A DNA stretch of 64,000 nucleotides from Corbicula japonica (lineage: Eukaryota > Mollusca > Bivalvia > Venerida > Cyrenidae): positions 2,714,501-2,778,500 of the forward strand of contig JAZAYU010000053.1 of the NCBI GenBank assembly GCA_038501625.1, written 5' to 3'. How positions within the stretch are numbered: the first letter of the stretch is position 1; each line of letters begins with the position of its first letter. A program made the position numbers and the translations under genes. Shown one piece after another: positions 1-64,000 of the stretch. The notes beneath the pieces were generated by a model. It worked only from the letters and a program-made list of their open reading frames with translations, made no database searches and was not told where the DNA came from.

Positions 1-808
1 CTGGTTCTTCCTCCACCATCAAAGCTGGAAAGTCGCCATATGACCTAAATTGTGTTGGTGCAACGTTAAACCCAATTAAAAAAAAATTATATTAAGTCGT
101 GATTGTACAATCCCTGTATTCCTGATTTTATCTCAGTCATACCCACCCCCCTCCCTCACCATCCCCTAAACTTTAGGTTGGGGTATATAGGAGTCGCCCG
201 GTGGTAGGTTTGGTATTCTGTTGTATTTTCCTTGTTCAAAGCACAACTTGAAAACTATTGCCTTGACCTCGCACATTTGGTGTTAAGTATTCAGGAAAGT
301 TGCACTATTCATATTTCTTTTAGTGAAATAGGTGTATCTGTAAATGTTTGACAAAACTTTGTTAGCCTGATCAGAATATTTGCCTTGATGATCTGTACAT
401 CAAGATCTAATTTGGGTCACATGAGGTAAAAAACTTGGTTGAGGTTGAATACTCCATGGGATATGGCTTTTACCCCATGGGCATCCAGTGTAGATCCAGA
501 TCAGCATGCACATCCGTGCAGTCTGATCAGGGTCTACACTGTTCGCTTTTAGATCCATTAAGTTATTTCTGACCAAAAAGCGAACGGTGTAGATCCAGAT
601 CAAACGGCACGGATGTGCCAGCTGATCTGGATCTACACTGGTCGCCCATGTGTTAAAAGGCATATCCATGGAGTAAAGGAATAGAAGATGAACCTTGCGA
701 ACACTTTATAGACGAAACATTTTGGGTTAGAAACTAGGTCATGCAGTCAAGTGTGCAATATAAGGTCATCAAGGCACTCTTGTTACTACATTGTACTATT
801 AACTACAG
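1..808. other. Flank with interspersed repeats
   Basis: No coding exon is supported here before about 809. The first 80 bases look like a degraded dispersed repeat containing a 'gcaacgttaaaccc' stretch, a kind I associate with mollusc genomes. A palindromic MITE occupies 451-674 and is listed separately. The remainder looks like unique AT-rich sequence, presumably intron or upstream sequence of the PHD-finger gene. Confidence 0.4.
451..674. mobile_element. Palindromic MITE, 'gtgtagatccagatcagc' family
   Basis: The left arm (from actccatggg) and the right arm (ending ccatggagt) are near-perfect inverted repeats. Both carry the block gtgtagatccagatcagc, and a second inner pair is built on gttcgctttt and aaaagcgaac. 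The element is about 224 bp and can fold into one long hairpin. A diverged relative with the same 'ttatttctgaccaaa' centre lies at about 60580-60746. There is no coding capacity. The superfamily is not determined because no clear target duplication was found. Confidence 0.75.
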
Positions 809-810
809 CA

Positions 811-3657
811 GTGAAGTTCACTAATGAGTTTCTTGTATTGATAAGGAAAGGGGACAGCATGAAGAGACATGTAGGAAAAGAAAAAGGAAGGACGAGGTAT
901 GTGCATAGTTTGGTTCAATATTTTATAGTTTCAGACTTCCCGAAAGTTTTAAAAAAGTGTCGGACATTCGGTCAGACAAGATGTGAAAATCTGTTGGACC
1001 GAAACCAATTCTGTCGGACCAAAACATGTAACGCATTAAATAAGACGCCATTTTGATTGCAGGGTACCTAAAATTGTTAGTTTTAACATCTTATTTTTTA
1101 AAAAGGATTTAGCAGTTTTAATTTTTGTCGGACACTCGGTCCGATAACATAAAAAATCACGTAGGACTGGCCCAAATATTACCTGACAGGTCCGGCGACT
1201 TTCGGGAAGTATGTAGTTTAGCTGTATTTGTTCGTGGGGTAACTCGATAAAAGGCAATTTCTACTAAAATAGCAAAACAGACAACAGTTTACTTATTTAC
1301 TTTGAAGTATTAGATACAGCAGCCAAATAAAATCGCCATACTAAAACATGATATATACATGTACACATGTTTGAAGTTGAAAACGTGCTTTTGTTGAAAA
1401 CCTTGTGTTTCGTTTTTTAATGTCACATATTAAAATCACACTGTCCATCTGTCTGTGTCTATGCTATAACTAGTATTCATTTACCAATTTTGATATAAAC
1501 CAAGTATTACCGATAATCCTAGGGTGTGTCATAGTCACAGACGCCTGTCATGGTAAATTACTCTGCTAAATTCAGTTGTTGACTGTTGTTTTTAATTCAT
1601 GTTGTCTGATACAGTATAACTTAAAGTGAAGTTTATACATTTCAGAGAAAATCCTCGATTTTTGTTTACAACGTGCCAAAGAAGACATCATTGAAAACAA
1701 AATCATGTGTGTGTCAACAAAAGGATGATGGAAGGTACATTTCTATTGAATTGAAAACTAAAATGGTAAAGTTACTAAAGGTAATATTTTTCTCACAATT
1801 TCAACAACTGACAGATGAAAAAGAGCTGCGAAAAGAGCAGTTACTTTAAGCTTTTTGTTAATTCTGTCACCAAAAGCTTTTGACATGTACATAAATAACA
1901 TCTTGTTGTGCAGTACAGTGAATGAAGTTGTATAAACTGAGCTAGTTCAAGATGATGGCTGCCCCTACCTGTGCCACTGTTGTTATTGTCCTCGTGTTAC
2001 TTTTACAAGTATTTTTGTGTCACTCTTTCGGAGAAATGGTGATGCATAGGGACTGCTTTGTCCGTAGGTCTGTCCATCACAAAAACTTGACATTGGCTGT
2101 AACTTTGCCATTTCTTAATATTTCTTCATGAAAGTTTTCAATTAAATTGCTTATGACTAAACGCTAGTGATGATGCCAAATTCTTTAGGTCAAGGTTACA
2201 TTTGATGGAGTTATGCCCCTTTTTTGTACTTGGATTTTGACATGAAAACTTACCGTTTGCTATAACTTTGCCATTTCTAAATATTTCTTCATGAAACCTT
2301 CCAATTATATTGCTTATGACAACATGCTTGTGATGATGCCAATTCTTAAGGTCAAGGTCACATTTTATGGAGTTATGCCCCTTTTTGTACTTGAATTTTG
2401 ACACGAAAACTTAACGTTGACTATAACTTTGCCCTTTCTCAACATTTCTTCATGAAACCTTCCAATTATATTGCTTATGACATGCTGATGATGATGCCAA
2501 ATTCTTTAGGTCAAGGTCACATTTTATGGAATTATGCCCCATTTTGTACTTGCATTTTTATTCAGGCATAGCATCATAGGGCGACACAAGTGTTCAACTG
2601 GACACCCATCTAGTTTTCTGTAGTTAATGGAAGTTAAATGTAGAAGAAATTTATGTTTTACATACTATTTGCAAATACAGCATAGGCTAAAAACAAAGTA
2701 AACTCTTTCAGAAAGTACTGGAACTGTGAGGGCTGTGATGAATGGTATCATCCGGAATGTATGGGGCTGAAGGTTGAGGAGGAACCGGATGAATACATAT
2801 GTCCAGGATGCCAAGTACGTTTGTATTTACTTTCGTTTACTTAAATTTTGGTGACCTTCTGAACATTTACCTCAATATAATTCCGTCAGTTTAGATTGTT
2901 GTTTTTTTTTGGTTATACTTAAGATTTGACTGAAAGAGTTGTAAAGTTGTAAATTAAATCGGTCAGTCATTAACGCGACATAAATTAAGACCTGTGTAAT
3001 GCAAAAGATGTTGCATCTTTGCATTTCTTTTAGCAATAAGGTGATCTAATTTTATTTTTACAGCAGAAAACAATGGTGTGAATAATTTTCTATTGCTACA
3101 TAAACGGTGTCTGTAAACCAGTTTTCTCATTTTAAGGTACATACAGGCACAGCTTTTCTGAATGTACATTTAATTGTTTGCAGGTGAAAAATAATGAACA
3201 GTTTGAAAAGGACTGTCCCACCTTATCAGAAGTTGAAGAAGAACTGTTGGAAAGCATCAGAATAGAGGAGGCAGACCAGTATGATGACAGTTTATTAGGG
3301 GACCTCCAAGAACAACACAGTGGCCTTACACCAGTATCTTTAAATAACCCAGCAGTACAGTTCTTTGTGGATATTCAAAAGCAAAAAGGACAGATTATTG
3401 AGATAAAACAAACTGGCTGGGGTCCTTTCATCTTACTAACTGATGAGATTTTTGATGATTTTATTTCATTTAGAAATAGTTTAAATGTTAATGAATTATT
3501 GACCATCAGTGTTGCATTACGTTTCTTTTTAAATAAGTATGGTAAAAATATTAAAGTTATGCATGTTAGTGAGAAAGTGGTACGATTGGATCCAGTTCAT
3601 GCAGTGTACAAATACAGGGAATGGTTGCAACAGATGAAAGAAAGTCTTTCCTTTTGA
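811..3657 (+). CDS. PHD-finger protein, C-terminal exons (5' end not in window)
   Basis: Four exons are inferred: about 811-896 (less certain), 1648-1734, 2712-2814 and 3184-3657 (stop TGA). Their frames join without a stop. The PHD zinc finger is split over two exons. Exon 2 gives CVCQQKDDGR and exon 3 gives WNCEGCDEWYHPEC followed by YICPGC, which supplies the C4-H-C3 ligands and the conserved Trp-Tyr-His. A basic stretch (GKEKGRTRRKSS) precedes it. The last exon encodes about 157 residues, acidic at first (SEVEEELLESIRIEEAD) and then a predicted folded region that I do not recognise. PHD fingers usually read histone H3 tails, so a nuclear chromatin role is likely. The specific family and the upstream exons are unknown. 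Confidence 0.7.
1646..1734 (+). CDS. PHD gene exon holding the first zinc ligands
   Basis: The acceptor is ttcag (or ttcagag) and the donor is aag|gtacat. It encodes RKSSIFVYNVPKK followed by a Lys/Thr-rich run and CVCQQKDDGR, the CxC that opens the PHD finger. It ends in phase 2, and the next exon (2712) supplies the third base of the split Arg codon. The join restores a normal spacing between the first and second ligand pairs of a PHD finger, which is good evidence that the exon is real. Confidence 0.75.
2085..2560. repeat. Three tandem copies of a mollusc-type dispersed repeat
   Basis: Three diverged copies (about 2085-2240, 2258-2400 and 2415-2560) share 'tataactttgccatttct', 'atttcttcatgaaa', 'attgcttatgac', 'tgatgatgccaaattct' and 'ggagttatgcccc'. 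They lie inside the intron between exons 1734 and 2712 of the PHD gene. Open frames across them are accidental. The unit contains the 'aaggtcaaggtcac' string common in bivalve repeats. Confidence 0.7.
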
Positions 3658-4861
3658 TAAATAGTCAATGGCTCAAACTCGGATCTTTGATTGATTTCGT
3701 TATTTTGAGCACTACTATAAAGTGCTTTGTCATGTTAGTTTTCTTTTTTGGAAAGTTTCATTATGATATTTTGTTCTGTTACTTAATCTTGAAAATAGGT
3801 TTTTCAAGGTATGTGTCCCGAACTTGAACAATTGCTTATGTTGTAAATATTAATGTTTTATACTGTTTTAGGTATTATTAGTACCATAGGCTAGTGTGAA
3901 TTATGTTATCTTGCTTTTCTGAAAGTTCATTGACTGAGATGAAATAGTTTTGATGTAATATCAGAAAACACAGTGTTAAGAGGATGCAGATCGATTACTA
4001 AAGATTACCAATATTGAAACTCTTAAATCATTATTTTTGCATATTTGTCTGTAATGTTGTTTGAATCTTGTAGAGTACATAAATATACCCATTTGTGGAA
4101 AGTTTTACAACATGACATGTTAAAGTAAGATGAGAATTTGAGCTTTCCTTGTTTGTTTACATTTGCTCCATCATCCTTTTATGCAACAGGTCCCAGCAAA
4201 CCTAGAATATTGAAATTTGACCTTATTTTAGAGATTTAATTAATGCTAGATCCTTATATGGCTGTATTTTTTATGATATAAGCTTTGTTTTTGTTTTGTT
4301 GTCTTATTTTTTAAGCCTTTTATTTATTGGTAATTGTCAAAAAAGGCTCTGATCTGACCTGCTTAAAAGTCAGCCATCTTGGATTTTTGGTAAAATTTAA
4401 GGTAAATCTATGATCTCAGTTTTAAGTGATTTAATGGAAGTTTTCAGTATTGAAAGTTACATATTATGATGCAGAACTTTATGTAGATTGTTTTAGTGAT
4501 ATCTATCTTGGATTACAAGTTATTGTTAATTTGTATTTGATGAAAATGGAATCATAGAGAAGGGGCATGACTTATGTAAAACTATTAGCCAATCAGAAGG
4601 CATTTATTCCTCTTCTATTAAAGAGCCTGATTCCATTGTTTTGATAAGATTTATTTTTTTAACTTCATACACTTCGGATCTTAAACATTTGGACTAATAT
4701 TTTCTGTGAATCTTCACTTTTGGACTTTAAAGAGGAGAAATATCTCTGGATAATTAATCTGGAATTTAGGCAGAATTTGCCTCTTGTAAAAGTTAGAAAA
4801 GTTGAAATTAGTGTATTACAAAATTCATCAAATCACTGTAATTTTAGAACACACTTAGCTT
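3658..4861. other. 3' flank of the PHD gene, no feature seen
   Basis: AT-rich sequence following the PHD gene stop codon, presumably 3' UTR and intergenic DNA. I see no further exon, RNA gene or clear repeat. The short frame at 3621-3827 overlaps the PHD exon end and has no recognisable content. Confidence 0.5.
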
Positions 4862-4921
4862 AGGATGATATTTAGCTAAAATATATTTGAAATTACTTGT
4901 AAATATATGTTACATATTGTA
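4862..4921 (+). repeat. 60-bp direct repeat, left copy, flanking the 85-bp array
   Basis: The sequence starting aggatgatatttagctaaaa is repeated at 7246-7305 with one difference visible over the 60 bases. The two copies sit just outside the two ends of the 85-bp minisatellite. Confidence 0.85.
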
Positions 4922-4961
4922 ATGTGTGAAACTGTAAATGTAAATATATGTTACATGTATA

Positions 4962-7244
4962 TGACACTGACCTCCACCAACTGGTTGTCACCCAAACAGT
5001 GTACTACTGTGGTCCCGAGGGCCCATTCTACCCTGACATAGACACTGACCTCTGCCAACTGGTTGTCGCCCAAACTGTCTATTACTGTGGTCACTAGGGC
5101 CCATTCTACCCTGACATAGACACTGGACACTGACCTCCGCCAACTGGTTGTCGCCCAAACTGTCTACTACTGTGGTCACTAGGGCCCATTCTTCCCTTAC
5201 ATAGAAACTGGACACTGGTCACTAGGGCCCATTCTACCCTGACATAGACACTGGACACTGACCTCCGCCAACTGGTTGTCGCCCAAACTGTCTACTACTG
5301 TGGTCACTAGGGCCCATTCTTCCCTTACATAGAAACTGGACACTGACCTCCGCCAACTGGTTGTCGCCAAAACTGTCTATTACTGTGGTCACTAGGGCCC
5401 ATTCTTCCCTTACATAGAAACTGGACACTGACCTCCGCCAACTGGTTGTCGCCCAAACAGTGTAATACTGTGGTCACTAGGGCCCATTCTTCCCTTACAT
5501 AGAAACTGGACACTGACCTCCGCCAACTGGTTGTCGCCCAAACAGTGTAATACTGTGGTCACTAGGGCCCATTCTTCCCTTACATAGAAACTGGACACTG
5601 ACCTCCGCCAACTGGTTGTCGCCCAAACTGTCTACTACTGTGGTCACTAGGGCCCATTCTTCCCTTACATAGAAACTGGACACTGACCTCCGCCAACTGG
5701 TTGTCGCCCAAACTGTCTACTACTGTGGTCACTAGGGCCCATTCTTCCCTTACATAGAAACTGGACACTGACCTCCGCCAACTGGTTGTCGCCCAAACTG
5801 TCTACTACTGTGGTCACTAGGGCCCATTCTTCCCTTACATAGAAACTGGACACTGACCTCCGCCAACTGGTTGTCGCCCAAACTGTCTACTACTGTGGTC
5901 ACTAGGGCCCATTCTTCCCTTACATAGAAACTGGACACTGACCTCCGCCAACTGGTTGTCGCCCAAACTGTCTACTACTGTGGTCACTAGGGCCCATTCT
6001 TCCCTTACATAGAAACTGGACACTGATCTCCGCCAACTGGTTGTCGTCCAAACAGTGTAATACTGTGGTCACTAGGGCCCATTCTACCCTGATATAGACA
6101 CTGGACACTGACCTCCGCCAACTGGTTGTCGCCCAAACTGTCTACTACTGTGGTCACAAGGGCCCATTCTTCCCTTACATAGAAACTGGACTCTGACCTC
6201 CGCAAACCGGTTGTCGCCCAAACAGTGTAATACTGTGGTCACTAGGGCCCATTCTACCCTGACATAGACACTGGACACTGACCTCCGCCAACTGGTTGTC
6301 GCCCAAACTGTATACTACTGTGATCACTAGGGCCCATTCTTCCCTGACATAAACACTGGACACTGACCTCCGCCAACTGGTTGTCGCCCAAACTGTCTAC
6401 TACTGTGGTCACTAGGGCCCATTCTTCCCTTACATAGACACTGGACTCTGACCTCCGCCAACTGGTTGTCGCCCAAACAGTGTAATACTGTGGTCACTAG
6501 GGCCCATTCTTCCCTTACATAGACACTGGACTCTGACCTCCGCCAACTGGTTGTCGCCCAAACAGTGTAATACTGTGGTCACTAGGGCCCATTCTACCCT
6601 GACATAAACACTGGACTCTGACCTCCGCCAACTGGTTGTCGCCCAAACTGTCTACTACTGTGGTCACTAGGGCCCATTCTTCCCTTAAATAGACACTGGA
6701 CACTGACCTCCGCCAACTGGTTGTCGCCCAAACAGTGTAATACTTTGGTCACTAGGGCCCATTCTTCCCTTACATAGACACTGGACTCTGACCTCCGCCA
6801 ACTGGTTGTCGCCCAAACAGTGTGATACTGTGGTCACTAGGGCCCATTCTACCCTGACATAAACACTGGACACTGACCTCTGCCAACTGGTTGTCGCCCA
6901 AACTGTCTACTACTGTGGTCACTAGGGCCCATTCTTCCCTGACATAGACACTGGACTCTGACCTCCGCCAACAGGTTGTCGCCCAAACTGTCTACTACTG
7001 TGGTCACTAGGGCCCATTCTACCCTGACATAAACGCTGGACACTGACCTCCGCCAACTGGTTGTCGCCTAAACTGTATACTACTGTGATCACTAGGGCCC
7101 ATTCTTCCCTGACATAAACACTGGACACTGACCTCCGCCAACTGGTTGTCGCCCAAACTGTCTACTACTGTGGTCACTAGGGCCCATTTTTCCGTTACAT
7201 AGACACTGTATGCTGACTCCACCAACAGGTTGTCGCCCAAACTG
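4962..7244. repeat. Minisatellite family 1, 85-bp unit, about 27 copies
   Basis: The unit reads ctggacactgacctccgcc, then aactggttgtcgcccaaact, then a variable gtctactact or agtgtaatact, then gtggtcactagggcccattc, then ttcccttacatagaaa. Period 85 is fixed by successive identical landmarks. Copies at 5325-6000 are almost identical; those nearer both edges carry alternative letters (acc/tcc, gacata/ttacata). Because 85 is not a multiple of 3, the roughly 62-residue minus-strand frames are shadows and not genes. The reverse complement contains aatgggccctagtg, similar to the core of the arrays inside the large transposon. Confidence 0.95.
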
Positions 7245-7245
7245 A

Positions 7246-7305
7246 AGGATGATATTTAGCTAAAATATATTTGAAATTACTTGGAAATATATGTTACATA
7301 TTGTA
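7246..7305 (+). repeat. 60-bp direct repeat, right copy
   Basis: Right-hand partner of 4862-4921. It starts immediately after the last partial unit of the 85-bp array. Confidence 0.85.
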
Positions 7306-7609
7306 GTTGTGTAGATCTGTGAATATATGCATAGTAACTAGAGATTTAATAGATTTATGGAAATCAGCAGTGTTGTTCTTGTTTTTAATTATTATTTGTT
7401 GAAATATTAATGTTGACAGTTCAGTAGCTTGAACTAAACTAGCTGGAAACTAGTATCTCAGTTACTACACTGATATATAACCAGTACAAACTTAAAGGAC
7501 TTGAGACTTCTGGCCAGTCATTTAAACGGCCAGTGGTGTCGGCTGACCTGACGGATATCGCACAAATTCCAAAACCCGATATAAACTCTTACACTAAAAG
7601 GAGCTTTAC

Positions 7610-7740
7610 AACAAGTGTACTACTGTGGTCTCTAGGGCCCATTCTACCCAGACAGACGCTGGACATTGACCTCTGTCATGTGGTTGTCGCCCAAACAGTG
7701 CAGATCTACTACTGTGGTCACTATGGCCCATTCTAACCTC
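7610..7740. repeat. Two degraded family-1 minisatellite units
   Basis: The strings gtgtactactgtggtc, agggcccattctaccc and ggttgtcgcccaaacagtg repeat the 85-bp unit with substitutions. They sit directly upstream of a SINE. There is no coding potential; the frame at 7533-7736 runs through them by chance. Confidence 0.8.
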
Positions 7741-7764
7741 ATCATCTACTCAACCAAAGTGGAA

Positions 7765-7945
7765 GAACAGTGTCTAGGGTTAGAGCGTCAGACTCCAGAT
7801 CCGGAGACTGCGGGTTCGAAACACAAGGGATGAGATTTGTCTGCAGTTTCCCCAATCCACATCCGGTGCGAGTACTGGTTGGTAACCCAGGAAGCAGTAC
7901 TCGAGCGTGGTTAATATAAGTTGGAATAACTTGTTCCACAATCGA
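7765..7945 (+). mobile_element. tRNA-derived SINE
   Basis: A tRNA-like head carries an A-box-like tagggttagagcg and a B box gggttcgaaac at about 7811-7822. A tRNA-unrelated body with gtgcgagtactggttggtaa and an AT-rich tail (aataacttgttccac, then aaaataaatg) follow. This is the layout of a Pol III-transcribed SINE. The parent tRNA is not clear because the cloverleaf is degraded. Confidence 0.65.
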
Positions 7946-8139
7946 TGTAAAATAAATGAATTTAAACTACTATACCACACTTCTATGTTCTATTTATTTT
8001 TGTCTGATTATTACTTATAAATATATATGTACAAAGAATAAATTATTCTGTCTATTAGGTCTAGAGTTGTTGCCATTTTTAAAAGCACAAAAGTATGAAA
8101 ATACAGTCAAACCCCGAGTTAAGACCACCTTTGAATAAA

Positions 8140-9837
8140 GTGCAGCAGGGAGAAATGCACTATTTAGTTTTTGTTTTTTAGCTTAAGCAAAGAAATTTCA
8201 AGGAAGCAACTAAACTCATGTAGGCAATATAGGGCTATCATGGCCGTCTTGTTATACTTCCCTGAGGTAGTCTTTCATCACAGGGTTGACTGTAGTTGGC
8301 TTTTTGTGTTGAATACCGCCGTTAACGGTTATATATATTTTATATGTTCTATCTGTATCCCGACTGTCGTGCACATCTGAGGTAGACCAATGAAACCCGA
8401 GGAATGTTAAGTTGAATGTTATGTGTTGAATCAAGTACAAAGGGTTACATGTACTACAGACACTAGTTTGGGGTTTCTATGTAGATAAAAGGACAGTACA
8501 CCAGTGGGCTTGATTTGCCTACGAAACGTATGCTGTAGACAAATGAACGGATATCCTATAGACAGTAAAAAAAGGTAAACACTTCGACAAAACTTAATTA
8601 CTTTCTATATAATGAAGTACTAATGTATCTGAGAGTTAATATAAAGTATATGCCTTCAAAAGTGACCGTTCGAAAATGAAGTTTGAGAGAGTACAAAGAG
8701 GTTAGCTTGTCGGTATATGGAAACAACACATTTACTTAACACATTTACTCACCATGGTAATATGCACGCGCACACGTTATACAACTCTAATGAATACTGC
8801 TTGAATTATGGCCCCTGTCTGACTTAGAAATTGTGCCCGTCTGTACAAGAAAGTTATTACTAGAAGTTAAGCATCATGGTATTTTATGCAATTTCATCCA
8901 ATGTAAAACTGATACACTACAATGGCGAGTGGCTTCTTTTCTGTGAATAGTTTTTCTATTAATTTGCAAATAAAATACACCTATAGTTATTTGAACTTAT
9001 TTCAGTACTAAAACAGCCCCCTTTTGATACAATAACTTGGCATGAGCTGGTATATGTATATACTGCCTCTATGTATCATTAAACAACAAGATATAAGGGT
9101 TGGATTATACCTTCTGTATTGTTGGTCGCACGGACGGAACACGAGCATGCGTTTATATTCTACTTCACTAAGCCTAGACAGAAGTAAGGCATATATATAA
9201 CATTTATAAATGTAATACAAGTAACATGAATTACTTTAATATGCGCATGGTATAAATGTATGTAAAAAAGAGGAGGGTCACTAACACAATTACTACCGCG
9301 TGCGGAAGGACGATCAATTGTAGAATGCGGAAAATGTCATAATTTGATTAACGGGTTTTTCGCAAATGAATGGGAAAATGAAATGCACTCAGATAAGTCT
9401 CATGACCTCCCTTCATTTAACAAAAAAATAGTCTTCAGTTACCCTTCCGTATGATCGGGATGTGCATTTAGAATTCCACATCCGTGCTATTACTAAAGAA
9501 ACACTTCAAAATAATAATAAAAAATAAACGCTTTCGTAATATATTTAAAACTGAACGTTACCTTGTCGTTGAAGAAACTGACTCTGAATAATCAAACATT
9601 GTTGTAATAATGAACAGGGAACACTCCAGAAATAAGTTTTCTGACAAATATGCAATAATCAGTATTATCAAACACTTGAAAATGACCCTATGGTTCAATT
9701 TCGGCAAACTGCTGTGTCGCAGTGTACGGAGCACATCGAGGTAAACTATAAATCTGTGCAGGAAGTGTTTTCCTACAGATATTCGTATAAAGTTATTCTA
9801 TATTACGTAAAAAAATAAACAAAGAGATCCAAACAGT
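8140..9837. other. Intergenic stretch, no supported feature
   Basis: AT-rich DNA with no conserved exon, RNA gene or clear inverted repeat. The short frames at 8171-8440 and 9008-9220 look like chance. Just before it, 8102-8135 (tcaaaccccgagttaag) resembles a fragment of a dispersed repeat. Confidence 0.4.
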
Positions 9838-10615
9838 GACACCTCTCAAATACTCGGGACGACCTACAGTTTCTGTATGGAATACGGTGATGAACAGTCA
9901 TATGATGAACTTACCGAATTAGACACTGGACACTGACCTCCGCCAACTGGTTGTCGCCCAAACACTGTACTAGTACTGTGGTCACTAGGGCCCATTCTAC
10001 CCTGACATAGACACTGGACACTGACCTCTGCCAACTGGTTGTAGCACAAACAGTCTACTACTGTGTTCACTAGGGCCCATTCTACCCTGAAATTGACAGT
10101 GGACGCTGACTCCGCAAACTGTTTGCCGCCCAAACTGTCTACTACTGTGGTCACTAGGGCCCATTCTACCCAGACATTGACACTGGACTCTGACATCCAC
10201 CAACTGCCATGGTTGTCACCCAAACAGTGTACTACTGTGGTCACTAGGGCCCATTCTACCCTGACATAGACACTGGATGCTTACTCCGCAAACTGGTTGT
10301 CGCCCAAACAGTCTACTACTGTGGTCACTATAGGGCCCATTCTACCCAGACATTGACGTAACCTCTCAAATACTCGGGGAGGCGTACAGTTTCTGTATGG
10401 ATTACGGTGATCAACAGTCATATGAAGAACTTACTCTGAAATAGACACTGGACTCTGACCTCCACCAACTGGTTGTCGCCCAAACACTGTACTACTATGG
10501 TCACTTGGGCCCATTCTACACAGACATTGACACTGGACTCTGACCTCCACTAACTGGTTGTCGCCCAAACAGTGTACTATTGTGGTCACTTGGGCCCATT
10601 CTTCCCAGACATTGC
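9838..10615. repeat. Compound family-1 array with duplicated 90-bp flank
   Basis: About five family-1 units (9920-10355) and about two more (10440-10612) are each preceded by a copy of the same 85-95 bp segment, at about 9838-9920 and 10361-10440. Shared strings include acctctcaaatactcggg, cagtttctgtatgga and acagtcatatgaagaactta. A third, truncated copy (ctctcatata) follows the last units. Segment and minisatellite have therefore duplicated together. The unit sequence here has 'cattgacactggac' variants not seen in the main array. Confidence 0.8.
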
Positions 10616-10639
10616 ACTCCCTCTCATATATTAAGTATA

Positions 10640-10745
10640 ATTTAAATAACTTCAATACTATTCTAGTTATGCTCCGCACACAAATCGGGACGAACGGACG
10701 GAAGATGCGATTACTATATGCCTCTCTTCGGGGGGCATAAAAATA
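10640..10745. repeat. Dispersed repeat fragment ending in ggggggcataaaaa
   Basis: The run from tagttatgctccgcacac through gggacgaacggacggaag to ctcttcggggggcataaaaa matches a dispersed-repeat type I recall from bivalve genomes. It was recognised from memory only, and its boundaries are approximate. Confidence 0.45.
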
Positions 10746-10974
10746 ATATATTATGATGGTGTGGGAAAAGAATGAATTTCTGTGATAACTAATAAATTTA
10801 CTAACGGGAGAGAAGCAAGCTACCGCTGTTTTGTAGTTAGACGACAGTGACAACGGTACAATATTCGTCCGTATTTTACCAATACCCGTACTTCCCGCAT
10901 TCCCGCATACATTAAATTTAAGCCCCGCCTTATTCCTCCAGATACCGGTTGTCGTATAACATCAACCCCATCCG

Positions 10975-10983
10975 TGCCGACTA
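10975..10983 (+). repeat. 9-bp target site duplication, left copy (TGCCGACTA)
   Basis: TGCCGACTA lies directly outside the left TIR and is identical to 46500-46508 directly outside the right TIR. Nine bases is the usual duplication length for Mutator-like transposons. Confidence 0.85.
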
Positions 10984-11013
10984 GGTAAGCGGAAAATGGA
11001 CACCGTTAGAAGG
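10984..11013 (+). repeat. Left TIR of the giant element, outer 30 bases
   Basis: GGTAAGCGGAAAATGGACAC followed by cgttagaagg. It matches 46499-46470 read on the minus strand without a mismatch. The TIR continues as acct at 14649-14652, on the far side of a nested insertion. Weaker similarity extends to about base 75 (tattcat and cgccc in both ends). Confidence 0.9.
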
Positions 11014-12769
11014 GGTGTCCCTAAATACCAAAAATGTGCAAAAATGTGCAAAAATGTAAAAATGTGCAAAAATGTGCAAAAATGTAGAAAAATGTGCAAA
11101 AATGTAAAAAAAGGTGGATTAATAGTAGAAAAAGGTGGTTGAATAATGGATTACATCATGGGGGGAATCCTAAAAACACTTAAATTAATAAGGTTTAGGT
11201 GAATTATGCATTTCCAGTTTGAAAAATGTGCAAAAATGTAGAAAAATGTGGGGAAAAAAATAAAAAATGTGGGTTAATATAATAAAAAGGTGTTAAATAA
11301 ATAGATTATATCATGGATGAAATACCTAGAACGCTTTTATTAAAATTTTGGTGAAATATGACTTTAATGATTTAAAATGTGCAAAAAAGTGGACAAATAT
11401 GGTAAAATTTGCCAAAGGATGTGATAGACTAATATAAAAAAAATTTGGCGTTATGGTTTAAATAATTTCATTATCAAAACTGTATAGTTATTAAGGATAA
11501 TTCCAATCTTCCAGTGTGAATAACCCACATTTTTTTCTTTTTAGTTTCTTTTTTTTCACATTTACGGTAATAAGGGATTCCGTGTAAAAAGGTGGAAAAA
11601 GTGATAGAAGGGGGTAGGAAAAATAGATAGGATTTTTTAAAGGTTTGCTATGCGGATCATAACTTACCATTGAATAGTTTACAGCGATATTTCTCAGTAG
11701 CTAATTCCATAATTACAGCAATTTCTAATGAATATTATTAACCTATTAGAAATAGTCCCTCCTGCTTTCTCACTCGGGACTTGGGACCCGACGTTGGCGC
11801 AGTTACCTATTTTATTTATTTTTTTGGTATTTTTTGTTTTTAGTGTTTTTTTCCAAAGAAAGAAGCCAAAAACAAAACAAACTCACTAACTGCTTTTCAG
11901 TTCATATCAAAATTGAAAGTTTTTTTAATGCAGCAGTTATAAACTTAAAACTCTCCTTAAGAGGAAAGCCTTTAAAGATGGAAATGTTGTGCCAAATTAA
12001 GTCATTGCCAATCCAATGACTCTTCGTCTTTGGAAATTATTTCTGCACGTCATTTCTTGCTAAAAACTCTTTTGTCAATAGGGAAACGGCACTGTTTGTT
12101 GTTGGGAACTGTAGTTTAGGGGAATGGGAGAGGTCCGACCACATTTTACCGTTACATGTAGAATAGCGAAGGTTAAACAAGATATAAAACGTATACTTGT
12201 ATTTCTATACATTTGGGCTGAAAAGGAAGGGCAGATAAATGATCATATAATATAGTCGAGTTTGAACAGGCTCCCTTTATGTGGTTATGAGCAAAGTGCA
12301 CGATGTATTCTCGTGCAACAAGATAAAGCAATCTGACAAAATTTAGCTTTCAATCTTCGATGTGTTTGAATTTAATTGATTTTACAAATATCTTCAACAG
12401 CCGCATATTAATAATATCAGTTCACAGTTTTCAGTAATCAATCCCATTTATCTATTTATATTGGTATGTGTTAATTCATACCTTTGTGTAATAAACTACT
12501 TGACAATGAACATAAAAAACTTTCGTTTTAAAAATTTGATTTGATTTGAATTGTCTTCCATTCTGTAACAATAATCTTAATACTAGCCGCTAATTTACTT
12601 CAGTTCACACTTCTGTGATGTAAAAGACTAAAGCCTTTACATGTCGTACTTGTTTTTTTTCTTCAGTTGCGCAGTAAATCAATAATACTTTAAAAAATTT
12701 AATTTTCTTGAGAAAATCTTTATTGTATTCATGGCATCTCTATACAGGATATTTAGGCCTAATCAAAGA

Positions 12770-13567
12770 AGTTCATGTGAGTATGCCCTAATCTATTATG
12801 TGCATATTCGCATAGTTAACGAACATGTTGCATGTATATCATTCGATGTATTTTGATTTATAATGATTGTTTTTCACTTTTTGGTATCAAATAATTATAT
12901 TTGTTTTTCACTTTTTGGTATCAAATAATTATATTTTAATTACCTTATCCACATTTTTACCATCTTTTACCACGATTATATTCACGACTATGCCCTAATC
13001 TATTATGTGCATATTCGCATAGTTTACGAACATGTTGCATGTTAATTATACCAATTATTCGATGTATTTTGATTTATAATGATTGTTTTTTTACTTTTTG
13101 GTATAAAATAATGATCTTTTATTACCTTTTTCCCAATTTTACCACCTTTTTCCACGATCATATTCACGAGTATGCCCTAATCTATTATTTTCATATTCGA
13201 ATAGTTTACCGAACATGTTGCATGTATATTATACATATTATTCAATGTATTTTGATTTATAATGATTGTTTTTCACATTTTGATATTAAAATATTATCTT
13301 TGATTACCTTTTTCCAAATTTTTACCATTTTTTTTCCCAAGATTATATTCACGAATATGCTAATCTATTACTTTCATATTCGAATAGTTTACCGAACATG
13401 TTGCGTATATAATAAACTTATTATTCGATGTATTGCGATTTATAATCATTCTTTTTGACTTTTTTGTATCGGATATTTATCTTTTTACCAGCTTTTCCAC
13501 ATTTTTATCACCTTTTTCCACGAATATGTTCACGAGTATGCCCAAATCTATTATGTGCATATTCGCA
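12770..13567. repeat. Tandem repeat of about 183 bp, 4-5 copies
   Basis: The landmark tatgccctaatctatta recurs at about 12783, 12989, 13171, 13355 and 13537, followed each time by cgaacatgttgcatg, ttcgatgtattttgattta and a ccacctttttccac block. The last copy is interrupted by the element at 13576-14427 and resumes at 14428. The 139-residue frame across it is low-complexity and not a gene. Confidence 0.85.
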
Positions 13568-13575
13568 TATTTTAC

Positions 13576-14427
13576 GGTTGTGGGTAAAACCCTGACCAGA
13601 CCCAGACCCAGACCAGACCCCGGAAACTAACGATTAGGTACGGAAATCTCCGCTCGTTTCCGACAATCGTCTAAACCAATTACTGTGACTACAGAGATAT
13701 AAGTTTTTTTCTATTTTGTGGGAAATTATAAAAGCTCAGGATTAGACATTCTACATGGGCGCATAAGATTTTTTTTTATTAAATTGAGAATTGCCTTTTG
13801 GGGGTTAAAGCAAAATAAATTATAAGACACGAACTATTGTCATTTAGATCTGTGATTGTATTAATTTTATAATCGATTAGGTACGCAATTTAATTCTGTG
13901 AAATTCTTTAATTTTAAGTCAAAAATATAAATTAAAAAAAAATATAGAAAATAATATCATTGTTTGTTAGTAGTGTGTATTTATTGATTTAAGAAGCGAA
14001 ATATGATTATTATGCCGACTTGTCTTTAAATGCTTTGAAAATTATTGTCTGGTGTGATAATGTTTTCAAAATACTTTTTTTCATTACTAATGATGAAAGT
14101 ATTTGGCGCAAATTGCAATAAACAGAATATTTACCAGAGCTTTCTCATATATACACCGAGTTCTGTCGAGCAAATTATGATTATGGAGATTGTTAAGCAG
14201 TCTGTGTTCAGTTAATTCTAAAATTTATTATTTAATATTTCTGGCAATGAAAAGAATTATGATTAGGAAATGATATAAAGCATCAAAAACACGAACCGCT
14301 AAATTAGCAAACATGTCGTTATTGATTTGTAATGTATTGTCGGAAACGAGCGAAGATTTCCGTGCCTGATCGTTAGTTTCCGGGGTCTGGTCTGGGTCTG
14401 GGTCTGGTCAGGGTTTTACCCACAACC
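13576..14427. mobile_element. Innermost nested element, 852 bp, 88-bp TIRs, 8-bp duplication
   Basis: It begins ggttgtgggtaaaaccctga and ends tcagggttttacccacaacc. The inverted repeats (13576-13664 and 14340-14427) agree over about 88 bases with roughly three differences, and include runs of agaccc and a ggaaactaacgat block. TATTTTAC is duplicated on both sides (13568-13575 and 14428-14435). An 8-bp duplication is typical of hAT (also of P-type) elements. The interior is AT-rich and non-coding, so it is a MITE-like passenger. Confidence 0.88.
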
Positions 14428-14638
14428 TATTTTACCGAACATGTTGAACGTAAAATATACCTTTTATTCGATGCATTTTGATTTAAAATCATTGTTTTTC
14501 ACTATTTTGTATCAAATATTTAATTTTTAACCACCTTTTTCCACATTTTTACCAGATTTTTTTACATTTTTGCACATTTTTCTACATTTTTGCACATTTT
14601 AGTACATTTTTGCACATTTACGGTATTTAGGGACTCCG

Positions 14639-14718
14639 CGTTAGAAGGACCTTATAATTATTCATGAGGTTTTATGACACGCCCCTTCACATCGGAATGC
14701 TTCGGATGCAGTTTCAAC
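14639..14718 (+). promoter_or_regulatory. Inner left TIR and likely core promoter of the fusion gene
   Basis: This holds the second copy of cgttagaagg (target duplication of the nested element), the TIR continuation acct, an AT-rich TATA-like ttataattattcat, and a short 5' leader up to the ATG at 14719 (context caacATGG). MULE genes are commonly driven from the TIR. Here the start codon lies about 67 bases from the TIR edge, so promoter and leader must be compact. The 3.6-kb insertion separates this segment from the outer TIR. The promoter assignment is inference. Confidence 0.5.
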
Positions 14719-17113
14719 ATGGCGACGTCCATGCCTTGGACCGTTTACTGGAACGAAATTTCACCTTTCCAAGGTTACTGCAACGATTTAATATCAGTAA
14801 ATAATGTCAAAAAGGCGTTCGAAGTGTACGCGTCTACCACGTTCGTGAGTGGTAAACAAGAGAAAGATTTTGGGAAAGATATTAGTAAGTTTAACTCTAT
14901 CGCAAGTAACGTAATTTCGTTGTCTGCTAAATGGAATATGTTGATTTGTTGATCTTTTTATGCGTGTATGCTCAGATGCATTTTGTTTGTCTTCATTTAA
15001 AATAACGTCCTCAGCAGACACTCAATGACACATTCATCAAGATTAAAAGCTGATGGAAAGAAAAAAATAATTAAATCTAGTTAATAATAAATTAATATCC
15101 ATTTCAATGCTCCCGCTAGAGCCAACACTTTTTATTGTTGCGAAAAAGCTTTTAAAACCTCAACTGTAATGAAATTTAAAACACTGCACAACAACCATCA
15201 CACAAGATGTTATGCATGTCTTGTTATACATGTAGAGATTGAACATTTTAAACTACACAGGTGGGCATGATTTGCATGCTTTTTGCATGGGTTAGTGACC
15301 CAAAGCCAAGGACAATGGGAGATGTGTTTGGATTTTGATTTATAAAATTTGTCAGTTTTTTTTTTGGACAAAAAACGAAACTTGTTTTCTGTAGAGGGAA
15401 CATTGAAAGGGATATTCTAATTATTTTGTTTATTCATTTTCACCATAAATTAAAATAAATATGTTCAACTCGTAACTGACCATTACAGCATAACAAGTCT
15501 AATAACAGTTTCTTCCAGAAACGATGAATAAGAATAAAACATAGTAGAAATATGAAAATGTGTTATTAAAAAAAGTGTCTTTTCAGCCATCTTCAAGCAG
15601 AGTAGAATTCGATTTCAAGACATTGGTGGGATGATCCCTTTCGATGGCACACCATTTGTTGTTATTGCAACATCCACTAAAGAGTGCATGTTCGGGAGAG
15701 ACAAGCATAGAAAGAAGAAAAATGATAAAATCATGGAAAGGGAATCTGAACTCGAGGTATTTTTTGGTTTAACAAAAATCCTGTTTTTAGTTTATGAAGA
15801 TTAATTAGGGCCACCTGCCCAATTTTTTTTTTCAATACATGTCTAATTTGCTTTTGCACGATATCCTACTCACTGCGGGATACCGTATCCCGGATATTGC
15901 TCGATTTAATGAGGAGTTCCATCACATTTCGCGACTGTAAACGGAGAACACAGGTAAGTTTAGCGCCTATATTTTCCAACTACTTGCTATTTCATTGATT
16001 TCAATTGGTTTGAAATGTTTTCCGGTAGTATTTGTACCTCTGGAAGACATCACAGCAGAACAGGTTTTTGTCAAAATGATTAAATTACCCCTTAACGATC
16101 GGCTGCTCACTCGAAAATATTGACCTCGATGACTAAATAATCATCAGAAATGATTATATAACTAAAAACAAAAAAATGAATCAAGCATTTTTTCTCTTCT
16201 TAGCCCAAGTATGTTTAGTCCAAATTTCAAGGAAAAAGAATGAAACCCCAAAAAGATACAGACCCAAAAAGAAACAAAAAAGTGTACCGAGTATTGATTT
16301 TTAGTGTACCAAGTGTTGCTCATTAGCTCATTTTTAGTGTAAAATCGAGCAATATATGGGATACGGTATCCCGCAGTGCTACTTATCTCTTCATATGAAA
16401 TTTAAAAATAATACATCCTTATAATAGGCCTTCAAGTGTTTGTCACTACACCAACTGACATGGTTAAATAATCTCACTAGAACTGACTTATATATGTGTT
16501 TGAAAACCAGTTTCATAACTCCTTAAATCAACCAATCACCCACTCATTTGACATTGGTACTTTCAAAAAGAACACTTCCACATTCCCTCGCATAGACTCT
16601 ATTTTTCCGTCCTGCCATACATTTCCCAAAACACAAACACAAAACAAAAATGTATATCCAAGTGGCCTAGCATGAGAAAGTTTTTGATTACATGTCTTGT
16701 TATTGCTTTAAAATATAATTATAGATGTTCATGGCAGTTGCAAAATCTCCATTTTTTACCTTTGTAGATTCTAATGAAATTTAGTCAGTTGTTAAATACA
16801 TACCCAAGGTGTATGAAAATGAAATTAAAAAGAAATGATATGATGCTTTTTGAAGTTTTATCAGGTCACCTCTTGAACGAAATATAAACCTTCTGAATAT
16901 TTCATTTTTCATTACATTTATTATGATAGTTCAGCAGCTTTCAAAAAAGCATAAAAATGTCTTATGTTAAATGTATATGATAAATGTTTTCTCCAATTCA
17001 AGTCTGACCATCCAAGACCTAAGCGTCACAGAGACAGTCTTCAAACCACCCGGAAAAAAGGCTGTGTTGCGAAGATCGTGATAAAAGAGGTCTTAAGATT
17101 GACTGAATTCAAG
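14719..17113 (+). CDS. Fusion gene exons 1-3: N-terminal part
   Basis: Exons 14719-14884, 15587-15756 and 17003-17113. The first ATG in good context gives MATSMPWTVYWNEISPF. Exon 2 contains FQDIGGMIPFDGTPF and a Lys-rich KHRKKKNDK run. Exon 3 contains the basic RPKRHRDSLQTTRKKGC segment and AKIVIKEVLRL. The Cys- and Lys-rich 'KKGC.AKI' pattern resembles the DNA-binding segment that precedes MULE cores in FAR1-like and CARF-like proteins. That similarity is from memory and moderate. Intron 2 holds a MITE (15871-16378), and intron 3 holds the 87-bp minisatellite. Confidence 0.75.
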
Positions 17114-20100
17114 GTAATAGGCAATTTCATCCCAAAACCTTTGCAGTATTTTATGTTTTCAAGTGAAAAATGTTTCTTAGTTCTTGTAAATTATGCCAGA
17201 AATGTAAAAGTATAGTTCTTGAATATGCTTTTTAGTAAAAATATTTATTAAGTTACAATCTGAAGGCAAATAGTTATTTTTCTAAAAAGAACTTTAATGC
17301 TATTGGATAAGTCAAGCATACAAAATGACTACTAAAGATAGCATTAAATTATAATTGTTAATGATAAATTTCAGCCATTTGGGCCTGCAAGCCAGACAAT
17401 TAGCAATTAGTTATTTAAACTAATTAGTTATTTGGCAAAGGATCTGGTATAATCAATGACAGTTGTTTTAAAATTGATAAGTGCAAACATAAATTGTAAG
17501 TAAGTTGCAGACAAAGGGCCTTGTTAAAATATAAGTTTGCATTTTCAGAATTGCCATGTATAATCCTTCTAAATGATAAGTTACTGACATTAGGCAATGC
17601 CAAAAGTCATCGGGCACATTTGATGTAACATTCACACTCTAAAAATGGTAATTGTAAATGATTACTTAATTGCTGGTAGACATAGGGCCTTGCTGGGAGG
17701 CCAATGGTCACTTGTAGAAGGACCAAGTAGGTAAGCAGAAAATGGATCAAGTGTACCCAATAAATGGTTTGTTAGGTTAAAGACTGGGCTATGCTGGGAG
17801 GATAATTGGCACTTATCAAAGGACCAAGCATTCTCAATAAATGGTTTGTGTATATGATAGGTTACATACATAGGGCCTTAGTAGGAGGACATTGGGCACA
17901 TCAAGAAGGACCAAGTGTACGCAATAAATGGTTTGTGTATATGATAGGTTACATACATAGGGCCTTAGTAAGAGGACAATGAGCACTTGTAGAAGGACCA
18001 AGTGTACCCAATAAATGGTTTGTGTATATGATAGGTTACAGACATAGGACCTTAGTAGGAGGACATTGGGCACATGTAGAAGGACCAAGCATTCTCAATC
18101 AATGGTTAGTGTATATGATAGGTTACAGACATAGGGCCTTAGTAGGAGGACAATGGGCACTTGTAGAAGGACCAAGTGTACGCAATAAATGGTTAGTGTA
18201 TATGATAGGTTACAGACATAGGACCTTAGTAGGAGGACAATGGGCACTTGTAGAAGGACCAAGTGTACGCAATAAATGGTTAGTGTATATGATAGGTTAC
18301 AGACATAGGACCTTAGTAGGAGGACAATGGGCACATGTAGAAGGACCAAGTGTACGCAATAAATGGTTTGTGTATATGATAGGTTACAGACATAGGACCT
18401 TAGTAGAAGGACAATGGGCACTTGTAGAAGGACCAAGTGTACCCAATAAATGGTTAGTGTATATGATAGGTTACAGACATAGGACCTTAGTAGGAGGACA
18501 ATGGGCACTTGTAGAAGGACCAAGTGTACGCAATAAATGGTTTGTGTATATGATAGGTTACAGACATAGGACCTTAGTAGGAGGACAATGGGCACTTGTA
18601 GAAGGACCAAGTGTACCCAATAAATGGTTTGTGTATATGATAGGTTACAGACATAGGACCTTAGTAGGAGGACAATGGGCACTTGTAGAAGGACCAAGCA
18701 TTCTCAATCAATGGTTAGTGTATATGATAGGTTACGTACATAGGGCCTTAGTAGGAGGACAATGGGCACTTGTAGAAGAACCAAGTGTACCCAATAAATG
18801 GTTAGTGTATATAATAGGTTACAGACATAGGACCTTAGTAGGAGGACAATGGGCACTTGTAGAAGGACCAAGTGTACCCAATAAATGGTTTGTGTATATG
18901 ATAGGTTACAGACATAGGACCTAAGTAGGAGGACAATGGGCACTTGTAGAAGGACCAAGTGTACCCAATAAATGGTTTGTGTATATGATAGGTTACAGAC
19001 ATAGGACCTTACTGGGAGGACAATGGGCACATGTAGAAGGACCAAGTGTACGCAATAAATGGTTTGTGTATATGATAGGTTACAGACATAGGACCTGAGT
19101 AGGAGGACAATGGGCACATGTAGAAGGACCAAGTGTACCCAATAAATGGTTAGTGTATATGATAGGTTACATACAAAGGGCCTTAGTAGGAGGACAATGG
19201 GCACATGTAGAAGGACCAAGTGTACGCAATAAATGGTTTGTGTATATGATAGGTTAGAGACATAGGACCTTAGTAGGAGGACAATGGGCACTTGTAGTAG
19301 GACCAAGTGTACCCAATAAATGGTTTGTGTATATGATAGGTTACAGACATAGGACCTAAGTAGCAGGACAATGGGCACTTGTAGAAGGACCAAGTGTACC
19401 CAATAAATGGTTTGTGTATATGATAGGTTACAGACATAGGACCTTAGTAGGAGGACAATGGGCACTTGTAGAAGGACCAAGCATTCTCAATAAATGGTTT
19501 GTGTATATGATAGGTTACAGACATAGGACCTTAGTAGGAGGACAATGGGCACTTGTAGAAGGACCAAGTGTACCCAATAAATGGTTTGTGTAAATGAAAG
19601 GTTACAGACATAGGACCTTAGTAGCAGGACAATGGGCACTTGTAGAAGGACCAAGTGTACCCAATAAATGGTTTGTGTATATGATAGGTTACAGACATAG
19701 GACCTTAGTAGGAGGACAATGGGCACATGTAGAAGGACCAAGTGTACCCAATAAATGGTTTGTGTATATGATAGGTTACAGACATAGGACCTTAGTAGGA
19801 GGACAATGGGCACATGTATAAGGACCAAGTGTACCCAATAAATGGTTAGTGTCTATGATAGGTTACAGACATAGGACCTTAGTAGGAGGACAATGGGCAC
19901 ATGTAGAAGGACCAAGTGTACCCAATAAATGGTTTGTGTATATGATAGGTTACAGACATGGGACCTTAATAGGAGGACAATGGGCACTTGTAGAAGGTCC
20001 AAGCATTCTCAATAAATGGTTTGTGTATATGATAGGTTACAGACATAGGACCTTAGTAGGAGGACAATTGACACTTGTAGAAGGACCAAGTGTACGCAAT

Positions 20101-23100
20101 AAATGGTTTGTGTATATGATAGGTTACAGACATAGGACCTTAGTAGGAGGACAATGGGCACTTGTAGAAGGACCAAGTGTACCCAATAAATGGTTTGTGT
20201 ATATGATAGGTTACAGACATAGGACCTTAGTAGGAGGACAATGGGCACTTGTAGAAGGACCAAGCATTCTCAATCAATGGTTAGTGTATATGATAGGTTA
20301 CGTACATAGGGCCTTAGTAGGAGGACAATGGGCACTTGTAGAAGAACCAAGTGTACCCAATAAATGGTTAGTGTATATAATAGGTTACAGACATAGGACC
20401 TTAGTAGGAGGACAATGGGCACTTGTAGAAGGACCAAGTGTACCCAATAAATGGTTTGTGTATATGATAGGTTACAGACATAGGACCTAAGTAGGAGGAC
20501 AATGGGCACTTGTAGAAGGACCAAGTGTACCCAATAAATGGTTTGTGTATATGATAGGTTACAGACATAGGACCTTACTGGGAGGACAATGGGCACATGT
20601 AGAAGGACCAAGTGTACGCAATAAATGGTTTGTGTATATGATAGGTTACAGACATAGGACCTGAGTAGGAGGACAATGGGCACTTGTAGAAGGACCAAGT
20701 GTACCAAATAAATGGTAAGTGTATATGATAGGTTACATACATAGGGTCTTACTGGGAGGCCATTGGGCACATGTAGAAGGACCAAGTGTTCCCAATAAAT
20801 GGTTAATGTATATGATAGGTTACATACATAGGGCCTTACTGGGAGGCCATTGGGCACTTGTAGAAGAACCAAGTGTTCGCAATATATGTTTAGTGTATAT
20901 GATAGGTTACAGACTTGAAGGGAGAACAATGGGCACTTGTAGATGGACCAAGTGTACCCAATAAATGGTTAGTGTGCATTATAAGCTACAGACTTAGGGC
21001 CTGCTGGGCAGACAATGGGCACTTGTAGAAGGACCAAGTGTACCCAATAAATGGTTAGTGTGCGTTATAGGCTACAGACTTAGGGCCTGCTGGTCGGACA
21101 ATGGGCACTTGTAGAAGGACCAAGTGTACCTAATAAATGGTTAGTGTGCGTTATAGGCTACAGACTTAGGGCCTGCTGGTCGGACAATGGGCACTTGTAG
21201 AAGTACCAAGTGTACCCAATAAATGGTTAGTGTGCGTTATAGGCTACAGACTTAGGGCCTGCTGGTCGGACAATGGGCACTTGTAGAAGGACCAAGTGTA
21301 CCCAATAAATGGTTAGTGTGCGTTATAGGCTACAGACTTAGGGCCTGCTGGTCGGACAATGGGCACTTGTAGAAGGACCAAGTGTACCTAATAAATGGTT
21401 AGTGTGCGTTATAGGCTACAGACTTAGGGCCTGCTGGTCGGACAATGGGCACTTGTAGAAGTACCAAGTGTACCCAATAAATGGTTAGTGTGCGTTATAG
21501 GCTACAGACTTAGGGCCTGCTGGTCGGACAATGGGCACTTGTAGAAGGACCAAGTGTACCCAATAAATGGTTAGTGTGCGTTATAGGCTACAGACTTAGG
21601 GCCTGCTGGTCGGACAATGGGCACTTGTAGAAGGACCAAGTGTACCCAATAAATGGTTAGTGTATATGGTATATGATAGGTTACAGACATTTGGTCATAT
21701 TAGGAGGACAATGAGCAAGTGTGGAAAGACAAGGTATACCCAATCAATGAAAATATTAATCAAATAGTGTTTACAATAGGTTACAGCTTAGTTCCAGAAA
21801 TACTATAAATTCTCAATGTTAAATTTGAAAAAAAGTGATTTCAGTTGCAGGCCATGGGCCTGGCTAGAATGAAATAGGGCATTCCGTGGAGCACCAGGTT
21901 TACCCAATTAATTGTTAATTTTACAGGATACATCACAAACACAGCTCTGCTTGAAGGGCCAATAGTGGTTTCTTTCTATAAATTCTTTGACAAGTAATTG
22001 GGGACATTTATCAGACTATGTTGAGAGTCTCATGTTATACATTTTAAATGTTGCAGGCCAGTAAAAACACAGAAAAAATGAGAAAGAAGATAAGCAAAGA
22101 AGTCAGAGAACGTTTAGACAAGAGTGAAAATCATTTGACAGAGCGCAGGTTTTATGTTAGCCTCCCTGAAGGGAGCTCACACACTAATCACTCTGTGTCA
22201 GCAGTAAGTTATTCAAAGTCTTGAAACAAAAACAGTCTTAAATAAATTTCTATAGTCACTTATTGCAATAGACTTGTATTAATTGTTTAATTTGAAGGAT
22301 CATGGTAGAAATCCAGTTTCAAACGAAGCCCCTTAGTTGACTTGCTCTTGTTTAAAACTCTCATTTCAAAGGAGAATAAATCAAAACAGATATAACTTTG
22401 TTAATACAGATGACTTATAACAAGTATTGTGTGAAAAGAATGTTTTTTCTCCCAAGTTATAAGGAATTAATTTTCAGGTAAAAGTAAATTAAAACTATAA
22501 AAGGTCAATCAGGCGTTATCATTCTTGTTTTCACAGTTGGCTTCATGCAGATGAAGTATTAAATTAATAGGACAAGTACTATAAAAGTTGAAGGCAACAT
22601 TAAGTTCCATATTAAAGTCATGTGAAAGGGAATTACTCGCAGGCAATACAAAAACCAATAAGATACATGTAATAATTATGTGCTATTATATTAATTTCAG
22701 GTTACAGGTTTATTGAAACCTTTGAACAAAGAAGTCAGAGAAAAAGTTATGGAACTTGTGACTCTTGGAGTCACAAGTGTGTCAGAGATGAAACGACACT
22801 TAAATATATTTGTCCATCAGTTATTCCCAGAAAACTGCCCCCCATTGACTGACATGGGCTACTTTCCTGCCGATGACACGATAAGAAAGCACATATATAT
22901 GTGTCAGAAAAGATTGAGGTAACTTATTATTGGTTTCTAAGGCTCCAATGTTAACTAATTTTTGTAAACGTTTACACGGACCACAAAATTCAAAATGATC
23001 CTTGTGTTTATATTATACAGACCTTCTGGCAATGTTTCAAGTGTCACTGATCCTTGTAAGTTGTAAATAACAATGCAAGTTTATTATAACACGATCTTTT

Positions 23101-26100
23101 GGAAGTATTTCCAAACTGTGGACCGTTTTCCTGATAATTCAGTCATGAAATATTTTTATGATCAAATGAAATATTTTGATGATGTTGCTGATTTTCAGTC
23201 AATATTTTTGCACCTTGATAAGTGTTTAAAAGGTCCAAGATTCTGTAAACATTTGTGGCCCAAAATCGAAACATACTGTTTACATGTGTAAACTTTAGAG
23301 CTTAATATTTAAACAAATGTAAGTGTCAAGTGTAGATTATTGTCACTAGAAATCTTTGTGATGCCCAATCCATTATATTTTTGAGTGTGGCATGGTCAGC
23401 TAATACAAATTTGAAAATAACATAAACTACTTGCATCAATCTTATACAATTTTCATTCATGTATGCTCAGAAAAAATGGTGTTATTGATGTATTGGTTAA
23501 TTGATAGTGTTATTTAACTTACTAAACTTGTCAATTGTATATATTTTGTCAGTTTTAACTCGGCATTTTAGGTACTCTCAGCTAGATCAGGAAAATCTTC
23601 TCGAATACATTTCACAGTGGACTAAGGACAATCCTGACGATCGGTTCACATGCATTCCAGCATCTCATTGCTCATCAGATGGTGATGAGAGTCTGGAAAA
23701 TGTGGAGCAAGACGATGATGATGAGGTTTACTCAACAAGAAATGCCCCTGTATCAACATCCTTCTTTTTCTGCCACATGTCAAAATATCAAAGGCACTTG
23801 CTGAAGAGGTTATTGTTTACATATTTCATTTTCTGCCAGATGATAAAACTTTATCATGAAGTTTTAATACAGTTTTAAGGAAAAAGCATATTATTTTGTC
23901 AGTAAATGACCCACTTTCATTTTATGGCAAAACAGTGATTGAAAGCTCATTGCTGTCATGATCTGGATCTGATGCCAGCAAGAAAAGGTCTTTAATGGGT
24001 CCATAGACAATGGATTTCGTACCAGCGAAATTAAATGATACCACAGTAGTTATTGTTAGTGAAAATCACTTGAACCACATTTAACATATAACATATTCAA
24101 TTTGATTAGTAAAGACCCTGAATGATCTTGCAAGTGATTCTTTTATGTTGATTAGTTTTGAGTTCTTCTCATGAAAATTTAGTCTACAAAGTTCCATTTT
24201 ATTCATGTAAGTTAACTTCTATAATATGAATTTATGTAATTAAAGTTAGCAACTATCTCAAATTGTTAAGATTTGTTCTCTTCAGGTATGGTAACCACAT
24301 ATGTTTGCTGGATGCTACATACCGCACCACCAAGTATGCCTTACCACTTTTCTTTCTGGCTGTAAAAACTAACGTTGGCTACAGTGTGGTAGCAGAATTT
24401 GTTGTAGAAAATGAAACCAAGGAGGCTATAAAGCTGGGACTGTCAACAATAAAGGGTTGGATTGAGGAGGACTCATCATGGTCATGGAAGCCAGTTCAGT
24501 TCATGACTGACTATTGTGAACGAGAAATAAATGCTATAGAAGCTGTTTTTCCAGGTATGACGCAAACATATTTTAATGGATATATAAATTGATACAAGTG
24601 CTCCACCTCATCTTATGATTTTAAAACTGATATATGTCATTAATATTCGGCAATTAAACGCAAGTAAAATGAAAGAGAAGTTCACTGTTTCAACCTGGTA
24701 TGAGTTTGTTATGTAGAATGCATGTTTCTTGCATACCAGATCAGGTCATCTAGTGATTTCACCCTGTGTAGGAAATTTTGATCCTATATCACCCATGTAG
24801 AATGAGCTACTTGAGTGACATCAGTTATCTGATATATATTGAAGTTTGTGACATCATTAAAAATTTTATGAAATAAGATTTCAGTTAAGGTCCTTTTTTC
24901 ACTGTAAGGAAACTAAATTTAGTTTGTGTACATATACACAAATGTTATGATTAATAAAAGGTATGCAAGCAAAAGTATATTGTATGATACATTCGGTAAA
25001 AATAGAAAAATATGTCACTTGGGGGTTAACTTTTTGGGCGGGAACTCGACAGAGTCTTGTTTCAGCAAAAACAGTTCACCCTTGGCGACAGATTCTTCCA
25101 TCTTAACTCTGCACTCATGCAAGATACTTGTATGTAAAATTGATCCAATTTTAAACTTTAGTGTATGTTTTGTATTTTACTTTATTTAGCATAGTAAAGG
25201 ACTTGCATTAAATACATAATTTTTTTTACACATGTTAGATAATAAACCAGGACTCCAAAACATTTTTTTCAAATTTTCAGAAACTTTTGTCTACATCTGC
25301 GACTTCCACAGGGAGCAGTGTTGGACACGATGGGTGTCAAAAATTGATAATGGTGTTAGTAAGAGGAAAGAGAAGGTATTGCATCTGCTACGACAGTGTG
25401 CACATGCATGTACGCCAGAAGATTTTTTCCAAGAATTAGAAGCTCTCCAAAACTCCGAAGAGTGGTGTGACAATCCCAGATTGAGAACTTGGTTTTCAAA
25501 AGCCTGGATACCGCAATACAGGGTAACATTTTATTTGAAAATTTATTAAACTGGTTGAACTGCTTTGTTTGAGGTTTTAATGAGATTTGCATAAATCCAT
25601 ATAGCAATTTACATTTAAGTATTATGTTCATTAAGTATTACTGTAAAACATGCTTTTATATAAACTTTCTAGTCTTAAGTAAATAAATTTGTCATAAATA
25701 TTGATGCATATCACTAACAACAGCAACATACATGCTACCATAGAATGTATAAATTTGTATTAAAATTTAAAATTTGTTTCTATCTTTAAATATATTTGAG
25801 CTAAATAGAAACTCTTTTTGTTGTTGTAGCGTTGGGTTTGGGCATTTCGGTCAGGCATGTCAACTATTGTAAACACAAACAATGGACTGGAAAGGCAAAA
25901 TAAAGTGTTTAAATACACCTATCTACAGAAACAACGAACTTGTACATTGTCAAGAATGATCAGCATCCTCATTACAGAGTACCTTCCATCAATGATGCTG
26001 AGGTTTGTTTATCTTCAGCTTTTGATTTTTATACACAAAAACTAGAAATGGAAAAAGTGCAAGTTAAGACTTGTTGGTTTTAGCTGATCAGAATAAGACC

Positions 26101-29100
26101 CTTTGCTGACTGAAGGGACTTAGTTATTAAAAAAAACTCCCATCAAATTATCTTACTAAGTTATATTTTTAGGGAACAAAGTTGAAAATTTTGTTCAAAT
26201 TAAGTATAATATTGCTTTTTAACTGATACTATGCTCGCCCAAAATTTTAACAGCACATGTTTATAAGTGGCATGTATTTTGATTAATAAGTTATTGATTT
26301 AAAAGCAAAAGTTTTCTACCCAACTTCTCTATAATTCTGATGCACTTCACATGACATTCAGGATATTTTTTAGTTATATAAGCTAACCTATTTTTTTAAC
26401 ATTTTTAATATTTTAGCAAAACCTTTGATGTGGTAAGTTTACTGAGTACATGTAGTGGCTTTATATTAACTGTTCCTTGTATAGCTGTAGTGATCTTTAA
26501 CACATTTTAACCATGGTGTTCAGATTCTATCCTTAGTCAATATATGTTTGTTGCTGTATGTTAAACCATGCTTGTATAAATTCTGGGAGAATAAGGTATG
26601 CTTTACACCTTCACCTTTTTAGTGGACATTGGGATGCATGTCAGTTTCACTATTTCATTATTTCCAACTCGACAAATTATTAAGAAAGGAGTGTTTGATA
26701 AACACCAAAGTCCTGACCATTTACTGGTTTATGGGCTAACATGTAAACCAGTTACTGTTAAATTATCCTACTTACTATGTCAGTTGTTTGAACAGAACAG
26801 AACTATACTTTATTAACTTAAAGCTCATACTTACAGTCATTCAAATTGTGTTTTATAAACAATGTTGGTGACACATGGCCAAATACTTTCTACAAAGAAA
26901 GAAGCATGTTCTTACACACTAGCAATAGAGACAGAAGAGCCTGTTTTTGCTTATTTGTAAATGGTTTGAAATGAATCATGAATGTGCATACTTGAGAACC
27001 TTGTAATAACTATCCTTAATTTATTATGTGAATACTAACATCAGTGTTTCATATTAATTGTAATTCCAGTGTAACTTACTTCCGTGTAATGGATTGCTTT
27101 TAACTCTTTTAAGTGCTACTTTTTAACGATCTGCTAGCCAGTTTAAAGATTTATGACAGTGCATTTAATCTTCATAAAGATCTGTATCTGAAGGGTTATT
27201 ATGAATAGAGAATAGTGTAAACCCGATCAGATTATGTGGGGGTAACAAATGCTGTGCACTTACAGGGTTAATGTATATTTATAAAGTCTTACGTATACTA
27301 AGCAAAAATAAAAAGTACCTACTTTTTATGCTTACATTCTAATTAAGATATTTTCATTTAATAAAGAATGTCTTGAATTGTATTTTATTTCTTAATCTCG
27401 GTTGATTTTAAATTCAATTGATCAGAAACATAATCTTCCACAATAAAACCTGAGCATCTGCTTATTGAACAACAATTGATTAAGGATTTTAAAACGCTAC
27501 ATTTTAAATTTAAAGGGAGGTAATTGCAAACGGTTGGGAATTAAGCATTGTTTATCAAAGACTAATTGTTTTATTAATGAATGTTAAATGTGATTTTACT
27601 GACCACAAGGCCTAGAGAAATTGAATTAATTCTAATAAATGTGAATATTTGTTTGGAATCACTGACTCCTTCCTCAAACCCATATTATAGCAAAGGGAAA
27701 GATAACTCATTTGTGGGTGAAAATTTTCAAAAGCATTTTATTTCTTTGCAATGATTCAAAAAATGCAAATATGATGAAACAAAGAAATTTGTTTTTTCGT
27801 TTTCTTATTTTACAAAATTACAGAAAAAAGTGGGTACTTTTTTTTACTGAGTATATATAACCATTTACAAATTGCCCTATATTATTAGCTATTCAAATAC
27901 TTAATTGTTTATATAATTTGAAAAATAATAGCAAAGAACCTTAAAGTTATTCAATTATACTTCATTTTTATACACATTTATTTGGGTGTAAAGGTCATTA
28001 TATTTGTAAAATTGTAAAACAATTTTTTTTTTAAAGATAGAATTTACTATACTACATGCTGTGTTTTTTATATTGTCACTTGCATAAAGTTTGAAAATTT
28101 ATAATTGTAACTAGTATTTAATTGCTCTGATAATGCATTTTAAAAAAGTCCTTAGGTGAGGAGAACTTAACAGATTAAATCAAAATAGCCTTCAATTAAA
28201 AAAAAATATAACAGAAATATGCAAATTAACTTTCATTTATTATGAGTGAGTTAACATCATGTCAGTACTGATTATAAAATGTTTTTAGGTATATAAAAGA
28301 AAATATTGCATCATCTGAAGATGTTGGTCGGACATACAATGTGCATGTACCAGATTATTTACGAAATAGGCCTGCAGCATTCATAAAGGCATGCATGGAA
28401 AAGATTACACTGAGTGAAGATATTGATGAAATTGAAATCCAAAGAAAATCAGACAGTTTTGAGGTAAACGAGATAATTTGTATTTGAAATTAGGCCCTTT
28501 TTTTAGTAAATTTTATAGCCAATATTCGGCCATGTTCCAAATGTCAAAACATATAACCGTCTCCCTGGCCTAGTGGTTAAGGCATCCGCATTGGGAGCGG
28601 GAGGTAGAAGGTTCGAATCCCACCAGGGGTTTGTTCTGATATGGCCAGTTGGTGAGCCGCTAGCTAGTTAAAGAATGGTTACCGTATGCCTACCTTTCTG
28701 GTGCCTGGCATTAAAAGGATAGGATTTGGGAGGTACAAGTGCAATAGAAAAAGGTGTCTCATAAGTCAGAAATGGCTGGCCCTTTCAATAGGGGTGACAC
28801 TCTTATAAACAAACACTTTTATACTTTTTTCCCAATTGATTAACTGCATACTTCATGAAAATGAATGAAGATTTTATTTCATAGTAAACACATCTTCATA
28901 ATCATTTTACAGCTATATTCATTTCATACTTAATTATTTATGTATAATGATATTGTCATTTGAATTGTAGCTTTTTTCAAAATTTGAAATTAAATGTTAT
29001 AGGTGAAGAGCCAGTCAGATGGAGGGAAAAGGTCATACAGTGTCAGTATCAAAGGAGAAAATGGTATGCCACACTGTCAGTGCCATTACTGGATGTGTAA

Positions 29101-32100
29101 ACATATGCCATGCAAGCATATGTTTGCTGTCTTCCAGCATTACCCTGATGTGTCATGGAATGATTTCCCAGATACATTCAGATCTTCTCCTTTTTTCACA
29201 CTTGATGAAGAGGTGAACTTATTTGTGTGTTCAGGAAGTATTGAAAAACCATCGGGAGATGATGATACATGGGCAGATGCTGTAAACGAAAGTGACACAG
29301 ATTGTATGAGTGAAGAAGAGACATTAAAACAAAGTAATCCACCTACATCCTTGAGAAATGTGAGTGCTGTTTGCAGAGAACGCTTGGCAACAATTACATC
29401 ACACACATATGTATGTGAAGACGTAACTGTTCTAAGTCATGTTGCCGAATTACTGTTTGAAGTTGAGCAGTATCTAGATAAAAATCTGGTTAAAGACAAT
29501 GGACTTAATTTGGATGCTGAACATAACTCCTCCAAGTCACAGTTAAAAAGAACTTCTGTATTAGAGAGGAAGACAAAAGATCGGAAACTGAAGAAATTGA
29601 ATTTGAGAAACAGACAGAAAAAAAGAGTTGGAAGTATACGAAAACACACAAACGAAGGTGACATTTCCAAGCCTAAGAAGCAAGTAAGACAGAACCCTGA
29701 GAATGTCCAATGTCATCCACCTGATGAAGGTTTAACGAACCAGAAACGAAAACACACAAACGAAGTTGACATTTCCAAGCCTAAGAAGCAAGTAAGACAG
29801 AACCCTGAGAATGTCCAATGTCATCCATCTGATGAAGGTTTAACGAACCAGAAACGAAAACACACAAACGAAGATGACATTTCCAAGCCTAAGAAGCAAG
29901 TAAGACAGAACCCTGAGAATGTCCAATGTCATCCATCTGATGAAGGTTTAACGAACCAGAAACGAAAACACACAAACGAAGTTGACATTTCCAAGCCTAA
30001 GAAGCAAGTAAGACAGAACCCTGAGAATGTCCAATGTCATCCATCTGATGAAGGTTTAACGAACCAGAAACGAAAACACACAAACGAAGTTGACATTTCC
30101 AAGCCTAAGAAGCAAGTAAGACAGAACCCTGAGAATGTCCAATGTCATCCATCTGATGAAGGTTTAACGAACCAGAAACGAAAACACACAAACGAAGATG
30201 ACATTTCCAAGCCTAAGAAGCAAGTAAGACAGAACCCTGAGAATGTCCAATGTCATCCATCTGATGAAGGTTTAACGAACCAGAAACGAAAACACACAAA
30301 CGAAGATGACATTTCCAAGCCTAAGAAGCAAGTAAGACAGAACCCTGAGAATGTCCAATGTCACCCACCTGATGAAGGTTTAACGAACCAGAAACGTGAA
30401 ATACTGGAAAAAGCATCAGGTATTTAGGGAACATAAGCATTACAAATGCAAACCTGTAAACATTTTAAATATTAATATGATACCCCTTTCTAAATAACAA
30501 TTTCATATATAAAAATGGAAATGATCAAAATCTCTTAAACAGTTCAAGGCAGTTTGATGAAGCTTAATTGCAAATAAATGTTACAAATGTTTGTTTATTT
30601 ACATATATAAAGAACAGTTAGAACAGAAAAGAAAAATAGTTTCCTAAAAATCCTAAATATGCTATTTTCAAGTGAACATGGCTTTTTTTGCTACTTTAAA
30701 ATTATCCATTAATGATTACATAATGTTGACATAATACATATAAACTTTTTACTGAATAGCTCCATATTGTGCGACTACAATCTGTTGACACATGCTTTCA
30801 TGTATTAATAATTCATTATTGTCGGTGATGTATTTTTGGGAAATACAATTGTAACTTAACTTGTCTTTCAGCTTGGAAAGATTCACTCTCAAATGCAGAC
30901 TGGAATCAAATAATTAAAAAGTCAGAACTTACCAAGTGTCTTACATTAGACCATGTTGCAGAAACTGGTTATGCAGTGATTAGTAACATGAACGATGATG
31001 ATCAGTGTGACGTGCTTTATTCATTGAGACGCTTAGCTCCATCGTCAATGTCAGAAGGAGCTAAACTGAGATTAACATACTCAATCTTATATGAGTTGGG
31101 TAAGAAATGTTTTTATCATGATGAAATATAATTCTATTAAATGTTTTCATAAAGAAAAACAAAGAACAATTATTTCAATCATTAAATTAAGATTGACGTC
31201 TCTAAATGAAAACTATTTTAGATTGCATTTCTTGGCCATAACAAGTGGTTGTACTTGTTGGTCTGTAGGTATGTAGTTTCTCTCATGGCTAACTGATTGG
31301 ATGGAAAACTGTGGTGATTGAAAAGTGTGGGAAAAGTAATAAGGGACATCACTCAAAGTTGAACTAATTCATGGGAGTGTTAATAGGTTATGCATGGTCA
31401 AAATAGTTTAGGAAATGTCAAAACATGTAATGGAACACAGATTGCAACAACTGATTGTATAAAACATTACAGCCGTAACTGATTTCTTGTTTCCACACAA
31501 AAATAACAATACTGATTTCTCTGTTATTTTTTGTTCACAGTTCAATCTGGACATCTCAAAATGACATATGATGTGAAGAGGAGAAGGGAAGAAATGGCAA
31601 ATGCAATGAAAGATTTGGCAGCAGCAGCATCTGCCATTCATGGTAAGATAGATTGTTCAAAACTTTTAATGCAGTACCGTAAATCCCTTATAAAATGTTA
31701 TCTTATAAACTTTGCCTAATTTAAAAAAAATAAGTATATATGTTAAAAATCATTTCACAAAATAATTTATTAATTAGACTTTCATTACATAGGCAACCAT
31801 AGAAGAACTAGACCTGCTGTCACATTACTTTTTGTCAGATCTAGATGTACACTGTTTGTTTGGTGTGCAGAATAACATAATAAATCTAAAATAAGGATGA
31901 TATTTAGTAGTAAATAAGTAGTTTAGGATTCGGATAATCCTCCGATCGAACACTAGGGAAAGACCATTATTGATTTATTAGAAGTAGAATGCATTCCGAC
32001 TTTCTGTTTTTGCTCAAGTACAATCTCACTAAAGTCAGATCTAACAAAATGTTAGATCTAATGACAGCCTGCAAATATATATTAGTTACAGAGGGTTTCC

Positions 32101-35100
32101 CCGTAACTATTTTTAGAAACAGTCAACACATGAAGCATGATTTATAACACTATCGGAAAGGGTTGCAAAAAATCATTTCAGTGGAAATGAATGCAATACT
32201 ACCTAAAACACAAATATCTTCAGTAAAATATATCTTACACAGGGTGTCAACACTTTCTATTGTTTAAAAAAAACTGTGTATACATCGATACAATATACAA
32301 TATAATGTTCGGAATGCTTCAACATTTACGGCGATCACCAAGTACTTTTGCGATTTTGTAGGCGACAATCTGATTGGTTTGGAAGGTTGTTGATATAAAA
32401 ACGTTTTGGTGACTCGTTTTCAGATCTTGATAGCACAGCGGTTTTCAGGAGATGATTTTAATCAGACTGTGCTGTCAACTTTATGAAAAGTATTAACATT
32501 CATTATTTTCATTGTAGTATCAAGAGCAATTTGATGATATGCCAGCTAGTGAAGACAGTGATGTTACATTTAACATGGATTGATTGCTCAGCATTATTAA
32601 TTTGTAACTTAACAACATTAATAATAGGCCTATATATCACGATAATCTCATTTCTACATTGAATGCTATTATAATTTTTACAGATCCTTGCAAACAGAAA
32701 TCAAAACCAACATCTCAAAGGCATGTCACATTTGCTGTAAGACACAAAGTGAACACAGATTCCAGGAGTAAGCTTTTCGGATTCATCTCTGAATATTTTT
32801 CATATTGACCTTGCTGAATTGTTCATAAGAATGTTTTTAATTTACTTACAAAAATGTTAATTAACCGTAAAGTTAAGGGAACCCATTAAAGTTGTACTAT
32901 TAAAAAAAAGGAATTGTTTGGCAATTAGTTATTTGTGCTAACACACTTAAATGCCAGAAGATTAAAGAAATAGTAAAAGATCAAGTCTGATTTATCTAAG
33001 TTTGTTAATGTATCTACAGTACATCACAATAGATGACAGTCAGTTTAAATTTTAATAGACAGTATGGTTAAAAATATGTTCATATGTACAGGTTAAAACT
33101 GTAAGTTCACTTTGATGGACTTATTGTGAGTTTCTTTAGGGCCATGTTATGTTATGTGTTTCGTTTAATTGCAGTCTGTAGTAAATAATAATATATATAG
33201 GTCACAACCGGGTCGCAAGATCAATAACATATAAACCTTGATAGCACATTCAATTATGTTTAATTTAATTAAATATTTTAAAAGCATATTTTGCAGTATC
33301 TTTGATATACATGTTGTTCAGCACTCTTTTTAATTTGCTGGTGTTTAAAAATTTTATTGTTGCTCTAGTTTGTATTATTATTTTGTAATATATAGTATTT
33401 TGCTGACTTTTTCAGCTCCATACCCATTTGGTGGACTCCGTAATTTTGCCAACAACTGTTTTGCAAACAGTCTTTTGCAATGTTTGCAATTTAGTGATAT
33501 TAAGGACATTCTTCAGCATCATGCTGCATGTGGTAATTTCCTTTCAATATATTATTATCATCAATGAACTTGCACTTACAACATTCAGGCAACTCAGCTG
33601 CAAGGCCTAAGTGTATTTGATTTTTTTAGAGGATTTTGGTCTTGCATTTTGGCATATCTTAAACCATTTTGATCTGTACATTCACTGTTAGGAATCTCAA
33701 GCCATGCTGTTACTGAGCCTTACTAAGTCGCAAGTCTGTCATGCAAACCTTGTTACTTATATGTAAATGGAAGCAACACAGTACCTTTAACAGAAAAATG
33801 ATAGTCCATCACTTTTACAACTGGATATATATAGCTATTGTCTGGCATTTCTGACCTGAGACTGATTAATCTTCAAGAGGTTCCTTGTTAGTTTCTGTTT
33901 CCACACCTTTGTAATTAATGCTAGTAATGTTTTCAGTGCATTAAACAAATCTCAGTAGCCTAGTTATAAGTACTGCAGTTTGTGTATTCACATTTTCATA
34001 CATTTAACCAAAAACATGGTACTTCATGGTCTGAGATAATTTTTAACAAGCGTTGTTCTAGCAGTGCTTGTAATAAATATATTCTTCTTAGAAGTACATA
34101 TACTGCTATGCTATACTTCAAAAAAAGTTCACTGGTTTAAGTTTGGATACCAAAAATTGCAGAGAAAAGCTCAATGAATATTGGAATATCTCATGTCAGT
34201 ATTGCCAAGCAAAATAGGAGTATGTTGTTACATTGCAGATTCACCATGTTTTGTGTGTACATTAAGACAGTTCTTCACTGACATCCCACCTACAAGTGAA
34301 GATGTCTGTTCAAGGATGCAAGGCAAGTTTGATATAATTATGATAATGTTACACCACTTTGGAGGAAGTAAAATGTCAAAATCTTATAATCTCACAAATT
34401 TAAAGAAAATCGGTATAAAGAAGGTCAAGGTCACTGCTACCTTGAACATAAAAACATTTTCCGAACAATAACTTGACAATGCTTTCACCTATGGTCCTCA
34501 AATTTGGTAGGGAGGTTTGTCATCGCCAGTAGATGACCCCTATTGATGTTCAGGTCAAAAGGTCAAAGTTCAAGGTCACAGTGGCCTTTTATACAAAAAC
34601 CTTTGTCTGATCAATAAATAGACAATGCTTTCACCTATGGTTCTCAAATTTGGTAGGGAAGTTTGTCATCACTTTTAGAAGACCCCTATGTATTTTCAGT
34701 AGGTCAAAGAGACCATCATTACAAAAATTCTATTCTCACCAACAACTAGATTTAGTGAACAATAATGTTTCTATACTTTTGGCATTTGGGGGGCATACAT
34801 GTTTTACAAACATCTATTGTTTACAATGTGACTTTAGAGGCATTTATCATGTACAAATGACATGCATTGTTCATTGTAGATATATGGAAAGACTACAGGC
34901 TTGGGACACAACAAGATTCCTTTGAAATGTATCAGATCATGTTACAAGCTTTAGACAGGTATGGAGTTATAATGTTCATATTAATTGCATTAAAAAGTAA
35001 ACGCAAACAAACTCATACTGCCTTTTAGTAAATGAGAACATTTCACTTATGCATTTGCCCAGCATGAAAAATAAAGGCATTGTTTTTATTTCTACATCAT

Positions 35101-38100
35101 TGGCATTTCTTCCTACATAGGGTAGTACTATAGTAGCTAATTATATTGTCAGTAGTCTTTGTTCATTATCTTGTTGCCATGCTAGTGGTGGCACCTGCAA
35201 GGTCAGGTAATTATGATGATCAACTGATGCTAAACATATATTTGGAAAAAAAACTTTACAGGTCTACAACCTCTACTAAAGAGGCTGTAATAGTGAAAAT
35301 TAATGATACATTATTATAAAATTTATACTGTTTTAAATAGGTGTTCAGAATTCAACACGTACAGAAGCCATTTCTTTGGCACACAGAAATATACAGGTAA
35401 AAGAACTTCTATGTAGTAAAAAAAATCCGAAAATACAGAGCAGGTGAAAATCATGCTTTATAAATAAGATTAATATTGACCAAAATAATATTATTTCTGA
35501 TGGCATTTCTTTAGCAGCTTCAATGCTTCATTGTCATTAACCATTTATTGGGTACACTTGGTCCTTCTACAAGTGCTTCATTGTTAAAACACTAGAACTA
35601 GTTTTATTTGCTTTTACTTTATTTAATTAATCATTTCAAATGTAATTCCTTTGACAATAATTGTGATTTTTAATTAAATATCAAATACATGTAATGTTGT
35701 GTACTGTGAGGTGAGTATTAATACATTTATACTGTTTTCAGTTACATGCAGCAGCTGTGGGACAGCGACTATTAACAGCGAGACATTCAACTCACTGTCC
35801 CTCTCACTTACCAATGTAAATATTTTCTTATACCTTTTTACTTAATTGTAAAATCAATATTCATGTACACTTTACTCCTGTAAATATTACCATATTTATT
35901 ATACAGTAAATTAGAGTTCACAAATTTTTGTCAAAATGAGCTTGTTAAGTGCAATATTAGCAATCCAGAGTTAAAGGGATCAAATCCCATCTTTGAAACT
36001 TCGGAGATACTTCCCCCAACACACATTCTTTTGCATGACACATCAAACTGAAGTCCTTTTAATCAGTGCTATACACCAGCATGTTCAACAATTAAAATCT
36101 TAAGTTCAAGAACTTAAGTCTAAATAGTAGGCATGTAAAAGCCCGGATTCTCTTGTATCCTATCTTCTCACCCAAGGGTGGCTATGTGTAACATTAGGTT
36201 TCACATGGGCACTTAAAAAGCCATTCCAAGCTTCCAAGCTGTACTTATAAAATCTGGATTAAATTTAAAATGAAAGCAGTTCCTAAGATTAGTTTGGAAC
36301 TGTTACAAAAATTTTAGAGAAACAGGTGTTAGGTATAGTAATGTGTTGAACTGTTTTATTTGTTTCAGACACTGACCATTCATCAAGCTGTTGATCATTT
36401 CTTCAGTTCACAGTCAGTCAAGAGATACAAATGTAAAGGGTTGGTATTATTTTAAGTTTACGTTGAAGAAAGTCTTGTCTTGAAAAATCTGTCACCAAGA
36501 GTGAACTGTTTTTGTGGGAAAGAGATTCTGCCAAGAATTTTCCATCTTAACGGAATTTATCATTTCAAAATATTTTTCCTTGCAAATCTATTATTGTTAA
36601 TACCATTTTGTAAACCCTTTTAAATTTTGTTTTCATACACTGAAACTTTGACCATTAACATACCTTATTTCCTAAAAGATGTTACTAACTCAACTAAATG
36701 ATATCAAACACCTAATGATCTGACGTCGATATTGTAAGCACGCGAACATTGTTTTTTTTCCTAGGAAAAAGAAAGGAATTTCTTTCCCCATTAAAACACG
36801 CAGAAACAATTGCCTAGTATGCAAGAAAAATATTGCTTAAGCAAAAGCCAAGAGACATAAGCAATGATGCATACATTAATAGTGTTAATGGATGGACAAA
36901 TGAAACCTCATCTTGCTTTTTCTACAGTTCATTTACTTTGCTCTGGAAAGAAAGTGTAGAATACAATATATATATAAAGCATGTCTACATTGTACATTAT
37001 AACTTTTCCATCACACTAATATTGGCAGTGGCTTAGTAGTGTAAAAAGCTCTTTCTTCGCATGACTTGTCACTAAATACTATTCATTTGTTTCAGATGCA
37101 AGATAACTGGGGATGCAGAAATCAAAAATTGCTTGGTCAGCATTCCTAAAAATGTTGCTTTCCACCTTAAAAGGTATATAAAAAATTTCACCATTATAAA
37201 GATTTGCATTAGCAGAAAGCAACAGTCTTTTACTCACATGATTTAGCTTATATACATGTCTATTAATCCATAGCATAGTTTCTGTTATGATGGACATAAA
37301 ATATACATGTATATGGTGTGACATCTTTGGCATTGCCGTACATTGGATGTCATATTAATGATTATATGATCCTTTGTTGTGTTTCCCTCAAAAAATAACT
37401 AGCAAACAACATCAATAAATTTGCTATTCAAATCATTAATTACCCACTCAATAAAGAAATGGAGACTTGATTTATTTGATTACTTTTATTATTAATAGTT
37501 TAAACAACAGCTATAACTTTATTTGTGACAGCTGTTTATTATACAATTACAGTGAAACCTGTGTAAAAGACCACCTGTGATAATATACCACAACTCTTTT
37601 GATTGTTTATTTTGTATTCCCTAAAGTAGAATTTTATTGAATATAAACCTTGATAAAAAGACAACCTGTATTAAAATGCCACATTTTGCCTCCCTTGGTT
37701 GGTCATTTTAGACAGGTTGCATTCTACTTGTAGTGATGAGCAGTTGAAAATGCTAATATTCATTGTATATTCTACATGTTAAGGTTTTCAAACACTGGCA
37801 ACAAAGACTCAAGAAAATTGAAAATCATAGAAGAGTTACATCTTAGGCCTTACGTGTGTGCCAACAAAAAAGAAGTAAGTACTGACTGCTATTAAATTTA
37901 ACTAATGTTTTTATGGCACTTAACCATCAGAACAAAGGTTGCCTTGATAATCTGAGGACAGCCAGTAGCTAACTTGCAGATGACCTTTTAACCATCCAAT
38001 GGCCACTTTGACATTTGAAATTAACAGTATACTTGTATTATTTGCTAAAGCGGGAATGCTGAAGATTGATATTGCATTAATTCTAGTAAACTGGAAGATG

Positions 38101-39302
38101 TTAGTAAAGAAACTGTTGTATGAAAACATAAATCAATATCCTGGTTTGTTTATTCCGTATAACAATGTCTATCAATACATTGTTGGTGTGAACATTTTTG
38201 GACACATATATTAATTAAGTTGCTGTGTTTCATAGCTCTTGTAATTGTATTTGCCAAAACTAACTACCTGTATAAATGTTTGCTATGGTTTTGAATGGAA
38301 ACAATTACAGTGCTTCTTTCATAACATTCATGCAGCATTTGTAGTTCTTGTTAACTATCTATTTTTTATACCTTCCCAGCTGTTGGAGGATAAAGCCGAC
38401 ATGTATGGAGCAATCATGCATCGGGGCACAAAAATAAACAGGGGGCATTTTTTTGCCATCGTAAGACATAGGATGCAGTGGTATAAAGTTGATGATATGA
38501 AGGTATGTTTCATTACATTTCCTGTGTAAGTTGTAAAAGTACATTTTTGTGGATGTTCGAGTTCATTTTATACAGATTGTGACCTAATTTATCTAATTCA
38601 GCTGGGATCATTCCTGTGGGTTTCCTATTTATATTTTTATTAACAATGGCATTCTCTCCATCTGTGTTTTTGTCATGCAAAAGCTCCATGACTACTCCTT
38701 GCAGATTAATACCTTGATGGATTTAATTTGGTTGATATTTCTATATATATGAGCCAGTCTCTGACAAAATTACACTTGTTTGATTTTACATATAGCTGGA
38801 TGCTTTGTCCCCACTATCCATCTGTCATCAAATGACAATAATATTAATTTAAATGACAACAGTCCTGTAGTTATCATTAAAATAAGTTTTAATCTTCATG
38901 AGAAGTTAGCAGATTTCATTTTAATCATAATGGAATTATTATATATTTACAGATTATGGGATGTAAACCAATATTTTTTAGTGTGGCCTAAAGGTTATTT
39001 TTCAGAGACCAATGCTTATTTAAATGAGAAAAATATTAGATTACAACTTTGCCTGTTGACATGTTGCTAAATTATTAATTATATCCCCAACCATTTTCAT
39101 GACTTTAATAACTATTCAAGGTTGGTTTTATTTGGTTTTCACCAGGATGTTGAAATTTATGAAAATAAGAGGAAGCTTTAACTTTACCTTTAACTTTATA
39201 TTTATGCAGATCACTCGAATGACAAGGGATGTTGCGCTAAAAGAAATGGAGGACAGTTATATACTCTTCTACCGGACAAGGCCAAGGCCATACATAAATT
39301 AA
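14719..39302 (+). CDS. MULE transposase-SWIM-USP fusion protein (24 exons, about 1534 aa)
   Basis: The predicted single gene of the giant element. Exons 1-24 join with consistent phases from ATG 14719 to TAA 39302, with no stop or frameshift. Order of parts: residues about 1-349 CARF/ALS2CR8-like, 350-600 MULE DDE core, 661-675 SWIM finger, 849-1100 seven 36-residue repeats, 1247-1534 USP peptidase. The family-based expectation is that the transposase cuts the element ends as a nuclear DDE enzyme, SWIM and the N-terminal part assist DNA or protein binding, and the USP removes ubiquitin from the transposase itself or from host factors. All introns are GT-AG except one GC-AG. It could alternatively be a domesticated host gene, but the TIRs and target duplication around it argue for an active transposon gene. 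Exon limits come from splice signals and homology, not transcripts. Confidence 0.85.
15871..16378. mobile_element. 508-bp MITE with CACTG ends and 5-bp duplication
   Basis: Ends cactgcgggataccgtatcc and ggatacggtatcccgcagtg are inverted repeats of about 35 bases (continuing attgctcgattt). CTACT is duplicated at 15866-15870 and 16379-16383. A 5-bp duplication with CAC termini recalls the Transib group, but no transposase is present, so the class is tentative. It sits in intron 2 of the fusion gene. Confidence 0.8.
17670..21750 (+). repeat. Minisatellite family 2 (87/86-bp units, about 47 copies) in intron 3
   Basis: The main unit runs tatatgataggttacagaca, taggaccttagtaggagg, acaatgggcacttgtagaag, gaccaagtgtacccaataaa, tggtttgtg. 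The period is 87 up to about 20960, then 86 with a gtgcgttataggctacagac variant up to 21665. Because 87 is divisible by 3 and the unit lacks stops, frames of up to 300 residues appear on the plus strand and 258 on the minus strand; neither is a gene. The core acaatgggcac...tagaaggacc resembles the TIR (18 of 22 positions). An early unit at 17729-17746 keeps aggtaagcagaaaatgga, the TIR tip with one change. Confidence 0.95.
22057..23808 (+). CDS. Fusion gene exons 4-6: CARF/ALS2CR8-like region
   Basis: Exons 22057-22203, 22701-22918 and 23572-23808 encode residues about 150-349. Recognisable stretches are LNKEVREKVMELV, VTSVSEMKRHLNIFV, FPADDTIRKHIY and the LDQENLLEYISQW segment with NPDDRF. 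This pattern (a helical segment, an 'R.H...FV' block, 'P....IR.H.Y', then 'DQENL') is what I recall from vertebrate calcium-responsive transcription factor and its invertebrate relatives. An acidic linker (EQDDDDE) leads into the transposase. Phase 2 ends of exons 5 and 6 each complete an Arg codon in the next exon. Confidence 0.75.
24286..26002 (+). CDS. Fusion gene exons 7-9: MULE transposase core
   Basis: Exons 24286-24554, 25281-25522 and 25830-26002 encode residues about 350-578. LLDATYRTTKYALPLFFLAV gives the first catalytic Asp (about D359). QFMTDYCEREINAI gives the second (about D425). YICDFHREQCWTRW is the CxxH motif placed after the second Asp in MULE cores (C446, H449). NTNNGLERQNKVFKY carries the likely catalytic Glu (about E541), the position of the 'NN..E..N' motif shared with IS256. 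All three acidic residues are present, so catalytic competence is plausible. The RNase H-like fold is split by two introns. Confidence 0.9.
28289..30419 (+). CDS. Fusion gene exons 10-11: SWIM zinc finger and repeat tract
   Basis: Exon 10 (28289-28463) encodes a linker with YNVHVPDYLRNRP. Exon 11 (29003-30419, 1417 bp, by far the longest) opens with SYSVSIKGENGMPHCQCHYW and MCKHMPCKHMFAVF. That is a SWIM finger, CxC-x9-CxH (C661, C663, C673, H675), normally placed just after the MULE core. An acidic/Ser-rich stretch, a Lys/Arg-rich stretch (KDRKLKKLNLRNRQKKR) and then the 36-residue repeats follow. Reading through the donor at 30419 would stop at 30427, so intron retention would give a transposase without the USP domain. 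Confidence 0.85.
28559..28815 (+). mobile_element. tRNA-Pro-derived SINE in intron 10
   Basis: The head at 28559-28632 retains a D-arm region with A box tagtggttaagg, an anticodon stem-loop tccgc-attggga-gcggg that would present TGG (Pro), and a B box ggttcgaatcc. The acceptor stem is only partly paired, so it is not a functional tRNA. The unrelated body continues with gtgagccgctagctag and ttaaaaggataggattt. It is read as a SINE because of this body and the location inside an intron. Confidence 0.7.
29639..30394 (+). repeat. Seven 108-bp coding repeats (36 residues each) in exon 11
   Basis: Exactly 7 x 108 bp, starting at 29639, 29747, 29855, 29963, 30071, 30179 and 30287. Each encodes RKHTNE(V/D/G)DISKPKK followed by QVRQNPENVQCHP(S/P)DE and GLTNQK. 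Units differ only at the seventh residue and one Pro/Ser position, with nearly all synonymous sites identical, so the expansion is recent or homogenised. The repeats are basic, hydrophilic and probably disordered, and link the transposase half to the deubiquitinase half. Confidence 0.97.
30872..32767 (+). CDS. Fusion gene exons 12-14: linker before the USP domain
   Basis: Exons 30872-31099, 31541-31642 and 32684-32767. They encode about 138 residues without a recognised domain. Landmarks are LTLDHVAETGYAVISNM, LYSLRRLAPSSMSEGAKLRL, a helical KRRREEMANAMKDLAAAASA (possible coiled coil) and a basic KQKSKPTSQRHVTFAVRHK tail. Phases 1-1-1 match the flanking exons exactly, which is the main evidence for these exons. 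Confidence 0.7.
33416..39302 (+). CDS. Fusion gene exons 15-24: USP-type deubiquitinase domain
   Basis: Exons 33416-33532, 34239-34322, 34880-34958, 35341-35396, 35742-35815, 36369-36439, 37096-37173, 37784-37874, 38380-38502 and 39210-39302. The Cys box GLRNFANNCFANSLLQCL (C1261) departs from the usual G-N-T-C by A-N-N-C but keeps the Asn and Cys. LGTQQDSFEMYQIMLQALD is the QQDA-like box. VTCSSCG and YKCKGCK are the two zinc CxxC pairs. NVAFHLKRF precedes the His box. RGHFFAIVRH gives the catalytic His (H1486), WYKVDD the third residue (D1501/1502), and SYILFYRTR closes the domain. The peptidase is complete at about 285 residues, near the compact end for the family, and is expected to be active. 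Confidence 0.92.
34420..34705. repeat. Two tandem copies of a dispersed repeat in intron 16
   Basis: Two copies about 145-165 bp apart share gacaatgctttcacctatgg, ctcaaatttggtaggga and gtttgtcatc, with 'agacccctat' following. The sequence belongs to a repeat type I recall from bivalve genomes. There is no coding potential. Confidence 0.7.
35537..35575 (-). repeat. Solitary inverted family-2 minisatellite unit in intron 18
   Basis: The sequence ttaaccatttattgggtaca, then cttggtccttctacaagtg is the reverse complement of the family-2 core, essentially identical over about 36 bases, but single and in the opposite direction to the array at 17670-21750. Confidence 0.85.
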
Positions 39303-39936
39303 CATTTCGTCATCATCTTCTACGACAACAGCAACTGATATTCATAATTCCTGATGGTTCTGCTAAAGAGGTGTGGCTGTCGTAATAGCTCAGAATTAAT
39401 TTGACAGTACTAAGTGATTCAACATGAAAAGCCTACTATCAGAAAAGAGATCAAGTGCCAAGCAGCATAATTTATGTTACTGGAACTGAGAAAATTACCA
39501 TTGTATTATCACGATTATATATCTTGGATTTCATTAGTGGAAATGTAAATGGTTGGTAGAGATAGGAAATGTAAGGACCTGATTGCATTCTAGGAATAAT
39601 TTATACAAACAATTGATATTTCTTGACGGAACAGCAAACTTTTGTTATTTTTATCACATTCAAGACATACTGTAAACTGCATTATTAGTGATTATTCTTT
39701 AGACTGTTGAAAAAATAGAACAAATTCAGAGACAGTTTTAATATTTCATTGAGTGGTGCCACCATAAACTTGAATTACAAAAAACATGGCAGCACATGGC
39801 TGATCATCTTTTGACATGTCGGAACCGACACCTTCAGGCGAGGAAATGCAGCAAATTAAACTGCGTAGGTCTGTGTTATGATATTTTTAAAACAGAGCTT
39901 TGTATATTTTATAGGATAAATTTTATGTCATTTTTA
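39303..39936. other. 3' flank of the fusion gene inside the element
   Basis: Sequence after the stop codon, presumably 3' UTR and then spacer. I see no exon, and I did not find a confident poly(A) signal placement. Confidence 0.4.
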
Positions 39937-40150
39937 TACGCCCTTTTAAAAAAAGGGACGTATTATGGGAACACCTGTGGCGGGTGGGCAGCGTCCACAG
40001 CGTTTCCGCTCTCTAAGTCAAAGAGTTTTCATCTGATCTTTATCAAACTTGGTGAATATGTTGGTGGGCATAATACCTCGCCCAAGTTCTATAACCAGCC
40101 AAATCCCCCAGGCACTCCTGAATTATGGCCCTTGAATTGTCCAAAAACTG
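39937..40150. repeat. Dispersed repeat fragment within the giant element
   Basis: It starts near tatacgccctttt, with gtattatgggaacacctgtg, gcgtttccgctctctaagtc, caaacttggtgaatatgttg and gaattatggcccttgaattg. I recognise the pattern as a repeat common in mollusc DNA. The frame across it is not a gene. Its presence inside the large transposon means it inserted there or was carried along. Confidence 0.55.
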
Positions 40151-40733
40151 AATTATAGCACTATGAAAATAAGGCTTTTCAGAATATTTTATTCAGTGAT
40201 TGCTATGTCCAAAAAGCACACAAACATTTTAGAAGATTTTCAAAATGATAAGACTATTACAGAATATTCTCAGTTGTATACAGTGAATGTACATAAACTG
40301 GCAAGTTAATTAGAGGCCTCGAAACTGAAGCTTTGATTGGCTTTTTTTCTGAGACTTGTCTCAGATTTAGGCTGCCAGATGCTTGAGATTGAGTATGGTC
40401 TCTATTCCCTGTTTTATTATGTTTGGACATGATCTTGACCTAATCAGTGTTAAAAACATTTTTGTAGGAATGTTATATTCTATTAATTTCAATCAAACTA
40501 CAGCCTCAGAAAGAAAACAGATTACATGTACTTGCATTAATTTTAATTTAGACTACGGGCTCCTTGGTATTGAACACAGTGTGACAGTAATAAATGCTAT
40601 AATACCCAGCAAAAGAAGTAAGAGTTATCATCTTTATGTTGGTTGGTTGGTCTCTTGCAAAAAGTTTTGAAGATACTGATTTCAAACTTAGCACAAAAAA
40701 TTTAGTTGTGCTTGACAAAATTTATGTTTTCTG

Positions 40734-41099
40734 TGGATTTTTTCAAGGGACAGGATTTAATAAAATCTTGTCACATGTACTTCTTTTGTTTTGAATATAT
40801 TGACATGTATCTTTGCACATATGCACAGTACTGTAAATGCTTGTGAGATATTTTTGAAAGTTTGTACAAATGTTCAGCATGAAACTTTGGTGTGTGTAAC
40901 AGTCCATTATTTTTGGATTTTTTCAAGGGACAGGATTTAATAAAAATCTTGTCACATGTACTTCTTTTGTTTTGAATATATTGACATGTGTCTTTGCACA
41001 TATGCACAGTAACTGTAAATGCTTGTGAGATATTTTTGAAAGTGTGTACAAATGTTCAGCATGAAACTTTGGTGTGTGTAACAGTCCATTATTTTTTGG
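40734..41099. repeat. Tandem duplication, two copies of 180 bp
   Basis: The unit beginning tggattttttcaagggacag recurs exactly 180 bases later, with only a few single-base changes or indels. A recent simple tandem duplication in the spacer between gene and right minisatellite. Confidence 0.93.
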
Positions 41100-41564
41100 A
41101 GGGAAGCAAAATTTATGAAATTATTGTGATGTGAACTTCGTGCTAATTTTTAAGTTAATGACTTAAAACTTTCCAAATATGATCATATATTCATAAAAAT
41201 ATATGGACTATTTAGCTGGTAAATATATGTGATACGTAAGCTTGCTACTGGTTTGCTTAATACAAACTGATTTTTAATTAAATAATGAGTACTTTAACAT
41301 GTCTTGAGTTGTCACTTTGAATATAGAAGAAGGTATAGAAGATTACACTTTTGACTGTCTGAAACAAAGAAATACCTTATAATATCATCCAATACAATTC
41401 CTTTGCCAATCAGAAGGGACAAGTAAGTAAACTGGGAGTTAACTCTTGATTTGAACATTATTGACTGAAGTCATATCAAAGAGGTAAAGACATGCATGCA
41501 ATATTCATATGGAATGGAGGCAGATAATGTCTCGGTATATATGCATATATTAATACCAGGTCTG

Positions 41565-44500
41565 CTAGAAGTGTCCCTATGGCCTTGTAAAGGTGTTCTT
41601 AATATTTACATATAAAACACTTCGAAAGGTACCACGCGTTTGCAAAGATAGTGTCTAAAAATGTATCCTTATATTAAAGTCAGGTCTACAAGAGGTGCTC
41701 CTACGACCTTCTGAAGGTGAACTGTGTGCGCAATAATAGTATCTGAGAAGATATCCTATATTAATACCAGGTCTGCTAGAGGTGTCCCTATGACCTTCTA
41801 AAAGTGTCCTTTGTTCGCAATGATAGAATTATAGTGTCTAAGTAGATATGCTCATATCAATACCAGGTCTGCTAGAGTTGCCTCCTACGACCTTATAAAG
41901 GTGAACTGTGTGAGCAATGATAGTATCTGAGAAGATATCCAATATTTATACCAGGTCTGCTAGGTGTCCCTACGTGTCCTTTGTTCGCAACGATAGTGTC
42001 TGAGTAGATATGCTCATATCAATACCAGGTCTGTTAGAGATGCCTCCTACGACCTTCTAAAGATGTCCATTTGTCCACAATGAGAGTGTCCGAGTAGATA
42101 TGCTTATATTTATACCAGATCTGCCAGAGGTGTCCCTGTGACCTTCTCAATGTGCACTTTGTCGCGATAATAGTGCTTGTATAGATATGGTTTATTAATA
42201 ACAGGTCTGCTAGAAATGTCCCTACGACCATTCAAGATTTAATTTGTTCGCAATGATAGTGCTTTAGTAGATATGGTTTATTAATACCAGGTCTGATAGA
42301 GATGTCCCTACGACCATTCAAGGTGTCCAGTGTCTATGATAGTTTCTGAGAGGAAGCTTGCTTTTATTTTTATAGAGAACCTATTAATACCCGGCCTGCT
42401 AGAGGAGTCCGTATAGCCGTAAGGTATACTGTTTAGTCGCGATGATAGTATCTGAAGAGATACTTCATTAACATGCATGTAGCCTGCTACCGGTGTCTCA
42501 AGTGTAAATTGAAATATATTACCTAACGAGATTCTCATATACCTTTATTAATCGTGCTTGACACAGGCCTTTGTCTTTCTAAAGGTTACTTGTGATCGCT
42601 ATGGTATTGTCTAAAGAGACAAGTAAAATTACATATTCAGGCCTGCTAGAGGTGTGCCTAGGTCCTTCTAAAGGTGTCCCAAGTTCAAAATATCACTATT
42701 TAAAGAGATATCTCATTTAACTATATCAATCGTGCTAGAAGTTTGCATTTTTCTTTCTTATGCTGTCTTGTGAACGCACTTGTATTGCAGAGGAAAATAA
42801 ATAACATACATAAGTCCTTCAAGAGGTGTGCCTAGGTCCTTCTAAAGGTGTCCCGTGTGTCTGAGATGTCTTTTAACTATGGCTATGTCTGCTAGATCTT
42901 CTATGTGTGTCTTTGTCCTTTTCAAGGTATCCTGAGGTGATAAAGCGAATGTAATGACTGCTAGAGTACAACAATCATATACCCTTCTAGAGCAGTACCT
43001 ATGTACTTCAATAAGTTCTCCATGATGCCAGGCCTACAAACCCTTCGAAAGGGTGTTAAAATATTAGTATCAGGAAAGAAACGTGTAATAGTTAGTCTGA
43101 AAGATGTGTCGGTATGACGTGCTGGAGGTGTACTTTTTACGCAATGTAATTCTCTAAACAAAATACTTCATTAACATTTTATGGCCTGAAAAAGGTGTAC
43201 CTAGCTTCATATAAACGTGTCGAGATGTACTTATCGGCAGAGATACCTCTGTTAGATATGCTTATATTAATACCAGGTCAGCTAGAGGTGTCCCTACGAA
43301 GTTCTAAGGGTGACCTTTGTTTGCATTGATAGTTTCTGAGAAGATGTGCTTATTTTAATATCAGGACCGCTAAAGGTGCCCCTACGACCTTCTAAAGGTG
43401 TCCTTTGTTCGCAATAATACTGTCTGATATTATATGCTTATATTAATACCAGGACCGCTAAAGGTGCCCCTACGACCTTCTCAAGGTGTCCTTTGTTTGC
43501 AATAATAGTGTCTAAACATATGTTATGCTTATATTAATACAAGGTCTGCTAGCGGTGTCCCTACGACTTTCTAAAGGTGTACTAAGTTCGCAATGATAAT
43601 GTCTGATATTATATGCTTATATTAATACCAGGACCGCTAAAGGTGCCCCTACGACGTTCTAAAAGTGACCATTGTTCGCAATCATAGTGTCTGAAGTTAT
43701 TTTCTTACATTCATACCAGGACTGCTAGCGGTGTCCCTACGACCTTCTAAAGATGTCCTTTGTTCGCAATGATAGTGTCTGATATTATATGCTTATATTA
43801 ATACCAGGACCGCTAAAGGTGCCCCTACGACCTTCTAAAAGTGTCCATTGTTCGCAATCAAAGTGTCTGAAGTTATATTCTTACATTAATACCAGGACTG
43901 CTAGCGGTGTCCAATACGACCTTCTAAAGGTGTACTAAGTTCGCAATGAAAGTGTCAGATGTTATATTCTTATATTAATACCAGGACTGCAAGAGGTGTC
44001 CCTACGACCTTCTAAAGGTGTACTAAGTTCGCAATGATAGTGTCAGATGTTATATTCTTATATTAATACCAGGACCGCTAAAGGTGCCCCTACGACCTTC
44101 TAAAGGTGTCCTTTGTTCGCAATAATAGTGTCTAAATATGTATTATGCTTATATTGATACCAGGACCGCTAAAGGTGCCCCTACGACCTTCTAAAGGTGT
44201 CCTTTGTTCGCAATGAAAGTGTCTGATGTTATATTTTTATATAAATACCAGGACCGCTAAAGGTGCCCCTACGACCTTCTAAAGGTGTCCTTTGTTCGCA
44301 ATGATAGTGTCTGAAGTCATATTCTTACATTAATACCAGGACTGCTAGCGGTGTCCCTTCGACCTTCTAAAGGTGTCCTTTGTTCGCAATAATAGTGTCT
44401 AAATATATATTATGCTTTTATTGAAACCAGGACCGCTAAAGGTGCCCCTACGACCTTCTAAAGGTGTCCTTTGTTCGCAATGAAAGTGTCTGATGTTATA

Positions 44501-46099
44501 TTCTTATATTAATACCAGGACCGCTAAAGGTGCCCCTACGACCTTCTAAAGTTGTCCATTGTTCGCAATGATAGTGTCTGATGTTATAATCTTAAATTAA
44601 TACCAGGACCGCTAAAGGTGCCCCTACGACCTTCTAAAGGTGTCCTTTGTTCGCAATAATAGTGTCTGAAGTTATATTCTTACATTAATACTAGGACTGC
44701 TAGCGGTGTCCCTACGACCTTCTAAAGGTGTCCTTTGTTCGCAATAATAGTGTCTGAAGTTATATTCTTACATTAATACTAGGACTGTTAGCGGTGTCCC
44801 TACGACCTTCTAAAGGTGTCCTTTGTTCGCAATAATAGTGTCTAAATATATATTATGCTTATATTCATACCAGGACCGCTAAAGGTGCCCCTACGACCTT
44901 CTAAAGGTGTACTTTGTTCGCAATGATATTGTCTGATATTATATGTTATATTAATACCAGGACCGCTAAAGGTGCCCCTACGACCTTCTAAAGTTGTCCA
45001 TTGTTCGCAATGATAGTGTCTGATGTTTTATTCTTAAATTAATACCAGGACCGCTAAAGGTGCCCCTACGACCTTCTAAAGGTGTACTAAGTTCGCAATG
45101 AAAGTGTCTGATGTTATATTCTTATATTAATACCAGGACCGCTAAAGGTGCCCCTACGACCTTCTAAAGTTGTCCATTGTTCGCAATGATAGTGTCTGAT
45201 GTTATATTCTTAAATTAATTCCAGGACCGCTAAAGGTGCCCCTACGACCTTCTTAAGGTGTCCTTTGTTCGCAATAATATTGTCTAAATATTTATTATGC
45301 TTATATTAATTCCAGGACCGCTAAAGGTGCCCCTACGACCTTCTTAAGGTGTCCTTTGTTCGCAATAATAGTGTCTAAATATATATTATGCTTATATTAA
45401 TACCAGGACCGCTAAAGGTGCCCCTACGACCTTCTAAAGGTGTCCTTTGTTCGCAATGAAAGTGTCTGATGTTATATTCTTATATTAATATCAGGACCGC
45501 TAAAGGTGCCCCTACGACCTTCTAAAGTTGTCCATTGTTCGCAATGATAGTGTCTGATATTATATTCTTAAATTAATTCCAGGACCGCTAAAGGTGCACC
45601 TACGACCTTTTTAAGGTGTCCTTTGTTCGCAATAATAGTGTCTAAATATTTATTATGCTTATATTAATTCCAGGACCGCTAAAGGTGCCCCTACGACCTT
45701 CTTAAGGTGTCCTTTGTTCGCAATAATAGTGTCTAAATATATATTATGCTTATATTAATACCAGGACCGCTAAAGGTGCCCCTACGACCTTCTAAAGGTG
45801 TCCATTGTTCGCAATAATAGTGTCTAAATATATATTATGCTTATATTGATACCAGGACCGCTAAAGGTGCCCCTACGACCTTCTAAAGGTGTACTTTGTT
45901 CGCAAGGATAGTCTCTGATGTTATATTCTTAAATTAATACCAGGACCGCTAAAGGTGCCCCTACGACCTTCTAAAGGTGTACTATGTTCGCAATGATAGT
46001 GTCGGATGCTTTATTCTTATATTAATACCAGGACTGCTAGATGTATCCCTACGACCTTCTAAAGGTGTCCTTTGTTCGCAATAATACTGTCTGATATTA
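41565..46099 (-). repeat. Minisatellite family 3 (88-bp units, about 50 copies), right subterminal
   Basis: On the plus strand the unit reads ccaggaccgctaaaggtgcc, cctacgaccttctaaaggtg, tcctttgttcgcaatgatag, tgtctgatgttatattctta, tattaata. Units at 41565-43250 are strongly diverged; those at 43260-46080, next to the right TIR, are homogeneous, with a few subtypes (ctaaatatatattatgc, ctgctagcggtgtcc). The reverse complement contains aatggacacctttagaagg, matching TIR aatggacaccgttagaagg except at one base. The array therefore carries TIR-like cores in right-TIR orientation. Confidence 0.93.
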
Positions 46100-46154
46100 G
46101 GCAGGGGTTAGTCCTATGATCGCAATAATGTTGTTTTAAGATATAAATAATACA

Positions 46155-46487
46155 TTACTCAATTATTAAGTCATTTATTTCACCTGCACTGTTACTTGGT
46201 AGTCTATTTGAATAATGTATACATTTTTCAGTTCTTATTGTTTTTGTGATATATTGGACTGCATTTTTGTTATTTGTCATGTATAATTTACTTTCAATTA
46301 TTCGCTTACATGTACAGTTACCCTGAAGTTTAGGGTTTACATTGATTGTTGTTTTCGTCATTTCAACGAGATACAAGTTCTTTCCAGTATGCAGCCAGCT
46401 AAAAATAACTGTGCTAAGGCGGAGCGCAATAATGTGGGCGGGCCTACGATATATGAATATTAAGTAGGTCCTTCTAACGGTGTCCAT
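46155..46487 (-). CDS. Possible short ORF starting inside the right TIR (110 aa)
   Basis: The frame opens with MDTVRRTYLIFIY, of which the first residues are encoded by the TIR itself, and runs to NDLIIE. It has no recognised domain and no signal of coding beyond being open. Its position, reading inward from the TIR opposite the transposase promoter, is where a second MULE gene would start. It may equally be chance, given the AT-rich sequence. Confidence 0.2.
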   Translation of the reverse strand: MDTVRRTYLIFIYRRPAHIIALRLSTVIFSWLHTGKNLYLVEMTKTTINVNPKLQGNCTCKRIIESKLYMTNNKNAVQYITKTIRTEKCIHYSNRLPSNSAGEINDLIIE

Positions 46488-46499
46488 TTTCCGCTTACC
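46466..46499 (-). repeat. Right TIR of the giant element, uninterrupted
   Basis: Read on the minus strand from 46499 it is GGTAAGCGGAAAATGGACAC, cgttagaaggacct, identical to the left TIR over 34 bases. Because it lacks the nested insertion, it serves as the internal control for the empty site at 11004-11013. Confidence 0.92.
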
Positions 46500-46508
46500 T
46501 GCCGACTA
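46500..46508 (+). repeat. 9-bp target site duplication, right copy (TGCCGACTA)
   Basis: Identical to 10975-10983. The predicted pre-insertion host sequence therefore joins ...ccccatccg, one TGCCGACTA, and tgccacgaaaag. Confidence 0.85.
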
Positions 46509-47928
46509 TGCCACGAAAAGAACGTGCCGTTTCCCGCGTTGATTATGATTGGCTAATTATTGGGTTTGTCTATTCTATTGACCAAATACAAGTGACAAAT
46601 TGACCGTCGGACAATTGATCACTTTATTGATCATTGTACAATTGACTATCAATCTAACTGAAGTTAGATCTAACAAATTGTAGTGGGTTTCAAGAAATGA
46701 TTTATCAGATTAATTGACTTTAATCCAATATATTGAGAAAGGTGTATGATTTGTAAACCTGTAGTGTCTTGCTAGTAGAGTATGAACGCAGTGTTCAAAT
46801 CTAAAATTTTACTTGTCAAAAACATTTGGCAAATTCTATTTTATTTAATAAAAAACAAACAATAATATAACGACATAATAACATAAAGACATACTTGTAG
46901 TTAAAAAGTACACAACTCACACAAACGTTTGTTTTTTGTAAATTGTACTGATAAGCATGTTTGAAAAGTTCACATCTTGTTTAAAAAATCCGTCTATTGA
47001 AACCTAGTTAAAAGCTGAAATACATGTCTGTAAGATTTTGCACGCGAACATTTCCATTAGTTTCTATTGTTGTATCTGTTTGTGAGCTTTTGCGTTTAAC
47101 CTAGTCAAGTTGAAGGTAAAAAACCTGTACTTTCTTAACTTTCTTAAACCTCTAGTGGCAAAATGTTTTGTCATTTAGGTTCTCAATTCTTATGGAAATT
47201 ATTCATATTATAAACCCTTGCATTGTTTTCCTCTCCTGTTAGGATGTTAATACTCAAAAGTTGGCTGTGTGGGAGATTTTCTGAATTTGACTATTCCTGA
47301 TATGCATTAATATCACATTTATATCCGGTCCCTTTTACCCCCATGTATTACAAGAAGAATACGACAACTGATCAATGCATTTTAAAATGTTTATGTCGTA
47401 GACCTACTTGATTAAAATATGTAACGTTTTGGAAAACAAAGCTGAAAGCGATGATGATAGGTGATCTTTATAAGTTTAAAAAGAAATAATGTGACGCCAA
47501 AAAGTCTTTATATTTAAGTTAATTTTAGCCATAATATTTGTTTTATATGACTGTTGTAAAATTTTCCAAAAGATTAGCAATACATAGTATTCAACAGAAC
47601 GTGCGTATTTGTCAACTAATTGAAGGCAAAAGATCAAAGGTGACGAAGTCGATAATTACCCGCGCATGTTCGTTTTTACCGCAAAGTGTCATAACCAAAC
47701 TTCCTGTTTATTGGATATTTCGAAACTGGTGATTAGTCGGGCAACCAATAAGGAAATTTTACGGTGGCCCGGCGGACGCTCACTCGAATTTTTTGGTAGT
47801 CCGCAGGGTCGAATGTGGTAGCCCGCGGGCACCGGGCAATGGATTTGTCGTGCCCTGTTAAATATCTAATAGCTTCCTCTATTAATTTTCTGTAAAATGT
47901 GTATCAAGTTCATGAGCGCGATTGACCT
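46509..47928. other. Host flank right of the giant element, nothing recognised
   Basis: AT-rich, with no exon, RNA gene or clear repeat. A GC-rich patch at about 47765-47850 (ggtggcccggcggacgctc, cccgcgggcaccgggcaat) stands out but I cannot assign it. Confidence 0.4.
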
Positions 47929-47932
47929 TTAA

Positions 47933-48641
47933 GGGCTTACCACTCTCCTCCCAAGCACGTTCATAGATAATTTTTTTTATCAAAATCTCAATAATGGCAA
48001 AATGCCGTTCAATGAAACTTTGCACAAATGAATTACTAATGTTTCATTATTTTGCATACAGTAAGACACGTTAGAAAGTAAAGATAAAAAGCTAGACCTA
48101 ATAAAGTCCTTAAAATTCTATTTACATACAGTAAATTCACAAAAAGTATGCGATAAAAAACATAATTTTAAATTCCCACGCGAGTGCAATGATACTGACA
48201 AGAAAATGTTGTTAACTTTGTAAAAAAATCTTTCACATACTAAAAGAAAAATCAATGATTGTCATCCGTTTACGCGACCAGGACGCGACCAGGAAATTTA
48301 AGGTCAAACATACTTTTACTAATATCGCGTAAAGTTTACATAAGTAAGTCACGAGGACACAATAAATTGTTGTCAGTATCATAATTATTACTCATGTGGG
48401 CATTTAAAATGATGTTATATGTTGTTACGATTTTGTGAATTTATGTATATAGAAGTTGAGGGAATTTTTAGATCTCGCTATATTTCTTTACTGTTCTAAC
48501 GTGTCTTACCATCTGCAAAATAAAGGTAAATTAATAACATACATTTGTGCAAAGTTTCATTTAACGGCATTTTGCCGTTATTGAGATTTTGATAATTTTC
48601 TTTTTATCGATGAACGTGCTTGGGAGGAGTGTGGTAAGCCC
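47933..48641. mobile_element. 709-bp MITE with 150-bp TIRs and TTAA duplication
   Basis: Ends gggcttaccactctcctccc and gggaggagtgtggtaagccc are inverted repeats that continue through aagcacgttcat, atcaaaatctcaataa, ggcaaaatgccgtt and gtaagacacgttagaa, about 150 bases on each side. TTAA flanks both ends (47929-47932 and 48642-48645). TTAA duplication is characteristic of piggyBac-type elements, although the terminal bases are not the usual CCC. It has no coding capacity. Confidence 0.85.
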
Positions 48642-48645
48642 TTAA

Positions 48646-49647
48646 GTATCTGAAGGAATAACTTCTATTAAAAATAAGAATTCCTCATATTTGATGATGT
48701 AATTGTTTATCTATGAATATGCAAAACTCAGCCAAGAAAACCTCAACAAATTCCATCACCCTAATCAGCCTGAAAAATTGCGGTCATGTCCATGGAAACT
48801 CCAACCCACCCATCAGCTCAACAATGTTGCATGCAAAAACACAAACATATAAAACATAAGAAGCTAACAGCATTGCAAAGCAAAAGCCAACAACTGCTTT
48901 CCTTGTATAAAACAGCGTAATCCGAACACCCTATTTTGGAACTTATTTTTGTGTAATGACAAGGGCTGTGGGAAGAGTTACCTCCCCAGCCAGTCCTTTA
49001 GCTACTTTAAACAGACCTTGGCGTAGTTTAGCGATTAAGGGGCAGGTAATCGAGACTAGACCTTACAAATTTTATTAAAGAAAATTCAACGTCACAAGAA
49101 GCAGAACGTTGTTCATGACCGCCCATTTCCGAAAAGTTGACAACCTTAAAACCAAAGCAGCTACTGGAAACAATCATCCCGGATGTATTGATTAAACCCG
49201 AAAGTGAAGTAAATGATAAGAGCTTAATTTCAGACCAAATATTTTCTTGAAATTCAGTACAGATTCTATTTTATATATTATCAAACTTGTTCCTGTGTTT
49301 GTATTATTATTATTTAATGATGTTCGCCGATGACTTGTATAGTAGTTATACTCCGGATAGTCTCCCATACAACATTAATCCTATCTCTTGGGACAGTGAT
49401 AAATTATCTAAAGAGGTATAGTCACACTGCTTTTATCTGATAACGTTTCGCCACCTTTTTGAAGTGAAGAAAGATATATGTGAGATCAATCTTGTTCGTT
49501 TAAGTTATACACTCTGCAATTATTTATGATCATCTTCAGGATTAACAGAAACCTTTATTCTCTGACCTCTTTATACAGTTACCATTTACAACTACATGTA
49601 ATGTGCCTCAAGTTTTAAGTTTTATTCACAAAATATCTCAGTTTGCT
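48646..49647. other. Intergenic stretch, no supported feature
   Basis: Unremarkable AT-rich sequence. A short inverted pair may exist near 49300-49420, but nothing I can support as a gene or element. Confidence 0.35.
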
Positions 49648-50112
49648 ATAGGTTATACACCACTAAATATTGGTGATCAGGCCTCTAAATAATTTTGTGC
49701 AGGTAATTTGCGGACTAGTTACAGTAAGGCAAACCTGATTGGTAGAAAATGAAAATAAATATTTTAAAAAGAAAATTATTTTGAGAAAATGTTATGATTT
49801 TGTAGTAATTTGAATACAAATAATATGAAATTGATAATGAAAAAAAGTGAAATTCAACTTTAAAAATAGCTATAATTTTTGACAGAATGTAAACAAAAGT
49901 TCCGCAGAGACTGGGGTGAAACATTTCTGGCTAAAATGCCGAAAAAGTTTATTGGTCATGCTATGGTGGAATTGGTATTTTATGGTGTGTCTAGGTTGGT
50001 TCTCTTGAGAATTGTATGATTTTAAGGGCTTGATCCAATAGTAAATTCAGAAATTGATGACAGGCTATAATGGAAGTCTATGGAAATTGAATTTGTGGTG
50101 TATAACCTAAAT
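49648..50112. mobile_element. Short-TIR MITE candidate, about 465 bp
   Basis: The string taggttatacaccac at about 49649 is inverted as gtggtgtataaccta at about 50095. The interior is AT-rich without a reading frame of note (a 69-residue minus frame is low-complexity). No clear target duplication was identified, so this is a candidate only. Confidence 0.5.
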
Positions 50113-50174
50113 AACTGTGTGGGAAAGGATTTTACTTGTTATCTCCCATTACCCAGTTTAACATAAATTTATAT

Positions 50175-51088
50175 GTTACGAGGGGTGTTCGTAAAGTAAT
50201 GCAATTGTAGTTATATTGCAGAACGTATATCGATTTTCAAATGTTTTAAATAATTCTAAGATGCCTCAACCATTCATCGGAAAACTCCAAAAATTTCGGC
50301 CAGTTTTGAGTACATGAGAGTAGCTGTATCAGAATCTTTCTATGGCACATAAAGGTCACTGCGAATTTTCCGGGCAAAAACCAAAAACCAAGTTTGCTCC
50401 ATCACCTTTTCTTATTTTTGAATTATTATTTGGTATTTTTATTTACTTAATTACAATTTAACTATTAAAATTATCAGTTTCAAAAACTTGAATGACGATG
50501 TTTTAGCAAGTCCAAAAGGAAACACCGAGTCAATTAAGAGTTAAGATTAATATTATTTATTGGAATCTCACAATGTATACATGGATATACTGCCAGATTA
50601 GTTATCTTTAACACACATGTGGCACTTTTAAAAATTAATGTGTCTATATTTACCCACAAGTGTTGCAACGAGTCCCTGTCATTTCTCATTATTTAAACTT
50701 ACCTACCCTGTTTAGGACTGTGATGTCTGAGGCCAGAATAGCAGATCAAACAGTTTATAATCAAATGGACAAGTATTAGCGTCCTAACTTTATAATATAC
50801 TTGTATTAAAATGTATAAGCATTGCTGTCTATTTTTCTTTATTATTATCTGATCCATGACTCTGATATTTGCTTTAGCCGAAAACTAGGCTAGTAAACGT
50901 ACTCTAGTATACCCTATTTAAAGGTCTATAAAATCCTCATTTTTTTGACTTAGGAAAATGAAATTTTCAAGCTTGTTAGACAAAATGTTTTGCTGACAGC
51001 AGACGTTCATATAACCTGTAAACTAATACTTATCAACATGGGTCTTGCAATGACCTTTGCAGTACTTATCGAACACCCCTCTTACGTA
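50175..51088. mobile_element. Non-autonomous mariner-like element candidate, about 0.9 kb
   Basis: The left end acgaggggtgttcgtaaagt, then aatgcaa, is inverted at the right as ttgca..gtacttatcgaacacccctc. The terminal motif gaggggtgttcg..aagta is one I associate with mariner/Tc-type elements, and TA dinucleotides lie at both ends. No transposase frame survives. Confidence 0.6.
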
Positions 51089-51269
51089 TATTATTTAAGG
51101 AACACTTTCTTACCTTGATATGATAAACACTTTCTTACTTTGAGAAATAATATATTCGGATTTAGTTATTTTTTTCTCAGAGCAGGAGTAGAAAAAGTTC
51201 TGCTCAGACAGAAAAAAGGGTTACCTATAACCTGCCTCAATGCACCAACCTTTCAAACACAGCGGGAAC

Positions 51270-51590
51270 TCGTTACTGCTCAATCAAATAGAGCCTGCAA
51301 TATTTTGATATTTGTCGTGTTCGGTGACTTTTAAAGTTTTTTTTCCCATCTAAATCACAGTAGTGTTGATTGTGCCGTGTGGCGGGTGTAAAAAGTTTCC
51401 ATGTACATTCAATCAGTGCTGTTATCATCTACCATTTTTGGAGGCCGATGAGCACGATACACATATTTGTGTAAATATTGATACTGTCAAACCGGGGCTA
51501 GGCGGCGTGGACAAAAAATATGCATTTTCGTGATTGTCCATGAACAGACTGAATCAAACCGAGCCTGCTATGAAAAACGTAATTTTAAAC
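51270..51590. repeat. Dispersed repeat segments shared with 53405-53560
   Basis: At 51480-51575 the strings ggggctaggcggcg.gga, atatgcatttt, tgtccatga and accgagcctgc are also found at 53405-53500. At 51285-51365 gagcctgcaatattttga and atttgtcgtgttcggtgac are also found at 53485-53560. The order of the two segments differs between the sites, so one site is rearranged. No coding function. Confidence 0.7.
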
Positions 51591-52723
51591 ATAAGAAGAA
51601 AACGTAGAATTATTTTCGGAAACATTAACGACAATTTAAGCATTTTATTATATTTTCGTGTGCATTTAAAGATTTACGAAGTTAAGTACTCTATGAGAAA
51701 GAATCTCAAAACTTTTTTTATACTAACTCATTTTAATTGATTCATAATAATGACTGATACATCACAGTTTCAGAAGTAATGTTATACCAGCATTTTAGTT
51801 ATGCCGTAACTTATGTCGATACTCATAATTTGAATGGAATTTTCCGACAGGCATTCGCATAACATTGGTATGAGGAAAATTTAATCTTTGAAAAGAAGTG
51901 AAATATGCATACCAGGAATTGCCACACCCAGAAAACACAGCCTTCCATAAGCAGCCAAACAGTAGAGAGAAAAAGAGAGCATAAGCGTATAAGATGATTA
52001 ATTTAAAAAAGATACCACAAACAATAAACGCCTAAGAACTTTCAGTGGCAAAATAATTTGACATCGATGGTTTAAACCTGGTCTATGGTGCACCAACATC
52101 ACACAAGATTAAAAGATGCAACCTATTTCAGTGTCCGACAACTGTTTTCATTTGGCTTAAGCTGACGATGATCAGGAGTGCTACAATTTAAAGATTGTGG
52201 ATTTGCTTCAACATTTTATGTAATAAATAACTGCAAATTGAGTATGAAATTATAGGCTATATATTCCCATGTTTGTGTAATATATCTATTATTGGTTCGT
52301 TTTCATTTTAAAAAATATTTAATGATCAATAAAACTGACAACTGTATCAAGTTTGATGTGAGATTATCTTCATCAGTCTTATCGTTCTCTTGATCATACA
52401 ACGTAATTGATTTTAAAATGTTTTTACTAATACAAGGTATGCCTAGTTTAACTCAAGATTTAAATGTAAAACTTAAATGTACCAAAGAAAATTTCAATGA
52501 CGATGAAGAAAAGTTGGAGCCTTTGAAATTTATGAAATCAAGTTTGAAACAAGATCTTTATGTCGGAAAAAAAATTATGATATTATTAGGTAAATTTGTG
52601 ACACTGTTATTGTTACTATATTTAACTGTCACATGTGTAGTTTGTTGTCCTTGTTTTACAGAGAAATGGTTCGGGTATAAATGGAAACTTAGGACCTATA
52701 GATTTTCTTAGGGGGCCACTAAC

Positions 52724-53100
52724 ATTGCAAATGGCGAAAACTGGCTAAAATTTAAAAAATAAATTTTGGGGAAAATACTCATTTTCACGTAGATTTTAGT
52801 GAATAAATGTATTTATCTAAGGTTATACTAATGTTTGCCAGCTCAGTTTAGTCTAATTCATGTTCTAATTACCAAACACGTACTAAAACAAAAGAAAAAC
52901 CATTTGCATGAGAACTCTGAAAATCATGGTCAATATACTAAAACAACTCATACACGAAATGAGTATATGCTGGTCTACAATCATTAGTGCCAATTCGTCA
53001 AAATAATGCAAGAAATTCAAGGAAAAAGGTACTAGGTGGCAATGAGTATTTTCCCCAAAATTCATTTTTGAAATTTTAGCCAGTTTTCGCCATTTGTTAT
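52724..53100. mobile_element. Palindromic MITE, about 375 bp
   Basis: The left arm aaatggcgaaaactggctaa, then aattttggggaaaatactca, is mirrored at the right as tgagtattttccccaaaatt, then ttagccagttttcgccattt. The arms are about 60 bases with few differences. The centre is unrelated and non-coding. Confidence 0.85.
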
Positions 53101-53404
53101 TGATACCTTAAACAGAAAGCTATATATATTTACTGGACAATATGGAAAAGACCATCTCCGTGTTCTTGCCAAATTTAGGGCATGTTACTTCCCTCTAACC
53201 TTTGAGACTGGTGGATACCATATTTCAAGAATGAACATGTAAATTGTGATAGTTATAATACCAAGGACGAGGCACATTTTCTCACTGATTGTGATGTTAA
53301 TAGTGATCTTATACAAGAAATACCGCATTGAAGGTTCCATGTCCAACGCCATATGCACACCATCGTTTGGGATGGTCAAAATTGTACTGTTTTTTGTGTG
53401 TAAA

Positions 53405-53560
53405 TATTGAGTTGCGCTCAACCCGGGGCTAGGCGGCGCGGACAGTAATATGCATTTCCATTACTGTCCATGACCAGGCTCAATCGAACCGAGCCTGCAA
53501 TATTTTCATATTTGTCGTGTTCGATGGCTTTCAAAGTTCCATTTTCATCTATTTGTAACA
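53405..53560. repeat. Dispersed repeat, second site of the 'ggggctaggcggcg' family
   Basis: Here the two segments seen at 51270-51590 are contiguous (ggggctaggcggcgcggaca through gcctgcaatattttcat and gtcgtgttcgatggc). This is probably the more complete copy. Confidence 0.7.
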
Positions 53561-54437
53561 AAGCAAACTACATGCAAATATTGATGACATGTATTCTGCT
53601 ATTAATTTAGGAAGTAACAAAATTTACATCGTCTATGTAAAGCACTTTAAACAATGATGTAAAATGATTTAATACAATGTTTGTAAAGAACCCGTATAAG
53701 TAACTATTTAAAAACAACAACTTAAAGCTGAAGTTTTAAGTTTATCACTTGACTAAAAGAAATCATGTTGCTTTGATACTAAGATTTGCGTTGATAAGTT
53801 GTTTGTTTTACACTGATGTATTTACAAAAACCTGTCAAAAATATAATCATAAGTAGATTATACTGCTACAATAAACCCTCCAACTACCTTCATTACTTGG
53901 AAACATTATACATTGGTGCCAAATTCCATTTCTGTTATTAAAATTGTTACTTAGCCTAATTTATCATTTTATTGAATATAACAACAGTTGTATTTATGAA
54001 AACAAAACGCGGGATAAAACAGCAGGTGTTCACGGCTATATTTTTAAAAGGACAGAAGGTGTTTTCCAACATTCTCTCAGTCAGTGAAATGGTCATATCA
54101 GGAACCGCTTCATTCAGAAAACACGGCTCCCAACAGCCTCTCCGAGAGAGGAAAAGGGAGCATACAATTTATAATTGTAATTATATAAAAAGCCATCACA
54201 GACAGTTAACAAAAAAGAGCCAAAGGGGATTACCGACTTGGAAAGGACAATGGCAAAGCATATTGCCACTAGGGTTTAAAATATAAGCAAACGCGTACAA
54301 GTTGCCTTGGCAAATTTATTCCAATGCACCAACTGCTCGACAATGTTATTTGTAAAAAACAAACGAAAAACACACAAAAACTTAAGCAGCTAATGACAAT
54401 AAAGGGCAGTTACTCGATAATTACCTTGCTGAGACCA

Positions 54438-54592
54438 GGGTCCGAGATAATAAAACTAACATTGGAGACCAGTATCAAATCTCAAGCATCTGATTGGCTG
54501 AAATGGCGACAAGTCACCATTCTTGCCAATCAGATGCTTGAGATTTGATACTGGTCTCCAGATTTAGTTTTATGATCTTGGAAAGCAAGATC
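54438..54592. mobile_element. Palindromic CCAAT-containing MITE, copy 1
   Basis: Arms caaatctcaagcatctgatt, ggctgaaatgg and its complement attcttgccaatcagatgct, tgagatttg fold back over about 70 bases. The outer part gagaccagtatc is mirrored as gatactggtctc. Related copies lie at 59481-59635, 62900-63045 and 63830-63925. Each arm contains one CCAAT box in opposite orientation. Confidence 0.9.
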
Positions 54593-54744
54593 ACGAATCA
54601 TGAGAAAAAGTAAAAAAAAACAACTTATTGAGCTTTTACTTTTTTTCAAAATTACTCCTTGATATAATCTTATTTGGCTGCCACTGTCGTGCAACCAAAG
54701 AGTTAAGCAAGAATTACGTTGCGGATTGGTCAAGCATACAAAAA

Positions 54745-55290
54745 GTAAGGCCACTATTCCATGGTTCCGTGATGCGTGATCCGTGTCCGCGTCCTTGTCC
54801 GTATCCGCGATTTTTCACTCAACAAAGATATCGTTGGGTATATTCCATACCTCCGTGTCCGTTCCGCGTCCGCGTCCGTGTCCGCGATTTTTCACTCACC
54901 AAAGATAACGTTGAGTTTATTCCATACCTCCGTATCCGTTCCACGTCGCGGACACGAACACGGACGCGGAACTGACACGTACACGGAGGTATGGAATAGC
55001 GACCTTAGGCCGGTATTCCATGGTTCCGTGATGTGTGATCCGTGTCCGTGTCCGCGACGTGTCCGCGATTTTTCACTCACCAAAGATATCGTTGGGTATA
55101 TTCCACACCTCCGTGTCCGTTCCACGTCGCGGACACGAACACGGACGCGGAACGGACACGTACACGGAGGTATGGAATAGCGCCTTAGACCGGTATTCCA
55201 TGGTTCCGTGATGCGTGATCCGTGTCCGTGTCCGCGTCCGTGTCCGCGATTTTTCACTCACCAAAGATATCGTTGGGTATCGCGGTCATA
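54745..55290. repeat. GC-rich hairpin triplet with ccgtgt/ccgcgt hexamers
   Basis: Three copies begin at attccatggttccgtgatg (54756, 55015 and 55195), so units are 259, 180 and a truncated about 95 bp. Each contains gtgtccgcgatttttcactc and accaaagatatcgttgggta. Copies 1 and 2 also have cctccgtgtccgttcc.cg mirrored by ggaacggacacgtacacgga, which folds into a strong hairpin. Arg-Thr-rich reading frames on both strands come from the hexamer and are not genes. Confidence 0.85.
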
Positions 55291-56880
55291 CTGCCATAAA
55301 AGAATGGTTGAAACTAGTCGCAATTATCTTTTTGGTTAAATTAAAATTAAGTTAAAGCCTTGTTGAAGTGTACTTACAAAGAAAGCTTTAAAGGGCAGAT
55401 GTCCTTTGTTGGAGGTGGGAGGTAGGTTATGGCGAAGACCCTCTGAAGATAACCTATTTCTACAATATCATTTTTATTCATATTTTAATTTTATTTGAAT
55501 GTTTACCCAGCAATATATTTCCAATGATAGAGTGTACGCAAGGATATAGTGCACGCGTAAAGGCGAGCTAGGAAACACCACTGAATTGTTTTAGGAAAAT
55601 ATATTTTTAAAATATATAATTCATTGTACCAGTCAAATGTCAAAAGTAAATGATTTTGCACGTACTTTATAGTTTATAACTATTAAAGCCATATATACGT
55701 GATATTGAAAAAGAGTCATGGACAACCTTAGAGTGGGTACAAGTACGAGTAAACGCCAGGCTTGCTCCGAAAAATAGATATAACGTACAAGAAAATGTTT
55801 GTAACCGTTTTATTTGATAACAATGAACAACATGAACTGTGAAATCAAGCCGATTGTGAATGAAACAAAATGCAGTAACAGAAATTGCTTATTGGAATAT
55901 TATAAACTAGACTATTGCATATTCAATTTGAATATCGGTTTTGTGTGAAAATGTATCGTTGCACACACACTGTTTAGACACTACATGGTTCCAATTGAGG
56001 ACAAACAGCTTTTTGAAAGCTCGTTTCCGCATCTATCCTTCATACATATATTTATCGCTCGAACAAAAATTGTATTTAATTACAATCATTTAATTAAAAT
56101 ATCGTATATTTTAATGATTAACACAAAATATCTATTAAATTAAAATAACCTCGCATGCATAGATTTCAGTTGTGTCACATCAAAATAAAAAGCGCCGTTT
56201 TGATATGTGTTTGCGTTTCAATTTAAGAAATAACAAATATTTATCATTGCCTCACAATGTTTTATCCATATTTTAACTTTTTGTAAATAATTTCAACAAA
56301 GCAAACAGTCTGCTGAATTACATGGCGCTATATGATACCGTCTGCCTGAGGAAACGTTTTTCAAGGATATGCTCATGTTGTTATCTACTTACTGATGTGT
56401 CTAAAGATAAAGAATTTGTACAGGAAAATAATCTTGCCACAACAAATCTTGAACAAATCTCTAAAATATTAACTTCTCCTTCATAAGCCATGTCAATCAC
56501 GATCATATTCTTTAGTTAAATATTAGTTATATATTTTCCTTATCTTGGCATTTGGTATATAATATCATAAAATGATGTAGCTACGTAATGTTGGATTGTA
56601 ATACTAAAATTACAAAAAAATCCACACTTTAAAAAAAAGAACCACAACTGTAGATCAGGTATCAATAATTACCTACAGCGTTGCTTTACAGAGGCTTATA
56701 ACTCCCAAGATTCATTACAGAAAAACATACTTGGTAAATTATAAAGTACAATATCATCCAGAAGGGAGATATCTCAAACACTGGACAGTCAGTACAGGTA
56801 GTTATCATTTTTTTAAGAAAAAGCTTTCGTTGTGCAAATACTATATATAAGGTTTTGTGTCTTCTTTCAAAGTTTTAAGT
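55291..56880. other. Intergenic AT-rich stretch, no supported feature
   Basis: I see no exon, RNA gene or strong repeat. Sequence composition is ordinary for the window. Confidence 0.35.
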
Positions 56881-57420
56881 AAAATAAAGTTAAAGGGGCA
56901 TAAGTCAAAATATTTTATCAGTTGTTGCCATTCTTGTTGAAAGAACTTCAGATAGCATATTCTAAGTTCTGGGTCAATAGGACAGGTTTAATATGCATAT
57001 CAGCTCAGATACCATATTTGTGCGGTATGTTCAAAGTGTGAAGCAAATTGGACAAGAATAATTATAATTAGACGGAACATTAAGATTCAGGTTTAAGCAA
57101 TATGAAATGAGCATGGCTCTCGAAAAAGTCAAGCAGGGGGTCATCATTCTTGTTGGCGAAAAGCCTTGTTCATCCGGATGCTATATTCCAAGTATCGGGA
57201 CGATTGGACAAGTACTTTCTCGTTTTAAGCTACATTAATATTAAGATTCAAGTCATTTCAAAGAGGCATAACTAAAAAAGTAGTTGATCAGGAGTGATCA
57301 TTCTTATTGTCACAGATTGTTCATGCTGTTCACATTTTCAAAGTATTCATCAAATACGTCATATACTTTCACAGTTATAAGCAACATTCAGTTTCAGATT
57401 AAAGTTGGGGGCGAACGGAT
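56881..57420. repeat. Diverged tandem copies of a 'ggggcataagtcaa' repeat
   Basis: Three degraded copies of about 170-180 bp are suggested by recurring ttaaaggggcataagtcaaa / caaagaggcataactaaaaa, ccattcttgtt / tcattcttgtt / tcattcttatt and catgctgttcac / gatagcatattct. Strongly diverged; limits approximate. The strings are like other mollusc dispersed repeats in the window. Confidence 0.45.
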
Positions 57421-58505
57421 TACGCCACCGACGCTGCCGGACAATAGGATCCCTAAGTGTCGACATGCTAACGCTGGAGACACAATGAAATGCATTAAAC
57501 ATTATCTTTAACAACTACATTCACTATAAAATATAAGGCATAGTTAAATAAAATCACAGTCTTGTATTTGAAACAGTTTCACAAATATGTGGAGGCATTC
57601 TTTAGCCATGTCCACAGTACACAATATAAAATACCCGTCATACTCGGACAACCTTCCTGAATTAATTCGTCTTTCATAACATCTTTAAGTAAATGTCACA
57701 TCACTTTCCTTGGGGTTGTCTCTGCTTCATAATTTTCTATATCTGGTGAGTTAAAGAGAGTAGTTATTGGTAACTGTTTATAATAACGTCTAAAAGGCCT
57801 TTCAATTTTTATCCTGGAATATTGTACCTTCTCTCTCAAAGAACCAGTTAAAGCTCTTTTAACAGTATATTATCCGTAATAGTGTTGCAATGAACACGTT
57901 TGATGCTATTGAAACGTCATTTTATCATAAAGTTTTTGAAATTCACTTGTACATTTTGATGTTGCTTAAATTATTTTGTAGAGCTATTGTATATATACTG
58001 AACAAAAAAAGAAACTTCCACAAAATAACACGGGGAACACAATCGTTTTCGAAAACAGGTCAAAATATCGTTTAGTTGTAAAGGTTGTTTTTTTTCCTGT
58101 AAAAGGGAGGTAGTTTTTAAAAACTTATTGTGAGTAGTTATGTCTTCTTCCTTTGTATCTGTATTTTACAACCGTTGTTTTTCCAACTTTGAGAAAATAA
58201 AAACATTTTTTGGCATTATCGAATGTTCAGATATTCTGAAATAAAATTATACTTAAATCAAAAATAAAATATATCATTATTGAACCATGATTGTATTTCA
58301 AATTCGGAAGTCTCTTTTTTCAGAATATAAGCAAAATAACATAAGGGCCTCACTTTTTTGATACATTGTCGCGGTATAAAGCACCGTATACTTAACTGAG
58401 AATATTTACTTTGTTCTGTGAATTTTATAATATAATCTAGAACTCCCCGAAGAGATTGCCGTCTTGCGTGAAATAACACACAGTAGAACCTTAGTCTTCC
58501 TCAAT

Positions 58506-61500
58506 TCAACAATTACAAAATGATTGTTTAGGCTTTGTTTCGCTGATTTTTATCGGGGGAGATTGCACGATGATGGGATTTTGGCCTTTTGTAATAGTCT
58601 CAATGATAATGTCTGCCAGTTTTTCAAACACTTCCGTCACGTTTTTCCCTTCTTCTGCACTGACTTCCATATATGGCAGTCCGACACTTTCTGCATACTT
58701 CTGAGCGCGTTCGAACGTGACTTGGCGTTGCTCAGGAGCCACGTGACATTTTGTGCCTACCAGGATTGTTGAGATTTCAGGATGTGTAGAATATTCTTTC
58801 AGATCATGAAGCCTGCAAAAAAGAAACAATATGAATATTGTATAAGCCACACACAGGCATAGCACACATTGTCCCGCAGAAACCGGAATTTCCTTAAAAA
58901 TCTACCCATTTCCACTAAAATAAAGTGTTTGAAATACATTGTAATTAAATCTTATCAATTTGTCCTTCTAAATTTAGAGTCCTTTTTACTTTTTCGGTTG
59001 TTTGACAGATACGTAATGAAAATGTAAAATGGGAAAAGTAGTTGAATGTGAGCTGTGTATTCAAACAAGATTTTCAGCCTTTTTCACAAATGTTCAGGAA
59101 AGCAACACAGTCCGTTTTTCGCCGACGAATAAAAACTTCTCCATTCATCACGCCGTGGGAGAAGTTTTTGACGATCTCCGGGGTATGTCATTTACCGGCA
59201 CATTACTACATGTAACTACTATCTAACCAATTAATGTATGTCCGATTAAAAATTTTCAAAGAAGTAAATAGCTCTCAGATGTTTGATTATACATACTTTC
59301 TAGTGTTTAACTTTGTAAATTTTAATGCGAAAACAATTTACGACAAGGCGATTCGCTACCATAACAAAAGAAAACTTTCACTCGTACACTCACCCAAAGT
59401 TCTAATTGGTCATCAATTCTATATGTTTACAATGCACGCTTGTTTTGTTTCTTCACTATGTCAAGAGAGGGTTTGAAAAGAACTGTGCCCAAGGTTATAA
59501 AACTGAGCATGGAAACCAGTCTCAAATCTCAAGCATCTGATTGGCTGAAATGGCGACCGGTCACCATTTCAGCCAATCAGATGCTTGAGATTTGAGACTG
59601 GTTTCCAATCTCAGCTTTATAACCTTCAGCCCAGTTTTGTCTTGGAATTAATAATTCAATGTCTTTTTAATCTTTACTGATTGATTTCAATCGATCAAAT
59701 ACCATATACTCACACTGTAGGCTCAAATAAAAACAGTTTTGATTTAAAAAGGAGGTTATTAGAAAACTTGATACTTTTAAACGTTTGTATAACAACAAAA
59801 AATGCTGTAAGTTAATAAGATTTTATGCTTTTCTTACTTACAAGTGTTCGTATTAGAAAAAAAAAACCAAGCACCTCCAAGTTTGTTTTCTGTTGCTCGA
59901 TCTTTATTCCATGAAATGCATTTTTGAAAAAGGATAACTCACTGTCATCGAATCAATTGTTCTGAAGTCTAAAACTTAAATCGATGAGTGTTGTTGACAA
60001 CTGATCACAGATTAAGTCCTAGGCACATGTCTTTCTAAAAATACAGCCAAAAAGTGGCCAATTAGAACTTTAGGTGAGTATATAATTGCTGTCTTACCAA
60101 TAAGGAAGGTTGTCGAAGGTGCTCTCCTTGGTAACATCAAACAAGACTAGACAGCCATGTGCTCCTCTATAATACGACGCTGTTAAACTACGGAATTTTT
60201 CTTGTCCTAGAATAGATAAATAATCGGATATGAATACCAGCAAGTTAATATGTAGAGATGTTCTAAAATAGAATTTATTTTCAGATAAATAATAAGCCGT
60301 GTCCTCCTCGGATAAAGACGGGTGCTTGTCCTAAAAGAGAAAAGAAAATACTCCTTTTTTATTTTCCTAAAATAAATATGTTAAAACAAGGTTGTTTTAT
60401 CCTCGATCACAAGCCTTCTTGCTATGCGGTGTTCTGTAAGAAAGCTCAATACTGAACGTTTCTTGTCCTAAAAAGAAATTACTAAGATAGTTTTAGATAG
60501 TTTATTCAAGATAGTTTATTCATACAAATACGAAGCCGTTAAAGTAATATATTTCAGTAGATAAACTGATTAAAAACTAATTAACCCATTCCCCCATATA
60601 TACGCCATTATGTGCGGGACAGACTAGGATCTGATACTGTTCGCTGTTATCAGGTTATTTCTGACCAAAACAGCGAATAGTGCAAATCTGGATCTACACT
60701 GGTAGCACATGCATAAAAATGCGTATATTTGTAGTAAAGGGTTAATATGATTTTTTTTTCAATTTTAACCATGACTTAAACATCGTGCCAAGCTAAACTT
60801 ATACCATCATCAAAATAAATTTCAAATACAAAATATTTGTTAATAAATGTGTGTGTCACGATTTTGGACGGACTTGATTTTTTTTTAATTAACACCTAGC
60901 AAGAAAAGCACTCACACACCCAGCTGGACTCTATTTATAAGGAAATGACGTCATCATCGAATGCCGGGTATTAATGTCACACAAAACTTCACTAAGCTTC
61001 ATATTTTTCAATTAGCATAAATTTGTGGATGGATGTATAATGTCCACAGGAATAGTAAGAGAAAATTGACGTTTTTTATTCATCTATTATATGCATTATA
61101 TTCATCCTAATAGATGAAAGCGTACACATTACATTCCAATGAACAAGAAACTTTAATGAAAATGATGAAAATCGTTAACTTCTTAACAGCCTTCTCTTGA
61201 ATTTTTATTATCATACTAAGATTATGTTTAATATTCCAAATATATTTTAGAAAAATGCTTTACTCATATGCCAAAAATATCTGGAGGAAATATTTTATAT
61301 ACTAGCTTATATAATTAAACAGAATACAATTGAACCTGTGTGCTAAAAACACGTAAGGTTATGTGAAATTCCAATTTCATTAGATTTAGAACGACTTCAA
61401 GTAATAATACATCGCCATTATCATCATCTGTATGCACACAATGTAATATCAACACACCCAGCCGAAATGCAGCTCATTTATTTTTTGAATATTTGACAGA

Positions 61501-62210
61501 TAGGTTAATTTTTCAAAAGTATACAATTGTTTTGTCTCGAGATGAACTTGACTAAGAGTCTTTAATTTTCTACGGACACACGATTTCACATGAAAGATGT
61601 TATGTAAATGCGTTTTGCTGTTTTAGAGTTACTTTAAAAGAATATCCAATAATGTGTCAAATTTCACCAAAAGTTTAAATTTTGATAAATGTAAATATTT
61701 CACATTTCACTACCAGTGTCTGCTTCATTTTGCCCTTTAATTTAAAGTAAGGTGGGTGGGGTGGGCGAGCGAGGGGGGGGGGGGGGATACAGGGTTGATT
61801 TAGAAACGGATGAAGTTTCATGGCTAAGTGTTAAAGGTTATTGAAATATTTCTAAGTCAACACTCTTGTTACTAACGCTTCCACAATAAGTGATTTCCCA
61901 ATCACAAAAGCATACCTGCAGTATCATATATTCTTGTAAATACCAGGTTTTCATACACAGAAATAACACTGTCGACGTATTCCTCCGTTCTGCCGTCTTT
62001 ACGACACGCTGACCTTGGCAGAGAACCTCCTCCACTAGCAAACACCTTTGCCAATGATGTCTTACCAGCTCCACAATCACCCAACAGAACCAGTTTGAAA
62101 TAATAATCAGGACTCTGCTCAAAAATTGGCTCAGCCTTTTTTGCAATCCGTCTAAAGAAGGCGGGTATTGTGGAACGTCTTTTTGAAGGTTCCGTCCTTC
62201 CAGTCTCCAT
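58506..62210 (-). CDS. Rab-like small GTPase, three exons, 236 aa
   Basis: Exons on the minus strand: 62210-61916 (ATG), 60206-60098 and 58812-58506 (stop). The joins are phase 1 and phase 2 and give an open 237-codon frame. An N-terminal basic extension (about 35 residues) precedes [19 protein letters not shown] (P-loop). [20 protein letters not shown] is a good switch II (DTAGQE), and [14 protein letters not shown] is Rab-typical. The guanine motif is GTKCHV, where Rabs have (N/T)KxD, so the Asp is missing. The G5-like VSAEEGKNV follows. The C-terminus CNC fits double prenylation. The segment between P-loop and DTAG is short and has no recognisable switch I. Likely a membrane-traffic GTPase or a diverged Rab-like protein with altered nucleotide binding. 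Confidence 0.88.
59481..59635. mobile_element. Palindromic CCAAT-containing MITE, copy 2 (intron of Rab-like gene)
   Basis: Arms aaggttataaaactgag, gaaaccagtctcaaatctca, agcatctgattggctgaaat are mirrored through atttcagccaatcagatgct to aactttataacc-like ends (ctttataaccttcagccc). Near-perfect 70-base arms. It is inside the second intron of the GTPase gene. Confidence 0.92.
60580..60746. mobile_element. MITE related to 451-674, in Rab-like gene intron 1/2 region
   Basis: Ends attaaccc and gggttaat are inverted. The centre cagcga.ttatttctgaccaaaacagcga and atctggatctacactggta match the 451-674 element in diverged form. It is located between the first and second exons of the GTPase gene. Confidence 0.7.
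61762..61787. repeat. Poly-G tract
   Basis: A ggtggggtgggcgagcgag-type lead is followed by a run of more than ten G residues ending gatac, in the first intron of the Rab-like gene. Such runs can form G-quadruplexes and often have length errors in assemblies. Confidence 0.85.
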
Positions 62211-62899
62211 TGCTCGAAATCACCGGCTTTGATTAGAAAACAACACCATATTGAAGCATGGACATGTGTTCCTATAGTTGTCTATTCACACTGAGGATAA
62301 TTATATACCAGATGTAATACAGGTTAATTTAACCATTATCCACCATTCGGACAATGAATCACGCAGTGGACAATGTGATTGACTGAAGCTGCTATCTCGG
62401 CTTAGGTAGATGACCAGACCTTCACTGATAATCATCGACTTTAGTACTGTCTTTCTTTTGTTATTTAACTAACACAATACGTCAATGAGGAAGTTAGGAC
62501 ACTTAAATTTTGTTTACTCGGTTTTCATTTAATGTTTTATAAATACTTCTAGCAAGTAAGAAATTGCACGTCAACTCTTCAACACTGCAGACAAAATGAT
62601 TTCTAAATCGGTTTAAAGACCAGCTCGTATTTTGTAAAATAACGATTTACACACATTTCCACAAATTTTAGGTTTCAATATATCCCGATCTAACAAGGAG
62701 AAATTTCCAACGATAACGATTGTATGTGCTGTACCACACCGTAAGGATATATCCAATACCACTGGTCAATGTTCGATCTACCTGTAGTTAGTTTATGATA
62801 CCCATAAAGACCATGGTCACTTTAATGATATGAAGATGGACAGGACTATTCATTTACATATGTGTATCACGAATTACTTTATGGATGTTGTTGATCAAA
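62211..62899. other. Upstream region of the Rab-like gene (minus strand)
   Basis: Presumed promoter and 5' flank of the GTPase gene. No TATA box or further exon could be assigned with confidence. Confidence 0.3.
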
Positions 62900-63045
62900 C
62901 CTGAAGGTTATAAAACTATGATTGGAAACCAGTCTCAAATCTCATGCATCTGATTGGCTGAAATTGCGACCAGTCGCCATTTCAGCCAATCAGATGCTTG
63001 AGATTTGAAAATGGTTTCCATTGTCAGTTTTATAACCTTGGGGCC
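62900..63045. mobile_element. Palindromic CCAAT-containing MITE, copy 3
   Basis: Arms aaggttataaaactatgatt, ggaaaccagtctcaaatctc and atcagatgcttgagatttga, with ttttataaccttggggcc at the far end. Same family as 54438, 59481 and 63830. Slightly more diverged arms (aaatggtttcca). Confidence 0.9.
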
Positions 63046-63247
63046 AGTTTTATCTGAAATTACTGACTCAAGTATCACCTGACAATGAACAGGTGAAGAA
63101 CAAAGCAATTTCCTATGTCTCGCGGGTAACAGCTGCGACCTTGAGTAAACAGCCTTGAAGATAGATTTATTTAAATGGAGAAAAAGATCTCATAACTTAA
63201 GTCATTCAAATTTCACTGAAGTATTGACTGAACTGAAGGTATATTGT

Positions 63248-63248
<1 letters not shown>

Positions 63249-63314
<66 letters not shown>
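63249..63314 (+). repeat. (AAT)n microsatellite, about 21 repeats
   Basis: An uninterrupted ataataata run of about 65 bases. The Ile-rich frame across it is an artefact of the repeat. Confidence 0.98.
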
Positions 63315-63316
<2 letters not shown>

Positions 63317-63829
63317 TTTTATAAAGACGCTTTGATTTTTAAGTCAAATTAAATTTATGTTAAGTTCTGCTTAACTGTTCTCTAAAAATTTCCGAATATT
63401 TAATATCAATTTCATTATTTTTTCTCAAATATGTATTTTTGTTTTTATTAAAAGAACGATAGAGTATGGTTAATCGTATCAAAATAAGGAAAAAAAATAA
63501 TTAAGTAAAGACTCGGAAAACAATGAATTATGAACATCTTTCTTTATTTTTAAGTGTTCCTTACAGGTTAGAATATTTCTGTATCTCAAATCATTTTATT
63601 GGAGGATAAGTGAACAGAATCAAAATTACATAAAATACAGGGACTTATTTACTTAAACTTTGAAGTTTCGATCTGAAATGACGTATATCATCATTATAAG
63701 TAAACTATGACAACAAAATAAATGCATAAGATGTTAAAAAATATACCAGCTGGCTTTTAATTTTGTTATGGAATTTATATAAACGCAATCCAGGCAGAAG
63801 ATTTTAAAAGTAATAAAGGAGTCATGTCT

Positions 63830-63925
63830 CGAACCTCAAGCATCGGACTGGCCAAAACTCCATTTCAGCCAATCAGATGCTTGAGATTTGAGACTGGTCT
63901 TCATTCTCAACTATATGCACTTGGG
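63830..63925. mobile_element. Palindromic CCAAT-containing MITE, copy 4 (degraded)
   Basis: The right arm tttcagccaatcagatgctt, gagatttgagactggtctt is well preserved. The left arm (cctcaagcatcggactggcc) is shortened and altered, so the hairpin is partial. Confidence 0.8.
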
Positions 63926-64000
63926 TCCCAGTGTCAGCGAAACCCATCTCATATCTGTAAGATAGTTAACCTAACAAACTTGCTGGTGACTGATCAGTTT

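Follow-up and report, generated by a model that had tools for sequence, protein, structure and literature searches.

A 31.9-kb Mutator-superfamily DNA transposon of Corbicula japonica with a predicted transposase–USP fusion gene and mirrored arrays of TIR-like sites

The window, i.e., the whole stretch of 64,000 nucleotides of Corbicula japonica DNA that was analysed, holds an element bounded by terminal inverted repeats (TIRs) at positions 10984..46499 (35.5 kb in total; 31,881 bp net of a nested insert). Two exact copies of the 9-bp target-site duplication TGCCGACTA lie directly outside both ends (10975..10983 and 46500..46508), as a preliminary description had stated, and no further copy occurs in the window on either strand. 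The right TIR (34 bp) occupies 46466..46499 on the minus strand; the left TIR, which matches it, has its outer part at 10984..11012 on the plus strand and resumes past the nested insert at 14639..14652. The inverted match between the ends comprises 30 contiguous bases (to 11013) and reaches the perfect 34 bases given in the preliminary description once the insert is skipped. The insert itself is a younger repeat element of 3,626 bp (11013..14638) with its own 9-bp duplication CGTTAGAAG on each side (11004..11012 and 14639..14647), the right copy of which opens the inner part of the left end. One end of the nested element was found again elsewhere in the genome. The inner part of the left end is uninterrupted in C12 and other copies of the host element, and the left ends at C12, C16, C726, and C31 are without such an insert. 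Using a per-base match probability of 0.273 taken from the window composition, the chance of the 9-bp duplication was estimated at ~8e-6 and that of the 30-bp inverted match at ~1e-17 (for one given pair of places).

Between the ends, a gene of 26 exons and 25 introns encoding 1,555 aa was predicted on the plus strand (14674..39302) with our own gene finder followed by hand curation; the model has no in-frame stops, and its exon chain was partly chosen by hand. A single gene had also been reported preliminarily, with 24 exons in place of the 26 modelled here. Early gene-finder models, which placed exons inside the first of the arrays described below or broke up the exons for MULE and SWIM, were ruled out by phase and Pfam. 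The predicted domain order is ALS2CR8, MULE DDE, SWIM, and then a full-length ubiquitin-specific protease (USP). The ALS2CR8-type exons (15587..22918, plus strand; aa 75–294; Pfam PF15299, E 7e-30) are predicted to bind DNA. They are followed by the exons of the MULE DDE catalytic core (24286..26002, plus strand; PF10551, E 3e-12; D402, D468, C489/H492, E584), which confirm the transposase named earlier and are accompanied by a second MULE-type Pfam match on the model (PF21056, E 1.7e-9). Among aligned rows, the catalytic columns are conserved in 57/57 (D402), 53/57 (D468), and 57/57 (E584). The SWIM-type CxC...CxH region (29003..29137, plus strand) gave a weak Pfam SWIM match (E 0.14), with both cysteines of CxC and the cysteine and histidine of CxH each present in 57/57 aligned rows; the SWIM exon as sole protein-search query yielded no matches, its length probably being limiting. 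Further downstream, a coding tandem repeat of 108 bp (29638..30396, plus strand; 7 copies, 98% matches) encodes charged units of 36 aa.

The USP exons (33416..39302, plus strand), which encode the Cys box, a QQD motif, and the His box, matched PF00443 with E 2.3e-33, and the UCH profile was covered from 2 to 254 of 254 positions in the spliced model. The Cys-box exon (33416..33532) was missing from the gene-finder output for intron penalties of -4 and -4.5 with the gene end fixed at 39302, and was restored by hand. Taken alone and unspliced, the Cys-box and His-box open reading frames match UCH just below its curated cut-off. The best PDB match of the domain was USP36, and the alignment includes the Cys box, the His box, and the WY..DD stretch after it. 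The UCH domain is complete with Cys, His, and Asp boxes, as in USPs of peptidase family C19, and is a predicted deubiquitinase; the C-terminal C48 domain of Ulp1-bearing MULEs is absent, i.e., the model is without PF02902 and has UCH in its place. Neither the C-terminal USP nor the TIR-like arrays appeared in the preliminary description. A scallop protein (P0022) carries ALS2CR8, MULE, and UCH in one chain and in the same order, and aligned with the window model over aa 1126–1462 (26%, E 1.6e-28), a stretch covering the region before the USP and reaching into it. These results bear on the reading that the transposase and the USP are two adjacent genes inside the TIRs, or that the USP is a useless captured fragment of a host gene. 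In its favour, ordinary introns separate the USP exons from those upstream of 33416, and it is phase-consistent splicing in the model that joins the two parts. We nevertheless regard this reading as improbable: the independent scallop gene model unites both parts in a single protein, with homologous sequence linking them, the entire UCH profile is covered, and the alignment with USP36 takes in the Cys and His boxes as well as the WY..DD stretch.

End sites were searched in the 1.07-Gb genome at up to 3 mismatches with the reversed pattern as a control. The search returned 15 sites (8 left, 6 right, 1 neither), 2/15 being the window's own, and 0 sites for the control. At C8:7387367-7395903, an 8,537-bp unit at a different site carries the two ends and is flanked by a perfect 9-bp duplication (TTTTTAATC). 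TIR pairs 20–40 kb apart with 9-bp duplications had been proposed as a check; this unit supplies both ends and the duplication at a spacing of 8.5 kb. C12 is a 17-kb deletion copy in which both ends and both arrays are kept and most of the gene is gone (window span ~21.6 to 38.4 kb missing). Compared with the window at 14.65–17.4 kb, it is 99.6% identical in non-exon sequence (2,258 bases) and 99.8% in exon sequence (492 bases), and this near-identity shows that the family was recently active. A target duplication, sought at both of the two left ends of C12, was not found. The copy at C726 misses the window span ~22.4 to 37.2 kb and its right end was not reached; the copy at C822 runs off its contig. 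Three candidates for full copies were rejected: C496 has just 405 bp of right end (89.6%) and diverged array-like stretches, with three USP exons at ~90 kb, while C113 and C31 match over 48 bp and 103 bp only.

Target duplications of the Mutator superfamily measure 8–11 bp and mostly 9 bp. Those of the window and C8 are 9 bp each, the TIRs are common to several copies (15 sites, 0 controls), and the transposase is of the MULE type (PF10551, PF21056; D, D, E, and CxxH). A Gypsy-integrase-like DDE domain, as in Ginger, was not found, the Pfam match being to MULE and not to the integrase core. That a mobile giant MULE rather than a fixed host gene lies in the window, as had been argued before, is supported by the 15 end sites, the duplication at C8, and the copy at C12. 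A fixed, domesticated host gene lying by chance between old TIRs would fit the single intact copy of the whole gene found in the assembly, but is very unlikely given the exact target duplication and ends, the near-identical C12 copy elsewhere in the genome, and C8 as a second copy bounded by a target duplication. A recent insertion of the window copy, also proposed preliminarily, is made plausible by its exact duplication and ends; the empty allele suggested as a check was not recovered. The joined flanks, searched against the assembly, matched only the two flanks in the window and a pair of contigs with the left flank alone, and gave no clean empty site. Among the searches made, the complete USP exon set was found in the window copy only. 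C211, the sole further copy with a close transposase, has decayed: its exons contain stops and the frame is lost. The family may therefore be dying out.

Beyond the ends, ~87 TIR-like sites were found in the element at up to 5 mismatches, each oriented like the nearer end. Counting the TIRs, 47 sites lie on the plus strand and 43 on the minus strand, with 0 exceptions in polarity, and at this threshold none lie in the gene body or in 28.5 kb of flank; 200 permuted control motifs gave a mean of 0.23 sites (maximum 3). Relaxing the threshold to 6 mismatches adds 4 gene-body sites, on both strands, and 1 site outside the element. Array 1 (17797..21749, plus strand; 87 bp × 45.5), which lies within an intron of the model, has one TIR-like site per consensus unit in left-TIR orientation (44 sites). 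Array 2 (43256..46099, minus strand; 88 bp × 32) likewise has one per consensus unit in right-TIR orientation (35 sites), and seven further sites at 41580..42932 (minus strand) all share the right-TIR orientation. The scores of the consensus units U1 and U2 against the TIR were reached by 0/2000 shuffles for each. The sites are thus arranged as in a subterminal array, in which TIR-like sites are oriented with the nearer end, and are putative transposase-binding sites. Beyond the TIRs, C12 has 42 plus and 47 minus TIR-like sites, and C726 (right end not reached) has 12 and 8, respectively. The diverged left end C16:8300144 had no TIR-like sites beyond the TIR in its first 11.4 kb, nor had C31 and C113, which indicates that arrays are not universal. 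Tandem arrays can grow by slippage without any use.

What the arrays do may be read in several ways. They may act as brakes or decoys, the extra sites titrating transposase or trapping it in dead-end complexes, a possible but doubtful reading to which the ratio of ~87 TIR-like sites to two ends lends itself; a brake would not need the array sites that gene-poor C12 and C726 retained, although hitch-hiking alone predicts the same retention. Rather unlikely is a role outside end synapsis, in which the element protein would act on the arrays to counter silencing or alter chromatin, as in Arabidopsis VANDALs. The targets of VANC are tandem repeats in non-coding and intron VANDAL sequence, and VANC proteins bear tandem peptide motifs (PMC5735166); array 1 is likewise intronic in the model, and the predicted protein contains seven repeats of 36 aa. 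However, the array motif matches the TIR and follows end polarity without exception (up to 5 mismatches), with which binding by the transposase fits better. A VANC-like gene did not turn up among the features seen in the element.

Of the transposase homologues (n = 57; the named ones are animal, apart from an entry labelled just “hypothetical protein”), 11/57 carry PF02902 (Ulp1 protease) and 1/57 carries PF00443 (USP). In the transposase tree, the window protein falls in a high-support clade of 8, three members of which are Ulp1-bearing echinoderm proteins. The window and scallop USP proteins do not group together, and the tree is therefore no evidence for a single USP capture. A protein search with the linker and USP returned 5 proteins with UCH domains, none with a transposase domain; as this search missed the scallop protein, absence from it means little. 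Judged from these sequences, the protease position in the transposase family looks exchangeable, because Ulp1 occupies it in almost every relative for which a protease is annotated. Published work already covers Mutator elements with Ulp1 and other transposons with deubiquitinases; no instance of a USP inside a MULE was found in the literature searched.

At the level of sequence, the other copies, the matching ends, the exact 9-bp duplication, the gene-poor C12 copy, and the polarity of the TIR-like sites are established. We consider it probable (roughly 0.78) that the element is a Mutator-superfamily DNA transposon with one predicted 26-exon gene fusing a DDE transposase to a USP, and with arrays for which roles are proposed as follows. 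The element likely moves by cut-and-paste. Its ALS2CR8-like N-terminus is predicted to recognise GGACACCGTTAGAAGGACC, a motif that ends and arrays share, and the arrays would load many transposase molecules, helping to join ends 32 kb apart. The C-terminal USP may strip ubiquitin from the transposase or from host proteins bound in the transposition complex; the proteasome would then not cut short a long-lived complex or its repair. The stronger version, in which more than 40 mirrored TIR-like sites per end form a landing array bridging 32 kb, the USP shields the complex, and the protease slot is modular, is tentative. If it holds, a giant animal MULE has solved the length problem of DNA transposition, and a modular slot (Ulp1 in some lineages, USP in at least scallop and the window genome) would make interference with ubiquitin or SUMO a general need.

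Deubiquitinases or Ulp1 proteases are described in unrelated transposons, namely Helitron (PMC9741609), Ginger and Mutator (PMC2836005), and plant MULE (PMC13317346), and Crypton is another type for which a deubiquitinase or Ulp1-type protease is described. An Ulp1/USP swap would address the role of a transposon-borne protease in transposition: with Ulp1 or USP at one position of one transposase family, both are swappable and comparable in one assay. With the mirrored arrays it could be tested directly how the ends of a transposon of at least 30 kb are brought together. Paired-end searches limited to ~20 kb would miss such elements.

With animal Mutator-like elements of the ALS2CR8/SWIM type, the element shares TIRs, the 9-bp duplication, the MULE DDE core, and the CxxH and SWIM residues; it differs in its 31.9 kb net length, 25 predicted introns, mirrored TIR-like arrays, and a C-terminal USP rather than Ulp1 or no annotated protease. 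In one survey of Pack-MULEs, as cited in a review, none exceeded 7 kb (PMC6431247). Mutator transposons of hydra and lancelet carry Ulp1, and Ginger1 carries Ulp1 or OTU (PMC2836005). A DDE transposase with a C-terminal protease of a ubiquitin-like system is common to these and the present element, whose protease is a USP (C19). The C19 domain described there for Trichomonas occurs with a transposase_11 protein and not with a MULE (PMC2836005). Plant VANDAL MULEs provide two further parallels, namely a MULE-borne Ulp1 domain for Kaonashi/KIU (PMC13317346) and tandem target motifs in non-coding element DNA for VANC (PMC5735166). These are described as non-TIR MULEs with separate genes and Ulp1 instead of USP, and the relevant passages of both sources do not describe the target motifs as copies of the element ends (PMC5735166, PMC13317346). 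Helitrons likewise bear a deubiquitinase (OTU or VTD), suggested to block degradation of proteins needed for transposition (PMC9741609), but they have other deubiquitinase folds and are described as rolling-circle elements without a DDE transposase. Finally, additional transposase-like sites internal to the ends also occur in piggyBat and other subterminal-repeat transposons (PMC11707139), where a single subterminal site is described, compared with ~42–45 per side in mirrored orientation here.

The element, a Mutator-like transposon (MULE) at window positions 10984-46499, is bordered on both outer edges by exact copies of the 9-bp target duplication TGCCGACTA (10975-10983 and 46500-46508), which bears out the preliminary description on this point. 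Its perfect 34-bp terminal inverted repeats (TIRs) hold in part: the inverted ends are identical over only 30 contiguous bases, and over 34 once a nested element (11013-14638) that splits the left end is skipped. From the window base composition and for one given pair of places, the chance of the 9-bp identity is ~8e-6 and that of the 30-bp inverted match ~1e-17. The nested element has its own 9-bp duplication (CGTTAGAAG) and is younger than its host, whose net length is 31,881 bp (35,516 - 3,626 - 9). This 3.6-kb insert contains AAAAATGTGC repeats and an inverted pair (97%; 13576-13667 and 14336-14427), which may mark yet another insertion within it. We regard the whole as a real giant MULE, apparently complete, and its two most interesting features, a ubiquitin-specific protease (USP) region and mirrored arrays, go beyond the preliminary description.

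The gene inside the element was predicted with a purpose-built finder (codon log-odds trained on window seed ORFs, generic splice weights), followed by hand curation. The resulting model (14674-39302, plus strand) encodes 1,555 aa with zero in-frame stops, as had been claimed, but in 26 exons instead of 24: 14674-14884, 15587-15756, 17003-17113, 21704-21733, 22057-22203, 22701-22918, 23021-23055, 23553-23808, 24286-24554, 25281-25522, 25830-26002, 28289-28463, 29003-30419, 30872-31099, 31541-31642, 32684-32767, 33416-33532 (Cys box), 34239-34322 (GC donor), 34880-34958, 35153-35206, 35387-35396, 36369-36439, 37096-37173, 37784-37874, 38380-38502, and 39210-39302. The prediction is least certain for the very short exons 4, 7, and 21 (30, 35, and 10 bases). 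The Cys-box exon was dropped by the finder at penalties of -4 and -4.5 (end fixed at 39302), retained at -3 and -3.5, and kept by hand in the final model. A coding repeat at 29638-30396 (108-bp units, 7 copies, 98%) adds charged 36-aa units to the transposase, which probably expanded recently.

The spliced model matched the Pfam families ALS2CR8 (E 7e-30), MULE (3e-12), ZSWIM1-3 RNase H-like (1.7e-9), and UCH (PF00443; 2.3e-33, profile positions 2-254 of 254). Single unspliced ORFs matched ALS2CR8 and MULE above the curated cut-offs; the UCH Cys box (3.4e-4) and His box (6.2e-5) fell just under theirs. Residues were read from the aligned rows used for the tree (the window protein plus 56 homologues), where D402 (57/57), D468 (53/57), and E584 (57/57) form the DDE set, and C489 and H492 are each present in 55 of 56 rows. 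SWIM was weak by Pfam (0.14), yet its C, C, C, and H each occur in 57/57 rows. Against the PDB, the protease part matched USP36 best, then ubiquitin carboxyl-terminal hydrolases 8, 12, and 46.

Tandem Repeats Finder detected array 1 at 17797-21749 (87 bp, 45.5 copies) and array 2 at 43256-46099 (88 bp, 32 copies). The consensus unit of array 1 has a TIR-like stretch (AATGGGCACTTGTAGAAGGACC vs AATGGACACCGTTAGAAGGACC in the TIR), as does that of array 2 on the other strand (TCTAAAGGTGTCCTTTGTTCGC vs TCTAACGGTGTCCATTTTCCGC); their match scores of 18 and 17 were reached by 0/2000 shuffles of either unit. Searching the inner TIR motif GGACACCGTTAGAAGGACC with up to 5 mismatches gave 47 plus sites, all in the first 10.7 kb of the element, and 43 minus sites, all in the last 5 kb. 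Net of one TIR each and of plus site 14633, a TIR remnant past the nested insert, these are 45 plus and 42 minus sites (87 together). At this threshold there were none in the gene body (22000-39302) or in the 28.5 kb of flank, and 200 permuted motifs gave a mean of 0.23 and a maximum of 3 in the element. Relaxation to 6 mismatches added 4 gene-body sites on both strands and 1 outside the element. An inverted piece of an array-1 unit lies in a predicted USP intron (35527-35576).

The source assembly (1.07 Gb, 1,630 contigs; window at C53:2714501-2778500) was searched for further copies, genome-wide counts of repeats and large families being lower bounds. The 30-bp end occurred at 15 sites with up to 3 mismatches (7 forward, 8 reverse; 2 in the window) and its reversed control pattern at 0, so that other TIR-bearing copies do exist, as predicted. 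Typed by the sequence following the end, eight were left ends (window, contigs C12 twice, C16 three times, C726, and C31), six right ends (window, C12, C113, C496, C822, and C8), and one (C119) neither. Paired ends with a perfect 9-bp duplication (TTTTTAATC) were found at C8:7387367-7395903, with diverged ends, but this copy spans 8,537 bp and not the anticipated 20-40 kb. The ~17-kb copy at C12:10834136-10851116 has both ends, lacks the nested insert, and does not align to window ~21.6-38.4 kb, which is most of the gene; across window 14.65-17.4 kb it is 99.6% identical to the window outside exons (2,258 bases) and 99.8% within them (492 bases). No target duplication was found around it. At its left end (10851028-10851116) a 59-bp unit, made of 50 bp of the end and 9 bp more, stands twice in tandem, which looks like an end that inserted into a second one or slipped across it. 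The C726 copy is likewise gene-poor (22.4-37.2 kb missing), carries two inserts (~4.3 and ~5.8 kb), and has its right end beyond the stretch read.

Beyond the TIRs, TIR-like sites numbered 42 plus and 47 minus in C12, 12 plus and 8 minus in C726, 9 minus and 1 plus at the C496 right end, and 6 minus, irregularly spaced, in diverged C8 (permuted mean 0.07). There were zero at C16:8300144 (left, 11.4 kb), C31 (left, 8.7 kb), and C113 (right, 19 kb). Among ends read for at least 8 kb, further sites thus accompany 4/5 right ends (window, C12, C496, C8, C113) and 3/5 left ends (window, C12, C726, C16:8300144, C31).

The element had been read as a recent insertion, which is plausible from the exact duplication and ends, and an empty allele was the proposed check. 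Apart from the two flanks in the window itself, the joined flanks matched just two contigs, both sharing the left flank; this absence of an empty site from the assembly counts against the reading. Contig C1604 (read at 6000-14000) matches window 7936-10967 at 99.8% identity and changes to another repeat 16 bases ahead of the element; judging from sequence, it probably represents the second haplotype, carrying a different insertion, and does not decide the matter. The left flank holds minisatellites of ~85-bp period (4963-7242 and 9829-10618, from BLAST row spacing), and the right flank (54428-63938) several related inverted repeats with arms up to ~149 nt, perhaps MITE-like. About 37-42 kb past the window's right edge, at C53:2815307-2820546, lies a MULE relative that is more distant (30-50% aa).

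Residues 1-760 of the model matched 57 proteins at E <= 0.001; those with a species label belong to molluscs, echinoderms, cnidarians, and vertebrates, plus one insect and one priapulid. Judging from the nearest of these labelled proteins and from the preliminary guess, the host is probably a bivalve. By precomputed Pfam lines, 11/57 have the C48 protease Ulp1 (PF02902) and 1/57 has PF00443, namely P0022 of the scallop Argopecten irradians; in a rescan of 8 homologues, P0027 also exceeded the C48 cut-off and P0016 fell below it. P0022 aligns to model aa 205-849 and 1126-1462, the latter (26%, E 1.6e-28) running from the stretch ahead of the USP through most of that domain, within which its own gene model stops. 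In the tree (57 rows, window plus 56 homologues; P0055 excluded as too short), the window protein groups with Saccostrea P0001 and Pinctada P0002 (support 100/98), nested in a clade of 8 with 5 echinoderm proteins, 3 of them Ulp1-bearing (100/100). P0022 falls elsewhere, at an uncertain place, so that the USP may have been gained twice, have moved between lineages, or have disappeared from, or been overlooked in, many gene models, and the tree favours none of these. Within the genome, the transposase query gave at least 61 matches: the window exons, one close copy on C211, and other loci that are for the most part 30-55% identical. The C211 copy (~94% DNA identity to 24163-26179) is broken, with stop codons in 3/3 exons read, the frame of the second exon lost, and ~2.2 kb inserted. 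The linker-USP query gave at least 20 matches, among which only the window has a complete set; partial sets lie in C12, C726, and C496:89193-90745, and one weak match in C166. Two MULE-relative copies ~55 kb apart on C692 (10083-15809 and 65707-70688) have one large SWIM exon in common, with a 336-aa frame.

MULE DDE transposases cut at the TIRs and join to a target staggered by ~9 bp. Here, the ALS2CR8-like region would bind the inner TIR motif, for which the arrays would supply, on each side and with matching polarity, more than 40 extra sites; these could raise the local transposase concentration and could help to pair ends that are 32 kb apart. The proposed role of the USP is to strip ubiquitin off the transposase or host factors in the complex. 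The Ginger paper (PMC2836005) argues from Ulp1 and OTU domains that the ubiquitin pathway takes part in transposition, citing Ulp1 in hydra and lancelet Mutator elements, and the VTD paper (PMC9741609) suggests that Helitron-borne enzymes protect proteins needed for transposition from degradation. For piggyBat, a subterminal site is described as suppressing (PMC11707139). The nearest precedent found is Arabidopsis VANC, a MULE-encoded protein that reads tandem motifs (PMC5735166).
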